Below, in pieces: positions 1 through 64,000 of a DNA stretch of 64,000 bases. Made by a program: the position numbers and the translations under genes. The stretch is from positions 1-64,000 of the forward strand of contig JAFRPH010000062.1 of assembly GCA_017429205.1 (NCBI GenBank), written 5' to 3'. The notes beneath the pieces are model-generated. The model was not told the origin of the DNA. It worked only from the letters and a program-made list of their open reading frames with translations, and ran no database searches. Numbering within the stretch: the stretch's first letter is position 1; every line of letters starts with the position of its first letter. Source of the stretch: Bacteroidales bacterium (GTDB lineage Bacteria; Bacteroidota; Bacteroidia; Bacteroidales; UBA932).

Positions 1-987
<987 letters not shown>

Positions 988-1004
988 TTAAAAGTTATGT
1001 GGAT

Positions 1005-1889
1005 TTATTCTGATATTCCTTGGATGTCGGCGACTTCGGGCGCGATGCGCTTCACGAGACCCTGCAGGACGGTGCCGGGACCGATTTCGAGGAAACTGTC
1101 CGCGCCGTCCGCGACCATGTTCAGCACGGTCTGGGTCCAGCGGACCGGGGAAGTGAGCTGGCGCAGGAGGTTGTCCTTGATGACTTCCGGGTCCATGGAG
1201 GGGAGGGCGGTGACATTCTGGTAGACCGGGCAGGCGGGCGCGCGGAACGGCGTCTTTTCGATGGCTTCGGCCAGTTCCAGCCGGGCCGGTTCCATGAGCG
1301 GGGAGTGGAAGGCGCCGCTGACCGCCAGCGGAAGCGCGCGCTTGGCGCCGGCCTCCTTCATCTTCGCGCAGGCTTCGGCCACGGCCTCGGCCTCGCCGGA
1401 GATGACGATCTGTCCTTCGCTGTTATAATTGGCAGGGATGACGAGGCCCGCGCAGGAGGCGCAGATTTCCTCGACCGTCTCGGTCGGAAGCTTGATGACG
1501 GCGGCCATGGTGCCGGGGACCTTCTCGCAGCATTTCTGCATCGCGGAGGCGCGGACGGCGACGAGCCGGAGGGCGTCCTCGAAGTCCATCGCGCCGGCGG
1601 CGGCGAGGGCGGAGAACTCCCCGAGGGAGTGCCCAGCCACCATCGCCGGAGCCTCCAGGCCGCTGCAAAGGGCCAGGACGACGCTGTGGATGAAGATGGC
1701 GGGCTGGGTGACGCGCGTAGCCTTCAAGGCCTCCGCGTCTTCCCCGAACATGATGTCCGTGATGGGGAATCCGAGGATTTCGCAGGCCTTGTCCATCATC
1801 TCCCGGGCCTCCGCGCTGCGCTCATAAAGCGCCTTCCCCATACCGGGGAACTGGGAGCCTTGACCGGGAAAGATATATGCTTTGCTCAT
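1005..1889 (-). CDS. fabD: Malonyl-CoA:acyl carrier protein transacylase
   Basis: This 294-residue cytoplasmic enzyme moves the malonyl group from CoA to acyl carrier protein for fatty acid elongation. The start motif FPGQGSQ (about residues 7-13), the nucleophile elbow GHSLGE (86-91, Ser88) and the catalytic His in GAFHSPLM (about residue 196) are all present, and the length is normal for the family. The ATG is preceded by a -7 box at 1920-1927, so this is the likely first gene of the transcription unit leading into nifJ. No fab neighbours are present. Confidence 0.97.
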   Translation of the reverse strand: MSKAYIFPGQGSQFPGMGKALYERSAEAREMMDKACEILGFPITDIMFGEDAEALKATRVTQPAIFIHSVVLALCSGLEAPAMVAGHSLGEFSALAAAGAMDFEDALRLVAVRASAMQKCCEKVPGTMAAVIKLPTETVEEICASCAGLVIPANYNSEGQIVISGEAEAVAEACAKMKEAGAKRALPLAVSGAFHSPLMEPARLELAEAIEKTPFRAPACPVYQNVTALPSMDPEVIKDNLLRQLTSPVRWTQTVLNMVADGADSFLEIGPGTVLQGLVKRIAPEVADIQGISE

Positions 1890-1919
1890 ACGGTTTCAGT
1901 ACGAAAATCTAATATCGTA

Positions 1920-1927
1920 CAAATATA
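1920..1927 (-). promoter_or_regulatory. Bacteroidota -7 box for fabD
   Basis: On the minus strand the sequence reads TATATTTG, a match to the TAnnTTTG -7 element of the Bacteroidota primary sigma factor, about 30 nt before the fabD ATG. No clear -33 TTTG is seen at the ideal spacing. Confidence 0.5.
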
Positions 1928-2030
1928 GGTAAAAAAAGATGAATTACCTATGCTTGTTTCCTACGAACTCCTGGAAAAGTCAATTCGGAGGCCGGAGGCC
2001 GACGGAGGGGGTCCGGGGGTCTCCCCCGGT

Positions 2031-2064
2031 AAATAAAAAGAGAACCGACTCGACGAGTCGGTTC
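2031..2064 (-). terminator. Rho-independent terminator of tRNA-Val
   Basis: GAACCGACTCG and CGAGTCGGTTC (2042-2064) form an 11-bp perfect stem with a one-base centre. On the minus strand it is followed by CTTTTTATTT. It lies directly downstream of the tRNA gene and faces fabD. Confidence 0.8.
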
Positions 2065-2068
2065 CCAG

Positions 2069-2143
2069 TAGGGACGATCGGATTCGAACCGATGACCTCT
2101 TCAATGTGACTGAAGCGCTCTAAACCAGCTGAGCTACGCCCCT
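2069..2143 (-). tRNA. tRNA-Val (anticodon CAC)
   Basis: The minus strand folds as a full 75-nt cloverleaf. The acceptor stem AGGGGCG pairs with CGTCCCT (one G-T), followed by discriminator A. The D arm contains GCTCAGCTGGTTTAGAGC, the anticodon arm is CTTCA-GTCACAT-TGAAG, and the T arm is ATCGG-TTCGAAT-CCGAT. With U33 the anticodon reads CAC, which decodes GUG valine. CCA is not encoded. A strong terminator follows. The isotype call rests on the anticodon alone. Confidence 0.85.
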
Positions 2144-2163
2144 GTCTGTTTGAAACAGGACTG

Positions 2164-2171
2164 CAAAGATG
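2164..2171 (-). promoter_or_regulatory. Candidate -7 box for tRNA-Val
   Basis: On the minus strand CATCTTTG lies about 20 nt before the tRNA 5' end. It matches TAnnTTTG except at the first base. Confidence 0.35.
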
Positions 2172-2214
2172 AGACTATTTCTTCAAATTTGCAAGGGTTC
2201 CGGCGAAAAAGTTT

Positions 2215-3363
2215 CTATCGGACCTCGATATAGGCCTTGTTGGCGGCGAGCGAAGTCCCCTGGTAGAGGCCGAAGACGGCCCGCTCCTTCGTGGAGGCGG
2301 GGGAGAGCACGTAGTACTGTCCGGCCTGGCAGCTGCCGGCCGTGGTCCTTCCCTTCAGGAGGTTGCTGCTGATGGACGACGGATCCATGATGCTGCTCTC
2401 GAAGGTGACGGAGGTGGCGTCGGAACGGACGAGAACGCCGGTGTTCGCCGGGATGATGCTTCCGGCGGGGATCTCCTGCAGTTTCGCGTAGCCGGCGACC
2501 AGTTCGGTCACGGTGTAGACCTTCGCGCCGGCGGGCGCTTTCGCGTTGAAATCCAGGCAAAGCGTCGCCCATCCCTGGGAGGGGATGCTCAGCTGGAAAG
2601 TCTGCTTGTAGACGAGCGTGATGTCGTCGAGATACAGGTAGTCGTTCTCGTTGCCGCCGCCGGGATAGGCGTTGGTCGCGGCGCTCAGGAGAATGTATTT
2701 GGGCTGCGCTCCGTTGTTCTTGTACACGAACGGAATGGAGAGTCTCTTCCACTGGCCGTTCGTCTTGGCGATGGTCATGTTGATGGCCGTGGCCACGATG
2801 TATTTGCTGTCTGATGTCTGGGCATAGCCGTCGATATAGTCGAAATCGCTGTGGATGGTGGCCGTCACCTTCGCATAGGGGTGACTGGAATCGTTTCCAT
2901 TCGGGGAGAACTTCACCCAGACGACCAGCGAATCGGGCCTGCCGGTGAATGGCATCGCGCAGGGATTCTTGAAGCCGTTCAGGGTGTTGTAGCCGTCCCG
3001 GTCGGAATAATTGTAATTGTTCTTGCCGGTCGCGGACATGGCGGCGGCGTGGACGCGGCCGGTCGTCAGGTTGCCCTGGGCGACGACGCCCGAGACTTTC
3101 CGTGACCAGATGCTGCAGGAATACGACCCCGTGGATCCCGGACGCTTGTCCGTGGATCGCTTGACCTGGCGGTTGTTCTTGTCGTAGGCGAGACCGGAAA
3201 AGAGTCCGTCGGCGGTCTGGAAGGAGTTGAAATAGTTGGGCAGGTTCGCCCCGTCGAAGGTCCAGGTCTCGAAGTCTCCGTTGGCGATCTGGGGGCGGTT
3301 CTGCGCCTGCGCGGCCCCGGAGAGGAGGACCGCCGCTGCAAGGAGTGCAAAGGTCTTTCTCAT
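2215..3363 (-). CDS. PCMD-type secreted protein
   Basis: This 382-residue protein has a signal peptide (MRKTFALLAAAVLLSGAAQAQ). It opens with QIANGDFETW, the hallmark of the Bacteroidota PCMD (putative carbohydrate metabolism) domain, with jelly-roll-like text up to YLYLDDITLVY (about residue 265). The C-terminal 100 residues (IPSQGWATLC, VYTVTEL, IPANTGVLVRS) resemble a small beta domain often found at the C-termini of secreted Bacteroidota proteins. I chose the ATG at 3363; an in-frame TTG nine bases upstream falls on the stop of the previous gene. It is the third gene of a small surface operon 5 bp after the fimbrillin-like gene. Exact ligand unknown. Confidence 0.75.
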   Translation of the reverse strand: MRKTFALLAAAVLLSGAAQAQNRPQIANGDFETWTFDGANLPNYFNSFQTADGLFSGLAYDKNNRQVKRSTDKRPGSTGSYSCSIWSRKVSGVVAQGNLTTGRVHAAAMSATGKNNYNYSDRDGYNTLNGFKNPCAMPFTGRPDSLVVWVKFSPNGNDSSHPYAKVTATIHSDFDYIDGYAQTSDSKYIVATAINMTIAKTNGQWKRLSIPFVYKNNGAQPKYILLSAATNAYPGGGNENDYLYLDDITLVYKQTFQLSIPSQGWATLCLDFNAKAPAGAKVYTVTELVAGYAKLQEIPAGSIIPANTGVLVRSDATSVTFESSIMDPSSISSNLLKGRTTAGSCQAGQYYVLSPASTKERAVFGLYQGTSLAANKAYIEVR

Positions 3364-3368
3364 AGGGC

Positions 3369-4211
3369 TCAAAGTTGCTGGTTGGTCGGGTCGGCCACGA
3401 GCGCGGCGTCGTAGAAGGTCAACGAAGCGCTTGCCTGTCCGAGGTTTTTGATCCGGCCGGCCTCGAAGCCCTTGCCGGAGGTGAACGTGGTATTGACGAA
3501 GGCGACCTTCCCGTCGGACCGGGTCAGGGCCATCTGGAGCTTTTTGCTTGTGGAGGGCAGGACACTGAGCAGGATCTCGCCCGAGAGGGCCGACGCCCCG
3601 GTCACCTGGGCCCGCTTCTCCAGATAGGAGGTGGGGGTGCCGGACGTGATGCGGAGGTCGGCGCCCACCTGGAACGGACCCGTCACACGGTCGTCCCGGA
3701 CCACCTCGACCTTACGGATGTTCAGGCTGGCGGGAATCTGCATCCTGAGCACGGAACAGACGTTCTGGAACGTGAAACCGTCGTTTTCGTTGCCCGTTCC
3801 CACCATCACGGCCTCAGCGATCCGGCCGGACTGGCTCTGGGGAAGCGTGAGGCCGATGCCGGCGGCGCCCAGGGTGGCGTTCGCGTCATAGGGGAAGAAT
3901 GCGGTCGTCAGGTGGGAATACTCGGGCTTCTGACCCGAGAAAGTCGTGCTTGCCGAACCGCCGGTCTTGGCGGTGAAGGGCGGGCAAAAGACCTTGTCGG
4001 CGGTGAAAATGCCGATCTTGTCCCCCTGGGTCCAGGCGGGGAGATTCCCGCCGGTGGACAGGGTGACCCGGGTTTCGGGAACGGTCGCTTCGACCGTCAC
4101 GGGGACGAGTTTGCCCGTGGCGGGAGCGGGGTTGGCCGTATCGGCCTCTTTTTGGCAGGAGATTGCGGTGAACACGGCCGCAATGCATCCGAAGGCGAGC
4201 AGCTTGTTCAT
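3369..4211 (-). CDS. Fimbrillin-family (Mfa-like) lipoprotein
   Basis: This 280-residue protein has a lipobox ending at Cys19 (TAISCQKE), so it is exported and lipid-anchored. The segment PAWTQGDKIGIF (about residues 60-70), then the alternation of small beta-strand stretches and TFQNVCSVLRMQIP, are typical of the fimbrillin/Mfa-like family, which supplies pilus subunits or surface lipoproteins. The length (about 280) fits a short member. It lies 3 bp after the 44-aa gene and 5 bp before the PCMD gene, so the three are probably one mRNA. No fim/mfa assembly genes are seen nearby, so a pilus role is not supported by context. Confidence 0.7.
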   Translation of the reverse strand: MNKLLAFGCIAAVFTAISCQKEADTANPAPATGKLVPVTVEATVPETRVTLSTGGNLPAWTQGDKIGIFTADKVFCPPFTAKTGGSASTTFSGQKPEYSHLTTAFFPYDANATLGAAGIGLTLPQSQSGRIAEAVMVGTGNENDGFTFQNVCSVLRMQIPASLNIRKVEVVRDDRVTGPFQVGADLRITSGTPTSYLEKRAQVTGASALSGEILLSVLPSTSKKLQMALTRSDGKVAFVNTTFTSGKGFEAGRIKNLGQASASLTFYDAALVADPTNQQL

Positions 4212-4214
4212 CGG

Positions 4215-4349
4215 TCAGAAAACGTTTTCGTCATCCTCTTCGTAGCCGGACAGGTTTCCGCCCGTACCGTCTACGTTGCTGAGGCAGAAGGTCGCGTCCA
4301 GGGAGAGTTCTTCGACCCAGAGTTCAGGTTTCGTATAGTCTTTTTTCAT
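4215..4349 (-). CDS. 44-aa small protein at the head of the fimbrillin-like operon
   Basis: The open frame starts at the ATG complementary to 4347-4349 and encodes a 44-residue acidic peptide: start MKKDYTKPELWVEEL, middle LDATFCLSNVDGTGG, end EEDDENVF. It has no signal peptide. Short peptides of the form MKK.Y.KP.L.VEE are common just ahead of Bacteroidota surface-protein operons. A consensus -7 box lies about 23 nt upstream and the next gene starts 3 bp downstream. I do not know its function. Confidence 0.65.
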   Translation of the reverse strand: MKKDYTKPELWVEELSLDATFCLSNVDGTGGNLSGYEEDDENVF

Positions 4350-4372
4350 CACAGCCTTGTAAAAAAGGGCTG

Positions 4373-4380
4373 CAAAGATA
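4373..4380 (-). promoter_or_regulatory. -7 box of the fimbrillin-like operon
   Basis: On the minus strand the sequence reads TATCTTTG (followed by CA), a perfect TAnnTTTG match, about 23 nt upstream of the 44-aa gene. Confidence 0.6.
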
Positions 4381-4412
4381 CGCCAAAAACCTGAAAGATG
4401 AAAATTTGGTCC

Positions 4413-5264
4413 CTATCGCACCACGACGGCGTTCGGGACGATGCGCTGGCCCACGTGGTCGAACTGGCCGTTGTCGCAGGGATGGTTCAGGACGCCGCCC
4501 GGGAGGGTCCACAGGGTGGAGGAGCCGCCGCCGTCCAGGTTGAGGGCTTCGACCAGGCCGAGCTTTTCGGCGAGGGCGGTGAGCTCGGCGATGGACATTC
4601 CCTCCGCTTCGCCGGGGAAGCGGCCGTCCACGACCACGAGCCAAACGCCGCCGTCGGCGTCCTTGCCCACGAGCGAGCGCGGGTGGCGCTTCTTGTAGAA
4701 CGACTTCCAGTTCGGCATTTCCTCGCCGTAGGTGGCCGTCACGCCGTCATCGACCAGGACCGGACCGCTCGCGAGGACTTCCCAGTCCCGCTCGAAGACA
4801 TCGGTCGTGTCGCAGGCCTCGACCCGGATCTCCTCCGGGTTCAGGACGAGCGCGCCGTTCGTCCGGAAGGTCTCCCTCGCCGTCGTGGCGCCGGTCACGA
4901 AGCCGTCGTCCTTGACGAATGTGACGTGCGTGAGACTGTCCATGTTGAAGTAACTGCCGTTGATGCCGGCGAAAGCGTCATACTTCAGGCACAGGGCGCT
5001 GGTGCTGTCGGCCTGGTCCCGCTCGGCCGTCACGACGGTCGTCTGGAACGCGGCCGGATTGTACCGCACGAAGGCGATGAACTGGCCGTCCTCGTGGATC
5101 GTGCCGTAGAACCCGTCGGCCTTCGCGGCCTTCTTGACGCTGAGTTCGTCCCCGCTGCGGAGGTCGAACACCTTTTCGGCCCCTTCGGGGATATGATTGA
5201 CCGGCCGGCTGCATCCGGCGAGAACCGCAAGCGCGATGGCGCTGCCTAAGGCAATTGCTTTCAT
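4413..5264 (-). CDS. Phosphodiester glycosidase-family (NAGPA domain) lipoprotein
   Basis: The 283-residue protein has a lipobox with Cys18 (AVLAGCS). The NAGPA-type fold is shown by FAGINGSYFNMD (about residues 98-109), VLASGPVLVDDG, VVVDGRFPGEAEGMSI and the family signature NLDGGGSSTLW (about 242-252). Family members cleave sugar-phosphodiesters or related glycosidic bonds; substrate here is unknown. It is transcribed divergently from the GH2-like gene, and both have -7 boxes in the 76-bp gap. Confidence 0.85.
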   Translation of the reverse strand: MKAIALGSAIALAVLAGCSRPVNHIPEGAEKVFDLRSGDELSVKKAAKADGFYGTIHEDGQFIAFVRYNPAAFQTTVVTAERDQADSTSALCLKYDAFAGINGSYFNMDSLTHVTFVKDDGFVTGATTARETFRTNGALVLNPEEIRVEACDTTDVFERDWEVLASGPVLVDDGVTATYGEEMPNWKSFYKKRHPRSLVGKDADGGVWLVVVDGRFPGEAEGMSIAELTALAEKLGLVEALNLDGGGSSTLWTLPGGVLNHPCDNGQFDHVGQRIVPNAVVVR

Positions 5265-5287
5265 ACGTGGAATGATCTTGAATCATA

Positions 5288-5324
5288 CAAAAATACGAAT
5301 AATCGGCGAAATTCCTTATTTTTG
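5288..5324. promoter_or_regulatory. Divergent promoter pair
   Basis: The minus strand carries TATTTTTG at 5288-5295 (for the NAGPA gene) and the plus strand carries TATTTTTG at 5317-5324 (for the GH2-like gene). Both match TAnnTTTG and are 21 bp apart, back to back. The plus-strand box lies only 17 nt before the chosen GH2-like ATG, so that mRNA leader must be short. Confidence 0.5.
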
Positions 5325-5340
5325 TATGAGAGAATCGTTT

Positions 5341-7773
5341 ATGAGAAGAGTATTGGGATTTTTAGGCCTCGCGGTTGCCGCCGTGGCCTGTACGCCGGAG
5401 ATGGAGGTCTCCGGGGAGTGGGGGTTGTACCTGGATCCGGCGGGGGTGGTGACGGTCGATTCGCTCCTGGGGGAGCGGGCCGATTCGCTGTTTGCCGATG
5501 CCATCGTCCTGCCCGGGACGACGGACCTCGCGGGGAAGGGGCTTGCGGCCGTGGAGCCGCAGTATGGCCAGCCTGTGGAAACCGGTCGGCTGACGCGTCG
5601 GCATTCCTTCGTGGGCAAGGCCTGGTACCGGAAGAAGGTCGTGGCGCCGTATGTTTGGCGCGAGAAGGACCTGGCGCTGTACCTGGAGCGCACCAAGGCG
5701 ACGAAACTGTACCTGGACGGCGCCCTGGTGGATTCCTGCAACGACGTGTCCACGCCGCAGCTTTACAACCTGGGCAAGCTGCTTCCGGGCGTGCATACGA
5801 TCACCCTTTGCGTGGATAATGGCAGGGGAGTGCCGCCGCAGGTGATCAAGAGTTCCCACCTCTATTCCGACGACACCCAGACGAACTGGAACGGCGTCAT
5901 CGGCCGGATCGAGTTCGGGCCGATGGAGGCCTTTTCCGAGCGGCTCTCGGTCCCGGAAATGCCGCGTCTTGAGGTCGTCGACGGCCGGTTCATGGCCGGC
6001 GGGAAGCCGGTCTTCCTCCGCGGCAAGCACGACGCCTGCGTCTTCCCCTTGACGGGGCACACGCCGATGGACAAAGCCTCGTGGATCAACTACTTCCAAC
6101 GCTGCAAGGAATACGGCATCAACCACGTCCGGTTCCATTCCTGGTGCCCGCCGGAGGCCGCTTTCGCGGCCGCGGACGAGCTCGGGATCTACCTCCAGCC
6201 GGAGCTTCCGTTCTGGGGGACGCTGGAAGGGGAGGAGCTCCTCGCGTTCCTGCGGAAAGAGGGCTTGAACATCGTCCGTACTTATGGGCATCACCCCTCT
6301 TTCGCGATGTTCTCTCTGGGCAACGAGCTTTGGGGCGAGAAGGCGGTGATGCAGGAGCTGATAGAGGCCTTCCGGAAGGAAGCCCCGCAAATCCTGTATA
6401 CCAATGGTACCAACGCTTTCCTGGGCTGGCAGGGCTATGTCGACGGAATGGATTTCTTCGCCACCTGCCGGACGCGGGGCGAGGCATACGGCGAGTATCA
6501 CACCCACGTCCGCAGTTCCTTCGCTTTCTGCGACGCGTTGGACGGCGGCATCCTGAACCATTTCTATCCGGGAACCGCCCGGAACTTCGCCGAGGCGCTC
6601 GAGGGTGTCCCGATGCCGGTGATCAGCCATGAGACCGGGCAGTTCCAGAGCTATCCGGATTACGCCCAGATCGACAAGTACACCGGCCCGCTGGCCCCGT
6701 ACAACCTGATGGAGTTCCGTCGCCGGCTGGACATCGCCGGGATGGCGGACCAGGCGGCGGCTTTCCACCGCGCCTCCCTCCGCTGGGCCTTCGAACTGTA
6801 CAAGGCCGATGTGGAAATGTGCCTCCGCACCCTGGGCCTCGGCGGTTTCCAACTGCTTGACATCCAGGACTATCCCGGGCAGGGATCGGCCTATGTGGGC
6901 ATCCTGGACGCGTTCATGGACGCAAAGGGCGACATCGATCCGGCCGAATGGCGGCAGTTCTGCAGCGAGCTCGTCCCGCTGGCCGAGTTCGACAAGTACT
7001 GCTGGACGGAAGACGAGGTTTTCCACGCGCACGTGAAGGTTGCGAACTATACCGGCGAGGAGTTGGTCGACGGGGAGGGCGAGTATGACATCGACAGGCC
7101 CGTTTCCGAGCTGTTGGACAGCGTGAAGGCCCCGGCCCGCATCGACCTTCGGTTGAACGCCCGTACCGCCGGTCACGAGGGCGTCAATGCCTGGCCCATC
7201 TGGGTGTATCCGGCCGACAACCGGCCTGACCGGAGCGGAATCACCATCGTCCGGAAACTGGACAATGCCGCCCTGAAGGCCTTGGAAGCGGGAAAGAAGG
7301 TGCTCCTGATGCCCTCGGACACGACGGGCACCGTGGGCGGGCTCTTCCAGACCGATTACTGGAACTACCGGATGTTCAAGCAGATCTGCGAGAGCAACGG
7401 CAAGCCCGTCTCGCCCGGCACCCTGGGCATCCTCACCGATCCGGCGCACCCGCTGTTCCGGGAGTTCCCGACGGAGGAGCATACGGACTGGCAGTGGTTC
7501 CCGGTCCTGAAGGCTTCCCGGCCGATGATCCTGGACGCCCTGCGGGGGTACAAGCCCATCGTACAGGTCATCGACAACGTGGAGCGGAACCATCGGCTCG
7601 GGCTCGTGTTCGAGTTCGCGGCGGGGAAGGGGAAACTGCTGGTGTGCTGCTCGAACCTGGAATCCGTGCTGGACTATCCGGAAGGCCGGCAGTTCTACAA
7701 GGCCGTCCTGGATTATATGCGTTCCGACGACTTCCGGCCGTCGGTCGAACTGGATAAAAAACTGTTCCTATGA
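5341..7773 (+). CDS. GH2-like glycoside hydrolase lipoprotein
   Basis: 810 residues starting MRRVLGFLGL with lipobox Cys17 (VAAVACTPE); the -7 box at 5317-5324 rules out the longer frame upstream. The N-terminal half has the GH2 sugar-binding beta sandwich (WYRKKVVAPYVW, TKLYLDGALVD). The TIM barrel carries HPSFAMFSLGNELWG with the likely acid/base Glu329, and VISHETGQF with Glu431 as candidate nucleophile. The nucleophile context differs from the usual SEYG, so substrate cannot be named. It is translationally coupled (4-bp ATGA overlap) to the DUF3089-GH43 gene, suggesting the two act on one substrate in the periplasm or outer membrane. Confidence 0.85.
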   Translation: MRRVLGFLGLAVAAVACTPEMEVSGEWGLYLDPAGVVTVDSLLGERADSLFADAIVLPGTTDLAGKGLAAVEPQYGQPVETGRLTRRHSFVGKAWYRKKVVAPYVWREKDLALYLERTKATKLYLDGALVDSCNDVSTPQLYNLGKLLPGVHTITLCVDNGRGVPPQVIKSSHLYSDDTQTNWNGVIGRIEFGPMEAFSERLSVPEMPRLEVVDGRFMAGGKPVFLRGKHDACVFPLTGHTPMDKASWINYFQRCKEYGINHVRFHSWCPPEAAFAAADELGIYLQPELPFWGTLEGEELLAFLRKEGLNIVRTYGHHPSFAMFSLGNELWGEKAVMQELIEAFRKEAPQILYTNGTNAFLGWQGYVDGMDFFATCRTRGEAYGEYHTHVRSSFAFCDALDGGILNHFYPGTARNFAEALEGVPMPVISHETGQFQSYPDYAQIDKYTGPLAPYNLMEFRRRLDIAGMADQAAAFHRASLRWAFELYKADVEMCLRTLGLGGFQLLDIQDYPGQGSAYVGILDAFMDAKGDIDPAEWRQFCSELVPLAEFDKYCWTEDEVFHAHVKVANYTGEELVDGEGEYDIDRPVSELLDSVKAPARIDLRLNARTAGHEGVNAWPIWVYPADNRPDRSGITIVRKLDNAALKALEAGKKVLLMPSDTTGTVGGLFQTDYWNYRMFKQICESNGKPVSPGTLGILTDPAHPLFREFPTEEHTDWQWFPVLKASRPMILDALRGYKPIVQVIDNVERNHRLGLVFEFAAGKGKLLVCCSNLESVLDYPEGRQFYKAVLDYMRSDDFRPSVELDKKLFL

Positions 7774-9575
7774 AGATAAGACTGTTCGTTTTCGCCGCGC
7801 TGGCGGCCGTGGTTTCCTGTGCTCCCCGCGAGCGGATTCCGGCCGCGCCGGACTATGATTCGCCCGAGGCTTGGTACATGACTGACCGCGAGGCGGACGT
7901 GGACCTGTTCTACATCAGCTCCACGGAGACCTTCGATGCGACGGTGGGCCGGAAGGTGTACCACTACGCCCAGGCGGCGGACTCTGCGGCCTGCCCCGGC
8001 ATGCGCGCCGAGATGGAGGGCGTGGACCGGATCCTGGCGGGCGACTTGAACTTCTATTCGCCCTACTATCGGCAGATGTCGATGGAGACCTATCTGGATA
8101 CGGCCTTGATTGACAGCCGCTTCCCGGTGGCGATGGAGGATGTCCGTGCGGCATTCAAGCACTATGTCGACGAGCGCTCCGACGGCCGTCCCTTCGTCCT
8201 GGCCGGCTTCAGCCAGGGCGGCGAACTCCTCGTGGAGCTGCTGAAGGAACTGCCCGACAGCCTCCAGGACCGCCTTGTCGCGGCCTATGTCCTGGGGTGG
8301 AAGATCACCCCGGAGGACCTGGCCGCCTCCTCCGCCATCCGGCCCGCCCAGGGCGCCGACGACACCGGCGTCACCATCTGCTACAATTCCGTCGATTCGC
8401 CCGATCACGCCAGCTTCGTGAGCAGCGGCAACACCGTCGCCATCAACCCGGTGAACTGGTGCACGGACGCCACCCCGGCGGTGCTGTTCGATTCCCTGAC
8501 CGTCACCCTGGACTCGGAGACCAAGCTCCTGCTGGTCGACGGCTTCGAGGGCACCGGCTACGCCTGGAAACCCTATTTCGAGGACGGCTGCTACCATACC
8601 TTCGAGATCCGCTGGTACTGGGAGTCCCTGCGGGAGAACATCGCCGAGCGCTGCGAGGCCTATCGGATATCCCATACGAGCGGCAATCCGCTCTTCGACG
8701 GCTGGTATGCGGACCCGGAGGCGGTCGTTTTCGACCAGGAATACTGGATTTATCCCACGTATTCGCATCCTTACGAGGAGCAGCTGTTCATGGACGCTTT
8801 CTCGTCGAAGGACCTGGTGCATTGGACCAAACATGACAAAGTGCTGGCCAAGGAGAACATTTCCTGGCTCTGGCGGGCCCTGTGGGCGCCTTCCGTGGTC
8901 CGGAAGGACGGAAAGTACTACCTCTTTTTCGGGGCGAACGACATGCACGAGAAAGGGGAGGGCGGCATCGGCGTCGCCGTGGCCGGCAACCCCGCCGGCC
9001 CCTTCAAGGACGCCCTCGGGCATCCGCTCGTGGACGAGGTCGTGAACGGGGCGCAGCCCATCGACCAGTTCGTCTTTCTGGATGACGACGGGACGTACTA
9101 TATGTACTACGGCGGCTGGGGCCATTGCAACCTGGTGAAACTGGGGGACGACCTGATGAGCCTCGTCCCCTTCGAGGACGGGAGCATCTACAAGGAAGTG
9201 ACGCCGCAGGGCTATGTGGAGGGCCCCTTCATGCTCAAACGGAACGGAACGTACTACTTCATGTGGAGCGAAGGCGGCTGGACCGGCCCCGACTACCACG
9301 TGGCTTACGCCCGCGCCGACAGCCCCTTCGGCCCCTTCAAGCGGGAAGGGACGATCCTGGAGTCCGACCCGGCCGTCGCCACGGGCGCCGGACACCACTC
9401 CGTCATCCGCGGCCGCGGCGAGGACGAGTACTACATCGTCTATCACCGGCACCCGCTCGGTGCCACCGACGGCAACAACCGCGTCGTGTGCATCGAACGG
9501 CTCCATTTCGACGAGTCCGGCCGCATCCTCCCGGTGCGGATCACCTTCGAGGGCGTTCCGGCCTCGCGGCTCTAG
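7770..9575 (+). CDS. DUF3089 alpha/beta hydrolase fused to GH43 glycosidase, lipoprotein
   Basis: 601 residues with lipobox Cys17. Residues about 30-290 match the DUF3089 lipase-like alpha/beta hydrolase fold: DVDLFYISSTE, a helix rich in Tyr, and the nucleophile elbow GFSQGG with Ser148. From about residue 300 a five-blade GH43 domain begins: YADPEAV (Asp315, base), PIDQFVFLDDDG (Asp432) and YVEGPFMLK (Glu484, acid). All three GH43 acidic positions are intact. The product would therefore combine an esterase and a glycosidase on one polypeptide. It is coupled to the upstream GH2-like gene. The specific ester and sugar are not predictable. Confidence 0.85.
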   Translation: MKIRLFVFAALAAVVSCAPRERIPAAPDYDSPEAWYMTDREADVDLFYISSTETFDATVGRKVYHYAQAADSAACPGMRAEMEGVDRILAGDLNFYSPYYRQMSMETYLDTALIDSRFPVAMEDVRAAFKHYVDERSDGRPFVLAGFSQGGELLVELLKELPDSLQDRLVAAYVLGWKITPEDLAASSAIRPAQGADDTGVTICYNSVDSPDHASFVSSGNTVAINPVNWCTDATPAVLFDSLTVTLDSETKLLLVDGFEGTGYAWKPYFEDGCYHTFEIRWYWESLRENIAERCEAYRISHTSGNPLFDGWYADPEAVVFDQEYWIYPTYSHPYEEQLFMDAFSSKDLVHWTKHDKVLAKENISWLWRALWAPSVVRKDGKYYLFFGANDMHEKGEGGIGVAVAGNPAGPFKDALGHPLVDEVVNGAQPIDQFVFLDDDGTYYMYYGGWGHCNLVKLGDDLMSLVPFEDGSIYKEVTPQGYVEGPFMLKRNGTYYFMWSEGGWTGPDYHVAYARADSPFGPFKREGTILESDPAVATGAGHHSVIRGRGEDEYYIVYHRHPLGATDGNNRVVCIERLHFDESGRILPVRITFEGVPASRL

Positions 9576-9586
9576 GCTGGGCGATG

Positions 9587-9605
9587 GGCCCTGCCCGGGG
9601 CAGGG
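9587..9605. other. GC-rich palindrome after the DUF3089-GH43 gene
   Basis: GCCCTGCCC and GGGCAGGGC form an almost loop-less inverted repeat just after the stop codon. No T-run follows on the plus strand, so it is only a possible transcript-end structure. Confidence 0.3.
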
Positions 9606-9663
9606 CATGGGGCCCGGCCCGCGAAAAATCCGGAAAGATTGCTTGCAAATCAACGAAAATTGT

Positions 9664-9671
9664 TAACTTTG
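9664..9671 (+). promoter_or_regulatory. -7 box of tRNA-Arg
   Basis: TAACTTTG matches TAnnTTTG and lies 20 nt before the tRNA 5' end; CTTG about 18 nt upstream may be a weak -33 element. Confidence 0.55.
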
Positions 9672-9690
9672 CAATCCCTTAACCGGGAAT

Positions 9691-9762
9691 GCCCCTGTAG
9701 TTTAAAGGATAGAATTTCAGATTCCGGTTCTGACGGTCCCGGTTCGATTCCGAGCGGGGGTA
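9691..9762 (+). tRNA. tRNA-Arg (anticodon CCG)
   Basis: 72-nt cloverleaf: acceptor GCCCCTG paired with CGGGGGT (two G-T/T-G wobbles), discriminator A, anticodon arm TCAGA-TTCCGGT-TCTGA giving CCG (decodes CGG arginine), T arm with GGTTCGATTCC. The D stem is weak (one mismatch). CCA is not encoded. Its 3' end plus terminator looks like the tail of the direct repeats at 13.5 and 15.3 kb. Confidence 0.85.
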
Positions 9763-9766
9763 CACG

Positions 9767-9801
9767 GAAGGCTCGTAAGCAATTACGGGCCTTCTTTTTT
9801 T
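9767..9801 (+). terminator. Rho-independent terminator of tRNA-Arg
   Basis: GAAGGCTCGTAA and TTACGGGCCTTC form a 12-bp stem (one G-T) with loop GCAA, followed by a run of Ts. Confidence 0.85.
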
Positions 9802-9810
9802 GCGGCATGT

Positions 9811-9944
9811 CCACGTTTACAATTCCAACGCATTGTGTGGCCATTTTCCTGTAAACGCGGCAAGGAAATCCGTGAAATCGGCCTATGGCTTTGCCGCGTT
9901 TACGACTGCAGCAACATCTGAAGCTGATATTGTGTAAAAGCGGG
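9811..9944. repeat. Dispersed repeat with four CGCGTTTAC-type arms, copy A
   Basis: This stretch aligns along its length with 15385-15521. It contains CGTTTAC (9814-9820), GTAAACGCGGCAA (9851-9863), its exact reverse complement TTGCCGCGTTTAC (9891-9903) and GTGTAAAAGCGG (9932-9943): four arms in alternating orientation. The inner two can form a 13-bp perfect stem; the outer pairs could form two other hairpins instead. No gene is seen in it. The rest of the gap up to 10096 holds only a second short repeat and a promoter. Confidence 0.7.
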
Positions 9945-9956
9945 GAGTGAATCAGC

Positions 9957-9985
9957 CCCCTGCATCGGGCCTGTGCCCTCCGAAA
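9957..9985. repeat. Short dispersed GC repeat, copy 1
   Basis: CCCCTGCATCGGGC followed by GCCCTCCGAAA; the same two blocks recur at 13670-13697 with a few changes between them. Confidence 0.45.
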
Positions 9986-10039
9986 TGACAGTCCATCTTC
10001 GTCATGGACTGGAATTCGTTCCCCAGACCGTCCAGCCAT

Positions 10040-10070
10040 TTTGTTTCGCGCATCTTTTTCCGTATATTTG
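10040..10070 (+). promoter_or_regulatory. Full Bacteroidota promoter (-33 and -7) for the GNAT gene
   Basis: TTTG at 10040-10043, a 19-nt spacer and TATATTTG at 10063-10070 match the full TTTG-N19-TAnnTTTG consensus. The gene starts 27 nt further on. Confidence 0.65.
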
Positions 10071-10096
10071 GTCACGAAGCTGAACAATAGTGTGTT

Positions 10097-11287
10097 ATGA
10101 AAATCAACAGAACGATCCTGGTCCGGCTCCTGTGGATCTTTGCCGGCGTTTCCCTGCTTTTGCTGTGCTATGACCTGATCCGGTTTTTCGGGCTCGGGGA
10201 AGAAGCCGGCGTGGGAGTCTTCGGTCTGGCCGCAACCCTGGTGGGTACCATCTTCATCGCCATCGAGCTGAGGAATTCCCAGGTGGTGACCTGCTGCGAG
10301 ATGCTCATCGACCAAAACAACTACTTCCACGACAACGAACACCTCATGGCGGTTTACAAGGCCTTGGAGCGGTCGCAACTGGAAGGGGATGTCCCGTCGG
10401 TTTGGGAAGGCATCGAAGATGTGGACATCGCCTGCTACTGCACGTTCTTCGAGAATCTGTACCTGCTCCACAGCCACAAGATCGCCTTGATCGAAGACCT
10501 GGACGATCTGTTCGGGTACCGTTTTTTCATCTTTGCGAATAATCCGCACATCCAGGAGCAGCACATCCTGCCCACGTCATCCTCTTACAGCGAGATTTTC
10601 CGTCTGTATGAGGCCTGGCTGAAATATCGCAAGAAAGCAGGCAGCCATATCCCCGGCGCCGGATATGCGTTCAGCGAAGATTTTCTGAAGAACCGCCTGT
10701 ACCTCCAGGACAGAGGATTCGCCACCCAGGCGGACCTTGCGGAATTCGGGGAGGGGGAGGGACATTTCCATGTCCGGAAGTTGGGATTCGAGTCGGTATC
10801 CGAAGTCCTCTCCCTCCAGCAACGTGCCTGCGACGCCATGCCGGACAAGTCCCTTTTCTACCCGCTTTCCAGGGAAGAACTCATAGAAAGCCTGTATCTG
10901 GACACGGTGCTGGGGGCGTTTGCGGAGGATGGACAACTGGCCGGTTTCGCGCTGTACGTGCGCAACCGGAAGTCGCCCAGAAACCTGGGCGCCGACGCGG
11001 GCCTGCCTTGGGGCAAGACATACACGTTCGATGTGGTGGTCAGCGATCCGACCCGTCGCGGATACGGTCTCCAGAAGGCGTTCATAGACTGCTGTCTCGA
11101 AGAGGCCCGGAAAGGCGGGGCCGATACCGTCCTGGCCACGGTCTCTCCGTCCAATCAGTACAGTCTGGACAATTTCCTGAAGAAAGGCTTCAAAGTCAGT
11201 AAATCCGGGTTGAGCAAATATGGTGGCCTCGACCGTTCTTTGCTCGCTTACAACTTGTCGACGGCCCCGGACTCAATCCCGATGTAG
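10097..11287 (+). CDS. Membrane-anchored GNAT-type acetyltransferase (two-part protein)
   Basis: 396 residues. Two hydrophobic segments (about 9-27 and 38-56, with GVGVFGLAATLVGTIFIAIE) anchor the N-terminus. A helical, aromatic-rich region follows (about 60-195, resembling DUF4760-like membrane proteins, a weak guess). The C-terminal 190 residues look like a GNAT N-acyltransferase: FDVVVSDPTRRGYGLQKAFI with the acetyl-CoA loop R-R-G-Y-G, then ATVSPSNQYSLDNFLKKGF. Substrate unknown. It stands alone behind its own consensus promoter, inside the repeat-rich region, and its last 15 bp overlap the 3' end of the opposing gene. Confidence 0.65.
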   Translation: MKINRTILVRLLWIFAGVSLLLLCYDLIRFFGLGEEAGVGVFGLAATLVGTIFIAIELRNSQVVTCCEMLIDQNNYFHDNEHLMAVYKALERSQLEGDVPSVWEGIEDVDIACYCTFFENLYLLHSHKIALIEDLDDLFGYRFFIFANNPHIQEQHILPTSSSYSEIFRLYEAWLKYRKKAGSHIPGAGYAFSEDFLKNRLYLQDRGFATQADLAEFGEGEGHFHVRKLGFESVSEVLSLQQRACDAMPDKSLFYPLSREELIESLYLDTVLGAFAEDGQLAGFALYVRNRKSPRNLGADAGLPWGKTYTFDVVVSDPTRRGYGLQKAFIDCCLEEARKGGADTVLATVSPSNQYSLDNFLKKGFKVSKSGLSKYGGLDRSLLAYNLSTAPDSIPM

Positions 11288-13351
11288 GACCAGGTCGTAG
11301 AAGAGGTATTCACCGGAGGAGTCGTCTCCGCATTTCAGCCAGAACATCAGCTGGTCGCACCGGTTGAGCGGGACGGTGTACTCCGTCGGCGGCATGGTCT
11401 CGGTGAGGACGATCTCCCCGGCTTTGTCTCCGTCGGCGCCGATATAGAGGAGTTCCTTGGCCCTGGGGTCCTTTTTGGTCGGGTTGTGTCCGTCCAGGCA
11501 GGCCACCTTGAAGGTGAGGCGGTCATACTCCCCGTAGGTGTTGAAGGCCGCGAGCGAGGAGTCATGAGCGATACCGGCGGCGAAAAAGGCGATCGTCGTC
11601 AAGCCGATGAAACTGAACGCGACAACCGCCCCGGCCGTGTCATCGTCTCCCACATCCAGCGTGAGATGGACCTTGCTCTTGAGCAGGAAGCCCTTGTTGA
11701 TGTGCTGGCCGTCCAGGTTGAAATAGCGCCGCTGCGTGCTGCCGTCCAGCAGGGCGCCCGCATCGGTCGCTTCGTCGCCGTTGTAGATGTAATGGATGTA
11801 GGGGAGGCCCAGGTCGATCAGGTCCCGCTCCGGCGGGCAGTCCGGTTTGGGATGGACGAACAGGTCGTTCGGCACAACTTTGCCGCGGTACACCACGATA
11901 TCGGCCACGCCGAAGGCAGGACGGAACATATTCTCGTAGCTTTGCAGCTCGAAGCGCAGACGGCGGCATTTGTTGAGCGGCAGTTCATGGTACTGGTTCG
12001 GCGCCGTGCACAGCAAGGCGATCCTGGCGATGAGCGCATCATCGGCATAGACGGACAGGGTATCGTCCTTCATCACCGCGGATTTGCCGATCCAGCCGGT
12101 CGTGAAGCTCACGTAGTCGAACTGCCGGTCCAGGTCGAAGGCGGCGTGGGCGCCGCTGTTTCCGAAAATACTGTTGGACTTGCCCTTCAGGGCGAGCCCC
12201 TCGCTGAAGCGGACGCCGCCCATCGAGAAGGTGATATGGTCGGACCTGCCGTCGAAGACGCAGTCCTCGTTCGCGCTGCTGGTCGCGTACGGCGGGATGT
12301 TGGAGATCAGCTTGCACACGTCGGGCAGCGAAGCCGCCTTGCTCTGCGGCACGTCCGGCGCCGCCCCTTCGGGCCACACCTTGATGTCGGCCACGCCGAT
12401 CCTCAGCGCCCCGTCCCCGCTCTCCGACTCGAAGCACAGGCCTTGGCAGTCCGGGATGTCGAGCACCACGTTCTCCGCCATGCTGTCGGAGAACACCTCC
12501 AGTTCGTAGATGATTTTATCATCGGCCTTGACCGCCAGCCAGCCGGAGCCGCGCGAGCCGGAGTCCACCGGTCCGGCCACGAAGGACACCTTCCGGTAGC
12601 CGCCCTGCAGGTTGAAGAAACTCCGCCCGATATTCGTGCCGAACAGCGCCACATTCGCTTCCAGGGCGAGGCCGGAATTGTAGGTCGTCCCGTTGATTTT
12701 CATGTCTTTCCGGTCGTCCTCGAGGGCGGGGCCGACCGTCTCCGCCTTTCGTTTGAAGTAAGGCCGGATGTCCTTCACCAGCTCCCGCATCTGCGGATTC
12801 GCCGGCAGCAGGTTCCCCGTCTGGTGGGGCTTCTGCCCGGCGGTCCAGAGCGTCGCCTCGGCGATGGCCACAAAGTACTCTCCCGTGACCAGTTCGAAGC
12901 GCAATTCGTCCGCACCGGCCACGTTCAGCTCCATGCGGCGCGGCGCGTCCCAGCTCTGGATCACATCGTCCACCACCTTCCGCCCATCGACATAGACGGT
13001 GAAAACTCCGCCCTCCGAAAGGCTCTGGAAAGGATCGTGGCTCCCTTCCCGGTCGCCGGTCTGGCCCATGACGAACAGGAGTTTCTCGTACTTACCGCCC
13101 AGATTGAAAACGGCGCGACCGGGGTCGTAGGGACCTACGGAATAACTGACGACGAATCCTCCGTCCCAATCCATTCCGCCCATCCGGATCTTGTCTGTCC
13201 CGGGCTTCGTCGAATGGGGGACGACATGGCAGCGTTTCGACTCCTCCGTCGGTTTCGCCACGTCCGTGAGATACTTGACGGCGACCTGTTGCGCCGATGC
13301 GCCGAAAGCGACCCAAATCCCTGCAAGAAGCAGGACCAACCATCTTTTCAT
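11273..13351 (-). CDS. Secreted protein built of about four NPCBM-like domains
   Basis: 692 residues with signal peptide (MKRWLVLLLAGIWVAFGASA). The rest is a series of similar units, about 40-170, 215-335, 345-490 and 545-692. Each has a small Gly/Asp region, a phrase such as GRAVFNLGGKYEKLLFVMG, SFFNLQGGYRKVSFVAG or HAAFDLDRQFDYVSFTTG, and an end like RLRFELQSYE. This is the pattern of NPCBM-type (GH98-associated) carbohydrate-binding modules. The fourth unit has a hydrophobic insertion (VAFSFIGLTTIAFFAAG, about 580-596). No catalytic domain is visible, so a surface sugar-binding or scaffold role is inferred. Confidence 0.65.
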   Translation of the reverse strand: MKRWLVLLLAGIWVAFGASAQQVAVKYLTDVAKPTEESKRCHVVPHSTKPGTDKIRMGGMDWDGGFVVSYSVGPYDPGRAVFNLGGKYEKLLFVMGQTGDREGSHDPFQSLSEGGVFTVYVDGRKVVDDVIQSWDAPRRMELNVAGADELRFELVTGEYFVAIAEATLWTAGQKPHQTGNLLPANPQMRELVKDIRPYFKRKAETVGPALEDDRKDMKINGTTYNSGLALEANVALFGTNIGRSFFNLQGGYRKVSFVAGPVDSGSRGSGWLAVKADDKIIYELEVFSDSMAENVVLDIPDCQGLCFESESGDGALRIGVADIKVWPEGAAPDVPQSKAASLPDVCKLISNIPPYATSSANEDCVFDGRSDHITFSMGGVRFSEGLALKGKSNSIFGNSGAHAAFDLDRQFDYVSFTTGWIGKSAVMKDDTLSVYADDALIARIALLCTAPNQYHELPLNKCRRLRFELQSYENMFRPAFGVADIVVYRGKVVPNDLFVHPKPDCPPERDLIDLGLPYIHYIYNGDEATDAGALLDGSTQRRYFNLDGQHINKGFLLKSKVHLTLDVGDDDTAGAVVAFSFIGLTTIAFFAAGIAHDSSLAAFNTYGEYDRLTFKVACLDGHNPTKKDPRAKELLYIGADGDKAGEIVLTETMPPTEYTVPLNRCDQLMFWLKCGDDSSGEYLFYDLVLHRD

Positions 13352-13518
13352 ATTTGGATATTTTTCTGCTAATATACAAATAATTAGCGACCTACCCCCC
13401 GGCTATCCCGAATTATGATATAAGACAGACTATTTTCCGCCCTGGTGTGGGCCTTGAGAAGGTAAAGGTTATTCTCCCAACTATCGAGAATCATTAGATT
13501 CACGGATTCGGAATAGCG

Positions 13519-13631
13519 TCCCTTAGAGCCCAGATTCTCTCCAGATCCTCCAAGAAATGGTTCGATATTACTCCGGTTGCGGGTACCAAAAAAGGCTGAC
13601 GCATCACGCGCCAGTCTTTTTTTGCACCTTG
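13519..13631. repeat. 113-bp direct repeat, left copy (tRNA-tail-like, ends in terminator)
   Basis: Aligns without gaps to 15268-15380. The last 74 bp (13558-13631) differ at only 3 positions; the first 39 bp are about 80 percent alike. The core opens TGGTTCGATATTACTCC, ends GCGGGTAC, and is followed by a hairpin and T-run, which resembles a tRNA 3' end plus terminator (compare tRNA-Arg). The two copies flank the sigma/plug cassette. The rest of the 13352-13826 gap holds a GC hairpin (13645-13666) and a short repeat; no gene is seen. Confidence 0.8.
13588..13623. terminator. Terminator hairpin in left direct repeat
   Basis: A-run, GGCTGACGC, loop, GCGCCAGTC, T-run. The symmetric A and T runs let it work in both directions. 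Confidence 0.65.
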
Positions 13632-13644
13632 TGCTGTCTATTCA

Positions 13645-13666
13645 TTGAGGGGGCGGCCCCCCTCAA
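13645..13666. other. GC-rich hairpin
   Basis: TTGAGGGGG and CCCCCCTCAA form a 9-bp stem; no T-run follows. Confidence 0.35.
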
Positions 13667-13669
13667 ACT

Positions 13670-13697
13670 CCCCTGCGTCGGGCTACGCCCTCCGAAA
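13670..13697. repeat. Short dispersed GC repeat, copy 2
   Basis: CCCCTGCGTCGGGC followed by GCCCTCCGAAA, matching 9957-9985. Confidence 0.45.
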
Positions 13698-13826
13698 GGC
13701 TGGCATTTCTTCTTTGTGGGGTCTGCAGTCGGAGGCCGGGAACCGGCCTCGGTGAACCCATTTAAGTACAAGAAAAAAGTATTAACTATTTGCCGGTTTT
13801 TGCTACCTTTATGATGAAAGCAAATT

Positions 13827-14327
13827 ATGACAGAGCAGGAATTCGCATATCTTTCCGACCGGATCCGGGGCAAACTGGTAAAGCTGGCGCGGCGTTTCAA
13901 CAGGGCTACCGGTTTGGATATGGAGGCTGATGATATCGTGCAGGATGCGTTGGTAACTCTCTGGCAATTAGCGGAAAAGGGCTATCCCATCCGGGATGCG
14001 GAGGCACTGGCCGTCAAGATTACGAAGACCCGATGTGTCGAAAGATACAGGAGGCAGCACATCCGTTTCGAGCCGCTGTCCGACCAGCCGGTACCGGGGG
14101 GCTTCTCCGCCACCGCGGATACGGATGAAACAGACATCGACACAATCCGTAATATCGTGCAAAGGGATTTGACTGATAGAGAGCGGAAGCTGGTGGCCCT
14201 GCGCAATGAGCAGGATATGTCGCTGGACGAGATCGCGGCTGTCACCGGCCGGCCGAAAGGGAGCATCAAAGTCGCCCTTTCCACGGCGCGCAAGAAAATG
14301 ATGGAACAATGGAAAAAGATGAAATGA
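13827..14327 (+). CDS. ECF-type RNA polymerase sigma factor
   Basis: 166 residues. Region 2 is seen in MEADDIVQDALVTLWQLAE (about 32-50), and region 4 in LTDRERKLVALRN and MSLDEIAAVTGRPKGSIKVA (about 115-150), a helix-turn-helix ending in the ARKKM helix. Size and layout are those of group 4 (ECF) sigma factors, which direct RNA polymerase to a small set of promoters. It overlaps the next gene, which encodes a membrane protein, as expected for a sigma/anti-sigma pair. A weak -7-like TACCTTTA lies at 13804-13811. Confidence 0.9.
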   Translation: MTEQEFAYLSDRIRGKLVKLARRFNRATGLDMEADDIVQDALVTLWQLAEKGYPIRDAEALAVKITKTRCVERYRRQHIRFEPLSDQPVPGGFSATADTDETDIDTIRNIVQRDLTDRERKLVALRNEQDMSLDEIAAVTGRPKGSIKVALSTARKKMMEQWKKMK

Positions 14328-14734
14328 CTATGGATGAGAATTGCAAATATCAGATTGACAGATATCTAAATGATGCCGAATCTGAATTTGACTGGATTCT
14401 GGCAAAAGGCGAAAAAAAGCGCCGGATTTTGTTCCAGTCGGCCCTGGTAGGCGTAGCCTGCGCAGCTGCCATCGCCCTCTTTTTCTGGCTTTTCCCCGCG
14501 ACACCGTCTTCCGGCGAGCCGATGACGCCCGTCCAGATTGCTGAAGGCATCCAGCAGTTGATGCTGCTCGACATCGGGGATATTGAATCCATTGAGGCCG
14601 TGCCCAAGGATTCCTACGCCATCCTTACCGCCCATCTAAAAGACGGAAGCACCTGTTCCTATATCCTGAAATGCAATGACGCCGAAGGTACCACGACGCT
14701 CCTTGCCTATAACAACAAACAAACAAAGAAATGA
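14309..14734 (+). CDS. Single-pass membrane protein, putative anti-sigma factor
   Basis: Up to 141 residues: a charged cytoplasmic N-terminus of 40, one transmembrane helix (about 41-63, LFQSALVGVACAAAIALFFW) and a periplasmic tail of 75. No recognised anti-sigma domain is visible; the role is inferred from position and topology. Three ATGs are possible: 14309 (19-bp overlap), 14324 (ATGA overlap with the sigma stop, preceded by GGAAAAAGATGA) and 14330. The ATG at 14324 is the best spaced from a ribosome-binding-like sequence; the longest frame is reported here. Confidence 0.6.
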   Translation: MEKDEMTMDENCKYQIDRYLNDAESEFDWILAKGEKKRRILFQSALVGVACAAAIALFFWLFPATPSSGEPMTPVQIAEGIQQLMLLDIGDIESIEAVPKDSYAILTAHLKDGSTCSYILKCNDAEGTTTLLAYNNKQTKK

Positions 14735-15216
14735 AACATCTATCCCTTATTCTCTCCTTTCTGTTTGCCCTTGTATCCGGCAACGCTATCTTGAAAGCGG
14801 CTCCGCTTACAGCTGCCGTCGACACCCTCAACTATTATGTCATCAACGGCCAGCCGGTTGACAAGTTCGACGGCTCGCAGCTCGAAGGCAAAACGATTGT
14901 ATCCTACGACATAACGATCATCACGCCGCCCACGCAGGGACCCGTCCGGGTACACGAAATCCTGACCGAGGGCTACTCCCATCCTGAGTTCTCCTTCAAA
15001 ATCCGCCCTACCGGCGCCTCCGATCTGGTTGATCCTGTCTATGTCATCGACGGGAAGCAGGTTTCGAAAAAGGATTTTGAGCAATTGAATCCGGCGGACA
15101 TCAAGAGCATGACCGTCGTCAAAAACGGAAGCATGGAGGAAGTCAAGAAATATGAAGGCTGGGAGAATGGCGTCATTCTGGTCGAGACCAAAAACGTTTC
15201 CTCCCGAGGCCGGTAA
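14731..15216 (+). CDS. Secreted orphan TonB-plug-like protein
   Basis: 161 residues with signal peptide (about 1-23). The second half, DPVYVIDGKQVSKKDFEQL, then IKSMTVVKNGS and ENGVILVETK (about 100-155), is the core of a TonB-dependent receptor plug domain (compare VIIDGVAYDS and the plug end in the SusC protein of this window), but there is no barrel. It overlaps the upstream gene by ATGA, so sigma, membrane protein and plug protein form one coupled operon. A role as a periplasmic signal partner of the anti-sigma protein is inference. Confidence 0.65.
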   Translation: MKHLSLILSFLFALVSGNAILKAAPLTAAVDTLNYYVINGQPVDKFDGSQLEGKTIVSYDITIITPPTQGPVRVHEILTEGYSHPEFSFKIRPTGASDLVDPVYVIDGKQVSKKDFEQLNPADIKSMTVVKNGSMEEVKKYEGWENGVILVETKNVSSRGR

Positions 15217-15267
15217 AAATATGGCCGACTTTTGTACAACGGCCACTACATCCTAGCCGGAATTACA

Positions 15268-15380
15268 TCCCTCAAAGCCCACATCCTCTCCAAGTCCTCC
15301 CGGAATTGGTTCGATATTACTCCGGTTGCGGGTACGAAAAAAGGCTGACGCATCACGCGCCAGCCTTTTTTCGCACCTTG
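15268..15380. repeat. 113-bp direct repeat, right copy
   Basis: Partner of 13519-13631; the core 15307-15380 matches 71 of 74 positions. It begins 51 bp after the plug gene and runs straight into copy B of the CGCGTTTAC element. Confidence 0.8.
15337..15371. terminator. Terminator hairpin in right direct repeat
   Basis: A-run, GGCTGACGC, loop, GCGCCAGCC, T-run; it would end the sigma/plug operon. Confidence 0.65.
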
Positions 15381-15384
15381 CCCG

Positions 15385-15521
15385 TCCGCGTTTACAATTC
15401 CAACGCACTGTGGGTACGTTTTTTTAGTAAACGCGGCAAGGAAAACGGCGATGTCCGCCCAAAACGGTGCCGCGTTTACACTTGCACTGCCTTCTGAGGC
15501 CGATTATGTGTAAACGCGGAG
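15385..15521. repeat. Dispersed repeat with four CGCGTTTAC-type arms, copy B
   Basis: Arms: CCGCGTTTAC (15386-15395), GTAAACGCGGCA (15427-15438), TGCCGCGTTTAC (15468-15479) and GTGTAAACGCGG (15508-15519). Order and orientation are those of copy A at 9811-9944, and the arms here are better preserved. It fills most of the gap up to the next gene. Confidence 0.7.
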
Positions 15522-15528
15522 AAATAGC

Positions 15529-15921
15529 TTACTTTTTCCGCTCGAAGTAGTAAACAGGCGTATTCCTGTTTCCGTAGTCATGGAGGCCATGACGCTTGAC
15601 AACAGCAGAGGCGTGTTGGGCAGCGGCATCGTCCGCCATGTCACCGACGGAGACCAGTTCGAATCCTTCGAACTGGATGGAGTCGACCGGTGTTTTCTTG
15701 AGACGCTTGAATACCTTCTTTGCCTGCTTTTTCTGAATGGACACCCCCGTCTCATCCCCAAACCGTATCACATAGGGAAAGAGGGCGTCCCCTTTTCCAA
15801 GCTGGGTATAGAGCGTAATGAATTCAACCTCGTTGGGAATAGCTGAAACCGCCTGTGCGGACGGCTGTACAAAGCTTAGCAGCAGAGCGACTGCCACGGA
15901 TATGAAATGATGGCTCTTCAT
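15529..15921 (-). CDS. Small secreted protein of unknown function
   Basis: 130 residues with a signal peptide (about 1-24, ALLLSFVQPSAQA). The mature part is mixed and ends in a basic stretch, YYFERKK; VSIQKKQAKKVFKRLKK is a basic helix. It looks like a small periplasmic protein, and I recognise no family. It is the last gene of a long minus-strand run, 24 bp after the flavin reductase-like gene. Confidence 0.65.
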   Translation of the reverse strand: MKSHHFISVAVALLLSFVQPSAQAVSAIPNEVEFITLYTQLGKGDALFPYVIRFGDETGVSIQKKQAKKVFKRLKKTPVDSIQFEGFELVSVGDMADDAAAQHASAVVKRHGLHDYGNRNTPVYYFERKK

Positions 15922-15945
15922 ACCATTTGCCGTACCGTGAGCCGG

Positions 15946-16539
15946 TTATTTCTTCCAGACGTGGACAATCTCGCCGATGTACATGTAGTGAATGCCGAGG
16001 CCGTTGCGCTCGTACCACTGGCGCTGCTCGGCAGGCATCAGGTTCGCATCGAACTGCTGGCCGTAGATTTTCTTGCACTCGATGGCGAGGTCCGCTTCCG
16101 CGTAGATGGGGTTGCCCAGTTCCGTGAATTCGACGGTGAGGCCGGCGCCGGCCACCTTGTCCTCGTCCCGTCCGGAGACACGGCCCAGATAGGCCAGCTT
16201 GTCCCGCATCGATTCGGGGAAGTGCGTGACCGTGAAGTAGTCGTTCTCTTCCATGAACTTGTGCGTGTAGCGGCTGGTGGACACATAGACGATGAACACG
16301 GGCTTGTTCCAGAGCTCGCCGATGGTACCCCAGGAAATCGTCATCAAGTTCATGTTCCCTTCCTTCCCGGCAGATACTTCCAGCCAGTCCTGGTCAATCA
16401 TTTGGACCGGATTCAGGTCGATCTCGGTCGGGGCGATCTCCTGCCAGGGCTTGTCCTGGAGATTCCCGGTATCCTTGGAGGTGTTTGCGCAACTCAGCAT
16501 GGCCATCGAAATGATTGACAGGGCAAGTGTTTTATTCAT
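15946..16539 (-). CDS. Flavin reductase-like lipoprotein
   Basis: 197 residues with lipobox Cys17 (AMLSCANT). The mature part follows the flavin reductase-like (flavoredoxin) fold: NLMTISWGTIGELWNKPVF, YTHKFMEENDYFTVTHFP and AYLGRVSGRDEDKV. Such proteins bind FMN and take part in electron transfer. The lipid anchor places it in the envelope, unlike the usual cytoplasmic members. Its start overlaps the end of the membrane protein gene upstream by 8 bp. Confidence 0.8.
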   Translation of the reverse strand: MNKTLALSIISMAMLSCANTSKDTGNLQDKPWQEIAPTEIDLNPVQMIDQDWLEVSAGKEGNMNLMTISWGTIGELWNKPVFIVYVSTSRYTHKFMEENDYFTVTHFPESMRDKLAYLGRVSGRDEDKVAGAGLTVEFTELGNPIYAEADLAIECKKIYGQQFDANLMPAEQRQWYERNGLGIHYMYIGEIVHVWKK

Positions 16540-16954
16540 ATCGCCGGAGATTACGGATGCTCTCGCAGAGGGGCAGGATGCAGAGGAGGGCGGCGAGGGC
16601 CAGGGGGATGGTGACGTAGGCCGGGATGGACTCCAGGATGGCGAAGATGGCGACCAACAAGATGCCTAGGAAGTACTCCGCATTGGTGAAAATGGAGACG
16701 ATGAGATCCTTGCGGCATTCCGCCCGCACGATTTCAGCCTCGTTGGATGCGTTTTTCCGGATTTTCTCGAACTTGAGACAGAGGAAGATCCGGAACAGGG
16801 CGAAGACCGCGATGATCGCGAATAGCACTACCCAGGTATAGTCGTGCCCGTGAAAATCCCTGTCGAAAAGCAGGTAAAGGATGGCGGCACAGCAGAACAC
16901 GAAACCTGCCATGTTGCGCCACAAGGTGGTTATGTCGAAGTTGGAGCGGTTCAT
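16532..16954 (-). CDS. Four-helix membrane protein of unknown function
   Basis: 140 residues with hydrophobic segments at about 13-31, 40-59, 88-108 and 110-130, and a charged cytoplasmic loop between the second and third (KFEKIRKNASNEAEIVRAECRK). No family recognised. It overlaps the flavin reductase-like gene by 8 bp and lies 17 bp after the PNPOx-like gene, so it belongs to the same run. Confidence 0.7.
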   Translation of the reverse strand: MNRSNFDITTLWRNMAGFVFCCAAILYLLFDRDFHGHDYTWVVLFAIIAVFALFRIFLCLKFEKIRKNASNEAEIVRAECRKDLIVSIFTNAEYFLGILLVAIFAILESIPAYVTIPLALAALLCILPLCESIRNLRRYE

Positions 16955-16971
16955 AACGGTCGATGATAGGT

Positions 16972-17451
16972 CTATTTTTCCCGGACGGCCTTGCCGCTCA
17001 GGTGGTCGATGGTGAATTCCAGCATTTCGGCGCGGGGGCCGTTCTTGACGATGTCGGCTTCCGTGTCGTAGCCGTCGGGGAAGTATTTCTTGCCCAGGGA
17101 GCGGAGGCGGGCGAGGCGGTCGGCATCATCGGCCAGGATGCGGACGCGGCCGAAGCAGATCACGCTCTTGACGTGATACCACCAGTCGCCGGGCTCCTTT
17201 TCCGGCTCGTCCAGGACCGTGAAGCAGGCCTTGTCGCAGGCGCGAAGGGCGTCCAGCTTGTGGCCTTCCTTGGCGCAGTGAAAGTAGAGTTTCCCGTCCT
17301 CGAACACGAAGTTGATGGGCACGGTGTAAGGATATCCGCCATCGCCGATGACGGAGAGGAAGCCCCGGTAGCCGCAGGCCAGGATCTGGAGGCATTCTTC
17401 CTCCGGAAGGGCCTGCTTGAACCGGCGCATGGGCCGGAAAACGGGATCCAT
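16972..17451 (-). CDS. Pyridoxamine 5'-phosphate oxidase-like (NimA-type) flavoprotein
   Basis: 159 residues. The fold is seen in CGYRGFLSVIGDGGYPYTVP, FVFEDGKLYFHCAKEGHKLDAL and VICFGRVRIL, the layout of the small FMN-binding split-barrel proteins related to NimA. Some relatives reduce 5-nitroimidazoles, but most have unknown substrates, so drug resistance should not be assumed. No signal peptide. It lies 3 bp after the flavodoxin gene. Confidence 0.85.
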   Translation of the reverse strand: MDPVFRPMRRFKQALPEEECLQILACGYRGFLSVIGDGGYPYTVPINFVFEDGKLYFHCAKEGHKLDALRACDKACFTVLDEPEKEPGDWWYHVKSVICFGRVRILADDADRLARLRSLGKKYFPDGYDTEADIVKNGPRAEMLEFTIDHLSGKAVREK

Positions 17452-17454
17452 CCC

Positions 17455-18000
17455 TTACTTGAGTCCGTCCACCCAGGCCTTGATGTCGGCCTTGGAGGCG
17501 CCGTTCAGGGTCTTGCCGGCTTTCCAGTTGATTTCCGGATAGGCTTCGGCGAAGTCCTTGTTGGCCTTGTCGATGGAGCTGCCGCCGGAAGTGGCGAAGA
17601 AGATGACCGTCTTGCCTTCGAAGCCGTAAGCCTCGAGGAAGGTGTTGATGATGGTCGGGGCCGTGTACCACCAGACCGGGAAGCCGAGGTAGACCACGTC
17701 ATAGCTGTCGGCGTCCTTGAGGTCCTTCACGATGGCCGGGCGGGAGCTCTTGTCCTGCATTTCGACGGAGCTGCGGGAGGCCTTGTCGCGCCAGTCCAGG
17801 TCGGCGGCGGTGTACTTGACTTCCGGCTTGATCTCGTAGAGGGTGCCGCCGGTGACTTCGGCGAGGTCCTTGGCCACGGCCTCGGTGGTGCCGGTGGCGG
17901 TGAAATAGGCGACGAGGGTTTTCATCTCTTTCTTGTTGTTCTGGCCGCAGGCGGTGAGGGCCATGGCCAGGGCGGCGAGGGTGATGAGGATTTTGTTCAT
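17455..18000 (-). CDS. Flavodoxin-domain lipoprotein
   Basis: 181 residues with lipobox Cys18 (ALTACGQ). The mature part is a flavodoxin fold: LVAYFTATGTTEAVAKDL (FMN phosphate loop, about 29-46), DVVYLGFPVWWYTAPTI and KTVIFFATSGGSS. It resembles short-chain flavodoxins used as anaerobic electron carriers, but lipid-anchored in the envelope. Together with the flavin reductase-like lipoprotein it suggests an extracytoplasmic electron-transfer module (inference). Confidence 0.88.
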   Translation of the reverse strand: MNKILITLAALAMALTACGQNNKKEMKTLVAYFTATGTTEAVAKDLAEVTGGTLYEIKPEVKYTAADLDWRDKASRSSVEMQDKSSRPAIVKDLKDADSYDVVYLGFPVWWYTAPTIINTFLEAYGFEGKTVIFFATSGGSSIDKANKDFAEAYPEINWKAGKTLNGASKADIKAWVDGLK

Positions 18001-18014
18001 GGTTATGCTTTTGA

Positions 18015-18203
18015 TTATTCGATTCGGATGCTTCCGTCATCGTCGATGACGACGATGTCTCCTTCCTGGACGTTCACGAAACCGTCGTCCGTCAGGATGG
18101 ACAGGATCGTGAGGCCCATGCAGAAGTAGGGATCCAGGACCTTGTCGCCCAGGATCGCCTTGAATTCGGCCTGGTTGGTGCCGGTGTAGGGGATCTTAGT
18201 CAT
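18015..18203 (-). CDS. 62-aa protein of unknown function
   Basis: 62 residues, acidic, with DPYFCMGLTILSILTDDGF and end DIVVIDDDGSIRIE; no signal peptide. It overlaps the start of its frame with the end of the phosphoesterase gene (8 bp) and lies 14 bp before the flavodoxin gene, a normal in-operon arrangement. No family recognised. Confidence 0.6.
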   Translation of the reverse strand: MTKIPYTGTNQAEFKAILGDKVLDPYFCMGLTILSILTDDGFVNVQEGDIVVIDDDGSIRIE

Positions 18204-19278
18204 TCTTTCCTTTCAGTTTCAGGACCAGGTACTCCGAGCGGGTGCCGACGCGGATCTTGGCGCCCCAGAGGCCCAGGCCGGAGGAGATGTAATAGCGGGT
18301 GTCCCCTTTGCGGTAGGCCCCCCAGGATTTCTCGAACATCAGGTCGGTGGCCCAGGAGACGGGCCAGACCTGGCCGCGGTGCGTGTGCCCGCTGAACTGG
18401 AAGTCGACGCCCGCGGCTTCCGCTTCTTCCAGGTGGCTCGGCTGGTGGTCCAGGACGAGGGTGAAGCCTTCCAGGCCGTCGGCCAGGTCGCGCAGGGCGG
18501 CCCGGCCCGGGGTGGAGCGGTCCTTGCGGCCGATCACGTCGACCCCCTTGAAATGGGCCACGGAGTCCTTCAGGACCCGGATTCCGGCGGCTTTGAAGAA
18601 CTGTTCCGCCTGCGGCAGGCCGGCATAGGTCTCGTGATTGCCGAGGACGGTCCAGACAGGCGCCTCGAGGCGCCGGAATTCCTCCTCGTAACGGCCTTCC
18701 GTCACCGGCCGCAGGCTCCGGTCGATGATGTCCCCGCCGATGAGCACGAGGTCCGGCTTCTCGGCGTTGATCAGGTCCACCCAGCGGCCGAGTTCCGCCT
18801 TCCGGTTGTGGTAGCCGATATGCAGGTCGCTGGCCAGGACGATGGTCAAGGGCTTTTCCAGGGGCTTGTCCGTCTCCAGCGTCAGTTCTTCGCGGTATTT
18901 GTGCGGATAATGGATGGCACCCAGCGTCATAACCAGCGCCACGATGCCCACGGCCCCCAGCAGCCCCGCCGCGCTGTCCTTCAGGAGCGTCTTGGGCAGG
19001 AGATGGCAGAGAGAGGCGATATCGGCCACGAGGAACACCAGCAGCAGATACAGGAAAGCGATCATCCAGGTGTTGCCCACCTCGTAGAGCACGGTCGCCA
19101 CCTTGACAGGGACGCGCTCCGTGTAGGCGAAGCCAGCGAACATCGTCGCCATCCAAAGCACGAACAGGCCCGTGACGACGAGTTTCCACCCGGAGGGCGC
19201 AATTCGCCACAGGTGCCAGCAGACATAGCCTGTGAGCACGAGGACGAGCGACAGTATGACAAGGAATCCGGCCCGCAC
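18196..19278 (-). CDS. Membrane-anchored metallophosphoesterase
   Basis: 360 residues. Four hydrophobic segments occupy the first 125 residues; a calcineurin-like phosphoesterase domain follows with ASDLHIGYHN, GGDIIDRS, VLGNHETY and FSGHTHRGQVWP, supplying all metal-ligand motifs. Relatives (YaeI/YkuE type) hydrolyse lipid-linked or other phosphoesters at the membrane. Stop and start codons of the next phosphoesterase gene upstream are 1 bp apart. Confidence 0.9.
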   Translation of the reverse strand: MRAGFLVILSLVLVLTGYVCWHLWRIAPSGWKLVVTGLFVLWMATMFAGFAYTERVPVKVATVLYEVGNTWMIAFLYLLLVFLVADIASLCHLLPKTLLKDSAAGLLGAVGIVALVMTLGAIHYPHKYREELTLETDKPLEKPLTIVLASDLHIGYHNRKAELGRWVDLINAEKPDLVLIGGDIIDRSLRPVTEGRYEEEFRRLEAPVWTVLGNHETYAGLPQAEQFFKAAGIRVLKDSVAHFKGVDVIGRKDRSTPGRAALRDLADGLEGFTLVLDHQPSHLEEAEAAGVDFQFSGHTHRGQVWPVSWATDLMFEKSWGAYRKGDTRYYISSGLGLWGAKIRVGTRSEYLVLKLKGKND

Positions 19279-19279
19279 T

Positions 19280-20413
19280 TTACCTCAATTGGAAACGGTG
19301 GGACAAAAGGGTGCTGCTTCCGGCGTAGAAGTCCACGAAGATGTCGTCGGGACCGACCAGGAGCTTGTAGGAACCGGCTGCGTCGGCCCAGCTGTAGCGG
19401 CGGACGCCCGGGCGGTATTCGTTGAAGAGGTCCTGGACGGGTCCCGGCTCGCCGAGCTCGGGGTGGCTTTTCAGCATCTGGGAGCCGTAGCCGTCGGGGG
19501 AGGAGACCTTCTCGGTCCAGGCGCCCTGGGACTCTTTCGCCCAGACGCTGGACATCGTCATCTGGGTGATGCGGCCGCCGTCGCCGTACCAGTCCAGGAG
19601 CTCGGTCTTGTGGGTGTGGCCGCACAGGACGACGGCCTGGCGGGAAGCCAGCAGGCGGCGGACGTGGCGGCGCTCTTCGGCCCGCTTGTCGTCGCGGCTG
19701 CCCAGCAGGATCCACCACCAGTACGAGGCGCTGTCGTAGGGGAAAACGGGGCTGTGGACCACGACGAACGTGTGGCGGGCCCCTTCGGCCCCCCGGAGCA
19801 GCTGCTCGATCCGGGCCACGTCGGCCTGGGTGAAGTTGAGGACGATGTAGGCGTCGTCACCCACGTCGAATCGGAAATTGGTGTCCTGGATGGGCTTTCC
19901 CAGCTCCTTCGACAGGCGGGCGGGCATGTAGTCCGCATAGGCTTTCTTGGCGACGGCGTCGTCATTGCCCCGGAGGTCGTGGTTGCCGGCGACCGTGACG
20001 AAAGGAAGGTTCGGGGCCACCCCCTGCTTGAGGAGGTCGAAGGTGTCGGCCAGAAACGCCGTATGGGCGGCCGCCGTGGCCGTGTCGCCCTGGATGAGGT
20101 CGCCCATCTGCAGGACGAAACGGGTGTCGTCGTCCACCAGGCGGGCCGCCCGATTCACCAGGGCGGGGCAGCGGACGTCCCACATGTCGGCGTTGCGGAC
20201 GAATTCTTTCCGGTGGTTCGCTTCCCGCGTGGGGTTCGGGTCCGTGTAATCTGCGTGATACTTGTCAGGATCCGGCGCGTCGTAGTGCGTGTCGCCGAGG
20301 ATGACGACGGAATACTTGCCTCGGTCCGCGGCGAAAGCCTCCGTGGCCCGTCCCAGCAGCGAGGCGCCGACCACGGCGCCGGCCGAATACTTGAAGAACG
20401 ATCTTCTGTCCAT
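19280..20413 (-). CDS. Secreted metallophosphoesterase with a Tat-like signal
   Basis: 377 residues starting MDRRSFFKYSAGAVVGASLL, a twin-arginine-like export signal. Metal-binding motifs are GDTHYD, GDLIQGD, VAGNHDLRG, VVHSP and CGHTHKTE. The family hydrolyses phosphomono- or diesters; substrate unknown. It is the second of two adjacent but different phosphoesterases. It lies 8 bp after the GH2 gene. Confidence 0.9.
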   Translation of the reverse strand: MDRRSFFKYSAGAVVGASLLGRATEAFAADRGKYSVVILGDTHYDAPDPDKYHADYTDPNPTREANHRKEFVRNADMWDVRCPALVNRAARLVDDDTRFVLQMGDLIQGDTATAAAHTAFLADTFDLLKQGVAPNLPFVTVAGNHDLRGNDDAVAKKAYADYMPARLSKELGKPIQDTNFRFDVGDDAYIVLNFTQADVARIEQLLRGAEGARHTFVVVHSPVFPYDSASYWWWILLGSRDDKRAEERRHVRRLLASRQAVVLCGHTHKTELLDWYGDGGRITQMTMSSVWAKESQGAWTEKVSSPDGYGSQMLKSHPELGEPGPVQDLFNEYRPGVRRYSWADAAGSYKLLVGPDDIFVDFYAGSSTLLSHRFQLR

Positions 20414-20421
20414 GGCTTAAG

Positions 20422-22467
20422 TTATAAGGCTTTCCAGGTGACCTCGTCGGCGGTGCCGTCGGGGGAGACGGCCTTGAAGGTGGTCTCTTCCGGGCCCATC
20501 GTCACGTCGGGGAACTTCCAAATGACGCCCGTGGGCTCGCCGGAGGTGGCCAGTTCGGCCACTTTCTCCCCGTTGCGGAAGAGCGTCAGGCTCGGGGCGT
20601 TGGAATAGACGGTGAGGGTGAACTGCTGGCCGGCCGGGCGGCACTTCAGGCGCCGGGCGGTGATGTACACCGTCTCCACTTCGTGGTTCCACCAGGCCTT
20701 GTACAGGTAGAAAACGTCCTTCTTCGTCTGGCGGTCCCGCGTGATGAGGCCCTTGTCGTTCATATACATCCGGTCGGGGTTCACGACGTAGTTCACGCCG
20801 TCCTCCGAGTCCACGAAGCCTTCGTGGCGGTCGGCGACCGGGAAGTCGAACAGGATCCAGAGGGAGGTGAAATTCAACCACGGCATCTGCGCGATCTGCT
20901 GCGCGTGCGCCTCGTGGGACAGGTTTCCATAGGCCTCGAAGTGCAGGGAGTCGGTCCGGTCGCGGCGGACGGCGCCATCGTCCCAGGTCTCGCAGTAGGG
21001 ATTGATGCCCACGCCGTACTCGGAGATGTTGGCCGGGCCCATCACGTCGCGGATCCGGGTCATGTCCGTGGTGATGCCGCTGAAGTCGCCGTAATTGTAG
21101 TACCAGCCGTGGTAGCGGTTCTCGGAGAAGTAGTCGGCCTTGAGCTCGGTGTAGCGGTCGCGCTGGAAGACGGAATCGTCGGTCAGGCCCACCAGGCGGG
21201 TGGGATCCAGCGACTTCGCGTAGTCATACAGCCGCGCGGTCTCTTCCACCACGCGGTCCGTGTCCAGCCAGCCCTGGTAGTTCGGGCGGTTGCCCCAGCT
21301 GTCCAGCTCGTTCCACATCCCCCAGAAGCAGATGGACGGGTGGTTGTACAGGCTCGTGACCATCTCCCGCATCTGCTGGTGGATGTTCTCGAAATAGGCC
21401 TCGGAGGCGTTCGTGCCGCAGATGTTCACCCAGGGAATCTCGGTCTGGACGATGATGCCCATCCGGTCGCACAACCGGAATTCCTCGTCGTTGTGCGGAT
21501 AGTGCGCGAGCCGGAGGAAGTTGCAGCCGAGCTCCTTCACGACGGCGTAATCGTTCGCGATGTCCTCCTGGGTGAGGGCCGACGCCTTCCCGGCCATGTC
21601 CTGGTGCATCGACACGCCCCGGAGCGGATAAGGTTTGCCGTTGAGGCTGAAGCCTTTGTCCTTGTCGACACTGAAATAGCGGAAGCCGACCTCGGTGCAG
21701 GCGACGTCCTTGCCGACTTGGATTTCCACAGTATAGAGGTACGGGTCCAGGACGCCGTTCCAGAGGTGGGGGTTGTCCAGGGTCAGGACCGTCGCAAACG
21801 CTTGGCCGGCATCGGCAGGAAGGTCGATGCTGGCCGTCTCTTTCGCGACCACTTTCCCGGCGGCGTCCTTGAGCAGTGCCGTCACCTTCTCCGACCGGTC
21901 TTTCCCGGTGTTCCGGATATAGGCGCAGACCTCGGCAACCACTTTATTGTCAGTAACTTCCTTCTGAACTACATGCAGGCGGTACGGCCCAAACTCCTCC
22001 GGAGAGAAGAAGACATCGCCGTACACCAGCAGGCGGACGGGATTGTGCAGGCCGCCGTTCTTGTTGAAGTCGGAACTGACGGGAATCATCTCGATGTCCT
22101 CCGTGTTGTCGCAGACGACTTCCACCTGGCCGCTGTGCGGGAGCGGGATGACGAAGGGTGTGTAGCCGCCCTTGTGGGCCATCAGGAGCGTGCCGTCCAG
22201 GTACACTTCCGCCGCCTGGGCCGCGCCCTCGAAGAGCAGGAAGGCGTTCTTCCCGGAGGGGAAGGAGACTTCCCGGCGGTAATGGGCCTTGCCGCGGTAA
22301 TACTTCCGGGTAGGTCCATCCAGGGCGTTGTAGGAGTGGGGGACCGTGACGGCTTCCCACTGGTCCCCGTCCTTGGAGAACTGCCAGTCTGTCAAGTCGG
22401 TTTCGGGTGTCACGCCGCAGGCGGCGAGGAGGGAAAGGGCCACGAGGCCCGGCAACAGGTATTTCAT
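20422..22467 (-). CDS. GH2 beta-galactosidase-like lipoprotein
   Basis: 681 residues with lipobox Cys17 (LLAACGV). Jelly-roll domain (YYRGKAHYRREV, AAEVYLDGTLL), immunoglobulin-like domain, then the TIM barrel with HPSICFWGMWNELDSWG (acid/base Glu) and NISEYGVGINPY (nucleophile Glu), both canonical for GH2. A C-terminal beta domain follows (about 600-681). Beta-galactosidase is the commonest activity of this layout, but beta-glucuronidase and others are possible. It lies in an operon with a cyclophilin and phosphoesterases rather than with a SusC/D pair. Confidence 0.88.
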   Translation of the reverse strand: MKYLLPGLVALSLLAACGVTPETDLTDWQFSKDGDQWEAVTVPHSYNALDGPTRKYYRGKAHYRREVSFPSGKNAFLLFEGAAQAAEVYLDGTLLMAHKGGYTPFVIPLPHSGQVEVVCDNTEDIEMIPVSSDFNKNGGLHNPVRLLVYGDVFFSPEEFGPYRLHVVQKEVTDNKVVAEVCAYIRNTGKDRSEKVTALLKDAAGKVVAKETASIDLPADAGQAFATVLTLDNPHLWNGVLDPYLYTVEIQVGKDVACTEVGFRYFSVDKDKGFSLNGKPYPLRGVSMHQDMAGKASALTQEDIANDYAVVKELGCNFLRLAHYPHNDEEFRLCDRMGIIVQTEIPWVNICGTNASEAYFENIHQQMREMVTSLYNHPSICFWGMWNELDSWGNRPNYQGWLDTDRVVEETARLYDYAKSLDPTRLVGLTDDSVFQRDRYTELKADYFSENRYHGWYYNYGDFSGITTDMTRIRDVMGPANISEYGVGINPYCETWDDGAVRRDRTDSLHFEAYGNLSHEAHAQQIAQMPWLNFTSLWILFDFPVADRHEGFVDSEDGVNYVVNPDRMYMNDKGLITRDRQTKKDVFYLYKAWWNHEVETVYITARRLKCRPAGQQFTLTVYSNAPSLTLFRNGEKVAELATSGEPTGVIWKFPDVTMGPEETTFKAVSPDGTADEVTWKAL

Positions 22468-22471
22468 AGGC

Positions 22472-23047
22472 TTATTCCTTGCGATAGACTTTGAGCATCC
22501 GGATGTCCTCGAGGGGACGGTCGTTCTCGTCCGTCGCCACTTTCTGGATGGCTTCGAGCACGTCCATCCCTTCGGTCACTTCCCCGAAGACGGTGTAGGC
22601 GCCGTCCAGGTGCGGGCAGGGACGCATCATGAAACAGTACTGGGAGGCGCAGGATTCGCGCTGGGGATTGACGTCATCCCCTTCGCGGGCGGCCAGGATG
22701 GACCCTTTCACGCAGGTGATGCCCTGGTCCACGCGGATTTCCGCCGGCACCCGGAAGTCGGGCTCGCCGTCGCCGAGCATCTCGCCCGGCTTCGCGTACT
22801 TCGAATTCGGGTCGCCGCCCTGGATGACGAAATCGTCGATGACCCGGTGGAAAAGCAGGCTGTCGAAGTAATGCTCCTCCGCGAGCCGGATGAAATTGTC
22901 CCGGTGCAGCGGCGTTTCGTTGTACAGCTTGAACTCTACGGTCCCCATCGTCGTTTCCACGACCATCACGACCTCTTTTTCGGTTTTCGGTCCGCAGGCG
23001 GCGAGCATCGCCGCGAGGGCCGCGAGCCAAAGGATCCTTTTGCGCAT
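22472..23047 (-). CDS. Cyclophilin-type peptidyl-prolyl isomerase lipoprotein
   Basis: 191 residues from the ATG at 23047, chosen because it gives a clean lipoprotein signal (MRKRILWLAALAAMLAACG, Cys18); two upstream codons in frame would only add a charged tail. The cyclophilin core is clear: MGTVEFKLYNETPLHRDNF, FHRVIDDFVIQGGDPN, then YTVFGEVTEGMDVLEAI. It speeds proline isomerisation in exported proteins. First gene of the minus-strand run that ends at 15529. Confidence 0.92.
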   Translation of the reverse strand: MRKRILWLAALAAMLAACGPKTEKEVVMVVETTMGTVEFKLYNETPLHRDNFIRLAEEHYFDSLLFHRVIDDFVIQGGDPNSKYAKPGEMLGDGEPDFRVPAEIRVDQGITCVKGSILAAREGDDVNPQRESCASQYCFMMRPCPHLDGAYTVFGEVTEGMDVLEAIQKVATDENDRPLEDIRMLKVYRKE

Positions 23048-23107
23048 AGCAGTTCTTCTTTCCATGGTTTCCAATCACGAAAGATACGAATTCTTGGCGG
23101 GTCCGCC

Positions 23108-23142
23108 AAAAAAAAACCGGGGAAGACAGAGTCTTTCCCGGT
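23108..23142 (-). terminator. Rho-independent terminator
   Basis: On the minus strand ACCGGGAAAGAC, loop TCT and GTCTTCCCCGGT form a 12-bp stem with one mismatch, followed by a run of nine Ts. It ends the transcript of the gene at 23166-23735 and insulates the cyclophilin operon. Confidence 0.8.
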
Positions 23143-23165
23143 AAAACCAAGGGCGGAGGCTGCGG

Positions 23166-23735
23166 CTACAGGTCCTGGCTGTTGAGTTCGTCCTGGCGGC
23201 GGCAGTTGATCGCGTCCTCGTAGAGGAGGTTGATGGCCGGCTGCTGGGTCATCGGGTTGTTGGCGATCACGAGGTGGATCGTGCCTTCGGGAGATACGAA
23301 GCGGGCGTACCAGCGGGCGCGGCCCCGGCGGAGCGCTTCAAGCTCGCGTCCGTCGCCGTCGGAGAAGGGGAGTTGGAACTCCTGGGCCAGCTCCACCGGC
23401 TCTCCGTACTTGAAGGAGAGGCTCCTGAGGAGCGTGTAGAAGTCCAGCCGGAGGTTGCCCCAGTTGTCGGGCGAGGGGTAGTTCACCGCAACGCGGCTTG
23501 TCGTTCCTTCGCTGGTAGGCATGACGAAGATGTCCACCGTCTTGCCCGTGAAACGGCCGCGCAGCGCGGCGCCGTATTGACCGTCGTTGACAAGGTGGAA
23601 CTCATTCTGGCAGAGGGCTTCGACGAACGCCTTCTCGGGCCCGTCGATGGGGATGTTCTTGAACTTCAGGTGCTCCTGCGCCCCGGCCCAGCAGCAGATG
23701 CCGAGGGTCACCAGGAAGAGGACAATTCTTTTCAT
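23166..23735 (-). CDS. Secreted protein of unknown function
   Basis: 189 residues from the ATG at 23735 (chosen because the signal peptide MKRIVLFLVTLGICCWAGAQ starts there; the -7 box lies just upstream). The mature part is a single globular unit with FKNIPIDGPEKAFVEALCQN and LSFKYGEPVELAQEF; the phrase resembles small exported proteins often found in Bacteroidales genomes. I recognise no catalytic motif. It has its own promoter and terminator. Confidence 0.7.
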   Translation of the reverse strand: MKRIVLFLVTLGICCWAGAQEHLKFKNIPIDGPEKAFVEALCQNEFHLVNDGQYGAALRGRFTGKTVDIFVMPTSEGTTSRVAVNYPSPDNWGNLRLDFYTLLRSLSFKYGEPVELAQEFQLPFSDGDGRELEALRRGRARWYARFVSPEGTIHLVIANNPMTQQPAINLLYEDAINCRRQDELNSQDL

Positions 23736-23763
23736 AGCGGTGTGGTATTGGTTATTCTGCAAA

Positions 23764-23771
23764 CAAAAATA
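23764..23771 (-). promoter_or_regulatory. -7 box of the 23166-23735 gene
   Basis: On the minus strand TATTTTTG, a TAnnTTTG match, about 29 nt before the ATG. Confidence 0.5.
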
Positions 23772-23792
23772 GGAAAAAAAATACAAAAGATG

Positions 23793-23833
23793 GTGGACAT
23801 TTTTAAAAATGCACATTTTTGCGGCGTGTCCAC
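23793..23833. other. Inverted repeat GTGGACA/TGTCCAC
   Basis: GTGGACA and TGTCCAC bracket an AT-rich centre that has its own ATTTTTAAAAAT palindrome. The right flank TTTTTGCGGCGTGTCCAC matches the sequence after the tRNA-Arg terminator (TTTTTGCGGCATGTCCAC at about 9797-9814). Confidence 0.4.
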
Positions 23834-23898
23834 CCGCGTGTGAAGAGAATTTGAAAGGATTTGGAGCGATTATATAAAAACAAGGGGGGATTGTTGTG

Positions 23899-23906
23899 TA
23901 ACTTTG
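23899..23906 (+). promoter_or_regulatory. -7 box of the carboxylesterase gene
   Basis: TAACTTTG, followed by C; about 43 nt before the ATG. Confidence 0.5.
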
Positions 23907-23949
23907 CTACAAGCAAGATAATTTGACACAAGACCAAACCTCATCTGAT

Positions 23950-25515
23950 ATGAAGAAACTCTATTTCCTGGCCCTTGCGGCCCTGCTGCTTGCCGCGTGC
24001 AAGACGGAAACGAAGGTTCCTGTACTGACCATCACGGGTGGTCAGGTCCAGGGTGTTACGACTGACATTCCCGGTGTCGTCGCGTACAAAGGCATCCCTT
24101 ACGCCGCGCCGCCGATCGGCGACCTCCGCTGGAAAGAGCCGCAGCCCGTCGTCGCGTGGGACGGTGTGCTGCAGGCGGACCGGTTCGGCCATCCCGGCTA
24201 TCAGGCCGTCCACTATCCCGGCGGCTATTTCACCGAGTGGGGCTATGGCGAGGAGGCTCAGTGCAGCGAGGACTGCCTGTACCTGAACGTCTGGACGACG
24301 GCGGCCGGCAAGCCCGGTGAGAAACTCCCGGTCGCTTACTGGATCCACGGCGGCGGCTACCGCGAAGGCTGGGGCTCCGAACCCGAGTTCGACGGTGAGG
24401 AGTTCGCCAACCACGGCGTGGTCCTCGTGTCCATCAACTACCGTCTCGGCGTCTTCGGTTTCCTGGCCCATCCCGAACTGGCGGCCGAGAGCCCGCACGG
24501 CGTGTCCGGCAACTACGGTGTCCTGGACATGATCCAGGGCCTGAAGTGGGTCAAGGAGAACATCGCCCAGTTCGGCGGCGATCCCGACAACGTGATGATC
24601 TTCGGCCAGAGCGCCGGCGGCGGCGCCGTCCGCACCCTGGTCGAGTCCCCGCTCGCCCGCGGCCTGTTCAACAAGGCGGTCATCATGAGCGCCGGTGGCA
24701 TGGGCGGCATGGGCGGCGGCCGTCGTCCGGCTGCCGCGCCCGCGGCTCCGGCGAACGCCCGCCCGGCCACGGCCCGTCCTCCGATGAACTTCGGCCCGCT
24801 CACCCTCGAAGACATCCAGAACAACAACAAGAAGATCCTCGACTGGGCCGGCCTGACCGACCTGCAGAAGATGCGCGCCGCCGGCACCGAGACCATCTAC
24901 GCCCTCAGCACCATCTACGCCGGCGCCAACGGCTTCGGCGGTGGCAATGGCATGTTCGGCGGCGGTCCCGCCCTCACGGGCGCTCCGATCGTGGACGGCT
25001 ACGTCTCCCTGAAGTCCTTCGACGAGGCGGCCATCGACGGCTCCCTGGCGGATGTCCCGTATATGATGGGCTTCACCAAGGACGATATGGGCAATATGAC
25101 CGAGGGCATCGCGAACTTCGCGCTGAACCGTCAGGAGAAGGGCAGCAAGTGCTACGCCTACCAGTTCGCCCGTCCGCTCCCGGACGACGGCAGCCAGAAG
25201 GTGTACGTCCTCAAGGGCGCCTTCCACTCCTCCGACCTTTGGTACGTGTTCAAGTCCCTGAAGCACTGCTGGCGTCCCTGGACGCAGGGCGACTGGGATC
25301 TCGCCGAGAAGGAAGTGACCTACTGGGCCAACTTCTGCAAGTACGGCGATCCGAACGGCCCTGAAGGCGGCGAATGGACTCCTTACACCAAGGAGAACCC
25401 GAAGTTCATGGTCTTCAAGCTGGACGATGCCGACAACGAGGCCTCCGCGATGGGCGATCCCGTCCTCGGCGAGCGCTTCAACTGGCCTCCGCAGCCTCCG
25501 AAGGAGGAAAAGTAA
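23950..25515 (+). CDS. Type B carboxylesterase lipoprotein
   Basis: 521 residues with lipobox Cys17 (LLAACKTE). The family's conserved N-terminus (VVAYKGIPYAAPPIGDLRWK), the disulfide-loop region SEDCLYLNVW, the oxyanion WIHGGGYREG, and the nucleophile elbow GQSAGGG (Ser221) are all present. Just after the nucleophile, about residues 250-282, is a low-complexity insert rich in Gly, Ala, Pro and Arg. Extracytoplasmic esterase; substrate may be an acylated or feruloylated sugar (inference). It is 38 bp upstream of the hybrid two-component regulator. Confidence 0.9.
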   Translation: MKKLYFLALAALLLAACKTETKVPVLTITGGQVQGVTTDIPGVVAYKGIPYAAPPIGDLRWKEPQPVVAWDGVLQADRFGHPGYQAVHYPGGYFTEWGYGEEAQCSEDCLYLNVWTTAAGKPGEKLPVAYWIHGGGYREGWGSEPEFDGEEFANHGVVLVSINYRLGVFGFLAHPELAAESPHGVSGNYGVLDMIQGLKWVKENIAQFGGDPDNVMIFGQSAGGGAVRTLVESPLARGLFNKAVIMSAGGMGGMGGGRRPAAAPAAPANARPATARPPMNFGPLTLEDIQNNNKKILDWAGLTDLQKMRAAGTETIYALSTIYAGANGFGGGNGMFGGGPALTGAPIVDGYVSLKSFDEAAIDGSLADVPYMMGFTKDDMGNMTEGIANFALNRQEKGSKCYAYQFARPLPDDGSQKVYVLKGAFHSSDLWYVFKSLKHCWRPWTQGDWDLAEKEVTYWANFCKYGDPNGPEGGEWTPYTKENPKFMVFKLDDADNEASAMGDPVLGERFNWPPQPPKEEK

Positions 25516-25538
25516 TTCCTTTTCCGGCGATTTTTGAC

Positions 25539-25546
25539 TAACTTTA
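25539..25546 (+). promoter_or_regulatory. Candidate -7 box of the hybrid regulator
   Basis: TAACTTTA (one mismatch to TAnnTTTG) ends 7 bp before the ATG, so a transcript from here would be nearly leaderless; read-through from the esterase gene is the alternative. Confidence 0.35.
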
Positions 25547-25553
25547 CGGCCGA

Positions 25554-28500
25554 ATGAGACGTTTCGCCCTCATATCGGCCGTAATTTTCGTCTGTGCGCT
25601 CCTGCGGGCGCAACCGCAGTACGAGTTCCGGATGCTGGACGCATCGGGCGGCCTTCCCGAGAACAATGTCCGGGATATGCTGATGCTGCCGGACGGCCTG
25701 ATGTGCATCCAGACCACCTCCTACCTGTGCTTTTTCGACGGCGCCGCCTGCCGCAACTACCGTTGGGATCCCGTCCGGGTTCCCTACGCGGAGTACAGCG
25801 GGCAGAACCGCCTTTCCTATGACCCGGAGACGGATCGCGTCCTCGTGCAGACGCGGGACCGTTCGTGGGCTTTCGACCGGGCCACGCAGACGTTTCTCTA
25901 CGATGTCCCGCAGCCGGCCGCGCCGGCGGGCGGGGAACCGGCCGGACTCTTTCCGGAGGATCTCTCCAGCCGGACCGAGACCGCGGAATCCTCGGACGGA
26001 CGCCGCTGGTTCATGTCGGACAAGCACATCATCCTGTACCATCCCAAGACGGGCCAGCTGACCGAGCGGGAGACGATTCCCGCGGGCAGCGACGACCTGT
26101 TCACCTCCATCGCCGTGGACGGGGAGGACAATCTGTGGATCGGAACCGCCCGCTCCGGCGTCCGGATCCTGTACAAGGACGGCTCCTCCTACCGCTTCCC
26201 GCGGCTGGACCGCATCGACGGAAAACCGGTTTATCCCCATACGGACATCTCCAAGATCTACGCGGACCCGCAGGGCGGGGTCTGGATCGCCACCCAGCAG
26301 GAAGGCATCCTCTACTGGCACAAGGACATCATCCGGATCCGGACGGTCGACGCGCAGTCCCTCTCCCGGGGCGCGATGCCGGACGAGAGCGTCAAGTGCC
26401 TGGCGGAGGCGCCGGACGGAAGCATCCTGGTGGGCACCATCCACGGCTTGCTCCGCTATGACCCCAAGACCCGCCGGATGGACATCCCGTATCCCGAGTT
26501 GAAGGACGAACTGGTCATCAGCCTGTTCGTGGATTCCCGGGCCCGGATCTGGGCGGGCACCTTCTACAACGGCCTGTACCGGGTCGAAGGCCGGCAGGTC
26601 CGGCATTTCACCTATGCCGAACCCTCGAACGTGGACGTCTCCTACCAGCACGCCACGCCCAACCTGAACTGTGTCCGCCTCCTCCGGGAGGACGGGAACG
26701 GGCAGTATTGGATTTCCGTCTACGGCGGCGTGGGCCGGTTCGATCCGGAAACCGGCCGGATCGACCTGCTCCGGGAGAAGCATCCGGAGCTGGCGCGGTA
26801 CATGGTGGTCCGGGACCTTTATCTGGGGGAGGAAGGCGCCCTTGTGGCGGCCGGGGACAACGGGCGTTTCCTGTACCGGCCGGCGCAGGACGAAGTGGCG
26901 AAGGTGGACACGGTGGACGCCTTCGCGCTGACGAACCAGATTCTCCAGGATGCCACCGGAAGGGTCTGGCTGGCCGAATCGGACGGCCTCTACCTTCGCG
27001 ACGCCCGCTCCGGAAACCGGCGTCTCCTGCAGTCCGGGATGGTGATGGCGGTTTCCGAGGACGCTGCGGGCAACATCTGGGCCTCTTCCACCAACAGCCT
27101 CATCCGCCTGTCGTTCGCCCCGGACGGGACGGTCTCCCGGACCGATTACGGGCAGTCGGACGGCGTGGACTGCGGAGCTTTCTTCCAGAATTCCGTCCTG
27201 CGCCATTCGGACGGACATCTGTATTTCGGCGGTGCGGCGGGCTTCTGCATCATCGACCCGTCGGGAATGGTCCTCTCGGATTATGGGATTCCGCCGATGA
27301 TCTCTTCCTTTAAGGTGGAAGGGACGGAGCGGAGCGCGGAGAACGTGGTCCTGAAATATAACGAGGCTTCCCTGGACCTTTCCTTCACGAACCTCAATTA
27401 CGCGAATCCCACGCATACGACCTACCGCTACCGGCTGGACGGTTTCGACAAGGAATGGCATACGGTCACTTCCCAGCCGATGGGCACGGCCGGCTATACC
27501 TTCCTGGAACCCGGAAAGTACACGTTCCGGGTGCAGGCGGCGAACAACGGGACGGACTGGAGCCCCGAGACGGTGCTCCCCATCGAGATCAAGCCGCCTT
27601 TCTGGCGGACCACCTGGGCTTACGCCCTGTACGCCCTGCTCATCGCCGGCATCCTGTTCAGCGTCATCCGGTTCTTCTATATGCGGGAGAAACGGCGGAT
27701 GGCCGACCAGGCGGCGGAGGAACAGCGGCGGCAGGAGGAGGAGCTGAACCAGATGAAGTTCCGGTTCTTCACGAACATCTCCCACGAGCTCCGCACGCCG
27801 CTTTCCCTGATCATCCTTCCGCTGGAGAGTCTGATGAAGGAGAAGGAGGGGACCGAGGAGTATTCCCGGCTGGATACGATGCACCGCAACGCGAAGTCCC
27901 TGCTGGACTTGGTGAACCACCTGCTGGATTTCCGGAAGGTGGAGATGGGCGGCGAGAAAATCCGCCTCCGCAGCGGGAATTTCTCGGATTTCGTGGCCGG
28001 GGTGCTGGACGCCTTCCAGGACGCCGCGGCGAAGAAGGACATCGGCCTCGTGCTGACGGACACCTCCTCGAATCCGATGATGGCGTTCGACAGCTCGATG
28101 ATGCAGAAGGTGGTGAACAACCTCCTGTCCAACGCCTTGAAATTCACGCCGGAAGGCGGTTCCGTCGAGGTGCGGCTCTCCGACGCCCCCGACCGCAAGG
28201 TCCTTTTGGAAGTGTCGGATACCGGCATCGGCATCCCCGCGGCCGACCTCCCGCAGGTCTTCGACCGTTTCTACCGGAGCGCGAACGCGGGGACGGCGCT
28301 CGGATCCGGCATCGGCCTGAGCCTCGTGCGCCAGTATGTGGAAATGCACAAGGGAACCGTCTCCGTCCAGTCCGACGAAGGGAACGGGACCACTTTCAAG
28401 GTATTGCTGCCCACGGACTTGGAGGAGAGCGCCTCCGAGGGAACCGAGGAAGCCGCCGCGCCGGAGCAGGTTTCCGCGCCGGAAACGGCCGGAACCCGCA

Positions 28501-29249
28501 AGCGCATCCTCGTGGTCGACGACAATGCCGATTTCCGGAACTACCTGTGCGAGGAGCTTTCCCGCGACTACAGCGTTTCCTCCGCGGCCGACGGAGAAGA
28601 ATGCCTGCGGAAACTGCCTTCGGTCCGGCCCGACATCGTGGTGACGGACGTGATGATGCCCAACATGAACGGATTCGAACTCACGCGCCGGATCAAGGAG
28701 GATGTCGACACGTCCCACATCGCCGTCATCCTGCTTTCCGCGCGGATGTCCGAGGACATCCGGACGGAAGGTTACGAGTGCGGCGCGGATTCCTACCTGA
28801 CCAAGCCGTTCAAGATGGACATGCTCCAGGTGCGCATCAAGAACCTCCTGGACGAGCGCGAGAAGCGCATCCGTTCCTTCTCCGGCACCGCCGAGGTGTC
28901 CCCGATGCACGTGACGGTCGCCACCGTGGACCAGAAGCTGATGGCCCGGATCACGGAGAAACTGGAGGAGAACCTGGACAACACCGAATACTCGGTGGAG
29001 GAACTGGCCTCGGACGTGGGCATGCACCGGATGAACCTGTACCGGAAGATCCAGTCGCTGTACGGGATGACCCCTTCCGAGTTCATCCGCACGATGCGGC
29101 TCAAGCGGGCCGCCCAGCTGCTTACGGACGACCCCAACCTCTCCGTGACCGAAGTGGCGGACATGGTGGGATTCAACACGCCCAAGTATTTCACCCGCTA
29201 TTTCAAGGAGATGTTCGGCGTGCTGCCGTCCCAGTACAACAAGGGATAG
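25554..29249 (+). CDS. Hybrid two-component system regulator (HTCS)
   Basis: 1231 residues, the full one-piece HTCS layout. Signal peptide 1-17; periplasmic two-propeller sensor of repeated Reg_prop strands; Y_Y_Y domain (about 600-680); transmembrane helix about 686-706; histidine kinase with NISHELRTPLSL (His about 743); ATP-binding NNLLSNALKFTPEG and DTGIGIP (about 855-895); receiver with LVVDDNADF and phospho-acceptor Asp in VTDVMMP (about 1031); AraC-type DNA-binding domain 1139-1231. Such proteins sense an oligosaccharide in the periplasm and switch on a glycan locus. The target is probably the esterase or the glycosidases nearby; the sus operon seems to be under LacI control instead. 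Confidence 0.95.
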   Translation: MRRFALISAVIFVCALLRAQPQYEFRMLDASGGLPENNVRDMLMLPDGLMCIQTTSYLCFFDGAACRNYRWDPVRVPYAEYSGQNRLSYDPETDRVLVQTRDRSWAFDRATQTFLYDVPQPAAPAGGEPAGLFPEDLSSRTETAESSDGRRWFMSDKHIILYHPKTGQLTERETIPAGSDDLFTSIAVDGEDNLWIGTARSGVRILYKDGSSYRFPRLDRIDGKPVYPHTDISKIYADPQGGVWIATQQEGILYWHKDIIRIRTVDAQSLSRGAMPDESVKCLAEAPDGSILVGTIHGLLRYDPKTRRMDIPYPELKDELVISLFVDSRARIWAGTFYNGLYRVEGRQVRHFTYAEPSNVDVSYQHATPNLNCVRLLREDGNGQYWISVYGGVGRFDPETGRIDLLREKHPELARYMVVRDLYLGEEGALVAAGDNGRFLYRPAQDEVAKVDTVDAFALTNQILQDATGRVWLAESDGLYLRDARSGNRRLLQSGMVMAVSEDAAGNIWASSTNSLIRLSFAPDGTVSRTDYGQSDGVDCGAFFQNSVLRHSDGHLYFGGAAGFCIIDPSGMVLSDYGIPPMISSFKVEGTERSAENVVLKYNEASLDLSFTNLNYANPTHTTYRYRLDGFDKEWHTVTSQPMGTAGYTFLEPGKYTFRVQAANNGTDWSPETVLPIEIKPPFWRTTWAYALYALLIAGILFSVIRFFYMREKRRMADQAAEEQRRQEEELNQMKFRFFTNISHELRTPLSLIILPLESLMKEKEGTEEYSRLDTMHRNAKSLLDLVNHLLDFRKVEMGGEKIRLRSGNFSDFVAGVLDAFQDAAAKKDIGLVLTDTSSNPMMAFDSSMMQKVVNNLLSNALKFTPEGGSVEVRLSDAPDRKVLLEVSDTGIGIPAADLPQVFDRFYRSANAGTALGSGIGLSLVRQYVEMHKGTVSVQSDEGNGTTFKVLLPTDLEESASEGTEEAAAPEQVSAPETAGTRKRILVVDDNADFRNYLCEELSRDYSVSSAADGEECLRKLPSVRPDIVVTDVMMPNMNGFELTRRIKEDVDTSHIAVILLSARMSEDIRTEGYECGADSYLTKPFKMDMLQVRIKNLLDEREKRIRSFSGTAEVSPMHVTVATVDQKLMARITEKLEENLDNTEYSVEELASDVGMHRMNLYRKIQSLYGMTPSEFIRTMRLKRAAQLLTDDPNLSVTEVADMVGFNTPKYFTRYFKEMFGVLPSQYNKG

Positions 29250-29252
29250 GCG

Positions 29253-32183
29253 TCAGACTTTCATGAACGCGCGGCCGCTGCGGCCGTCGATGCAGATCTT
29301 GAGGGGCTCGTCCAGGCGGATGAGCCTCCAGTATTTCGTCTCCTCCGCGGCGGGGAGGGCGTCCAGGATGGAGGTGTCGAACTCGTCCTCCCGGCGGGCG
29401 AACGGGTCCACGTGGACGAAGCCCACGTTGAAGGAGGTGAGGTTCTGGAAGAAGTGCGTGCCTTGGCTCGGGTCGATGCGGAAGTCCGGCAGGACGCACT
29501 CCACGAGGGCTTTCACCTCCGAGATGTCGCTCCACTTGACCGGGATGCCCAGGGACGGGATGCTGGTGCCCCAGCGGCCGTAGCCGACCAGGACGTAGCC
29601 GCGCCCTTCCTCCCGCATCCGGTTGTTGATGGCGGCGATCTCGTCGGCCATCGCCTTGGTTTCCATCTTGTCGAAGCGGTCCTTCGGAATGTAGACGATG
29701 TCCTTCACGTCCGTCACCCAACCGGTGCCGAGCGCGCTGCCGGAGCGGAGGAACGCGCCGCTGTCGTCGACTCCGTTCCAGTCCACCTCGGTGTCCAGGC
29801 TGTCGGACGAGATGGGACGGATCTGCAGGACGTGGAAGGTGGAGGACCGGTCGGCGGGCTTGTCCAGGTTCGCGGCGAACTCGATCTCCACGCAGCATTT
29901 CATCTCCCGCTGGCCGATCTCGAGGAGTTCCTTCAGGATGTCCGCGAGCGGGAAGGTGTTGTAGCGGAGGATATGGGCGAAAGTGACGAACTTGGGACCG
30001 CGCGGGAGGGGGGAGTCCACCATCCGCTGGTTCTCGTAGTCGAAGGTGGAGACGACCTTCTGCAGGTTCCGGAAGTCCTTGCATTCACTGATACGGAGAC
30101 GGGCGAGATTCACGGCGTCGTCGACGGACGTCTTGAAGGTCTCGGGCTTGAGGTTCAGGCCGTACATGTACTGCTGGGTCTCCTGCATCGTCAGTTCCGG
30201 AGTGGATGTCTGGATCACGTGGCCGGGGTAGGCGGGGGAGAAGCGGAGCGTCTGCTCGCCGTCCACGACCGCCTTGCCGAGCCCGAAGGCCAGGCGGACG
30301 ATGCCCTCCTCGGGCTTCTCGTGGCCCACGGGATAGAAGTTCAGCGACCGGGCGACGCCGGAGAGGGTCGGGAACCACAGGCCGTGGTCCTCGCTGCCGC
30401 ACACTTCCTGCAGGACGATGGCCATCTTCTCCTCGGAGATCATGTTGCCGGTGGCCAGGATGTAGCTTCGGGCGGAAGCGTAATACACCGAGGCGTATAC
30501 GCTCTTGATGGCCTTGGAGATGAGCCGCAGCTGCTGGTCCTCGTTTTCCGTCGCCGGGACCATGCAGGTGGAATAGACGCCGGCGAACGGCTGGTAGTAA
30601 GAGTCTTCCAGTTTGGAGGACGACCGGATGGCGAGCGGCTTGCGGACGTGGCGGATGAAGATGCGGAGGGCCTCCGTCAGGTCCTGGGGCAGGGTGGAGG
30701 CGACGAATTCCGAGAGGATCTCCTCGTCGGAGAGGTCCGCGTTGATGACGTATTGGAGACCGTTCTCGAGGATGAACCGGTCGAAGAAGGTCGTCGTGAT
30801 CACCAGGGTGCGGGGTACCAGCACGCGCACGCCCTCCCACTTGTCGTACAGGTCGTAGCGCTGGAGCATCTGGTTCAGGAAGGCGAGGCCGCGGGCCTTG
30901 CCGCCCAGCGAGCCGTCGCCCAGGCGGGCGAAGCGGATGGCGTCGTTGTAGCGTTCGGGCTCGAAACGGGCCACCACGCCCAACCCCTGCTCCATCCGGT
31001 AGCGCCGGATGGAGCGGATCGTCGTCTCCCGGCGCTCCGCAGAGTTGTCGAAATGGCTCTTCTTGACCCGGTTTCCGACGTCGAACAGGCCGCGGGCCAG
31101 CAGCCAGCGGGAGATGTAGTTTTTGGAGGCCAGGCGGTCGAGGTCCTCGTCCGAGATGGTGGCGAGGATGCGCTCGGCCCCGTACAGGTCGCTGGCGCGG
31201 GCCGTCTCCTCGCCGGTCTCGGGGTCGGTGACGACAAAGTCGCCGAAGCCGAATTCCCGGCCGATGAATTCCGCCAGGTCGTGGTTGAGGGTCTTGGAGC
31301 GCTTGATGAGGAAGCCGGCCTGCAGGGACTTGGCCACTGGCCGCATGCTCTCCTGCGACGACTGCATCAGGATGGGCATCTTGGGGTCGTCCTTGCGGAT
31401 CATCCGGCACAGGTCGATGCCCGCGTCGAGCTTCTCCTGCGAGGGCTTGTCGCCCCGGTGCAGGACGAAGCCGATGTCGGAGATGACGCCCAGCATGTTG
31501 CTCTTGTACTTCTCGTACATGGCCACGGCGTCGTCGTAGTTCGTGGCCATCAGAATCTTCGGGCGGGCGCGCTTGCGGAGGCTCTGCTGGCTCTCATTGA
31601 GCGCGTCCCGGATGGCTTCGCTGTTCTGCAGGAGGATGAGGCGGTACAGCTCGGGGAGATAGATGGAGTAGAAGCGGACCGAGTCCTCCACCAGGAGGAT
31701 GCACTGCACGCCGTTCTCCAGGATGTCCACGGGCGCGTTCCGGCTGTCCTCCAGGAGCTTGATGATGGCGATGATCAGGTCCGTGGAGTTGTTCCAGCAG
31801 AAGATGCCGTCGAAATGGCTCAGGTCGTGGCTCTCCATCTTCTTGTAGATCTCCTTCGCGAAGGCGGTCAGGAGGACGACGGAGGTGTCCGGGTCGATGG
31901 CCTTGACGCGCTGGGAGAAGTCGAACACATCGACCTCGCCGACATTGTACATCGTGATGACAAGGTCGTACTGCGCCCCTTTCTCCATCATCTCCAGCGC
32001 TTCCACGGTGGATTCCGCCCGCTCGAAGACCGGCGGGTTGGAGAGGTTCAGCTCGGAGTATTCGGCGGTGATCCGGGGCTCGATCCGTCCGTCCTCCTCG
32101 AGGGCGAACTTGTCGTAGTTGTTGCACACGAGCAGGATCCGGCGGATTCGCCGGGCCATCAGGGGAGTAGCCGTTTCAGTCAT
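29253..32183 (-). CDS. PEP-synthase-like protein with N-terminal receiver-like region
   Basis: 976 residues from the ATG at 32183; a GTG 21 bp earlier is in frame but lies next to the -7 box. Residues about 10-150 (RRILLVCNNYDKF, QYDLVITMYNV, SVVLLTAFAKE) and a second similar unit at about 210-300 (KILMATNYDDAVAMYE, PILMQSSQESM) look like response-regulator receiver folds. From about 420, DGSLGGKARGLAFL and KPLAIRSSSKLEDS mark the nucleotide-binding half of pyruvate phosphate dikinase/PEP synthase. The phosphohistidine swivel and PEP-binding barrel of the full enzymes are not seen. Widely kept in Bacteroidota; role unknown. Ends 3 bp from the HTCS stop, convergent. Confidence 0.75.
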   Translation of the reverse strand: MTETATPLMARRIRRILLVCNNYDKFALEEDGRIEPRITAEYSELNLSNPPVFERAESTVEALEMMEKGAQYDLVITMYNVGEVDVFDFSQRVKAIDPDTSVVLLTAFAKEIYKKMESHDLSHFDGIFCWNNSTDLIIAIIKLLEDSRNAPVDILENGVQCILLVEDSVRFYSIYLPELYRLILLQNSEAIRDALNESQQSLRKRARPKILMATNYDDAVAMYEKYKSNMLGVISDIGFVLHRGDKPSQEKLDAGIDLCRMIRKDDPKMPILMQSSQESMRPVAKSLQAGFLIKRSKTLNHDLAEFIGREFGFGDFVVTDPETGEETARASDLYGAERILATISDEDLDRLASKNYISRWLLARGLFDVGNRVKKSHFDNSAERRETTIRSIRRYRMEQGLGVVARFEPERYNDAIRFARLGDGSLGGKARGLAFLNQMLQRYDLYDKWEGVRVLVPRTLVITTTFFDRFILENGLQYVINADLSDEEILSEFVASTLPQDLTEALRIFIRHVRKPLAIRSSSKLEDSYYQPFAGVYSTCMVPATENEDQQLRLISKAIKSVYASVYYASARSYILATGNMISEEKMAIVLQEVCGSEDHGLWFPTLSGVARSLNFYPVGHEKPEEGIVRLAFGLGKAVVDGEQTLRFSPAYPGHVIQTSTPELTMQETQQYMYGLNLKPETFKTSVDDAVNLARLRISECKDFRNLQKVVSTFDYENQRMVDSPLPRGPKFVTFAHILRYNTFPLADILKELLEIGQREMKCCVEIEFAANLDKPADRSSTFHVLQIRPISSDSLDTEVDWNGVDDSGAFLRSGSALGTGWVTDVKDIVYIPKDRFDKMETKAMADEIAAINNRMREEGRGYVLVGYGRWGTSIPSLGIPVKWSDISEVKALVECVLPDFRIDPSQGTHFFQNLTSFNVGFVHVDPFARREDEFDTSILDALPAAEETKYWRLIRLDEPLKICIDGRSGRAFMKV

Positions 32184-32203
32184 CTTTCGTCCGTTTAATC
32201 CCA

Positions 32204-32211
32204 CAAATATA
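32204..32211 (-). promoter_or_regulatory. -7 box of the PEP-synthase-like gene
   Basis: On the minus strand TATATTTG, followed by TGG, about 20 nt before the ATG at 32183. Confidence 0.55.
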
Positions 32212-32270
32212 CAAAAAGAATCTTTTGTTCCGGGTTTCGGAACGGCCGATTCACTCTCCGGTCACCTACA

Positions 32271-33002
32271 TCAGGATGCCGGTGCCGCGGGAGTGACGTA
32301 CTCATGCTCGCCCGTTACGCCGCTTTCCGGATCCGGAAGGACCAGGGGCTTGGACGGCGGGGTGTGCGTGATGATGACGTGCTTGTATCCGCAGGCGGTG
32401 AGGAATTCCGTGACGATTTCTTCCGCGCCTTTGCAGGCTTTCTCCATCACCTTGGATTCGTTGATTTTATCCGTCAGGATGTCTTTGACCGGTTCCAGCA
32501 CTTCCTGCAGTTGGACGAAGGACCAGTGATGATTGGTCCCCGTGGTCTCGGAATAGACGTCCGTGTCGCTCGGATTCATGATGAAATGCAGGCATTCCAC
32601 GGGCGGGAGGGTGATCTGGATGGTGGTGTCTCCTTGCGTCTGGATGGCTTTGTCGTCCAACTTGGCCAGGTCGACGCCGATGCGGACGTTGGCCCGCTGG
32701 ACGATCACGATTTGACCAGTGGTCTTGTCCTTCGTCCGTACGAGGTTCGCCTTGTTGCCCTTGATGATCATCTCGTCATAGAAGTTGGCGGTCACGAGCT
32801 TGCCGACTGCCCGGACGTCCTGGACGGTCATCGGGGTTCTCTCGACGGTCAGGACGGGTTTATGCCGTTTGAGCGAGAAGATGGAGCCGGTGAAGATGCC
32901 GCCTTTGGCGGAATAGAGAAGGAGAGCGACCGCAACGAGGGCCAGGAGGACCTTGAGGACCAGGTTGGTGACGAAATTCACGTTCTGCATCTTGTTTTCC
33001 AT
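32271..33002 (-). CDS. DUF4230-type membrane-anchored protein
   Basis: 243 residues with one N-terminal membrane helix (about 11-31, VLKVLLALVAVALLLYS). The soluble part follows the DUF4230 pattern: VRAVGKLVTANFYDEMIIK, a middle beta region (VRIGVDLAKLDD, ITLPPVECLHFIMNPSDTDVY), and a helix-rich C-terminal half ending in TEFLTACGYKHVII. Function unknown in general. It lies 9 bp after a second, shorter member of the same family, so the two are probably a duplicated pair in one operon. Confidence 0.75.
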   Translation of the reverse strand: MENKMQNVNFVTNLVLKVLLALVAVALLLYSAKGGIFTGSIFSLKRHKPVLTVERTPMTVQDVRAVGKLVTANFYDEMIIKGNKANLVRTKDKTTGQIVIVQRANVRIGVDLAKLDDKAIQTQGDTTIQITLPPVECLHFIMNPSDTDVYSETTGTNHHWSFVQLQEVLEPVKDILTDKINESKVMEKACKGAEEIVTEFLTACGYKHVIITHTPPSKPLVLPDPESGVTGEHEYVTPAAPAS

Positions 33003-33011
33003 GGCTTCCTC

Positions 33012-33617
33012 CTATTCTTTGACGGGTTGCTTGAAGGACACGTACACACTGTTGAACCCCAGGCGCTTCAGCGCGGGTTCGAAGAACAGCCGGGCTTTCT
33101 GCTTCGCCTCGTCGATGATGCCGAGGGAGGGAACGCAGTCCAGGATCTGCTTTTCGCCCTCCCGGAGAATCTGGTTGACTTCCGACATCTTGAATGCACT
33201 CTGGAATCCCGTGATTTTTTCGTCGGCCACCTCGACTTCCTCGAGGGGCATCTCCATCGAGAGCAGGGTGGGGCAGGGAAGCGTGAGGGAAATGCTTCTC
33301 CGTTCCTCGTCGATGACCACGTCCGTCATCGGGTTGAAATCGCCCAGGTCGATGCCCGCCTGCAAGTAGGCCTTGCAGGAAAGCAGGATTGTCTTTTTCC
33401 CGATCTGGTACCAGGCGCCTTTTTCCTTGGCCTTGAGGAATTTGCGGATTTCAAGTTCGACCAGTTCGAGCTGTTGCTCCGAGCTGATCTGGTCGATCCG
33501 CTGGAGGGCGGCGTCCGTAAGGGACTGCTTGGAGCTCCGGGAGCCGCATCCGGCCGCGGACAGCACGAGCAGGCCGGCCGCCAGCAGCCATTTCAGGGGG
33601 GATAAGTTCGTTTTCAT
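33012..33617 (-). CDS. DUF4230-type lipoprotein
   Basis: 201 residues with lipobox Cys24 (LSAAGCGS). The same order of elements as the next gene: LVELEIRKFLKAKEKGAWYQIG, AYLQAGIDLGDF, SISLTLPCPTLLSMEMP, end LKRLGFNSVYVSF. A DUF4230 paralogue anchored by lipid instead of a helix. Function unknown. Confidence 0.7.
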   Translation of the reverse strand: MKTNLSPLKWLLAAGLLVLSAAGCGSRSSKQSLTDAALQRIDQISSEQQLELVELEIRKFLKAKEKGAWYQIGKKTILLSCKAYLQAGIDLGDFNPMTDVVIDEERRSISLTLPCPTLLSMEMPLEEVEVADEKITGFQSAFKMSEVNQILREGEKQILDCVPSLGIIDEAKQKARLFFEPALKRLGFNSVYVSFKQPVKE

Positions 33618-33644
33618 AGGGGGTGTGTTTTGTGTGTTCGCGGG

Positions 33645-34499
33645 CTATTGCTCCGTCACCAGCTGGAACCAGTCCTGGGCGGTCTTGATGTCGCCCTTGG
33701 ACCAGCAGGAGCCGAAGGAATAGCGGACAGGCTGGCCGGAGGTGACATATTTCCACACGAGGAGATGGCCGCCGTCCTCGGAGAGGCTGGTGCCGTCGGC
33801 GTCGGGCATCACGACGGCCACGCCCAGCATCCCGTCCTCGGGCTCGAAGGTCTGGTCGGAGGCGTGCTCCCAGATGGCCACGCGGCCGGGCTGGACGAGC
33901 TGCTTGTCGACGGTCTCCAGCGCGGCGTGGATGTTCATGCCGGCGGCGATCGCGAGGGTGTCGGTCCCTTCGAAGGTATATACGTCCTCCACGGCGCAGA
34001 AGTAGGTGTCCGGGACCACGGTGACGGTCTTGTCCAGGGAGACCATCACGCTGTCGGGGGTTTGCCACTGCGGGTAGTGGAGCGTAAAGACGACCTTCTT
34101 CGGGCTTTCCTCCACGATGTCCCAGGACCGGTAGTTCGTGGCCGGGTAGCAGAGTTTCCCGTCGATGAGCGGGGAAGAGGCACCGCCGCCCAGGGAGACG
34201 GCCACCTTGTAGCAGTCCTTGCCGCCGTGGTCGTGGTGATAATAGGCGTCGCTTTCCGTCTGGAAGCCCTTGTACCACTCGTCGGCGACGAGCTTGCCGG
34301 GGAGTTTCACCCAGATGTCCAGGCCGGGGGAGGTGGGATTTCCCTCCAGCGCCTTGCCGTAGAAGCGGCCGGCGATGAGGTTGTTTTCGAAGACGAAGTC
34401 GTCGGACCGCTCGGGAACGAAGCGGGCCATCACTTTTTTCTCCTGGGAACAGGCGCAGAGGGCGGCCAGCGCGAGGAGGACGATGAAAATGCGTTTCAT
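33645..34499 (-). CDS. DUF4861-family lipoprotein
   Basis: 284 residues from the ATG at 34499, with lipobox Cys17 (LAALCACSQ). The body (NNLIAGRFYGKALEG, DAYYHHDHGGKDCYKVAVSLGGGA, TYFCAVEDVYTFEG) is of the DUF4861 type, a family common in pectin and uronate loci and probably an all-beta sugar-acting or sugar-binding fold. Activity unproven. It follows kduI and is separated from it by a hairpin that includes its own promoter box. Confidence 0.75.
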   Translation of the reverse strand: MKRIFIVLLALAALCACSQEKKVMARFVPERSDDFVFENNLIAGRFYGKALEGNPTSPGLDIWVKLPGKLVADEWYKGFQTESDAYYHHDHGGKDCYKVAVSLGGGASSPLIDGKLCYPATNYRSWDIVEESPKKVVFTLHYPQWQTPDSVMVSLDKTVTVVPDTYFCAVEDVYTFEGTDTLAIAAGMNIHAALETVDKQLVQPGRVAIWEHASDQTFEPEDGMLGVAVVMPDADGTSLSEDGGHLLVWKYVTSGQPVRYSFGSCWSKGDIKTAQDWFQLVTEQ

Positions 34500-34512
34500 A
34501 GGCAAAGAAAAA

Positions 34513-34555
34513 GGTTATCTTTGGCGTGAAGAAGGTTCAACAACCAAAGATAACC
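34513..34555 (-). promoter_or_regulatory. Perfect 12-bp inverted repeat with embedded -7 box between kduI and the DUF4861 gene
   Basis: GGTTATCTTTGG (34513-34524) and CCAAAGATAACC (34544-34555) are exact complements around a 19-nt spacer. On the minus strand the first arm contains TATCTTTG (34545-34552), a consensus -7 box for the DUF4861 gene 46 nt away, and the second arm is followed by TTTTTCTTTG, so the transcript of kduI could form a terminator hairpin here. Confidence 0.55.
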
Positions 34556-34586
34556 ATTAAAAAACATTAATCCAACGGGTTGCCGC

Positions 34587-35432
34587 CTATTTCAGGTCCT
34601 TGGTGGCGCACCAGTCCATGTCGTTGTAGTCGTCGTTCTCGCCGCACATGCCCCAGATGAAGGTGTAGTTGCGGGTGGCGCAGGCGGAGTGGATGCTCCA
34701 CTGCGGGGAGATGACGGCCTCCTCGTTGTGCATCCAGATGTGGCGCGTCTCCTGGGGTTCGCCCATGAAGTGGCACACGGCCGCGTCTTCCGGGAGCTCG
34801 AAGTAGAAGTAGACCTCCATCCGGCGGTCGTGGGTATGGGCGGGCATCGTGTTCCAGGTGCTGCCCGGAGCGAGCTCGGTCATGCCCATCTGGAGCTGGC
34901 AGCAGGGGACGACCTCCTTGACCAGCAGGCGGTTGATCGTGCGCTCGTTGCTCTCCTCCAGGGAACCGAGATGCATCACCACGGCGTCCTTCTTGGAAAC
35001 CTTCTTCACGCCGGTCTCCTTGTGGGCGGTGGCGGAGCAGAAGTAGAAGTGCGCGGGCTTCGCGGGGTCGAGGCTGCGGAAGGAGACGTGGCGGTTGCCA
35101 CGGCCGACGTAGATGGCCTCCTTGTAGGGAATCTCATACTCCTCGTCGCCGACTTTCACGACGCCGGTGCCGCCGACGTTGATGATGCCGATCTCGCGGC
35201 GCTGGGTGAAGTATTCGGCGCGGAGAACCTCCGGGGCCTCGAGGACGAGCTCCCCGTCGGTCGGGACGGCGCCGCCGGCGATGATGCGGTCGAACATGGA
35301 ATAGACCATGTTGATCTCGCCGGGAACCATGATGTTCTGCACGAGGTACTCCTTGCGGATGCGCTCGGTGTCGTAATGCTTGGCGTCGACGTTGCTGGAC
35401 GCCTGGCGGACGGTGCAATTCACTTTTGCCAT
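34587..35432 (-). CDS. kduI: 5-keto-4-deoxyuronate isomerase
   Basis: 281 residues, normal length. KduI turns 5-keto-4-deoxyuronate (from unsaturated uronate) into 3-deoxy-D-glycero-2,5-hexodiulosonate in the cytoplasm. Typical phrases are MVYSMFDRIIAGGAVP, FYFCSATAHKETG, the zinc-site stretch PAHTHDRRMEVYFYFELP (about 193-210) and WSIHSACATRNYTFIWGM. It follows kduD after 30 bp, a gap that contains a dispersed repeat. The neighbours kduD, kdgK and kdgA complete the pathway. Confidence 0.96.
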   Translation of the reverse strand: MAKVNCTVRQASSNVDAKHYDTERIRKEYLVQNIMVPGEINMVYSMFDRIIAGGAVPTDGELVLEAPEVLRAEYFTQRREIGIINVGGTGVVKVGDEEYEIPYKEAIYVGRGNRHVSFRSLDPAKPAHFYFCSATAHKETGVKKVSKKDAVVMHLGSLEESNERTINRLLVKEVVPCCQLQMGMTELAPGSTWNTMPAHTHDRRMEVYFYFELPEDAAVCHFMGEPQETRHIWMHNEEAVISPQWSIHSACATRNYTFIWGMCGENDDYNDMDWCATKDLK

Positions 35433-35436
35433 AGGA

Positions 35437-35465
35437 TTGTCATTCTGAGCTTGTCGAAGAATCTA
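35437..35465. repeat. Dispersed GTCATTC-type repeat between kduI and kduD
   Basis: TTGTCATTCTGAGC, then TTGTCGAAGAATCTA. A relative lies inside the GH43-CE15 gene at 59694-59723. The TAG stop codon of kduD (35463-35465) falls within this repeat. Confidence 0.6.
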
Positions 35466-36266
35466 TTTCGGCTGCTTGCCGATGTAAGCGAGGATGCCGC
35501 CGTCCACATACAGGATGTGGCCGTTCACGGCGTCGGAGGCGTGGGAGGCGAGGAACACGGCGGGACCGCCGAGTTCGGACGGGTCGAGCCAGCGGCCGGC
35601 CGGGGTCTTCGCGCAGATGAAGCTGTCGAAGGGATGGCGGCTGCCGTCGGGCTGCCGCTCGCGCAGGGGAGCGGTCTGGGGCGTGGCGATGTAGCCGGGG
35701 CCGATGCCGTTGCACTGGATGTTGTACTCGCCGTACTCGGAGCAGATGTTGCGGGTGAGCATCTTCAGGCCGCCCTTCGCGGCGGCGTAGGCGCTCACGG
35801 TCTCGCGGCCGAGCTCGGACATCATCGAGCAGATGTTGATGATTTTGCCCTCGCGGCGCTCCATCATCTCAGGGAGCACGGCGGAGGAGACGATGAACGG
35901 GGCGACGAGGTCCACGTCGATGACGGCCTGGAACTCGGAGCGCTTCATCTCGTGCATCGGGATGCGCTTGATGATGCCGGCGTTGTTGACGAGGATGTCG
36001 ATCTGGCCCACCTCTTCGTGGATCTTCTCCACGAGGGCCTTCACGTCGTCTTCCTTGGTCACGTCGCACACGTACCCGTGCACGTTCGTGATGCCCGCTT
36101 CCTTATAGTTGTTCAGGCCCCGCTCCAGCGCGGCCTCGCTGATGTCGTTGAAGATGATGTTCCGGATGCCCGCCTCGACAAACGCCTTGGCGATGTTGAA
36201 ACCGATTCCGTAAGAAGCGCCGGTGATCCAGGCGTTCTTGCCTTCGAGGGAAAAAGGATTGGTCAT
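35463..36266 (-). CDS. kduD: 2-dehydro-3-deoxy-D-gluconate 5-dehydrogenase
   Basis: 267 residues from the ATG at 36266 (the longer frame would cross the operator and promoter). A short-chain dehydrogenase: cofactor loop TGASYGIGFNIA (about 15-26), LVNNAGII, NICSMMSELGRETVSAYAAAKGG with the Ser, Tyr and Lys of the active site, and a C-terminal VNGHILYVDGGILAYIG. KduD reduces 3-deoxy-hexodiulosonate to 2-keto-3-deoxygluconate. It is divergent from susC, with a palindromic operator in its promoter. Confidence 0.95.
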   Translation of the reverse strand: MTNPFSLEGKNAWITGASYGIGFNIAKAFVEAGIRNIIFNDISEAALERGLNNYKEAGITNVHGYVCDVTKEDDVKALVEKIHEEVGQIDILVNNAGIIKRIPMHEMKRSEFQAVIDVDLVAPFIVSSAVLPEMMERREGKIINICSMMSELGRETVSAYAAAKGGLKMLTRNICSEYGEYNIQCNGIGPGYIATPQTAPLRERQPDGSRHPFDSFICAKTPAGRWLDPSELGGPAVFLASHASDAVNGHILYVDGGILAYIGKQPK

Positions 36267-36303
36267 AATACTATAGAGTTTAAACGATTTCCGGTTGCCG
36301 ATG

Positions 36304-36334
36304 CAAAGATACAAACGTTTGTATTCATTTCAAA
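36304..36334 (-). promoter_or_regulatory. kduD promoter (-7 and -33)
   Basis: On the minus strand TTTG (36331-36334), a 19-nt spacer and TATCTTTG (36304-36311) match the full Bacteroidota consensus. The operator at 36309-36324 lies between and partly on them. Confidence 0.7.
36309..36324. promoter_or_regulatory. LacI-type operator in the kduD promoter
   Basis: ATACAAACGTTTGTAT is a perfect 16-bp palindrome with the central CG typical of LacI-family sites. The same 14-bp core occurs upstream of the LacI gene at 56011. It overlaps the kduD -7 box, so binding should repress. Confidence 0.75.
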
Positions 36335-36417
36335 ATCTTTCGGGGAAGAAAGGTCGATTTGTTACAAAACGGCTCGTCAGACGTGACGATGTGACATTTT
36401 ATCCCCTTATTTGTTAC

Positions 36418-36456
36418 ATACAAACGATTGCACCTTTAAATAAATCGCGACCTTTG
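36418..36456 (+). promoter_or_regulatory. susC promoter with degenerate operator
   Basis: ATACAAACGATTGCAC at 36418-36433 matches the kduD operator at 13 of 16 positions. A TTG at 36428-36430 and GACCTTTG at 36449-36456 (18-nt gap) are a plausible -33/-7 pair, so the site would cover the -33 element. The rest of 36267-36506 has no gene. Confidence 0.55.
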
Positions 36457-36506
36457 CAACAGCAACCACGGATTCTAACAATCAATCCAAATAACCAAAC
36501 AACTTT

Positions 36507-39500
36507 ATGAAAATGTCCAACACTCTCAAGCACGTCCTCCGGCTCGCCGCCGTGGGCGCGGCCCTGCTTTTCGGAGCGGAGGCCTTCGCCCAGACCGTGA
36601 GCGGCCAGGTCGTCGACACGGCGGGGCAGCCGGTCATCGGCGCCACCGTCATCGTGGACGGGACTACGAACGGAGTCGCCACCGACCTCGACGGCCGGTT
36701 CTCCCTCCGGGCTGCGGCCGGTTCTCCCGTCACCGTGACCATCATCGGCTACAAGGATGTCCACACCGTCCTCGCGCCCGGCATGGTCGTCACCCTCGAA
36801 GAGGACAACGAACTTCTGGATGAAGTCGTCGTCGTGGGTTACGGCACCGTGAAGAAGGAGTCCCTCTCCGGTTCCGTCGCCGTGGTCAAGGAAGAGATGC
36901 TCCAGGAAAAGGGAGCGCTCTCCAGCCCGGTGCAGGCCCTGCAGGGCCAGGTTCCCGGCGTGATCATCACCCGCGCCTCCTCCGCCCCTGGCGACGAGAG
37001 CTGGTCGATGTCGCTCCGCGGCGCCGTCTCCGCCAACAACTCCGAACCCCTCGTGATCATCGACGGGGTCGCCTATGACAGCGTCAACGCCCTCCGCCTG
37101 CTGAACTCCGACGATATCGCCTCGATGTCCTTCCTGAAGGACGCGGCGGCTTCCATCTACGGTTCCCGCGCGGCCGGCGGCGTCGTGCTCATCACCACCA
37201 AGAAAGGTGCCGCGGGCAAGGTGAAGGTCAGCTACAACGGCTCCGTCACGATGAAGACCGTCGGCCGCCTTCCTTCCCTGATGTCCCTGGACCAGTGGGC
37301 CGATTCCGTGATGACGGCCCTCGAGAATGACAACAACACCGCGCACACGTGGTACTACTACGCCCAGCTCGCCAAGCAGTACAAGGGCGGTTTCATCGAC
37401 CTGCAGAACCAGCCGAACCCCTACGGCACCACCGCCTTCACCGATGTCGAGGACTTCGTGTTCGACGACAAGGTGGACTGGTTCGGCTCCGTGTTCGGCA
37501 ACGCCTGGTCCACCAACCACGACCTGAGCGTCACCGGCGGTTCCGAGGCGGTCTCCTACCGTCTCTCCCTGGGCTATGCCTATGACGGCTCCCCGCTCCA
37601 GTACGGGCGCAACAACAACCAGCGCTACAACTTCCGCCTGAACAACACGTTCAAGATCACGTCCTGGTTCTCGATCGATTCCTCCATCGGCTACAACCGC
37701 CAGGACCAGATCGCCCCGGTGGACGTGGGCGCCCTCCTTTCCACGACGGTCCCGATGCCGGGTCTTCCGCTCTTCACCAAGGACGGCAAGGCCTACCGCT
37801 GGGGCACCTGGAACTCCCCGGCCGCCCAGGCCGAGTTCGGCGGCGACAACAAGCTGGCCGTCTCCGCCTTCACGCTCAGCGAGACGCTGAAGTTCCGCCT
37901 GGCCTCCTGGCTCGACGCCAACGTGAACCTCGGTTACAACACCGACACGGCGATGCGCAACAAGGACAACCATTCGGTTCCTTACTACAACTACACGGGC
38001 ACGAAGATGCTCGCCCTCAACCCGACGGCCGCCAACAGCTACTACGAGCAGACGGCCTCCCGGACCGACTTCTATTCCGCATCGGCCTACCTGAACGCCC
38101 ACAAGAACTTCGCCGATGCGCACAACACCAGCCTCACCCTCGGCACCCAGTACGAGTTCAAGGACTACCGCTACTTTGGCGCCCACGCGAAGGACATCCA
38201 GACCGGCCTCGAGGTCGTGAACGGCGCCGGTGACATCACCCTGGTGAGCCCGAACCGCTGGCAGTTCGCCGTGGCCTCCTTCTTCGGCCGCGCCAACTAC
38301 GACTACAAGTCCCGCTACCTCGTGGAACTCCAGGCCCGTTACGACGGCTCCTCCAAGTTCCTTCCGCAGAACCGCTGGGCCTTCTTCTGGGGCGGCTCCC
38401 TTGCCTGGCGCATCGCCCAGGAGCCTTTCCTGAAGGATGTCGAGTGGCTGGACGAGTTCAAGCTCCGCGCCTCCTACGGCGAGGTCGGTAACCAGAGCGG
38501 CATCGCCAACTACGACGGCGTGCAGCTGTACAACACGGCGGCTTCCACCGGCGCTCTCGTCGGCAATGGCCTCCTTTCCACCATCAGCACCAACGGTTCC
38601 TTCGCCTCCACGTCCCGTACCTGGGAGCGGATCAAGAACTACAACCTGGGTCTCGACTTCGGCTTCTTCGGCAACCGCCTCACCGGTACGGTGGAGGTCT
38701 TCCAGAAGAAGAACGACAACATGCTCGTGTCCATCGACTTCCCGTCCATCCTCGGCGACACCGCGCCGAAGGCCAACTCCGGCAAGTTCAAGGCCTGGGG
38801 TTACGAGGGCATGCTCAACTGGCGCCACCAGGTCAACCGCGACTTCGGCTACAACTTCGGCGGCACCTTCACCTTCGCCCGCAACCAGCTCGTCGACCTG
38901 GGCGGCCAGGCGACCGTGGTGAACAACCAGTTCGTCTCCAACCGCGAAGGCTATCCGCTGAACTCCCTGTTCGGCCTGCAGTACGGCGGCAAGATCACCA
39001 GCGATTCCGTCCGCGACGCCTACCTCGCCAAGTACTATGATGGCAACGGCATCGGCATGCCGAGCGAGCTCCGCCTCGGTGACAACATGTACGTCGACCA
39101 GAACGGCGACGGCAAGCTGGACATGAACGACTACGTGTACCTCGGCACCGACACGCCGGAAATCCAGTACTCCTTCAACGCCGGCGTCCAGTACAAGGGC
39201 TTCGACCTCGCCGTGATCTTCCAGGGCGCCGCCAACCGCATCATGTGGAACGGCATCAACAACTGGACGGTCCCGATGCGGGCCCTGTACACCAACACTT
39301 CCTCCTACACGATCGGAAATGTCTGGTCCGCCTCCAACCCGGACGGCTACTATCCGCCCTACACCTCCAACGGAAACATCAACAACTACAACTACCAGAC
39401 TTCCACCTGGTCGGTTTCCGACGGTTTCTATCTCCGTCTGAAGAACGTCACCCTGGGCTACAACCTGCCCGAGACGGCGGTCAAGCGCGTCGGCTTCATC

Positions 39501-39653
39501 TCCGGCCTTCGCCTCTTCTTCACCGGCACGGACCTCTGGGAGTACACCAAGGTCCTGGACGGCTGGGATCCGGAAGCCAAGAGCGCCCCGAGTTCCACCT
39601 CCCGGTATCCGTTCATGCGGGGTTACTCCTTCGGTGTCAACGTTACCTTCTAA
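36507..39653 (+). CDS. susC: SusC-family TonB-dependent outer-membrane transporter
   Basis: 1048 residues. Signal peptide to about 28 (AEAFAQT), carboxypeptidase-regulatory-like domain (VSGQVVDTAGQPVIGATV, about 30-110), the SusC mark DEVVVVGYGTVKKESLSGSV, plug domain (GVIITRASSAPGDESWSMSL, VIIDGVAYDS, DAAASIYGSRAAGGVVLITTK), then a 22-strand barrel ending YPFMRGYSFGVNVTF. It imports oligosaccharides with the SusD lid. An ATG two codons later is also possible. First gene of the main operon; symbol used for family, substrate not starch. Confidence 0.96.
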   Translation: MKMSNTLKHVLRLAAVGAALLFGAEAFAQTVSGQVVDTAGQPVIGATVIVDGTTNGVATDLDGRFSLRAAAGSPVTVTIIGYKDVHTVLAPGMVVTLEEDNELLDEVVVVGYGTVKKESLSGSVAVVKEEMLQEKGALSSPVQALQGQVPGVIITRASSAPGDESWSMSLRGAVSANNSEPLVIIDGVAYDSVNALRLLNSDDIASMSFLKDAAASIYGSRAAGGVVLITTKKGAAGKVKVSYNGSVTMKTVGRLPSLMSLDQWADSVMTALENDNNTAHTWYYYAQLAKQYKGGFIDLQNQPNPYGTTAFTDVEDFVFDDKVDWFGSVFGNAWSTNHDLSVTGGSEAVSYRLSLGYAYDGSPLQYGRNNNQRYNFRLNNTFKITSWFSIDSSIGYNRQDQIAPVDVGALLSTTVPMPGLPLFTKDGKAYRWGTWNSPAAQAEFGGDNKLAVSAFTLSETLKFRLASWLDANVNLGYNTDTAMRNKDNHSVPYYNYTGTKMLALNPTAANSYYEQTASRTDFYSASAYLNAHKNFADAHNTSLTLGTQYEFKDYRYFGAHAKDIQTGLEVVNGAGDITLVSPNRWQFAVASFFGRANYDYKSRYLVELQARYDGSSKFLPQNRWAFFWGGSLAWRIAQEPFLKDVEWLDEFKLRASYGEVGNQSGIANYDGVQLYNTAASTGALVGNGLLSTISTNGSFASTSRTWERIKNYNLGLDFGFFGNRLTGTVEVFQKKNDNMLVSIDFPSILGDTAPKANSGKFKAWGYEGMLNWRHQVNRDFGYNFGGTFTFARNQLVDLGGQATVVNNQFVSNREGYPLNSLFGLQYGGKITSDSVRDAYLAKYYDGNGIGMPSELRLGDNMYVDQNGDGKLDMNDYVYLGTDTPEIQYSFNAGVQYKGFDLAVIFQGAANRIMWNGINNWTVPMRALYTNTSSYTIGNVWSASNPDGYYPPYTSNGNINNYNYQTSTWSVSDGFYLRLKNVTLGYNLPETAVKRVGFISGLRLFFTGTDLWEYTKVLDGWDPEAKSAPSSTSRYPFMRGYSFGVNVTF

Positions 39654-39665
39654 TCCTGACGCGAT

Positions 39666-41378
39666 ATGAAAAGAATCATCAACATACTGAGCATCGCAGC
39701 CGCCGCCCTTTTCGCGTCCGCTTGCATGGACCTGTCCCCGAAAGCCCAGCTTTCCGACACGCAGGTCTGGTCCCAGGCCTCCAACTTCAGCCTGTTCGCC
39801 AACCAGTTCTATGGCTGGACCCGCGATTTCCAGGGTTCCGACTATATGTCGAGCTGGACGGACGGCGTCCATTCCGACACCCGTTCCGACCTCGTCGCCA
39901 CGCCCAACCTGAACGTGTACAGCGCCGGCTCCAACTCCATCCCTTCCACGGACGGCAACTACGGCACCCTGTACAAGCGCATCTACTACACGAACCTGCT
40001 GCTCAAGAACGCCGCGGAATTCGAGCCCAAGGCCGACATCGCCATCCCGATGGGCGAGGCCTATTTCTTCCGCGCCTACTTCTATTTCGAGCTCGTCCAA
40101 ATCTTCGGTGACGTCATCTACACCGACACGCCGCTGGACATGGATTCCGAGAAGCTGTACGGCAAGCGGAACGACCGCCTGGAGGTGATCCGCCACTGCG
40201 TGGACGACCTGAAGAAAGCCGTCGAGCTCCTTCCCGAGATGCCGACCGAGGACGGTCGCGTCGCGAAGGGCGCCGCCAACGCCTTCCTGAGCCGTGTCGC
40301 CCTGTACGAGGGCTCCTGGCAGAAGTTCCACAACAACAACGCTTCCGCCGCGAACGAGCTCTTCGCCACCGCCGCGGCCGCCGCGAAGGCTGTCATCGAC
40401 AGCAAGGCATACTCGCTCTTCTACAGCGACGCCCTCGGCGGGAAGGACAGCTACCGTTACATGTTCATCCTGGAGAACACCGACTGCAACCCGGCCAAGC
40501 TCACCAAAGCGGACAACAAGGAGTACATCTTCTCCCACCGCCACGACGAGGCCACGAAGAAGATCGGCACCAACATCACCCACGGCGCCCAGAACAGCGG
40601 TGTGTACGTGACCCGCAAGCTCGCGGACATGTACCGCTGCCAGGACGGCCTGCCGATCGCGAAGTCTCCCAAGTTCCAGGGCTACACCGGCCAGAACACC
40701 GAGTTCGCCGACCGCGACAACCGGATGAACGCCACCCTGCTCCGTCACGGCCAGAAGTACTGGAACAACGACGGCAAATGGCGCAACACTTGGACCGCCG
40801 CCGACGAGGAGGACGCTCTCACCTGCGACCGCCGCTCCCAGTCCGGCTACATCAACAACAAGTGGGCGACCGAGCGCAAGGTCGACGACACCAACGAAGG
40901 TTACGACTACCCGGTCATCCGCTATGCCGAAGTGCTCCTGAACTACGCCGAAGCCGTGTACGAGCAGGGCGAAAGCATCTCCGACGCCGACCTCGACCTC
41001 TCCCTGAACCTCGTCCGCCAGCGTTCCAATCCGGACATGGTGAAGCTCTCCAACAGCCTGGTTTCCGCCAACGGCCTGTCGATGCGGGAGGAGATCCGCG
41101 CCGAGCGCACCGTGGAACTCGCCCTCGAGGGCTTCCGCGTGGACGACCTCAAGCGCTGGAAGACCGCCGAGACCGAGATGCCGCAGAACCTGCGGGGCAT
41201 CCCGATGACCGGCTGGTTCGCCACCAACTGGACCAACCAGACCCGTCCGCTGGACGCCGACGGCAGCATCATCCTCTACGACGGCCGCGTGTGGGCCGAG
41301 AAGAACTATCTGTATCCGATTCCGAGCGACGAGCTGCAGCTCAACCCCGAGCTCGGTCAGAACAAAGGTTGGAACTAA
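39666..41378 (+). CDS. susD: SusD/RagB-family nutrient-binding lipoprotein
   Basis: 570 residues with lipobox Cys20 (FASACMDLSP). SusD_like N-terminal region and the tetratricopeptide-like helices (YFFRAYFYFELVQIFGDV, VAKGAANAFLSRVALYEG), then the RagB/SusD C-terminal domain (YPVIRYAEVLLNYAEAVYE, IRAERTVELALEGFRVDDLKRW, NYLYPIPSDELQLNP). It sits on the outer face of the SusC barrel and binds the oligosaccharide. 12 bp after susC. Confidence 0.95.
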   Translation: MKRIINILSIAAAALFASACMDLSPKAQLSDTQVWSQASNFSLFANQFYGWTRDFQGSDYMSSWTDGVHSDTRSDLVATPNLNVYSAGSNSIPSTDGNYGTLYKRIYYTNLLLKNAAEFEPKADIAIPMGEAYFFRAYFYFELVQIFGDVIYTDTPLDMDSEKLYGKRNDRLEVIRHCVDDLKKAVELLPEMPTEDGRVAKGAANAFLSRVALYEGSWQKFHNNNASAANELFATAAAAAKAVIDSKAYSLFYSDALGGKDSYRYMFILENTDCNPAKLTKADNKEYIFSHRHDEATKKIGTNITHGAQNSGVYVTRKLADMYRCQDGLPIAKSPKFQGYTGQNTEFADRDNRMNATLLRHGQKYWNNDGKWRNTWTAADEEDALTCDRRSQSGYINNKWATERKVDDTNEGYDYPVIRYAEVLLNYAEAVYEQGESISDADLDLSLNLVRQRSNPDMVKLSNSLVSANGLSMREEIRAERTVELALEGFRVDDLKRWKTAETEMPQNLRGIPMTGWFATNWTNQTRPLDADGSIILYDGRVWAEKNYLYPIPSDELQLNPELGQNKGWN

Positions 41379-41393
41379 ACAATGGACTGCGAT

Positions 41394-42974
41394 ATGAAAA
41401 AGTATATCATCCTCGTCGCCGCCGGCCTCGCCGCCCTCGCTTCCTGCCAGAAGAAGGAATCCTATGTGCTGGATTCCGTGGTGATGGCCAAGACCCTGGC
41501 ATTCACCTATTCCGACACCGACGCCGCGAAGTTCTACACGGATGAGAACGGATCGACCGTCTTCCCGATGGTCGTGGGCGAGTCCGTGGACTTCTCCTAT
41601 GCGGTGACTCCTTCCCTGGAGGAGCTCACCAACCCTGAGATCGTCTGGGCCTCCGGCGACCCTTCCGTCGCCACCGTGGACCAGAACGGCCACATCACCG
41701 CCGTGGGCGCCGGCACGACGTCCATCTCCATCGAGCACAAGCCGCGTAACCTCACCTGCCTGCCTTCCATCACCGTGAAGGTGTCCCAGACCCTGGTTCC
41801 CGCCACTTCCATCCAGATCATCGACGCCTCCGAAGGCGTGGACGAGATCTACGGCCTGCCGAAGGTCGCGGAAGGGGAGACGATGCAGATGAAGGCGGTC
41901 ATCACCCCGGAGGACGCCACCTACAAGACGGTTGTCTGGAGCGTGACGCCGGCCGCCAACGCCACCATCGACCCGGTCACCGGCCTGCTGCACGGTGTCG
42001 CCTACGGCAAGATCGAGGTCAAGGCCACGGCCCTGGACGGCAAGGGCGCCACCGCCACCCACGAGATGGTCGTGGACAAGATCATCGAGCCCACCGGCAT
42101 CAAGGTGGCCGAGAACAGCGTCATCCTCTCCGTCTCCGACGGCACCTATGAGCTTGGCTACGAGACCTATCCGGCCGTCTGCACCAAGTCCCGCCTGGTC
42201 TGGACCAGCTCCGACGAGGAAGTCCTGACCGTGAACAAGGGCGTCGTGACCATCAAGAAGTACGGCAAGGCCACGGTCACCGTGAGCACGCAGTCTTCCG
42301 AGGCCGCTCCCGCCGGCTATGTCTCCTCCGCCACCATCGAGGTGAACGTCCCGGCCGGCTTCTACCGCGAGCACAACGAGAATCCGGACCTGTGGATCAC
42401 CAAGACGAACGGTGCCACCAAGGAGCTCCGCATCAGCGACGCCGGCGAGCGCTACCTGTACATCGTCCCGAACAAGGCCAACGCCAATACCGGCCGCGGC
42501 GACTTCGGACACGCCGGCCAGACCTTCATCTCCAAGGAGTACCCGATCATCACCATCCGCGTGGACGACGTGAACGACCGCATGGACGAGAACGGCAAGG
42601 GCAAGTTCGCCCGCAACATCAACCTGGACACCTCCGGCACGGCCGAGGACGGCACCAAGTACTCCGGCAACTACGGCGGCTCCAACAACAAGTGGTTCAA
42701 GAAGTTCAAGTGCTCCGACGGCTCCGCGATCCTCGTGTACAGCCTCGTGGACCAGAACTGGCAGAACGGCACCGCCTTCCCGGAGAACACGGTGATCACC
42801 TTCACCACCTGGCAGCTGAAGTATGCGGACATCCGCAACTCCGACAAGGCCGATCTCCAGGACATCAACAACCTGTATTACAGATTCTTCTGGCATCACA
42901 CGTTCCGCTCGATGGATGAGATGAACGCCTATCTGCTCGAGTGGTCCAACAAGACCGGCATCACGTATGAATAG
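41394..42974 (+). CDS. Surface glycan-binding lipoprotein with Ig-like domains (SusE/F position)
   Basis: 526 residues from the ATG at 41394, with lipobox Cys18 (LASCQKK); the ATG 12 bp earlier gives a poorer signal. At least two bacterial Ig-like (BIG2) repeats are visible: VTPSLEELTNPEIVWASGDP with GHITAVGAGTTSISIE, and TPEDATYKTVVWSVTP with GLLHGVAYGKIEVKA, then a third-like stretch. The C-terminal 190 residues (DLWITKTNGATKELR onward) are an unrecognised beta domain, a likely glycan-binding module. Function inferred from position. Confidence 0.75.
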   Translation: MKKYIILVAAGLAALASCQKKESYVLDSVVMAKTLAFTYSDTDAAKFYTDENGSTVFPMVVGESVDFSYAVTPSLEELTNPEIVWASGDPSVATVDQNGHITAVGAGTTSISIEHKPRNLTCLPSITVKVSQTLVPATSIQIIDASEGVDEIYGLPKVAEGETMQMKAVITPEDATYKTVVWSVTPAANATIDPVTGLLHGVAYGKIEVKATALDGKGATATHEMVVDKIIEPTGIKVAENSVILSVSDGTYELGYETYPAVCTKSRLVWTSSDEEVLTVNKGVVTIKKYGKATVTVSTQSSEAAPAGYVSSATIEVNVPAGFYREHNENPDLWITKTNGATKELRISDAGERYLYIVPNKANANTGRGDFGHAGQTFISKEYPIITIRVDDVNDRMDENGKGKFARNINLDTSGTAEDGTKYSGNYGGSNNKWFKKFKCSDGSAILVYSLVDQNWQNGTAFPENTVITFTTWQLKYADIRNSDKADLQDINNLYYRFFWHHTFRSMDEMNAYLLEWSNKTGITYE

Positions 42975-44328
42975 GTTGGTTTGTATGCTGTTTGCAGCGG
43001 CTGCCCTCACGGGGGCGGCCGCCTGCAACAAGCTGCCCAAGCAGGGCGAAGTGGACCTCACTCCCGTCGAGAAGCCCGTTCCCGACGTGACGGTGAAGTT
43101 CAGCCACCCCGGCGCGTATGTCAATGCGGCCGACCTGGCCCGCGTGAAGCAGCACGTCGCCGCGGCGGACGCCAACGACCCGGTGTTCGCCTCCTGGAAG
43201 GAGCTGTGCAACAGCCCTTGGGCGCAGGACAACATCAAGCCCAGCGCGCTGGCCACCATCGTCCGGGGCGATCCCACGGGCACGGGTGTTTCCAGCGAGA
43301 ACTACATCCTCTGCGACCAGCAGGCGGCGGCGGCTTTCCAGCTCGCCCTGCGCTGGCAGGTCTCCGGGGACACGAAGTACGCCGAGGCGGCCCGCGCAAT
43401 CCTCAATGAATGGGCCGCCGTGTGCAAGAAGATCACGGCCAACGACAACAACCAGTACCTGCTGGCCGGTTTCCAGGGCTACACCTTCGCCAATGCCGCG
43501 GAACTCCTGCGGAGCTATTCCGGCTGGTCCGCGTCCGAGCAGAATACCTTCGGAAAGTGGCTCCGGGATGTCTGGTATGCGAAGAACTACTGGTTTATCG
43601 AGAACCACGGCGGATCCGGCGTGTGCGACCTGCACTACTGGTCCAACTGGGAGCTCTGCAACCTGGCCTCCATCCTCGCCATCGGCATCTACCTGGAGGA
43701 CCAGGAGATGGTGAACTACGTGAACAAGCAGTTCCTGTCCGGAAAGGGGAGCGGGGCCGTGAAGAACCTGGTTCCCTATGACCCCATCGCGGATCCTTCC
43801 GGCAAGTCCGCCTTCATCGCCCAGTGCATGGAGTCGGGCCGCGACCAGGGGCACGCCACCCTGTGCGTGTCCGAGACCGCCGAGCTGTGCCGGATGGCGC
43901 AGAACGTGGGCCTGGACTTCTGGGGCGCCGAGAACAACCGCGTACTGGCTTTCTTCGAGTACGAGGCCAAGTACAACGTGAAGCAGAACGGCACGTTCAT
44001 CACGACCTCGATGCCTTTCACCGAGTACAAGTACTGCGTGGACTGCTCCTGCTCCAACCACAGCCACGGCGCGACCCATACGGCGGTTTCCGCCGACGGC
44101 CGCGGCAAGGAACGTCCGGGTTGGGATCTCATTTACATGCATTACATCAAGGAGAAGAAGCTCGCGGCGAACAATTGCTACTACACGAAGCTCTTCGCCC
44201 AGCAGCTCCGCTTCCGGGACGGGAAACTGACCGGTGACGGCGGGGCCGGCGACAGCCGTTACGGCTCCACCAGCGCGGCCTTCGACCAGATCGGCTGGGG
44301 CACCCTCCTCTTCTACCAGGGCGAGTGA
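42967..44328 (+). CDS. Alginate-lyase-fold polysaccharide lyase (PL38-like) lipoprotein
   Basis: 453 residues with lipobox Cys20 (TGAAACNK). The alpha/alpha-toroid alginate-lyase domain shows QYLLAGFQGYTFANAAELL, WFIENHGGSGVCDLHYWSNW and the motif ESGRDQGHA (Glu289-Ala297), a key feature of PL38-type lyases; W-rich helices follow. Such lyases cut uronate chains by beta-elimination to give 4,5-unsaturated ends. PL38 activity has been reported on glucuronan; the target here is not proven. Overlaps the glycan-binding gene by 8 bp. Confidence 0.75.
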   Translation: MNRLVCMLFAAAALTGAAACNKLPKQGEVDLTPVEKPVPDVTVKFSHPGAYVNAADLARVKQHVAAADANDPVFASWKELCNSPWAQDNIKPSALATIVRGDPTGTGVSSENYILCDQQAAAAFQLALRWQVSGDTKYAEAARAILNEWAAVCKKITANDNNQYLLAGFQGYTFANAAELLRSYSGWSASEQNTFGKWLRDVWYAKNYWFIENHGGSGVCDLHYWSNWELCNLASILAIGIYLEDQEMVNYVNKQFLSGKGSGAVKNLVPYDPIADPSGKSAFIAQCMESGRDQGHATLCVSETAELCRMAQNVGLDFWGAENNRVLAFFEYEAKYNVKQNGTFITTSMPFTEYKYCVDCSCSNHSHGATHTAVSADGRGKERPGWDLIYMHYIKEKKLAANNCYYTKLFAQQLRFRDGKLTGDGGAGDSRYGSTSAAFDQIGWGTLLFYQGE

Positions 44329-46250
44329 TGCGTACGTCGGCCGTCATATCCCTCCTGTTGCTCCTGGGGCAGACCCTGGGCGCGCAGACCTTCGACATCG
44401 CCTCTCCGGACGGTCGCCAGACCGCCCGGATCGAGGTGACGGCGGAAAACGGGCGCACGCGGATCACTTACGCCACGGCCTTCGACGGCCGTGCCGTGGT
44501 GCTCCCGTCGGCCCTGGACTTGACCGTGGACAACCACATCTGGGAGATGGCGACCGGAAAGCGGTCCGTACCCCGCCTGGACCGCTGGTTTGACAATCTT
44601 TTGTTGACGGGGACCGAAACCGTGTCCCGGGACACCGTGTGGCACAATCCCTTCGGGGAGCGCAGCGAGGTCCGGGATGCGTACCGGGGCGTCGTCCTGC
44701 ATTTCACGAAGGACGACACGTCCCTGTGCGGGCTGGACATCGAGTTCCGGGCCTATGACGGAGGCATCGCCTTCCGTTATTTCCTGCCGATGCATCCGGA
44801 CGCCCTGTACCACCGGATTGTCGCCGACAACACCGAGTTCGCCTTTCCAGCCGGGACCGAGGCTTGGTACCATCTATGGGCCCAGGCTTTCTATGAGAAA
44901 CGGCCTTTGGAAGGATGGACGGAGGAGTGCGAGCGTCCGCTCACGCTGCAACTCGCCGACGACCTGTATGCGGCCGTCGGAGAGGCCGGCGTGATCGATT
45001 TCCCGCGCGGGAAGCTCCGCCTGGTCCGGCCCCATGTGCTGGCCGTCGCCCTGAACGACACCGGCACCGACCTGGTTACACCCTATGCGATGCCTTGGCG
45101 CGTGGTGATGGCTTCCGACCGCCTGGGCGGCCTGCTGGAGCAGAATGACATCTACCTTAACCTGAACGAATCCTGCCAACTCTCCGACACGGACTGGATC
45201 AAGCCCGGCAAGATCCTCCGCGAAACCCGCCTGACCACCGAAAACTCCAAGGCCTGCATCGACTTCGCCGCCCGGCACGGCATCGACTACATCCTGTACG
45301 ACTGGAAATGGTACGGCCCCGCCTACGACTTCGCGACCGATGCGACGACGGTGATTCCGGCCATCGACATGCCGGAAGTCGTCCGCTACGGCGCCTCCAA
45401 GGGCGTCGGGGTATGGGTCTATGTCAATCAGCACGCGCTCCAGAAGCAGGGCGTCTCGCTGTTCCCCGTGTATGAGAAATGGGGCCTGAAGGGCGTCAAG
45501 TTCGGTTTTGTCCAGTTCACGAACCAGCATTGGGCGGACTGGGTGCACGGACTCGTCCGCGCCGCCGCGGACAGCCACATCATGGTGAACATCCACGACG
45601 AATACCGTCCGACGGGCTATTCTCGGACCTATCCGAACCTCTTGACGCAGGAGGGAATCTGTGGCAACGAGGAGTGGCCTTCCGCCACCCACGACACGCA
45701 GCTTCCGTTCACGCGGATGCTCTGCGGGGCGGCGGACTACACCGTGTGCTATTTCGATCCGCGCCTGAAGAACACCCACGCGCACCAGCTGGCCCTGCCG
45801 GTGATGTATTTCTCACCGCTCCAGACGCTGTACTGGTACGACACGCCCGACCGGATGAAAGAAACGCCGGAACTGGCGTTCTTCGACACGGTTCCCACGG
45901 TGTGGGACGAAACTCGCGTGGTGGACGACCACATCGGCACCACCGCGGCCATCGTCCGCCGGAGCGGCACCGACTGGTATCTGGGCGTCCTGGGCAATGA
46001 CGAGGCGCAATCCTTGCGCCTGACGGCCGACTGGCTCGCCCCGGACACGCCCTATGTGATGACCGTCTATACGGACGATCCGTCCGTGGACACGGCCACC
46101 CACGTGGCGGTGCGGAAATTCATCGTCCGGAAAGGCGATGCCCTCCCGTTCTCGCTGCTTCCGCGCGGCGGCGCCGCCGCCTCCTTCACTCCGGCCGCGA
46201 AGGCCGATCTGAAGGCATTCAAGAAACTGGGTAAAAAGACCATCCTGTAA
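44328..46250 (+). CDS. GH97 glycoside hydrolase, atypical nucleophile position
   Basis: 640 residues from the ATG at 44328 (TGATG overlap with the previous stop; a GTG just before is also in frame). Signal peptide 1-19. GH97 beta-sandwich (IEFRAYDGGIAFRYFLP, LNLNESCQL) and barrel (DYILYDWKWYGPAYDF, RPTGYSRTYPNLLTQEG, FDTVPTVWDETRV). At the site where retaining GH97 enzymes have KIDF, this one reads KFGF (Gly393), and the next strand has NIHDEYRPTG instead of DFHGAYKP. Inverting chemistry like SusB is therefore likely (inference). Sugar specificity unknown. Confidence 0.88.
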   Translation: MRTSAVISLLLLLGQTLGAQTFDIASPDGRQTARIEVTAENGRTRITYATAFDGRAVVLPSALDLTVDNHIWEMATGKRSVPRLDRWFDNLLLTGTETVSRDTVWHNPFGERSEVRDAYRGVVLHFTKDDTSLCGLDIEFRAYDGGIAFRYFLPMHPDALYHRIVADNTEFAFPAGTEAWYHLWAQAFYEKRPLEGWTEECERPLTLQLADDLYAAVGEAGVIDFPRGKLRLVRPHVLAVALNDTGTDLVTPYAMPWRVVMASDRLGGLLEQNDIYLNLNESCQLSDTDWIKPGKILRETRLTTENSKACIDFAARHGIDYILYDWKWYGPAYDFATDATTVIPAIDMPEVVRYGASKGVGVWVYVNQHALQKQGVSLFPVYEKWGLKGVKFGFVQFTNQHWADWVHGLVRAAADSHIMVNIHDEYRPTGYSRTYPNLLTQEGICGNEEWPSATHDTQLPFTRMLCGAADYTVCYFDPRLKNTHAHQLALPVMYFSPLQTLYWYDTPDRMKETPELAFFDTVPTVWDETRVVDDHIGTTAAIVRRSGTDWYLGVLGNDEAQSLRLTADWLAPDTPYVMTVYTDDPSVDTATHVAVRKFIVRKGDALPFSLLPRGGAAASFTPAAKADLKAFKKLGKKTIL

Positions 46251-48026
46251 ATGCGTATTGTCACCCTCATATTGGCCGCGCTGCTGCCACTCGGCGCTTC
46301 CGCCCAAGTAGAATGGTTTCCGCTGAAGGACGTCCGGCTGCTGGACAGTCCCTTCAAGGAGAACCAGGAGCGCTCGGGCGCCTGGCTCAGGAGCATCGAC
46401 GTGAACCGGCTCCTGCACAGCTTCCGCACGACGGCAGGCGTCTGGGCCGGAAATGAGGGAGGCTATATGACCGTGAAGAAGCTCGGCGGCTGGGAATCGC
46501 TCGACTGCGAGCTCCGCGGGCATACCACCGGACACGTGCTGAGCGCCTGCGCGCTCCAGTACGCATCGACCGGAGATTCCGCCTTCAAGGCGAAAGGGGA
46601 CAGCCTGGTCCTCGGGCTTCGGGAGGTGCAGCTTGCCCATGGAAACGGCTACCTGAGCGCTTTCCCGGAGGAACTGATCAACCGGAACATCCGGGGCGAG
46701 CGGGTCTGGGCCCCGTGGTACACCCTGCACAAGATTCTCGCCGGGCTCATCGACCAGTATGAACTGGCGGGCTCGGAACTGGCCCTGACGGAGGCCCTGG
46801 ATATGGCCCATTGGGCGCAGGCGAAGCTCTCCGGTCTGTCGGAGGAAACCCGCCGGCTGATGCTCCGCAACGAGTTCGGCGGCATCCCCGAGGCCTGGTG
46901 GAACCTGTATGGCATCACCCGGGACGAGGCATGCCGATGGCTGGCGGAGTTCTTCTACCACGACGACGTCATCGACCCGCTGAAGGCGCAGAAGGCCGAT
47001 TTCGGGACGAAACATACGAACACCTTCATTCCCAAGGTGATCGCCGAGGCGCGCCGGTACGAACTGACGGGCTCGGAGGACTCCCGGACGGCCGTCACGT
47101 TCTTCTGGGACCAGATGCTCGCGCATCACATCTATGCGACGGGCAGCCTGTCCGACAAGGAGCATTTCTTCGATCCGGCCGACTTCCGGAACCACGTCAC
47201 CGGCGTGACGGGGGAGAGCTGCTGCACGTACAACATGCTGCGGCTGGCCCGCCATATCGTCGCCTGGACCGGGGACGCTTCCGTGATGGACTATTACGAG
47301 CGGGCGCTCTGCAACCATATCCTGGGCTCGCAGAATCCCCGGACCGGGATGGCCGCCTATTTCCTGCCGCTCGCCAGCGGGACGCACAAGGTGTACAGCA
47401 CCCCGTACGACTCCTTCTGGTGCTGCGTGGGCAGCAGCTTCGAGTCGCACGCCAAGTATGCGGAAAGCATTTATGCCCACGCGGGGAATACGCTCTATGT
47501 GAACCTCTTCATCCCGTCCACCCTGGATTGGGACGGGTTCAAGGTCCGTCTGGAGTCCGCTTTCCCGGCCGATGGGGAAGTGACGCTCACAGTGGAGACG
47601 CCGGGAATGCGGGAAATCGCTTTCCGCCGGCCTTCCTGGAGCGCCGCGCCCGTCGTGAAAGTGAACGGCCGTCGGGTGAAAGTGACGGGAACGTCGTACC
47701 TGACGCTCCGCCGGAACTGGAAGGCGGGCGACCGGATCAGCGTTTCGTATCCGATGACCTACCACGTGGAACCTGCGTTGCAGGATGCCACGCTCGGGGT
47801 GGTGATGCGCGGCCCGCTGGTGCTGGCCCTTCCGCTGGGAACGGAGGGCTTCGAGCCTCCGCAACCCGTATCGGACCCCGCCAAATACAACGATTATTAC
47901 ACTTACGATTATCATATTCCCGGTTCCATGCTGGGGTTCCAGGACTTGCCTCGTGATTTCACGGCGCTGAAACCCCTGTGGAGCCTGCATGAGGAGCGTT
48001 ACGAAGTTTATTGGGAACTGCCATGA
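46251..48026 (+). CDS. GH127/GH146 beta-L-arabinofuranosidase-like enzyme
   Basis: 591 residues with signal peptide (1-18). The DUF1680-type toroid has GHTTGHVLSACALQYAST, VTGESCCTYNMLRLARH (Glu322, Cys324) and DSFWCCVGSSFESH (Cys391, Cys392), which give the zinc-cysteine active site of GH127/GH146. The family removes beta-L-arabinofuranose from plant glycans. The stop of GH97 and this start touch. An exported enzyme of the main operon; points to an arabinose-bearing substrate. Confidence 0.88.
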   Translation: MRIVTLILAALLPLGASAQVEWFPLKDVRLLDSPFKENQERSGAWLRSIDVNRLLHSFRTTAGVWAGNEGGYMTVKKLGGWESLDCELRGHTTGHVLSACALQYASTGDSAFKAKGDSLVLGLREVQLAHGNGYLSAFPEELINRNIRGERVWAPWYTLHKILAGLIDQYELAGSELALTEALDMAHWAQAKLSGLSEETRRLMLRNEFGGIPEAWWNLYGITRDEACRWLAEFFYHDDVIDPLKAQKADFGTKHTNTFIPKVIAEARRYELTGSEDSRTAVTFFWDQMLAHHIYATGSLSDKEHFFDPADFRNHVTGVTGESCCTYNMLRLARHIVAWTGDASVMDYYERALCNHILGSQNPRTGMAAYFLPLASGTHKVYSTPYDSFWCCVGSSFESHAKYAESIYAHAGNTLYVNLFIPSTLDWDGFKVRLESAFPADGEVTLTVETPGMREIAFRRPSWSAAPVVKVNGRRVKVTGTSYLTLRRNWKAGDRISVSYPMTYHVEPALQDATLGVVMRGPLVLALPLGTEGFEPPQPVSDPAKYNDYYTYDYHIPGSMLGFQDLPRDFTALKPLWSLHEERYEVYWELP

Positions 48027-49189
48027 AAGGAATGATGAAACCGCTTTGTTTTGCTGCCGGCCTCGTGCTGGCGGCAGCCTGCGCCCGGCCGGTCTCCCTG
48101 GCCGACGAAGCGTTGGACTACTGCGTCAAGAAGGTGACCGGCGTCCAGGAACGGCTCGGCGCCGATTACGGCGAGTCGCCGCGCAACATCGCGCCGGGAG
48201 ACTGCCGCTGGAACCTGACGCCCGTGTGCCAGGAGAACTGGACGATGGGCTTCTGGCCGGGCATCCTCTGGTATGCGTACGAGGCTTCCGGCGATGCCGC
48301 GCTGGAGACCGCCGCGCGTGGTTACACGGAGGCGCTGGACTTCATCGCCCGGCAGCCGGCCTATGACCACGACATCGGCTTCATCATGTTCCCTTCCTTC
48401 GGCAACGGGTTCCGGCTGACCGGCGACCCGGCGTACAAGGAGGCGGTGCTCGCCACGGCGGAGCGCCTCGCCGCCCTGTTCAATCCGGCGGTGGGCACCA
48501 TCCTGAGCTGGCCTCGCGAAGTGCCCAATTTCGGCGGGCACAACACCATCATGGACAACATGCTCAACCTGGAAACGCTGTTCTGGGCCGCTGAGAACGG
48601 GGGAGACCCTGCATGGAAGGACATCGCGGTCACCCACGCCGATACGACGATGCGCTACAACTTCCGCCCGGACGGAACCTCCTACCACGTGGCGGTGTTC
48701 GACGCGGAGACCGGCGCCTACCGGTACAGTTGCACCCACCAGGGCTATGCCGACGACTCGATGTGGGCCCGCGGCCAGGCCTGGGGCATCTATGGATACA
48801 CGATGGTGTACCGCTTCACCCGGGAACCCCGTTTCCTGGAGTTCGCGCAGAAGATTGCGGACGTCTACCTGGCCCGCCTGCCGGAGGACAAGGTGCCATA
48901 CTGGGATTTCTGCGACCCGGAGATTCCGAACGCCTCCAAAGACGCTTCCGCCGCGGCCGTTGTGGCATCGGCTTTGCTGGAACTTTCCACGTATACCGAC
49001 GGAAAGTACCGTGCCGAAGCCGAAGCCATGCTCCGTTCCCTGTATGAGAACTATCGCGCCCCGGAAGGGTGCGACAGTTTCCTCCTGCACTCCACCGGCC
49101 ATCATCCGGCCGGCAAGGAGATCGACTACAGCATCGTCTATGCCGATTATTATTTCATCGAAGCGCTGCTCAGACTGAAGAACTTATGA
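48023..49189 (+). CDS. GH88 unsaturated glucuronyl hydrolase lipoprotein
   Basis: 388 residues from the ATG at 48023 (ATGA overlap with the upstream stop), lipobox Cys18 or nearby (LAAACARP). GH88 marks: ENWTMGFWPGILWYAYE, GHNTIMDNMLNLE (Asp178), THQGYADDSMWARGQAWG and the ending SIVYADYYFIEALLRL. These enzymes remove the 4,5-unsaturated uronate at the non-reducing end of lyase products. This fits the two lyase-like proteins on either side and feeds KduI/KduD. Confidence 0.92.
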   Translation: MKGMMKPLCFAAGLVLAAACARPVSLADEALDYCVKKVTGVQERLGADYGESPRNIAPGDCRWNLTPVCQENWTMGFWPGILWYAYEASGDAALETAARGYTEALDFIARQPAYDHDIGFIMFPSFGNGFRLTGDPAYKEAVLATAERLAALFNPAVGTILSWPREVPNFGGHNTIMDNMLNLETLFWAAENGGDPAWKDIAVTHADTTMRYNFRPDGTSYHVAVFDAETGAYRYSCTHQGYADDSMWARGQAWGIYGYTMVYRFTREPRFLEFAQKIADVYLARLPEDKVPYWDFCDPEIPNASKDASAAAVVASALLELSTYTDGKYRAEAEAMLRSLYENYRAPEGCDSFLLHSTGHHPAGKEIDYSIVYADYYFIEALLRLKNL

Positions 49190-51537
49190 GACGAATCCTC
49201 CTTCTTGCCCTGCTTGCGGCCGGCCTGCTGACGCCGGCCCTGGCCCAGGACGGCTCCTACAAGATGGCCGGCCCCTACGAGGTCGTGGCCCGCGACGGAC
49301 AGTACGCCAAGACCAAAGGCGGCAGCGAAAAGGACATGTGGCAGGCCTGGCAGTGCGCCAAGGCCGGCGAGGACGCCAAGGCGCTGGAAATCATCAACGC
49401 CTATGCCGGGACTTTGCAGCGTTTCGACGGCCACGACGCGCCGCTGTGCCTGATTCAGGCCTACTGGATGCTCCGTGGCATGATCATCCTGAAGGATCGG
49501 CAGACGCCGGCGTGGAGCGAGATGGTGCGCCGCGCCATCCTGCCCGTGATCGACCGTTTCGAGGCTTACAGCCCCTACGCCAACGGCAACTGGGGGCATA
49601 TCGTGAACCGCTGCCGGATGGCGTGCGGCATCTTCCTGGACGACAAGGAGCTGTATCAGCACGCGGTCGACGTCTATCTCCACGCGAAGGACGACGGCTC
49701 GCTGCCGGGCTATGTGGCCGAGAGCGGCCAGTGCCAGGAGACGGGGCGCGACCAGGGCCACGCGCAGCTGGGCCTGGGGGCGATGTGCGAGATCTGCGAG
49801 ATGGCCTGGGAGCAGGGCGACGACCTATGGGGCGCCCTGGACAACCGCCTGATGAAGGGCATCGAATATACGGCCAAGTACAATCTGGGGAATGACGTCC
49901 CCTTCGAGACCTGGACCGACTGGACCGGCCTGTACAACGACTGGACGGAGCCGGGGGAGATGGGCCGCGGCCGCATCCGTTGCATCTACGACCTTCCTTA
50001 TGCCCATTATGTGGGCCGGAAGGGCCTGAAAATGCCTTATGCCAAGAAAGTCCTGGCCCTGCAGGCCAAGGCGGAGAAGAACGGCGAGATGACGCGCAAT
50101 CCCGAGGCCGACCAGTTCTCGGTGAAGGGCGTGAAGGAAGGGGCCAAGCTCCATTCGATCTTCACGTATCCCGCCCCGGAAGGCGCTCCCTTGAAGCACG
50201 ATTACGAGGTGTATCTCCAGCCGCGCGGCCACCAGGAATGGACCCGGATCGACACCTATATGGCCAAGGTCAATGCGCCGGTAGGGGACAACAAGCACAA
50301 GGTCAGCGAGATTTCCTACTGCTTCTTCGATTTCACCGGCGATGTCAATGTGCGCGTGGTTACGAAGAACAAGAAGTTCACCTCGGCCCGCGTCCGCCCG
50401 GACTACCGCGGCTGCATCGCCCAGGTGAAGAACGACTCCACCGTGCAGTTCCTCCTGTTCCAGCCGGAAAATGTGAGCGTCGAGTTCGACGGCGACATCA
50501 CCGACAACCTGCTGGTGTTCACCTCCAAGCCGCCGGTGAGCCAGGAAGAAGCCCGGGAGGAGGCCGAGGCCACCGGCCGCAGCTTCCACTGCTATGGGCC
50601 CGGTTTCTATCCCGACGAAACCATTCCCGTCCCCTCCAACACCGTCGTCTATCTGGCCGGCGGAAGCTATTTCGCGGGAACCTTCGCCATCGAGGATGCG
50701 GAAAATGTCAAAATCCTGGGGCGCGGCGTCGCCCGCCCGGCTTCCGGCTATGAGGGCTGCCACATCTATCGGTCGAAGAATGTCGTGGTCGACGGGCTCA
50801 TTGTCAATACCTGCCCGATCGGCGAGTCGTCGAACGTGACCGTCCACGACGTCCGGAGCATCTCCCACCCGTCGTGGGGCGACGGCCTGAACGTGTTCGG
50901 CGGCTGCTCGGACATCCTCTTCGACCGCGTCTTCTGCCGAAATTCCGACGACTGCACCACGGTCTATGCCACCCGGAAAGGCTTCAGCGGCAGCGTCCGG
51001 AACGTCCGGATGACCAATTCCACGCTTTGGGCCGATGTCGCCCATCCGATCATGATCGGCATCCACGGCAATCCCGAAGTGGGGGATGTCATCGAAGGCC
51101 TCCGCTACGACAACCTGGACATCCTGGGCCAGTTCGAGCCGCAGGTGGAGTACCAGGGCTGCATGACCATCAACTGCGGGGACGGCAACCTCGTCCGCGA
51201 CGTCGTCTTCGACAACATCCGCATCGAGCAGATCGGCACCGGATCCCTTTTCCAGGTGCGCGTGGGCTGGAACAGCAAGTATTGCACGGCTCCCGGCGGC
51301 GGCATCGAGAACGTCCTGTTCCGGACCATCCGCTATTACGGGAACGGAACTGGGATGTCGGTCATCAGCGGGTATGACGCGGACCACAAGGTCCGGAATG
51401 TCACCTTCGAGGACTTGCGGATCAACGGGGTCAAGATTTACGACCAGATGCCCGGCAAGCCCGCCTGGTACGCCACCGGCGATTATGTTCCAATGTACGT
51501 GGGCTCGCACGTCGAGGGACTCAAATTCCTTCCGTAA
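49186..51537 (+). CDS. Fusion of PL38-like alginate-lyase domain and GH28-like beta-helix
   Basis: 783 residues, signal peptide 1-20 (LLTPALAQ). The first 330 residues are an alginate-lyase toroid (SPYANGNWGHIVNRCRMACG, ETGRDQGHAQ with Arg188-Asp189-Gln-Gly-His192). Residues about 370-470 are a beta linker. The last 300 form a right-handed beta-helix (NTVVYLAGGSYFAGTFAIED, IYRSKNVVVDGLIVNTCP) with SWGDGLNVFGGCSDILF and CRNSDDCTTVYA, placed like the D and DD acids of GH28-type enzymes. Both halves may be active. ATGA overlap with GH88. Length far above either family alone. Confidence 0.8.
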   Translation: MRRILLLALLAAGLLTPALAQDGSYKMAGPYEVVARDGQYAKTKGGSEKDMWQAWQCAKAGEDAKALEIINAYAGTLQRFDGHDAPLCLIQAYWMLRGMIILKDRQTPAWSEMVRRAILPVIDRFEAYSPYANGNWGHIVNRCRMACGIFLDDKELYQHAVDVYLHAKDDGSLPGYVAESGQCQETGRDQGHAQLGLGAMCEICEMAWEQGDDLWGALDNRLMKGIEYTAKYNLGNDVPFETWTDWTGLYNDWTEPGEMGRGRIRCIYDLPYAHYVGRKGLKMPYAKKVLALQAKAEKNGEMTRNPEADQFSVKGVKEGAKLHSIFTYPAPEGAPLKHDYEVYLQPRGHQEWTRIDTYMAKVNAPVGDNKHKVSEISYCFFDFTGDVNVRVVTKNKKFTSARVRPDYRGCIAQVKNDSTVQFLLFQPENVSVEFDGDITDNLLVFTSKPPVSQEEAREEAEATGRSFHCYGPGFYPDETIPVPSNTVVYLAGGSYFAGTFAIEDAENVKILGRGVARPASGYEGCHIYRSKNVVVDGLIVNTCPIGESSNVTVHDVRSISHPSWGDGLNVFGGCSDILFDRVFCRNSDDCTTVYATRKGFSGSVRNVRMTNSTLWADVAHPIMIGIHGNPEVGDVIEGLRYDNLDILGQFEPQVEYQGCMTINCGDGNLVRDVVFDNIRIEQIGTGSLFQVRVGWNSKYCTAPGGGIENVLFRTIRYYGNGTGMSVISGYDADHKVRNVTFEDLRINGVKIYDQMPGKPAWYATGDYVPMYVGSHVEGLKFLP

Positions 51538-51538
51538 T

Positions 51539-52741
51539 ATGTTCCGCAAGGTCATTCTCTTCCTGCTTGCTGTGCTCCCGCTCGCCGCGGGGGCGCAGCC
51601 GCATTTTGACTACGCCGCCGGCGAGCCGGGAAGCCGGGCGTACCTGCGTCTCCCGCAAGGCGCTTCCGAGGTCAAGGCGGTGCTCTACTGTCACCAGAAC
51701 ATGACGGAGGAAGTGCTGTTCCGGAGCGAGCCTTTCTGCCGGGAAATGGACCGGCTGGGCGTGGCGATGGCCTTCGTCCAGCGCGGCTCCCAGAACTGGG
51801 ACCCGGCGACGGACTGCCAGTCACGCTTCGAGGCGCTGATGGCCGATTTCGCCCGGGGGACGGGGCATCCGGAAATCGCTTCGGCACCCATCATCCCGTT
51901 CGGCCATTCCGCGCAGGCGACCTTCCCGTGGAACTTCGCCGCCTGGAATCCGGAGCGGACCCTGTGCATCATCTCCTACCACGGGGATGCGCCCCGCACG
52001 AACCTGTGCGGGTACGGGCGCGCCAACGTGGAATGGGGGAGGACCCGGAACATCGACAGGATTCCGGGCCTGATGATAATGGGCGAGTATGAGTGGTGGG
52101 AGGCGCGCCTGCTGCCGGCCCTGGCTTTCCGGATGATGTATCCCGACAGCCGCATTTCCTTCCTTTGCGACGCTGGCAGGGGACATTTCGACCTGTGCCC
52201 CGAGACGCAGGATTATATTGCCAAGTTCATCGAAAAGGCCCTGCAGAATCCCCGGCCGGAAGGTGGCGTGTATTTCTCGCGCTGGTATGAGGACGGGCAC
52301 GAGACGATGGATCCGCACGAGCAGTTCTGGTATCCTGACGAGGAGATGGTCCGTCTGGCCCGCGCCCGGTACGCGGCCGTCCGGGGCAAGCGGATGCAGT
52401 ATCTGTCCGCACGCGTGAATGGGGAACTGCTGGTCTATGACCCGGACAAGCACATCAAGATGAATGCGACGGTCCTGGGGGATACTTTCACGGTGGAGCC
52501 GGTCTTTGTCGATGAGACCAGGAACGCGCCGGGTGGCGACCACGCCGCCGTCCGCCCCCGTGTCGTGCTCATTTCCGGCCCCGCCATCCAGACAGGGGAA
52601 TACACCTTCCGCATCGACCCGGATTACTTCGGGACGGATCCCGAGCGCCTGTGGTCGGGCATTACTATATGCGTGGAGGCCGACGGCGACGCTTTCTTCA
52701 AGCCCGCCGTCCAGGAACTGAACCTGCAGGTGCGGAAGTGA
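51539..52741 (+). CDS. Secreted alpha/beta hydrolase with C-terminal beta domain
   Basis: 400 residues from the ATG at 51539, signal peptide about 1-20. Residues 20-250 look like an alpha/beta hydrolase: KAVLYCHQNMTEEVLF, nucleophile elbow FGHSAQATF, and LCDAGRGHFDLCP with a candidate His. About 290-400 is a beta-rich tail. A carbohydrate esterase role is likely from context; the substrate is unknown. Last gene of the susC operon, 2 bp after the fusion gene and convergent with the second GH97. Confidence 0.7.
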   Translation: MFRKVILFLLAVLPLAAGAQPHFDYAAGEPGSRAYLRLPQGASEVKAVLYCHQNMTEEVLFRSEPFCREMDRLGVAMAFVQRGSQNWDPATDCQSRFEALMADFARGTGHPEIASAPIIPFGHSAQATFPWNFAAWNPERTLCIISYHGDAPRTNLCGYGRANVEWGRTRNIDRIPGLMIMGEYEWWEARLLPALAFRMMYPDSRISFLCDAGRGHFDLCPETQDYIAKFIEKALQNPRPEGGVYFSRWYEDGHETMDPHEQFWYPDEEMVRLARARYAAVRGKRMQYLSARVNGELLVYDPDKHIKMNATVLGDTFTVEPVFVDETRNAPGGDHAAVRPRVVLISGPAIQTGEYTFRIDPDYFGTDPERLWSGITICVEADGDAFFKPAVQELNLQVRK

Positions 52742-52753
52742 CGGCTTGCCGGT

Positions 52754-54739
52754 TTATTCGACCGTCAGCACAAACCCGCCGGCGGATTCCATCGTGATCT
52801 CCAGCGGCTTGTCCGGAGAGACTTTCAACACTTTCTTTTCCAGGATCTTCGGGTCCTTGGCGGTTTTCTTGCCATCCATCCAGCCCGTGGCCGTGTGGGT
52901 GCCCGCGGGGAGGAAGCCCAGGTCCACGGAGACCTTCTTTTTTACGGAATTGTTCAGTCCACCCACGAACCAGGTGTCACCGGAACGCTTGGCGAGGAGC
53001 ACGTATTCCTCCGGGGCTCCGCCGAGGAAGCGGGTGTCGTCCCAGACGGTGGGGACGATCTGCAGGAAATCGGCCCCCGGCTGGCCCAGGACGTGCTTCG
53101 GATGGTCGCAGAAGACCATATACGGGCTGTCGTAGATGACGAATTTCGCCAGTTCGGCGCAGCGGGTGTCACACACCAGCGCCGGCGTCTGGCGCTTCCA
53201 GTCCTCGCGGCGGACGTTGAGGAAGCCGCCCGGGGTGTAGTCCATCTGGCCGGCGAGCATCCGCGTGAAAGCGAGGGTGACGTTATGCTCGGGGGTAGGC
53301 AGCTGCCGGTCCTGGGCGAACTTGTAATACTCGCTGCCCAGCACGCCTTCCCGCGTCATCATATTGGGCCAGGTCCGGTCGATGCCGTCGGGCTTGTAGG
53401 CGCCGTGGAAATCGACCATCAACCGGCATTCCGCCGCCCGCTCGATCACTTTTCGGTACCAGCGCACCATCTCCTGGTCCTCGCGATCCATGAAGTCGAT
53501 CTTGACGCCCGCGACGCCCCAGTCGCGGTACAGCGGGAAGGCGTCGTAGAAGGCGTTGTTCCGGGCGGCGTCGTCGGAATGGATCCATAGCCAGCAGCGG
53601 ACGTTCCTGTCCTCGGCGTAGGCGAGGATTTCCGGCATGTCCAGCTGCGGCGCGGCCTTGGTGATGTCCGCATTCGGCTGCGCGTACGGGCCGTACCACT
53701 GCCAGTCGATGAGCATGTAGGGCCAGCCCATCTGCGAGGCGAAGTCGATGTATTCCTTGATCGTGGGCATGTCCACCTTGACCTCGCCGCTCCACCAGTG
53801 GTCCCAGGCGCTCAGGCCGGGCTTGATCCAGGAGGGATCTTCGATGGCGCAGGGCTCGTTCAGGGAATGGACGGCCTCCGATTCGATGAACTTGCCCGGA
53901 TTGTCGGCGATCATCACCAGCCGCCAGGAGGAACGGATGACATCGTCGAAGCGGACCTTGACGCCCTCCTCGTATTTCTTGAGGTTGGCCCAGGATTCGG
54001 GCTCCTCCCAAGGGAGGGGGGAGAGGTGCGTTTCCAGCGTGCAGACGCCGCCGGCCGTCTTTCCGACGCCCAGGTAGAAGCCGGACCAGTTGTCCATCGC
54101 CGCCTCGGTAATGGCCAGGTAGAGGTCGTCATCCGCTTTCAGCAACAGGGGTAGGCCGGTAATCTGGCTGTCCGGAACGGACGCCAGCGGGGTCCGGGTG
54201 CGCCAGGCCTCCTGGGAGGAGCGGAACGGACGCGGATACTCCGTCATCCAGCCCTCCGTGCCCGCCGGGACGGCGAACTCGGTGAGCTCCCGCTGGACCA
54301 TCCGGTCGCCCACGCGGGTGACGGGATATAAAGTGTACCGGAAGGCGACGCCGTCGTCCATCACCCGGAATTCCAGGTCCATGCGCCGGCCTTCGTCAGC
54401 GGTTTCCTTCAGCTGGAGCGTGAGGTTCTTCGAGGCGACGCTGATGTCGCTGTATTTGTTCGCCACCACCGGCTTCCAGGCCTCCACGTGCGCTTCCACG
54501 GCCGGGTTGCCCAGGACCGTGAAGGGCCCGGCCATCGGCTTTTCGCCCTTGAACTCGAAGCCCATCGCGGAGGGGGCGATGGCCGTCCTTCCGTTCCAAG
54601 TGACGGAATAGGAGAGCCGGTCTCCATTGGAGACGGTCAGGACGATGTTCCCGGAAGGGGAAGAAACGCGGTAATCCGCGGCGTGGCCGCTGAAACAGCT
54701 GGCGACGAAGGCCAGCAGGGCGAGAAGGAACTGTCTCAT
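52754..54739 (-). CDS. GH97 glycoside hydrolase, retaining type
   Basis: 661 residues from the ATG at 54739 (a -7 box lies at 54758-54765; the longer frame would start upstream of the promoter). Signal peptide 1-20. GH97 beta-sandwich (MDLEFRVMDDGVAFRYTLYP), LNEPCAIEDPSWIKPG, YMLIDWQWYGPYAQ and GVAGVKIDFMDREDQEMV with Asp415 as nucleophile, then DFHGAYKPDGIDRTWPNMMTREG. It keeps the acid that retaining GH97 alpha-galactosidases use. Not in the susC operon; it stands convergent to it with its own promoter. Confidence 0.9.
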   Translation of the reverse strand: MRQFLLALLAFVASCFSGHAADYRVSSPSGNIVLTVSNGDRLSYSVTWNGRTAIAPSAMGFEFKGEKPMAGPFTVLGNPAVEAHVEAWKPVVANKYSDISVASKNLTLQLKETADEGRRMDLEFRVMDDGVAFRYTLYPVTRVGDRMVQRELTEFAVPAGTEGWMTEYPRPFRSSQEAWRTRTPLASVPDSQITGLPLLLKADDDLYLAITEAAMDNWSGFYLGVGKTAGGVCTLETHLSPLPWEEPESWANLKKYEEGVKVRFDDVIRSSWRLVMIADNPGKFIESEAVHSLNEPCAIEDPSWIKPGLSAWDHWWSGEVKVDMPTIKEYIDFASQMGWPYMLIDWQWYGPYAQPNADITKAAPQLDMPEILAYAEDRNVRCWLWIHSDDAARNNAFYDAFPLYRDWGVAGVKIDFMDREDQEMVRWYRKVIERAAECRLMVDFHGAYKPDGIDRTWPNMMTREGVLGSEYYKFAQDRQLPTPEHNVTLAFTRMLAGQMDYTPGGFLNVRREDWKRQTPALVCDTRCAELAKFVIYDSPYMVFCDHPKHVLGQPGADFLQIVPTVWDDTRFLGGAPEEYVLLAKRSGDTWFVGGLNNSVKKKVSVDLGFLPAGTHTATGWMDGKKTAKDPKILEKKVLKVSPDKPLEITMESAGGFVLTVE

Positions 54740-54757
54740 AAGGAATAACGATTTGCA

Positions 54758-54809
54758 CAAAGATAGCAAGAAAGACTTGAACAAGCTATCCGGTTTTTTC
54801 GTATCTTTG
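54758..54809. promoter_or_regulatory. Divergent -7 boxes for GH97 and thioredoxin-like genes
   Basis: The minus strand has TATCTTTG at 54758-54765 (19 nt before the GH97 ATG) and the plus strand has TATCTTTG at 54802-54809 (17 nt before the thioredoxin-like ATG). Confidence 0.6.
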
Positions 54810-54825
54810 TCAAAATTTGCTGAAA

Positions 54826-55917
54826 ATGAAAAAGATTATCATTGCTCTTCTGGCGGTGATGGCGACCGTGGGGTGCGCCAACGATACCGCAAAGTATGCC
54901 ATCAGCGGCACGGGCCTCGAGGACGGCGCCCAGGTGCTTCTGGTAGACCAGATTACCGGCGAGGCCATCGACACGGCCGTCGTCGCGAACGGCGCTTTCG
55001 CTTTTAAGGGCAAGGCTCCGAAGGATGCCTTCCTGAACATCACCTCCGACAAGTCCAATTGGAGTTTCATGCTCTTCAATGACGGCAAGCCCATCCAGGT
55101 GAACTATGCTGACAATACCCTCCAGGGTTCCGACCTCAATAACAAGCTCGCCGAATGCGATGCGAAGACCGATGCCATGATGCAGGAATACAACGCCTTC
55201 GTGTCTGAGCTGATGAAACTTCCCGAAGAGGAAATAGATGCGAAGGAGAAGGAGTATGACGCCTGGATTGAAAAACTTCGCGACTGCTACCTCGGCGTTG
55301 TCGAGGAGAATAAGGACAACCTGATTCCGGTCGCTTTCATCCGGAACGTCCGTTCCCTGGCCGGTCCGGACAAGTTCAATGAGCTGCTGGCATCGGATGC
55401 CGTGTTCGCCCAGCATCCGTATGTGCTCGACCTCAAGCGCAAGATTGACGAATCCGTCGCCCGCCAGAAGGAAGCCGAGGAGAAGAAGCAGGCCATCATC
55501 GGCCAGAAGTTCCTCGACCTCGAGGAGGCCGATCCGGACGGCAACCTGCACAAGCTGAGCGAGTACGTGGGCCAGGGCAAGTGGGTCCTCGTCGATTTCT
55601 GGGCCTCCTGGTGCGGCCCCTGCAAGGCGGAGATGCCCAATGTGGTCAACGCCTATGCGAAGTATCACGACAAGGGATTCGAGGTCGTGGGCCTGTCCTT
55701 CGACCGCGAGAAGGAACCCTGGGTGGAAGCCATCAAGGAATGGGAGATGCCCTGGATCCACCTCTCCGATCTCAAGTACTGGAAGACCGTCGCCTCCGAT
55801 GTGTACAATGTCAATTCCATCCCGGACAACTTGCTGATCGATCCGGAAGGAACCGTCGTCGCCCGCTGCCTCCGCGGTGATGCCCTCGAGGCCAAGCTGG
55901 CCGAGATTTTCAAATAG
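54826..55917 (+). CDS. TlpA-like thiol-disulfide oxidoreductase lipoprotein (DUF4369 + thioredoxin)
   Basis: 363 residues from the ATG at 54826, lipobox Cys17 (ATVGCAND). N-terminal DUF4369-like domain (KYAISGTGLEDGAQVLL, about 22-130), coiled helix linker (about 160-205, KRKIDESVARQKEAEEKK), then a thioredoxin/AhpC-TSA domain with DFWASWCGPCKAEMP (CGPC) and IPDNLLIDPEGTVVA. Reduces or oxidises disulfides in exported proteins. Own promoter and a strong terminator, so independent of the sugar genes. Confidence 0.9.
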   Translation: MKKIIIALLAVMATVGCANDTAKYAISGTGLEDGAQVLLVDQITGEAIDTAVVANGAFAFKGKAPKDAFLNITSDKSNWSFMLFNDGKPIQVNYADNTLQGSDLNNKLAECDAKTDAMMQEYNAFVSELMKLPEEEIDAKEKEYDAWIEKLRDCYLGVVEENKDNLIPVAFIRNVRSLAGPDKFNELLASDAVFAQHPYVLDLKRKIDESVARQKEAEEKKQAIIGQKFLDLEEADPDGNLHKLSEYVGQGKWVLVDFWASWCGPCKAEMPNVVNAYAKYHDKGFEVVGLSFDREKEPWVEAIKEWEMPWIHLSDLKYWKTVASDVYNVNSIPDNLLIDPEGTVVARCLRGDALEAKLAEIFK

Positions 55918-55926
55918 TCTGATGAT

Positions 55927-55953
55927 AGCCCGGCCGCCCGCCGGGCTTTTTTC
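55927..55953 (+). terminator. Rho-independent terminator of the thioredoxin-like gene
   Basis: AGCCCGGC and GCCGGGCT form an 8-bp stem followed by TTTTTT; it separates the gene from the LacI operon. Confidence 0.8.
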
Positions 55954-55962
55954 GGAAAGTTT

Positions 55963-55978
55963 GTACAAACGTTTGTAT
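55963..55978. promoter_or_regulatory. LacI-type operator upstream of the LacI gene
   Basis: GTACAAACGTTTGTAT contains the 14-bp perfect palindrome TACAAACGTTTGTA, identical to the core of the kduD site. It covers the TTTG (55972-55975) that serves as the -33 element of the LacI gene, which suggests self-repression. Confidence 0.75.
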
Positions 55979-55995
55979 TATTCCGGAATCTTCCC

Positions 55996-56003
55996 TATCT
56001 TTG
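55996..56003 (+). promoter_or_regulatory. -7 box of the LacI-kdgK-kdgA operon
   Basis: TATCTTTG with a TTTG 20 nt upstream. The ATG is only 7 bp beyond, so the transcript would have almost no leader. Confidence 0.6.
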
Positions 56004-56010
56004 CACCGCA

Positions 56011-57012
56011 ATGGTGACGATCTCCGACATAGCCGCCGCCCTCGGGGTGACGCCGTCCACGGTTTCGCGGGCGCTTTCCGGCAGCCCTCGCGTGAAGGAG
56101 GAAACCCGCCTGGCCGTCGAAAAGATGGCGGCGGAAATGGGCTATGAACGCAACATCGTCGCGTCCAATCTCCGGAAGGGACGGTCCGACATCGTCGGCA
56201 TCATCGTTCCGCGCATCCACCGCAACTTTTTCTCCAACGTCATCGGCGGGGCCGAGTCCATCCTGGAAGCGGCCGGCTACTGCGTCCTGATCTGCCAGAC
56301 GCACGAGCGGTTCGAGGCGGAGGTGAAGGCGCTCCGCACGCTTCGGAACAACCAGGTGGCGGGGGTGCTGATGTCCCACGCCATCGGCTCGGACAATGGG
56401 AACCATATCCTGGAAGTGCTCGGCGACCGGATCCCGCTCGTGCAGTTCGACCGTGTGTTCAGCGAGCTTCCCGGCGCGAAGGTCGTCAGCAACAACTTCG
56501 AGGGCGCCTATGCCGCCACGAAGCATCTGGTGGAGCAGGGATACCGCCGCATCGGCACGCTCGCGGGCTATATGAACTCCGAGGCGTATGCCGCCCGGCT
56601 CGAAGGGTACCGCCAGGCGCTCCGGGACAGCGGCCTTCCCGTGGACGAATCCCTCGTCCATTACGACACCATCGTCCGGGAAACCGGCTTCGAGGCGGGC
56701 CTCAAGGCCATCGACGCGGGCTGTGACGCGCTCTACAGCGCCGGCGACTTCTCCGCCCTCGGCGCCATCGAAGCCGCGCGGGAGCGGGGCCTCCGCATTC
56801 CGGAGGACTTCGGCATCGTGGGCACGGCCAACGAAGCCTTCACGGCCCTGATGACTCCGTCCATGAGCTCCCTCGCCCTGAATCCCTTCGAGATGGGCCG
56901 CCAGGCCGCCCAGGCCTTCCTGGCCGGGGAGGAGGGGACCGTCGTCGTGCCCATGGAACTGAAAGTGCGGGAATCCTCCTGCCGCAACAAGCAACAAAAC
57001 CTATCGATATAA
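56011..57012 (+). CDS. LacI-family transcription regulator of the uronate pathway (KdgR-like role)
   Basis: 333 residues. The N-terminal helix-turn-helix is VTISDIAAALGVTPSTVSRA (2-21) and the hinge helix follows at about ERNIVASNLRKG (48-59). The sugar-binding core (SDIVGIIVPRIH, GVLMSHAIGSDN, FGIVGTANEAFTALMTPSMS) is of periplasmic-binding-protein type. It heads an operon with kdgK (1 bp) and kdgA, and its promoter carries the same palindrome as kduD. An intermediate such as 2-keto-3-deoxygluconate is the likely effector (inference). Confidence 0.9.
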   Translation: MVTISDIAAALGVTPSTVSRALSGSPRVKEETRLAVEKMAAEMGYERNIVASNLRKGRSDIVGIIVPRIHRNFFSNVIGGAESILEAAGYCVLICQTHERFEAEVKALRTLRNNQVAGVLMSHAIGSDNGNHILEVLGDRIPLVQFDRVFSELPGAKVVSNNFEGAYAATKHLVEQGYRRIGTLAGYMNSEAYAARLEGYRQALRDSGLPVDESLVHYDTIVRETGFEAGLKAIDAGCDALYSAGDFSALGAIEAARERGLRIPEDFGIVGTANEAFTALMTPSMSSLALNPFEMGRQAAQAFLAGEEGTVVVPMELKVRESSCRNKQQNLSI

Positions 57013-57013
57013 T

Positions 57014-58051
57014 ATGCCTAAAGTAGTTACCTTCGGCGAAGTGATGCTTCGCCTCTCCACCCCCGGTTACCTGCGCTTCTCGCAGGCCCATCAGTTCGAC
57101 GCCACCTTCGGCGGCGGCGAGGCCAACGTGGCCGTCTCCCTGGCCAATTACGGCATCGACACCCAGTTCGTCACCCGGCTTCCCAAGAACGACATCGCCG
57201 ACATGTGCGTCGCGGAGCTCCGCGGCTTCGGCGTCGGCACCGACGGCATCGTCTGGGGCGGTGACCGCGTGGGCATCTATTATCTGGAGACCGGCGCCGT
57301 GGCGCGCGGTTCCAAGGTCGTCTATGACCGGGCCCATTCCGCCATCTCCGAGATCCAGCCCGGCATGGTGGACTGGCGCAAGGTCCTCGAGGGGGCCGAC
57401 TGGTTCCATTGGACCGGCATCACCCCGGCGCTGAGCCAGGGCGCGGCCGACGCCTGCCTGGAGGCCATCAAGGTCGCCAACGAGATGGGCGTGAAGGTCT
57501 CCTGCGACCTCAATTACCGCAAGAAACTGTGGAAGTACGGCAAGTCCGCCTCCGAGGTCATGCCCGCCCTCGTGGAAGGCTGCGACCTCATCCTCGGCAA
57601 CGAGGAGGACGCGGAGAAGGAGTTCGGCATCAAGCCCGAGGGCTTCGATGCGGAAAAGACGGGCGGCGAGATCGACCAGACCCGTTTCGAGAGCGTCTGC
57701 CGCCAGCTCATTGACCGTTTCCCGCGCTGCAAGAAGGTCGCGGTGACCCTCCGCGGCTCCATCAACGCGAACCACAACACCTGGGGTGGCGTCCTCTATG
57801 ACGGCAAGACCCTCTGGCAGAGCAAGCGCTACGACATCACCCACATCGTCGACCGCGTGGGCGGCGGCGACTCCTTCATGGGCGGTCTCCTCTATGGTCT
57901 CCTGGCCTACGATACGGACCAGCAGGCCATCGAGTTCGCGGCGGCGGCCTCCTGCCTCAAGCACACCATCATCGGCGACTACAACCGCGTCACCGTCGCC
58001 GAAGTCGAAGGTCTCATCGCCGGCGGCGGTTCCGGCCGGGTCAGCAGATAA
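57014..58051 (+). CDS. kdgK: 2-keto-3-deoxygluconate kinase
   Basis: 345 residues, a PfkB-family sugar kinase. FGGGEANVAVSLANYGID (about 31-48) binds the sugar, and HIVDRVGGGDSFMGGLLYGL has the catalytic Asp and the anion hole. It makes 2-keto-3-deoxy-6-phosphogluconate from KDG and ATP. It lies 1 bp after the LacI gene and 9 bp before kdgA, which secures the assignment over other PfkB kinases. Confidence 0.93.
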   Translation: MPKVVTFGEVMLRLSTPGYLRFSQAHQFDATFGGGEANVAVSLANYGIDTQFVTRLPKNDIADMCVAELRGFGVGTDGIVWGGDRVGIYYLETGAVARGSKVVYDRAHSAISEIQPGMVDWRKVLEGADWFHWTGITPALSQGAADACLEAIKVANEMGVKVSCDLNYRKKLWKYGKSASEVMPALVEGCDLILGNEEDAEKEFGIKPEGFDAEKTGGEIDQTRFESVCRQLIDRFPRCKKVAVTLRGSINANHNTWGGVLYDGKTLWQSKRYDITHIVDRVGGGDSFMGGLLYGLLAYDTDQQAIEFAAAASCLKHTIIGDYNRVTVAEVEGLIAGGGSGRVSR

Positions 58052-58060
58052 ATTTGAACT

Positions 58061-58723
58061 ATGGCAAAATTCAAGAAATTCGATACCGTCGGTATCATCA
58101 AGGGCACCGGGATCGTGCCGGTGTTTTACAATGCGGATGTGGAACTCACGAAGAAGGTCGTGAAGGCTTGCTATGACGGCGGGATCCGCGCGTTCGAGTT
58201 CACGAACCGGGGCGACGGCGCCCATCGGGTGTTCAAGGAGGTCATCTCCTTTGTGCGGGCGGAGTGCCCGGAGATGGCGTTCGGCGCCGGGACGATTCTC
58301 GATGCGCCGACGGCTGCGCTGTATTTGCAGCTGGGCGCGGACTTCATCGTGTCGCCGTGCCTGGTGGACGAGGTGGCACCGATTTGCAATCGCCGCGGTG
58401 TGCCGTACAGCCCCGGCTGCGGCACCGTGACGGAGATTGTCCACGCGATGGAGCTGGGCTGCGACCTGGTGAAGGTGTTCCCGGCCGGCACCGTGGGCGG
58501 TCCTGCGTTCGTGAAGAACGTCCTCGGCCCGCTGCCGTGGGCGATGATCATGTGCACCGGCGCGGTGGAACCCACCGAGGAGAACCTCACGGCCTGGGCC
58601 AAGTCCGGCGTCACCGCCGTGGGCATGGGCTCCAAGCTCTTCCCGAAGGAGGTCATCAAGGCCGGCGACTGGGCCTCCGTCTCCGCCCTCTGCGCGAAGT
58701 GCCTCGACTGGTTTAAGGCGTAA
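58061..58723 (+). CDS. kdgA: 2-keto-3-deoxy-6-phosphogluconate aldolase
   Basis: 220 residues, class I aldolase of the KDPG/KHG family. FEFTNRGDGAHRVFKE has the catalytic Glu, SPCLVDEVAPICNRRGVPYSP the middle strand, and LVKVFPAGTVGGPAF the Schiff-base Lys138. It splits KDPG into pyruvate and glyceraldehyde 3-phosphate, the last step of the uronate route. The symbol eda is also used for this gene. Confidence 0.94.
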   Translation: MAKFKKFDTVGIIKGTGIVPVFYNADVELTKKVVKACYDGGIRAFEFTNRGDGAHRVFKEVISFVRAECPEMAFGAGTILDAPTAALYLQLGADFIVSPCLVDEVAPICNRRGVPYSPGCGTVTEIVHAMELGCDLVKVFPAGTVGGPAFVKNVLGPLPWAMIMCTGAVEPTEENLTAWAKSGVTAVGMGSKLFPKEVIKAGDWASVSALCAKCLDWFKA

Positions 58724-58725
58724 GT

Positions 58726-61569
58726 ATGAAACGAATCCTCTCTCTCCTGGCCGCCGTGCTCGTAAGCGGCGGCCTTTTTGCCCAGTTCCGGTACCAGAAT
58801 CCGGTGCTGCATGCCGACTATTCCGATCCGGACGTGTGCCGGGTGGGGGAGGACTATTGGATGACGGCGTCGTCGTTCAACTGCTTCCCGGGCCTGCCCA
58901 TCCTGCATTCGCGGGACCTGGTGAACTGGGAGCTCGTGGGCGCGGCGCTGACGGAGTATCCGGGCGCCGGCTGGGACGGTCCGGAGAACGATTTCCGGAC
59001 GGTGGTGCACCACGGCAAGGCCGTGTGGGCGCCGGCCATCCGGTTCCACGAAGGCTGGTACTACATCTATGTGGGCGATCCAGACCGGGGCATCTTCATG
59101 GTGCGGACGCAGGATCCGGCAGGTCCATGGGAACCGCCCGTGTGGGTGGTCCGGGAGAAGGGGTTCATCGACCCGTGCCCTTTCTGGGACGAGGATGGAA
59201 AGGCTTATCTGTCACACGGTTGCGCGGGTTCCCGGGCGGGGAACAAGAGCATCCTGTTCGTCGCGCCGATGGCCCCGGACGGGACGCGCCTGCTGGGCCC
59301 TTCCCGCATCGTGTATGACGGGCATCTGAGCCAGCCGACCATCGAAGGGACGAAGTTCTACAAGCGGGACGGGAAGTATTACATCTTCTCGCCCGCCGGC
59401 GGCGTGGCCACGGGCTGGCAGACGGTCCTGCGGGCCGACAACCCGTTCGGCCCCTACGAGGAGCGCATTGTGATGGCCTGGGCGCCGGGGACCATCAACG
59501 GCCCCCATCAGGGCGCCTGGGTGGATACCCCGGAAGGGGAGGATTGGTTCCTCCATTTCCAGGACAAGGGCGCCTACGGGCGCATCCTGCACCTCCAGCC
59601 GATGACTTGGCGGGCCGATGGCTGGCCGCTGATCGGCGTGGATCCCGACGGGGATGGTGTGGGGCAGCCGGTGGGGGACTATAGGAAGCCCACTGTCATT
59701 CCGAGCGAAGCGAAGGAATCTAGAACCGCTTACAAACCCTACGGCATCGGCCTGGAATGGCAGTATCCGGCGTTGCCGTCGCCGTATTGGCATTATGCGT
59801 TGCAGGACGGTGTGCGCCTGTATTCGGTGCAGCAGACTTGGCCGTACCGGAGCCTCTGGGACTGCCCGAATTTCCTGGCGCAGAAGTTCCCGGCCGAGCG
59901 GTTCACCGTCCGGGCGAAGCTCTCTTTCCGGCCGAACCCGCAGCTCAAGGAGCGCGGCGAACAGGCCGGTTTCGCCGTGATGGGGAACGACTACGCCGGC
60001 TTGCGCCTGACCGATACCGGAAAGGGCGCCGTCCTGGACTATGTTGAATGCCTGAAGGCCAATGAGGGCGCCGCCGAGACCGTCCGGGAGCTCGCCGTGC
60101 TGCCGTATCGGTACGAACCGCTCCCGCATAGCCGGGAGTCGAAGAATGTCCCGTTGGTCAACTATCCCGATGTGCCCGAAGTCGTCGTCTGGGTGGAACT
60201 GGACGTCCGGGCGAAGGGGGTGGAAGGGAATGTGCCCGACGCCGTCTGCCGGTTCAGCTACAGCCTTGATGGAAAGCGGTTTACACAAGTCGAGGGTAGC
60301 TTCAAGGCGCAGCCCGAACTGTGGGTGGGCGCGAAGTTCGGCTTCTGGTGCAACCGGTTCGCGACCAAGAACGATTCCGGCTGGGTGGACGTGACGGACC
60401 TCGTCGTCAAGCCGGCCTTCGACCCGCTGGAGGGCTTCCTCTATGACGAAGAGAAGGTCCCGTCCTACACGCTTCCGGACCTGCTGGCGGGAACGCGCAC
60501 CGTGAAGGACTGGGAGAAGAAGCGCCGTCCCGAACTGGTGAAACTGTTCGAGGAGGAGATGTACGGCAGCGTTCCGGGAAAGCCGGCGGGCCTGCATTTC
60601 CAGGTCCGCGACAACGATTCTGCGGCCTTGGAAGGCCTGGCCACCCGGCGGCAGGTGCGTATCTTCTTCGACAGCGAAGAATCGGCCTACGAGGACCTTC
60701 TGCTGTACATTCCGAACCGGCGGAAAGGCCCGGCGCCGGCCTTTATGGGCGTCAATTTCTTTGGAAACCATACTATCGGCACGGACCCCGGCATCTTCCT
60801 GCCGGATTCGGTCCGGTACCGGAAGGACTATGTCCTGACGCCGCGCGGCTCCCAGCAGCAGCGCTGGCCGCTCCGGGAGATCCTGGAACGGGGCTACGCC
60901 GTGGCGACTTTCTGCTGCGAGGACATCGTGCCCGACGCGGATGGCTATCCCGGAATCCGCTTGAACTATGACGGTTACACCTGGGGCGCCCTCGCCGCCT
61001 GGGGCTGGGGCTTGTCCCGCGCCCTGGACTATCTGGAGACGGACGCCGAGGTCGACGCCGCCCGCGTGGCGGTCTTCGGCCATTCCCGGATGGGCAAGGC
61101 GGCTGTCTGGGCCGGCGCCCGCGACACCCGCTTCGCGATGGTCGTCTCCAACGCCTCCGGCTGCGGGGGAGCGGCCCTTTCCCGCCGCCGCTTCGGTGAA
61201 ACCGTCCGCCGCATCAACACCCATTTCCCGTACTGGTTCTGCGAGAATTTCCACAAGTACGGGGACAACGAGTCGATGCTGCCTTTCGACCAGCACGAAC
61301 TCCTGGCCCTCATCGCGCCGCGCCCCCTCTACGTGGAAAGCGGCAGCGAGGACCGCTGGTCGGACCCGCACGGCGAGTTCCTGGGCCTGGCGAATGCCGC
61401 CCCGGTCTATCAACTGTATGGGTATGAGGGTTTTGCGCCTTCAGAATGGCCGGCCGTGGAGCAGCCCGTCACCAAGGGGCGTAACGGCTATCACATCCGT
61501 GCCGGCCGGCACGAGATCCTGCTTTACGACTGGTTGCAGTATCTGGATTTCGCGGACAAGAATCTCTAG
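58726..61569 (+). CDS. GH43 glycosidase fused to CE15-like glucuronoyl esterase
   Basis: 947 residues, signal peptide 1-20. Residues about 20-310 are a GH43 five-blade domain: HADYSDPDVCRVGEDYW (Asp34), GFIDPCPFWDEDG, and TIEGTKFYKRDGKYYIF (Glu207). A GH43-type C-terminal beta-sandwich follows (about 335-560), then a CE15-like alpha/beta hydrolase (about 565-947) with VAVFGHSRMGKAAVW (Ser787), NASGCGGAALSRRRFGE and a candidate His in GRNGYHIRAGRHE. A dispersed repeat is read in frame at about residues 323-333. It would cut a sugar side chain and a glucuronate ester. Last gene of the LacI-kdg run. Confidence 0.85.
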   Translation: MKRILSLLAAVLVSGGLFAQFRYQNPVLHADYSDPDVCRVGEDYWMTASSFNCFPGLPILHSRDLVNWELVGAALTEYPGAGWDGPENDFRTVVHHGKAVWAPAIRFHEGWYYIYVGDPDRGIFMVRTQDPAGPWEPPVWVVREKGFIDPCPFWDEDGKAYLSHGCAGSRAGNKSILFVAPMAPDGTRLLGPSRIVYDGHLSQPTIEGTKFYKRDGKYYIFSPAGGVATGWQTVLRADNPFGPYEERIVMAWAPGTINGPHQGAWVDTPEGEDWFLHFQDKGAYGRILHLQPMTWRADGWPLIGVDPDGDGVGQPVGDYRKPTVIPSEAKESRTAYKPYGIGLEWQYPALPSPYWHYALQDGVRLYSVQQTWPYRSLWDCPNFLAQKFPAERFTVRAKLSFRPNPQLKERGEQAGFAVMGNDYAGLRLTDTGKGAVLDYVECLKANEGAAETVRELAVLPYRYEPLPHSRESKNVPLVNYPDVPEVVVWVELDVRAKGVEGNVPDAVCRFSYSLDGKRFTQVEGSFKAQPELWVGAKFGFWCNRFATKNDSGWVDVTDLVVKPAFDPLEGFLYDEEKVPSYTLPDLLAGTRTVKDWEKKRRPELVKLFEEEMYGSVPGKPAGLHFQVRDNDSAALEGLATRRQVRIFFDSEESAYEDLLLYIPNRRKGPAPAFMGVNFFGNHTIGTDPGIFLPDSVRYRKDYVLTPRGSQQQRWPLREILERGYAVATFCCEDIVPDADGYPGIRLNYDGYTWGALAAWGWGLSRALDYLETDAEVDAARVAVFGHSRMGKAAVWAGARDTRFAMVVSNASGCGGAALSRRRFGETVRRINTHFPYWFCENFHKYGDNESMLPFDQHELLALIAPRPLYVESGSEDRWSDPHGEFLGLANAAPVYQLYGYEGFAPSEWPAVEQPVTKGRNGYHIRAGRHEILLYDWLQYLDFADKNL
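59694..59723. repeat. Dispersed GTCATTC-type repeat inside the GH43-CE15 gene
   Basis: TGTCATTCCGAGC, then GAAGCGAAGGAATCTA. It lies within the coding frame at the GH43/beta-sandwich joint and is translated as VIPSEAKESR. A relative is at 35437-35465. Confidence 0.6.
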
Positions 61570-62618
61570 TAATCCTCCACGTTGTAGCGCGTGAGGATGT
61601 CCATGTGCATGAAATTGTCCTTGCGCGCGGGAGCCTTGCCCAGGAGGGCGTGCTCGGCGAGGGCCTCGATGGCGAGGCGGACCTGCTCGTCAGGCCGCTG
61701 GCCGATGAGGACGGAGACGGTGCCGTCCCGCAGGGCGTCCATGTTCTCTTTCAGGTTGTCGAATCCCACCACGCGGCGCTCCGGGTCCGGATGGGCGGCG
61801 AGCCACGGGACCAGCAGGTGGATGCGGGAGTTGAACATCACGATGTGCCGCACCTCCGGATGTTCCGAAAAATACCCGTCCAGGGTGCTGTAGATGCCTT
61901 CCGGGTCGTTCGGGTCCACGAACACGTTGTCGATCTTGCAGTCGGGGGCGTTCTCCAGCATATAGTCCAGGAAGCCGGCGCGGCGGTTCACGGTGGGGTC
62001 CGACTGCTGGTAGCGGTCGCGGCGGATCCGGACGATCAGGGCGCCGGGGATGTTCCGCCCCCGGGTGAGCTGGTCCGCGCACAGGTACCCACTCTTGTAC
62101 AGCGGCATGCCGAAGTAGGCCAGGTAGCCGTTCGAGTCGGGCCTTGAGTCGATGAAGCAGTAGGGGATTCCGCTTTCGGCCAGTTTTCCGGTGAAAACCT
62201 CCGTCTCGCCCTGGAAGAGGGGAGCGAGGACGACGCCGGAGGGTTCGGCCTCGAGCACTTTGGCGCAGGCGGCGCGGAACGATTCGATGTCGTACTGGTC
62301 GTAGGGGAACGGAACGGCTTCCACGCCGGCGGCGGTCACCGGGGCGACGCCCCGGCCGATGCCGGAAGCGGCCAGCTCCCAGAAGGAGCCCGGCTCGCTG
62401 GCGGGAATGAGGACGGCCACGAGGTGTTTCTTGCCCTTCGCGAGGAGGGAGGCGTACACGTTGGGCTCATATCCCAGTTCCCGGATCACCTCCATCACGC
62501 GGTCATAACTCTTGCGGGAGACTTCGCCGCGGTTGTGCAGCACACGGTCCACCGTCCCCTTGGAGAGGCCGGTGCGACGGGCGATGTCGTTGATGGTGAT
62601 CTTTTCGTTCTGTGCCAT
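61566..62618 (-). CDS. LacI-family transcription regulator, second
   Basis: 350 residues from the ATG at 62618; the longer frame would cross the promoter region. Helix-turn-helix ITINDIARRTGLSKGTVDRV (7-26), followed by NRGEVSRKSYDRVMEVI and hinge NVYASLLAKGKK. The core (VAVLIPASEPGSFWELA, FDNLKENMDALRDGTVSVLIGQRPDEQ) binds a sugar-like ligand. It diverges from the GH28 gene; the shared 193-bp gap has two operator-like sites. Likely target: the GH28 unit and itself. Ligand unknown. Confidence 0.9.
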   Translation of the reverse strand: MAQNEKITINDIARRTGLSKGTVDRVLHNRGEVSRKSYDRVMEVIRELGYEPNVYASLLAKGKKHLVAVLIPASEPGSFWELAASGIGRGVAPVTAAGVEAVPFPYDQYDIESFRAACAKVLEAEPSGVVLAPLFQGETEVFTGKLAESGIPYCFIDSRPDSNGYLAYFGMPLYKSGYLCADQLTRGRNIPGALIVRIRRDRYQQSDPTVNRRAGFLDYMLENAPDCKIDNVFVDPNDPEGIYSTLDGYFSEHPEVRHIVMFNSRIHLLVPWLAAHPDPERRVVGFDNLKENMDALRDGTVSVLIGQRPDEQVRLAIEALAEHALLGKAPARKDNFMHMDILTRYNVEDY

Positions 62619-62680
62619 AGTGGTTTCCGCTCGCAAATCTGCGAATAATAATTTGACTTTCCAAGAAAAAACGGAAAAAT

Positions 62681-62696
62681 CGTGCACGGTAACGGA
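62681..62696. promoter_or_regulatory. Operator-like site 1 for the second LacI
   Basis: CGTGCACGGTAACGGA. Reverse complement of the left part of site 2 (62736-62752); centred on the palindrome CGTGCACG. Confidence 0.6.
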
Positions 62697-62735
62697 CGCG
62701 CTGAACGTTATTAACATAAGATGTTGAAAAATATT

Positions 62736-62757
62736 TCCGTTACCGTGCACGGAAATT
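62736..62757. promoter_or_regulatory. Operator-like site 2 for the second LacI
   Basis: TCCGTTACCGTGCACGG then AAAT: an inverted copy of site 1, holding the 10-bp palindrome CCGTGCACGG and the outer pair TTTCCGT/ACGGAAA. It lies where the -33 element of the GH28 promoter is expected. Confidence 0.6.
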
Positions 62758-62770
62758 CAAAAATACTTCT

Positions 62771-62778
62771 TATATTTG
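62771..62778 (+). promoter_or_regulatory. -7 box of the GH28 gene
   Basis: TATATTTG, TAnnTTTG match, 33 nt before the ATG and 13 nt after operator-like site 2. Confidence 0.55.
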
Positions 62779-62811
62779 TAGCCGTTGAAAAGTAACCGCA
62801 CGCAACCACTG

Positions 62812-64000
62812 ATGAAAGCACGCCTTACCCTCCTTTCGATCCTGGCCCTTGCCGTCGCCTGCAAGGGGACGCAAACCGACGAATTTGCCGCTCTGTACGA
62901 GGGACTTCCCTTCGATATGCCCCGGGTTGAACTGCCGTCCATCCCCGACCGTTCCGTCGTGCTGACGGACTTCGGCGGCGTCGGCGACGGTGTGGCGATG
63001 AACACGGACGCGTTCGCGGCAGCCATCGACGCGCTCGTGCAGAAGGGCGGGGGACGCCTCGTCGTTCCCGCCGGCGTCTGGCGCACCGGTCCCATCGAGC
63101 TCAAGAATCACATCGAGCTGTTCGTGGACAAGGACGCCATCGTCGTCTTCGATCCGAACCAGGACCTGTACCCCATCATCGACACGAACTTCGAGGGACT
63201 GGACGTGCGTCGCTGCGTGTCTCCTCTCAACGCCACTGGCGCGCATGACATCGCCATCACCGGCGGCGGCATCTTCGACGGAAGCGGAGAATACTGGCGC
63301 GAGGTCAAGCGCCGCAAGGTCTCCGACGACCAGTGGAAAGAGATCCTCAAGCGCGGCGGTTACATTCCGGAGGACGGCAAGACTTGGTTCCCGGACGAAG
63401 GCTACGCGAAGGCGCGCGCCACCGCGGGCTCGCTCAATTACCAGGATCCTTCCCTGGACGAGCAGGAAATCAAGACATTCCTCCGTCCCGTGCTGCTGTC
63501 CTTCCGCAACTGCGAGCGCGTTCTGCTGAAGGACTGCACCTTCCAGAACTCCCCGTGCTGGAACCTCCATCCGCTGTACTGCAAGGATGTCGTGATCCAG
63601 GACATCATCGTCCGGAACCCGCATTTCTCCACCAACGGCGACGGCATCGACATCGACGCCTGCGAGAACGTGATCCTCACCGGCTCCTCCTTCGACGTGG
63701 GCGACGACGCCATCTGCATCAAGTCCGGCAAGGACGCCGACGGCCGCAACCACGGGAAGAAGTGCCGCAACCTCATCATCGACGACTGCACCGTCTACCA
63801 CGGCCACGGCGGTTTCGTGGTGGGCAGCGAGATGTCCGGCGGTGTGGAGAACATCCGCGTGTCCAACTGCCGTTTCATCGGCACGGACGTGGGCCTGCGT
63901 TTCAAGAGCGCCCGCGGCCGCGGCGGCTTGGTGAAGGACATCTGGTGCGACCACATCTATATGAAGGACATCGTCACCTACGGCGTCATCTTCAACCTGT
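62812..64000 (+). CDS. GH28 polygalacturonase-like lipoprotein, cut by window edge
   Basis: The frame begins at the ATG at 62812 and runs open to the last base (396 codons). Lipobox Cys17 (LALAVACKG). After a linker the pectate-lyase-like start VLTDFGGVGDGVAMNTDAF opens the beta-helix. The GH28 active-site motifs are in place: NGDGIDID (Asn275, Asp277), GDDAICIKSG (Asp298, Asp299), GHGGFVVGSE (His332) and RFKSARGRGG. It hydrolyses galacturonate (or related) chains in the envelope. Divergent from the second LacI gene, with operator sites in its promoter. Confidence 0.93.
   Translation, partial: MKARLTLLSILALAVACKGTQTDEFAALYEGLPFDMPRVELPSIPDRSVVLTDFGGVGDGVAMNTDAFAAAIDALVQKGGGRLVVPAGVWRTGPIELKNHIELFVDKDAIVVFDPNQDLYPIIDTNFEGLDVRRCVSPLNATGAHDIAITGGGIFDGSGEYWREVKRRKVSDDQWKEILKRGGYIPEDGKTWFPDEGYAKARATAGSLNYQDPSLDEQEIKTFLRPVLLSFRNCERVLLKDCTFQNSPCWNLHPLYCKDVVIQDIIVRNPHFSTNGDGIDIDACENVILTGSSFDVGDDAICIKSGKDADGRNHGKKCRNLIIDDCTVYHGHGGFVVGSEMSGGVENIRVSNCRFIGTDVGLRFKSARGRGGLVKDIWCDHIYMKDIVTYGVIFNL

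Follow-up and report, generated by a model that had tools for sequence, protein, structure and literature searches.

The window (the whole 64-kb stretch of Bacteroidales DNA that was analysed) carries three copies of an even 14-bp palindrome with a central CG, each located 5' of a predicted gene start. The genes and sites considered here are the following:

33645..34505, minus strand: DUF4861 protein, third gene past kduD-kduI (the trio recurs in relatives)
34587..35432, minus strand: kduI, 5-dehydro-4-deoxy-D-glucuronate isomerase (NF002091, over cut-off)
35463..36266, minus strand: kduD-like SDR dehydrogenase
36304..36311, minus strand: kduD -7 box TATCTTTG, overlapping the end of operator 1
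36310..36323, unstranded: candidate operator 1, exact TACAAACGTTTGTA, 43 bases 5' of the kduD ATG
36419..36432, unstranded: candidate operator 2, TACAAACGATTGCA, two mismatches, 74 bases 5' of the susC ATG
36507..52741, plus strand: susC-susD run with PF05426 lyase-like, GH97, GH127 and GH88 genes (ORFs and domain matches)
55964..55977, unstranded: candidate operator 3, exact TACAAACGTTTGTA, 33 bases 5' of the lacI ATG
56011..57012, plus strand: LacI-family regulator of 333 aa (Pfam LacI HTH and Peripla_BP_3), proposed binder of all three sites
57014..58051, plus strand: kdgK-like PfkB sugar kinase
58061..58723, plus strand: kdgA, KDPG/KHG aldolase (NF005499, over cut-off)
58726..61569, plus strand: GH43 and glucuronyl-esterase-domain protein (domain matches), end gene of the lacI run

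The regulator consists of an N-terminal LacI helix-turn-helix (PF00356, E 9.5e-14, over cut-off) and a periplasmic-binding-protein-like effector domain (PF13377 and PF00532, both over cut-off). It aligns with CcpA across the DNA-binding and hinge parts, and PurR is among the matches listed. The PfkB protein is probably a 2-keto-3-deoxygluconate (KDG) kinase, its best NCBIfam models being of the KDG-kinase type, with scores below their cut-offs. The SDR dehydrogenase, whose best NCBIfam name is gluconate 5-dehydrogenase, was named kduD from its context. The mechanically called kduD ORF begins at a TTG (36314) inside the palindrome; we take the ATG at 36266 (minus strand) as the start, where the matches of many homologues also begin, as did the query itself, and the longer start remains compatible with this. 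The spacing of the susC-susD genes suggests that they may form a single operon. At the end of the window, the minus-strand ORF 62770-63954 was rejected as an antisense shadow of the plus-strand GH28 gene starting at 62812.

An earlier note on this DNA had described a perfect palindromic core before kduD and lacI and an imperfect copy before susC. The exact 14-mer is present at 36310-36323 and 55964-55977, the positions given in that note (36309-36324 and 55963-55978) being 16-base frames that enclose the 14-base core, and the susC copy matches at 13 of 16 positions in the corresponding frame (36418-36433), i.e., at 12 of 14 in the core. When up to three mismatches to TACAAACGTTTGTA were allowed, the window contained 3 matches versus 0.48 expected from dinucleotide shuffles, and only 1 of 100 shuffles reached this number.

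The three copies are also combined with promoter elements, as had been proposed. The accessible text of PMC7366714 gives TAnnTTTG as the -7 consensus. At kduD, TATCTTTG starts 12 bases past the palindrome start, so that the -7 box takes its TA from the end of the palindrome, and the kduD sites of relatives show the same register. At lacI, TATCTTTG starts at offset 32 and the TTTG of the palindrome falls at the -33 place. The susC promoter is poorer: its -7 box (GACCTTTG) starts at offset 30, with ATTG at the -33 place. Of the 62 rows of the promoter-register table (60 distinct stretches, since two susC stretches were entered under two labels), 50 have the -7 box at an offset of 12 or of 32 bases; a binomial value for these registers was discarded, as it takes no account of relatedness. 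The sites thus occur mainly in two registers, on the -7 or on the -33 box, which fits the expectation for a repressor.

Comparison of 61 genomes of the genus showed that the motif accompanies the regulator. A LacI orthologue (identity of 58% or more) is encoded by 14 of them, and exact TRCAAACGTTTGYA was found in 13 of these 14 and in none of the 47 genomes without this LacI; the fourteenth LacI-bearing genome (G023) has a one-mismatch site 5' of its lacI. In total, the motif occurred at 28 places versus 4 for the reversed control. The metabolic gene kdgK is more widespread, being present in 44 of the 61 genomes, including all 14, and 30 genomes contain kdgK with neither regulator nor motif. 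Upstream of lacI itself, a site with zero or one mismatch was present in 21 of the 22 fetched orthologues having upstream sequence. In a separate family of the order, a LacI of 46% identity precedes kduI and kduD and is itself preceded by exact TACAAACGTTTGTA. The relatives are non-independent samples, and all these counts should be read with this in mind.

The genes next to the motif point in the same direction. The exact sites of 32 LacI-bearing genomes number 65, and 62 of them are close to the starts of lacI, kduD, GH28, GH43-CE15, PL10, uxaC, sugar kinase or susC genes, with the uxaC site confined to one genome (G021) and the homologue of the GH43-CE15 gene preceded by a site in some relatives; the remaining three comprise one site beside a cut kduD and two without a target gene. 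Five exact places in G064 and G075, which coincide with G004 and G035, were excluded from the 65, and G020, which has the same region on two contigs, was left uncollapsed. One-mismatch sites are less selective (17 of 30 at labelled genes, 13 without), and the 13 unlabelled ones look like background, as the reversed control with up to one mismatch gave 16 places in 14 genomes and 21 in 21 genomes. A kduD site (up to two mismatches, within 250 bases) was present in 8 of 11 LacI-plus versus 2 of 19 LacI-minus genomes. Among the LacI-plus exceptions, two (G021 and G023) carry kduD directly downstream of a site-bearing lacI, and G020 has this LacI and a kduD without a site.

The genome-wide motif scan covered the nearest genome, G001, and the relatives. 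In G001, which encodes two LacI-family proteins, exact copies occur only at kduD and lacI. Four places were found with up to two mismatches, the same number as for the reversed pattern, i.e., a count not above background; the two two-mismatch sites are the same susC copy, identical in sequence to operator 2, and a site (C21) before a second susC-susD locus with a GH67-domain gene. The latter, initially put down as background, is likely a real site and was kept because the aligned place before homologous susC genes is occupied in G073 (exact site) and in G004 (variant). In a search with the flanking motifs of the C21 promoter 7 of 61 genomes matched, with the homologous promoter only in G001 and G004. 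The expectation of the earlier note that all matches would be found upstream of uronate or pectin genes thus held for the exact sites of G001 and for 62 of 65 in relatives, and failed for the two without a target gene; at two mismatches both G001 sites precede susC, but the total of four places equals that of the control.

The positions and conservation of the sites, their co-occurrence with the regulator, the neighbouring genes and the promoter registers were all observed directly. Together they support the proposal of a single LacI regulon and argue, from sequence comparison, that the LacI-family protein encoded at 56011-57012, a putative repressor of the KdgR kind, has the palindrome as its operator (probability about 0.88).

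We infer binding, repression, the effector and the operon extents as follows. When uronate intermediates are lacking, a dimer would occupy three core promoters, namely those of its own operon, lacI-kdgK-kdgA-(GH43-CE15), of the kduD-kduI pair and of the susC-led glycan locus. It would obstruct RNA polymerase there by covering the -7 box in the case of kduD and the -33 place in the case of lacI and susC. Once oligouronides have been taken up and cut, an intermediate in the cytoplasm, perhaps 2-keto-3-deoxygluconate or the keto compound that precedes it, would be bound by the periplasmic-binding-like domain and cause the repressor to leave the DNA, whereupon uptake would rise jointly with both the ketouronate and the kinase/aldolase steps.

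The case for the susC site is weaker than for those of kduD and lacI; its direct conservation is seen only in the close sister. It is unlikely that only the lacI and kduD sites are true operators and that the match at 36419 is due to chance or is a relic, with susC run by another factor, e.g., a reader of TTTGTTACA. The two mismatches and poor -7 box, together with a background equal to the signal at two mismatches, would agree with this, as would TTTGTTACA, whose sole occurrences in the 64 kb, with both orientations considered, are at 36358 and 36410, both within the kduD-susC gap. However, the site is well placed, 74 bases 5' of susC with ATTG at the -33 place, exact sites precede other susC genes in relatives (G050 and G073), sites lie at an aligned place before an HTCS-linked susC in three species, and in two genomes from outside the family (G106 and G113) a gap containing such a core separates lacI from a divergent susC.

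Binding of the palindrome by another regulator, either LacI2 (61566-62750) or a non-LacI protein, is improbable. A Thermus regulator binds a 14-mer almost identical to this one, so the binder cannot be named from sequence alone, and two LacI-minus genomes (G018 and G043), each with a single, distant LacI protein, have a CG-centred one-mismatch CGCAAACGTTTGTA before kduD; similar sites may therefore exist under another factor or as relics. Against this, the motif co-occurs with the LacI of 56011, LacI2 is preceded by its own candidate palindromes (TTACCGTGCACGGAAA at 62740 and a weaker copy at 62677), and G005 and G047 (completeness of 72% and 84%) each contain one LacI-family gene, for this regulator, yet keep 2 and 3 exact sites. 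That the palindrome, which includes the TTTG and TA letters of Bacteroidales promoter boxes, has a promoter or structural role with no repressor involved, or is a chance match, is very improbable given its absence from all 47 genomes without LacI and the 4 versus 28 places of the reversed control.

Returning to the LacI operator, six GH28 genes contain a second, intragenic candidate operator; in some GH28 genes it lies just behind the lipoprotein cysteine, where it would fix Lys-Arg-Leu as AAA-CGT-TTG. Looping between paired operators was considered less likely, as the 333-aa protein leaves little room for a tetramer tail of the length found in LacI; for the same reason, action by roadblock or independent occupancy is preferred. 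A broader reading, to which we give an even chance, is that the operator is built into the promoter, supplying either the -33 box (its TTTG) or the start of the -7 box (its terminal TA), in two registers that differ by 20 bp, or about two helical turns. Together with the GH28 operator behind the lipoprotein cysteine, such composite promoter-operators, along with roadblock or paired operators, would allow one intracellular uronate repressor to gate not only catabolism but also surface pectinases and even glycan loci linked to HTCS.

The usual view of Bacteroidales susC loci is that each answers to a dedicated sensor, for example HTCS or SusR. In the present case, susC appears to be reached directly by a repressor that senses sugar acids in the cytoplasm, which would tie import to the capacity to burn uronates; if the repressor reading is true, one switch would serve both uptake and breakdown of acidic plant sugars. 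The operator and regulator form a defined candidate pair for uncultured rumen pectin degraders, and the relatives with and without the regulator provide a natural comparison set.

Among known systems, CcpA and PurR resemble the regulator in domain order and can be aligned with it over the DNA-binding and hinge parts. Both bind CG-centred palindromes; they are distant in sequence and are global or purine regulators with other effectors. The available text of PMC4052901 describes an even palindromic operator, mostly with a central CG, as the rule for the LacI family, and places UxaR and UxuR of Bacteroides in one LacI branch with KdgR. These galacturonate/glucuronate regulators concern the same sugar class, whereas the predicted targets here centre on ketouronate/KDG steps. 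The closest likeness by published description is KdgR of Bacteroides (BT0487), a Bacteroidales LacI-family protein of uronate/KDG catabolism with predicted palindromic operators and a predicted glucuronate/galacturonate regulon, which is described as including a small set of proteins located in the periplasm or outside the cell (Ravcheev 2013, PMC3878776; Ravcheev 2014, PMC4052901). The sites of relatives at kduD, lacI-kdgK-kdgA, uxaC, GH28 and PL10 would fit a predicted control of uronate/KDG catabolism. In contrast to KdgR, the present lineage is one of uncultured, largely rumen Bacteroidales, with different relatives having sites at susC, GH28, PL10 and uxaC. A KdgR regulon of the LacI family has thus already been predicted in Bacteroides, and what is new here is apparently a further, wider-reaching regulon.

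The 14-base palindrome TACAAACGTTTGTA was found exactly at two positions of the window, 36310-36323 (upstream of kduD) and 55964-55977 (upstream of lacI, 56011..57012, plus strand, encoding a 333-aa LacI-family protein), and a third, imperfect copy, TACAAACGATTGCA, is located at 36419-36432, upstream of susC. The genes considered here are organized as follows:

From 56011, plus strand: consecutive lacI, kdgK, kdgA and GH43-CE15 genes
Leftwards from 36266: consecutive kduD, kduI and DUF4861 genes
Rightwards from 36507: susC and susD, with further genes bearing PF05426 lyase, GH97, GH127 and GH88 domains
62812-64000, plus strand: GH28 polygalacturonase-like gene running off the window end, the real gene opposite a minus-strand ORF (62770-63954), which was rejected as its antisense shadow

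Unsaturated uronates are made by lyases and released by GH88 enzymes, and the KduI, KduD, KdgK and KdgA route leads from them to pyruvate and glyceraldehyde 3-phosphate; the four enzymes encoded in the window would convert the lyase and GH88 products in this way. The names kduD and kdgK rest in part on gene context: the best NCBIfam name of the first protein is gluconate 5-dehydrogenase, and the second scores under the cut-off of its best NCBIfam models.

An earlier note on this DNA had described the palindrome as perfect at kduD and lacI, weaker at susC, and placed on or beside promoter elements, and these observations were borne out. The Bacteroides primary-sigma consensus comprises TAnnTTTG at -7 and TTTG near -33, the latter not found in Flavobacterium according to the available part of the same source (PMC7366714). 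Counted from the palindrome start, TAnnTTTG begins after 12 bases at kduD and 32 at lacI, and a similar box with a poor first letter after 30 at susC. In relatives, the offset was 12 in 29 and 32 in 21 of 62 site-to-start rows (exact sites only; 60 distinct stretches), counts given without a probability because the stretches share descent. In the first of these two registers, which differ by 20 bp, the -7 box takes in the candidate operator's own TA; in the second, its own TTTG falls at the -33 place.

With up to three mismatches, three palindrome matches were counted in the window versus 0.48 expected. Chance matches are eased by AT-rich gaps (GC content of 38% in the kduD-susC gap versus 62% in the window), and comparative tests across relatives therefore weigh more than this count. 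Another repeat, TTTGTTACA, occurs in the 64 kb, in either direction, only at 36358 and 36410, both inside the kduD-susC gap; the similar TTGTTACAT flanks the candidate operator of an HTCS-linked susC in two relatives (G001, the nearest genome, and G073), and repeats of this type are possibly activator sites.

Exact TRCAAACGTTTGYA was present at 28 places in 13 of 61 genomes of the genus (4 places for the reversed control pattern). LacI orthologues were found at 58-99% identity, with the next best match at 36%, in 14 genomes, namely these 13 and G023, which carries TACAATCGTTTGTA upstream of lacI; all 14 are among the 44 of 61 with kdgK. The exact motif thus occurs in 13/14 genomes with the orthologue (LacI-plus) and 0/47 without it (LacI-minus; Fisher p 2e-12, the counts not being phylogenetically independent). 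The proposal of one LacI regulator acting through a shared site was judged right in substance. The scan that the note had proposed, with sites expected only before uronate or pectin genes, was run on G001 (3.1 Mb), which contains 34% of the 31-letter words sampled from the window. It agreed for exact sites, found only at kduD and lacI. At two mismatches, which added the susC copy and one site on contig C21, there was no excess (4 places, and 4 for the reversed control). Both LacI-family genes of G001 lie within this locus. One such gene was seen in each of G005 (2 exact sites) and G047 (3 exact sites), where others could be hidden because both genomes are incomplete.

For kduD (35 places, 30 with loci examined), a site with at most two mismatches lay within 250 bases in 8/11 LacI-plus versus 2/19 LacI-minus genomes, and an exact site in 5/11 and 0/19, respectively. 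Among the LacI-plus exceptions, kduD of G021 and G023 comes directly after a site-bearing lacI, and no explanation was found for G020, which has no such two-mismatch site within 250 bases. The clearest result against an exclusive motif-LacI pairing is CGCAAACGTTTGTA upstream of kduD in LacI-minus G018 (L200) and G043 (L198), each with a single LacI protein, 25-29% identical.

The 32 LacI-bearing genomes contain 65 exact sites, labelled by gene starts -110 to +200 bases from the site centre, towards the gene. Genes of the window set label 58, of which 57 are lacI, kduD, GH28 or GH43-CE15; at G071:C22:324 the only label is a thioredoxin-like gene, and a cut kduD is also present. Five sites owe their label solely to genes that were taken into the set post hoc, once noticed next to a site (PL10 pectate lyase and PfkB kinase in G047, uxaC in G021, susC genes in G050 and G073; assigned by Pfam, SusC by similarity), which is weaker evidence. 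Target-type genes thus adjoin 62/65 sites, or 63/65 including the cut kduD. The two sites without a labelled gene in this range belong to G074. The first, at a contig end, may be the lacI promoter, given that the contig carrying lacI in this genome is likewise broken within the lacI promoter. The second is an exact TGCAAACGTTTGTA at G074:C15:44605 (locus L151, about 5606), with the start of an elongation factor G gene about 1.1 kb further downstream. Of one-mismatch sites, 17/30 were labelled. A site lies within 130 bases of lacI in 21/22 orthologues with upstream sequence (the cut-off L020 left out); in L023, where lacI comes after other coding sequence, kduD carries the site instead.

In six genomes (G005, G012, G020, G082, G058 and G078), GH28 has a site 52-61 bases upstream of its start and, at +66 to +72, a second one (GH28 5' ends L079, L088, L094, L106, L154, L159). 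The second site has 0-1 mismatch in four of these genomes and 2 in the remaining two, and it spells AAA CGT TTG (Lys-Arg-Leu) directly behind the lipoprotein cysteine. For this peptide, the three codons are jointly expected at 0.0002-0.0018 (from usage of gene stretches; signal-peptide codons may differ). GH28 of G021 has its second site at +37, in a different frame, and that of G047 a two-mismatch site at +4. This second site is a candidate intragenic operator, whose generality is counted against by GH28 of the window and of LacI-plus G001, G004, G052, G055, G023 and G050, with no site at up to three mismatches in the stretch searched. An exact site also precedes an HTCS-divergent susC-susD locus in G073, and in its counterparts in G001 (CAATCGTTTG) and G004 (CAAACGATTG) one half of the ten-base core is still perfect. 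The gene after susD in G001 has a GH67 domain, and in G073 the HTCS gene is followed by a GH115 gene; LacI-type candidate operators at such loci (L157, L108) suggest that HTCS and the proposed uronate repressor control them together.

The second LacI-family gene, LacI2 (61566-62750), adjoins GH28 in the window, G001 and G004. Between LacI2 and the divergent GH28 lie TTACCGTGCACGGAAA (62740-62755) and a weaker copy (62677-62692), with 1 and 3 mismatches, respectively, to a palindrome idealised by eye. LacI2 likely starts at an ATG near 62618, and since both copies are upstream of it, LacI2 probably reads another motif, these palindromes probably being its own candidate operators.

In the wider order, LacI matches at E 1e-60 or better were found in 16/119 genomes, G001 included. 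At six of 16 lacI loci outside G001 (G111, G089, G146, G142, G160, G125), kduI is the next gene. The core CAAWCGWTTG occurs within 120 bases upstream of lacI in 6/16 (G111, with exact TACAAACGTTTGTA, G089, G125, G088, G113 and one of two G178 copies) and was not found there in 10/16, including G146, G142 and G160; G106 and G117 carry CAAACGTTTG somewhat further upstream. In other families, the core lies between a related lacI and a divergent susC (G106, L221; G113, L218).

Literature searches (the 12-mer, a rumen Bacteroidales LacI pectin regulon, broader topics) gave no description of this regulon in titles and abstract openings, Ravcheev 2013 aside; the query on the rumen pectin regulon yielded no paper, and the 12-mer matched only a Thermus regulator paper. 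The promoter-embedded and intragenic candidate operators stand out as points for testing. According to the sections available, KdgR (BT0487, LacI family) was predicted for glucuronate/galacturonate in Bacteroides, a restricted set of periplasmic or extracellular proteins belonging to its regulon and four others (Ravcheev 2013, PMC3878776). Bacteroides UxaR, UxuR and KdgR share one LacI branch, and 72% of the LacI regulators in that study were reported to be autoregulated (Ravcheev 2014, PMC4052901). Judged by sequence comparison, the window and its relatives carry a well-conserved predicted KdgR-like LacI regulon, apparently wider than the known KdgR kind.
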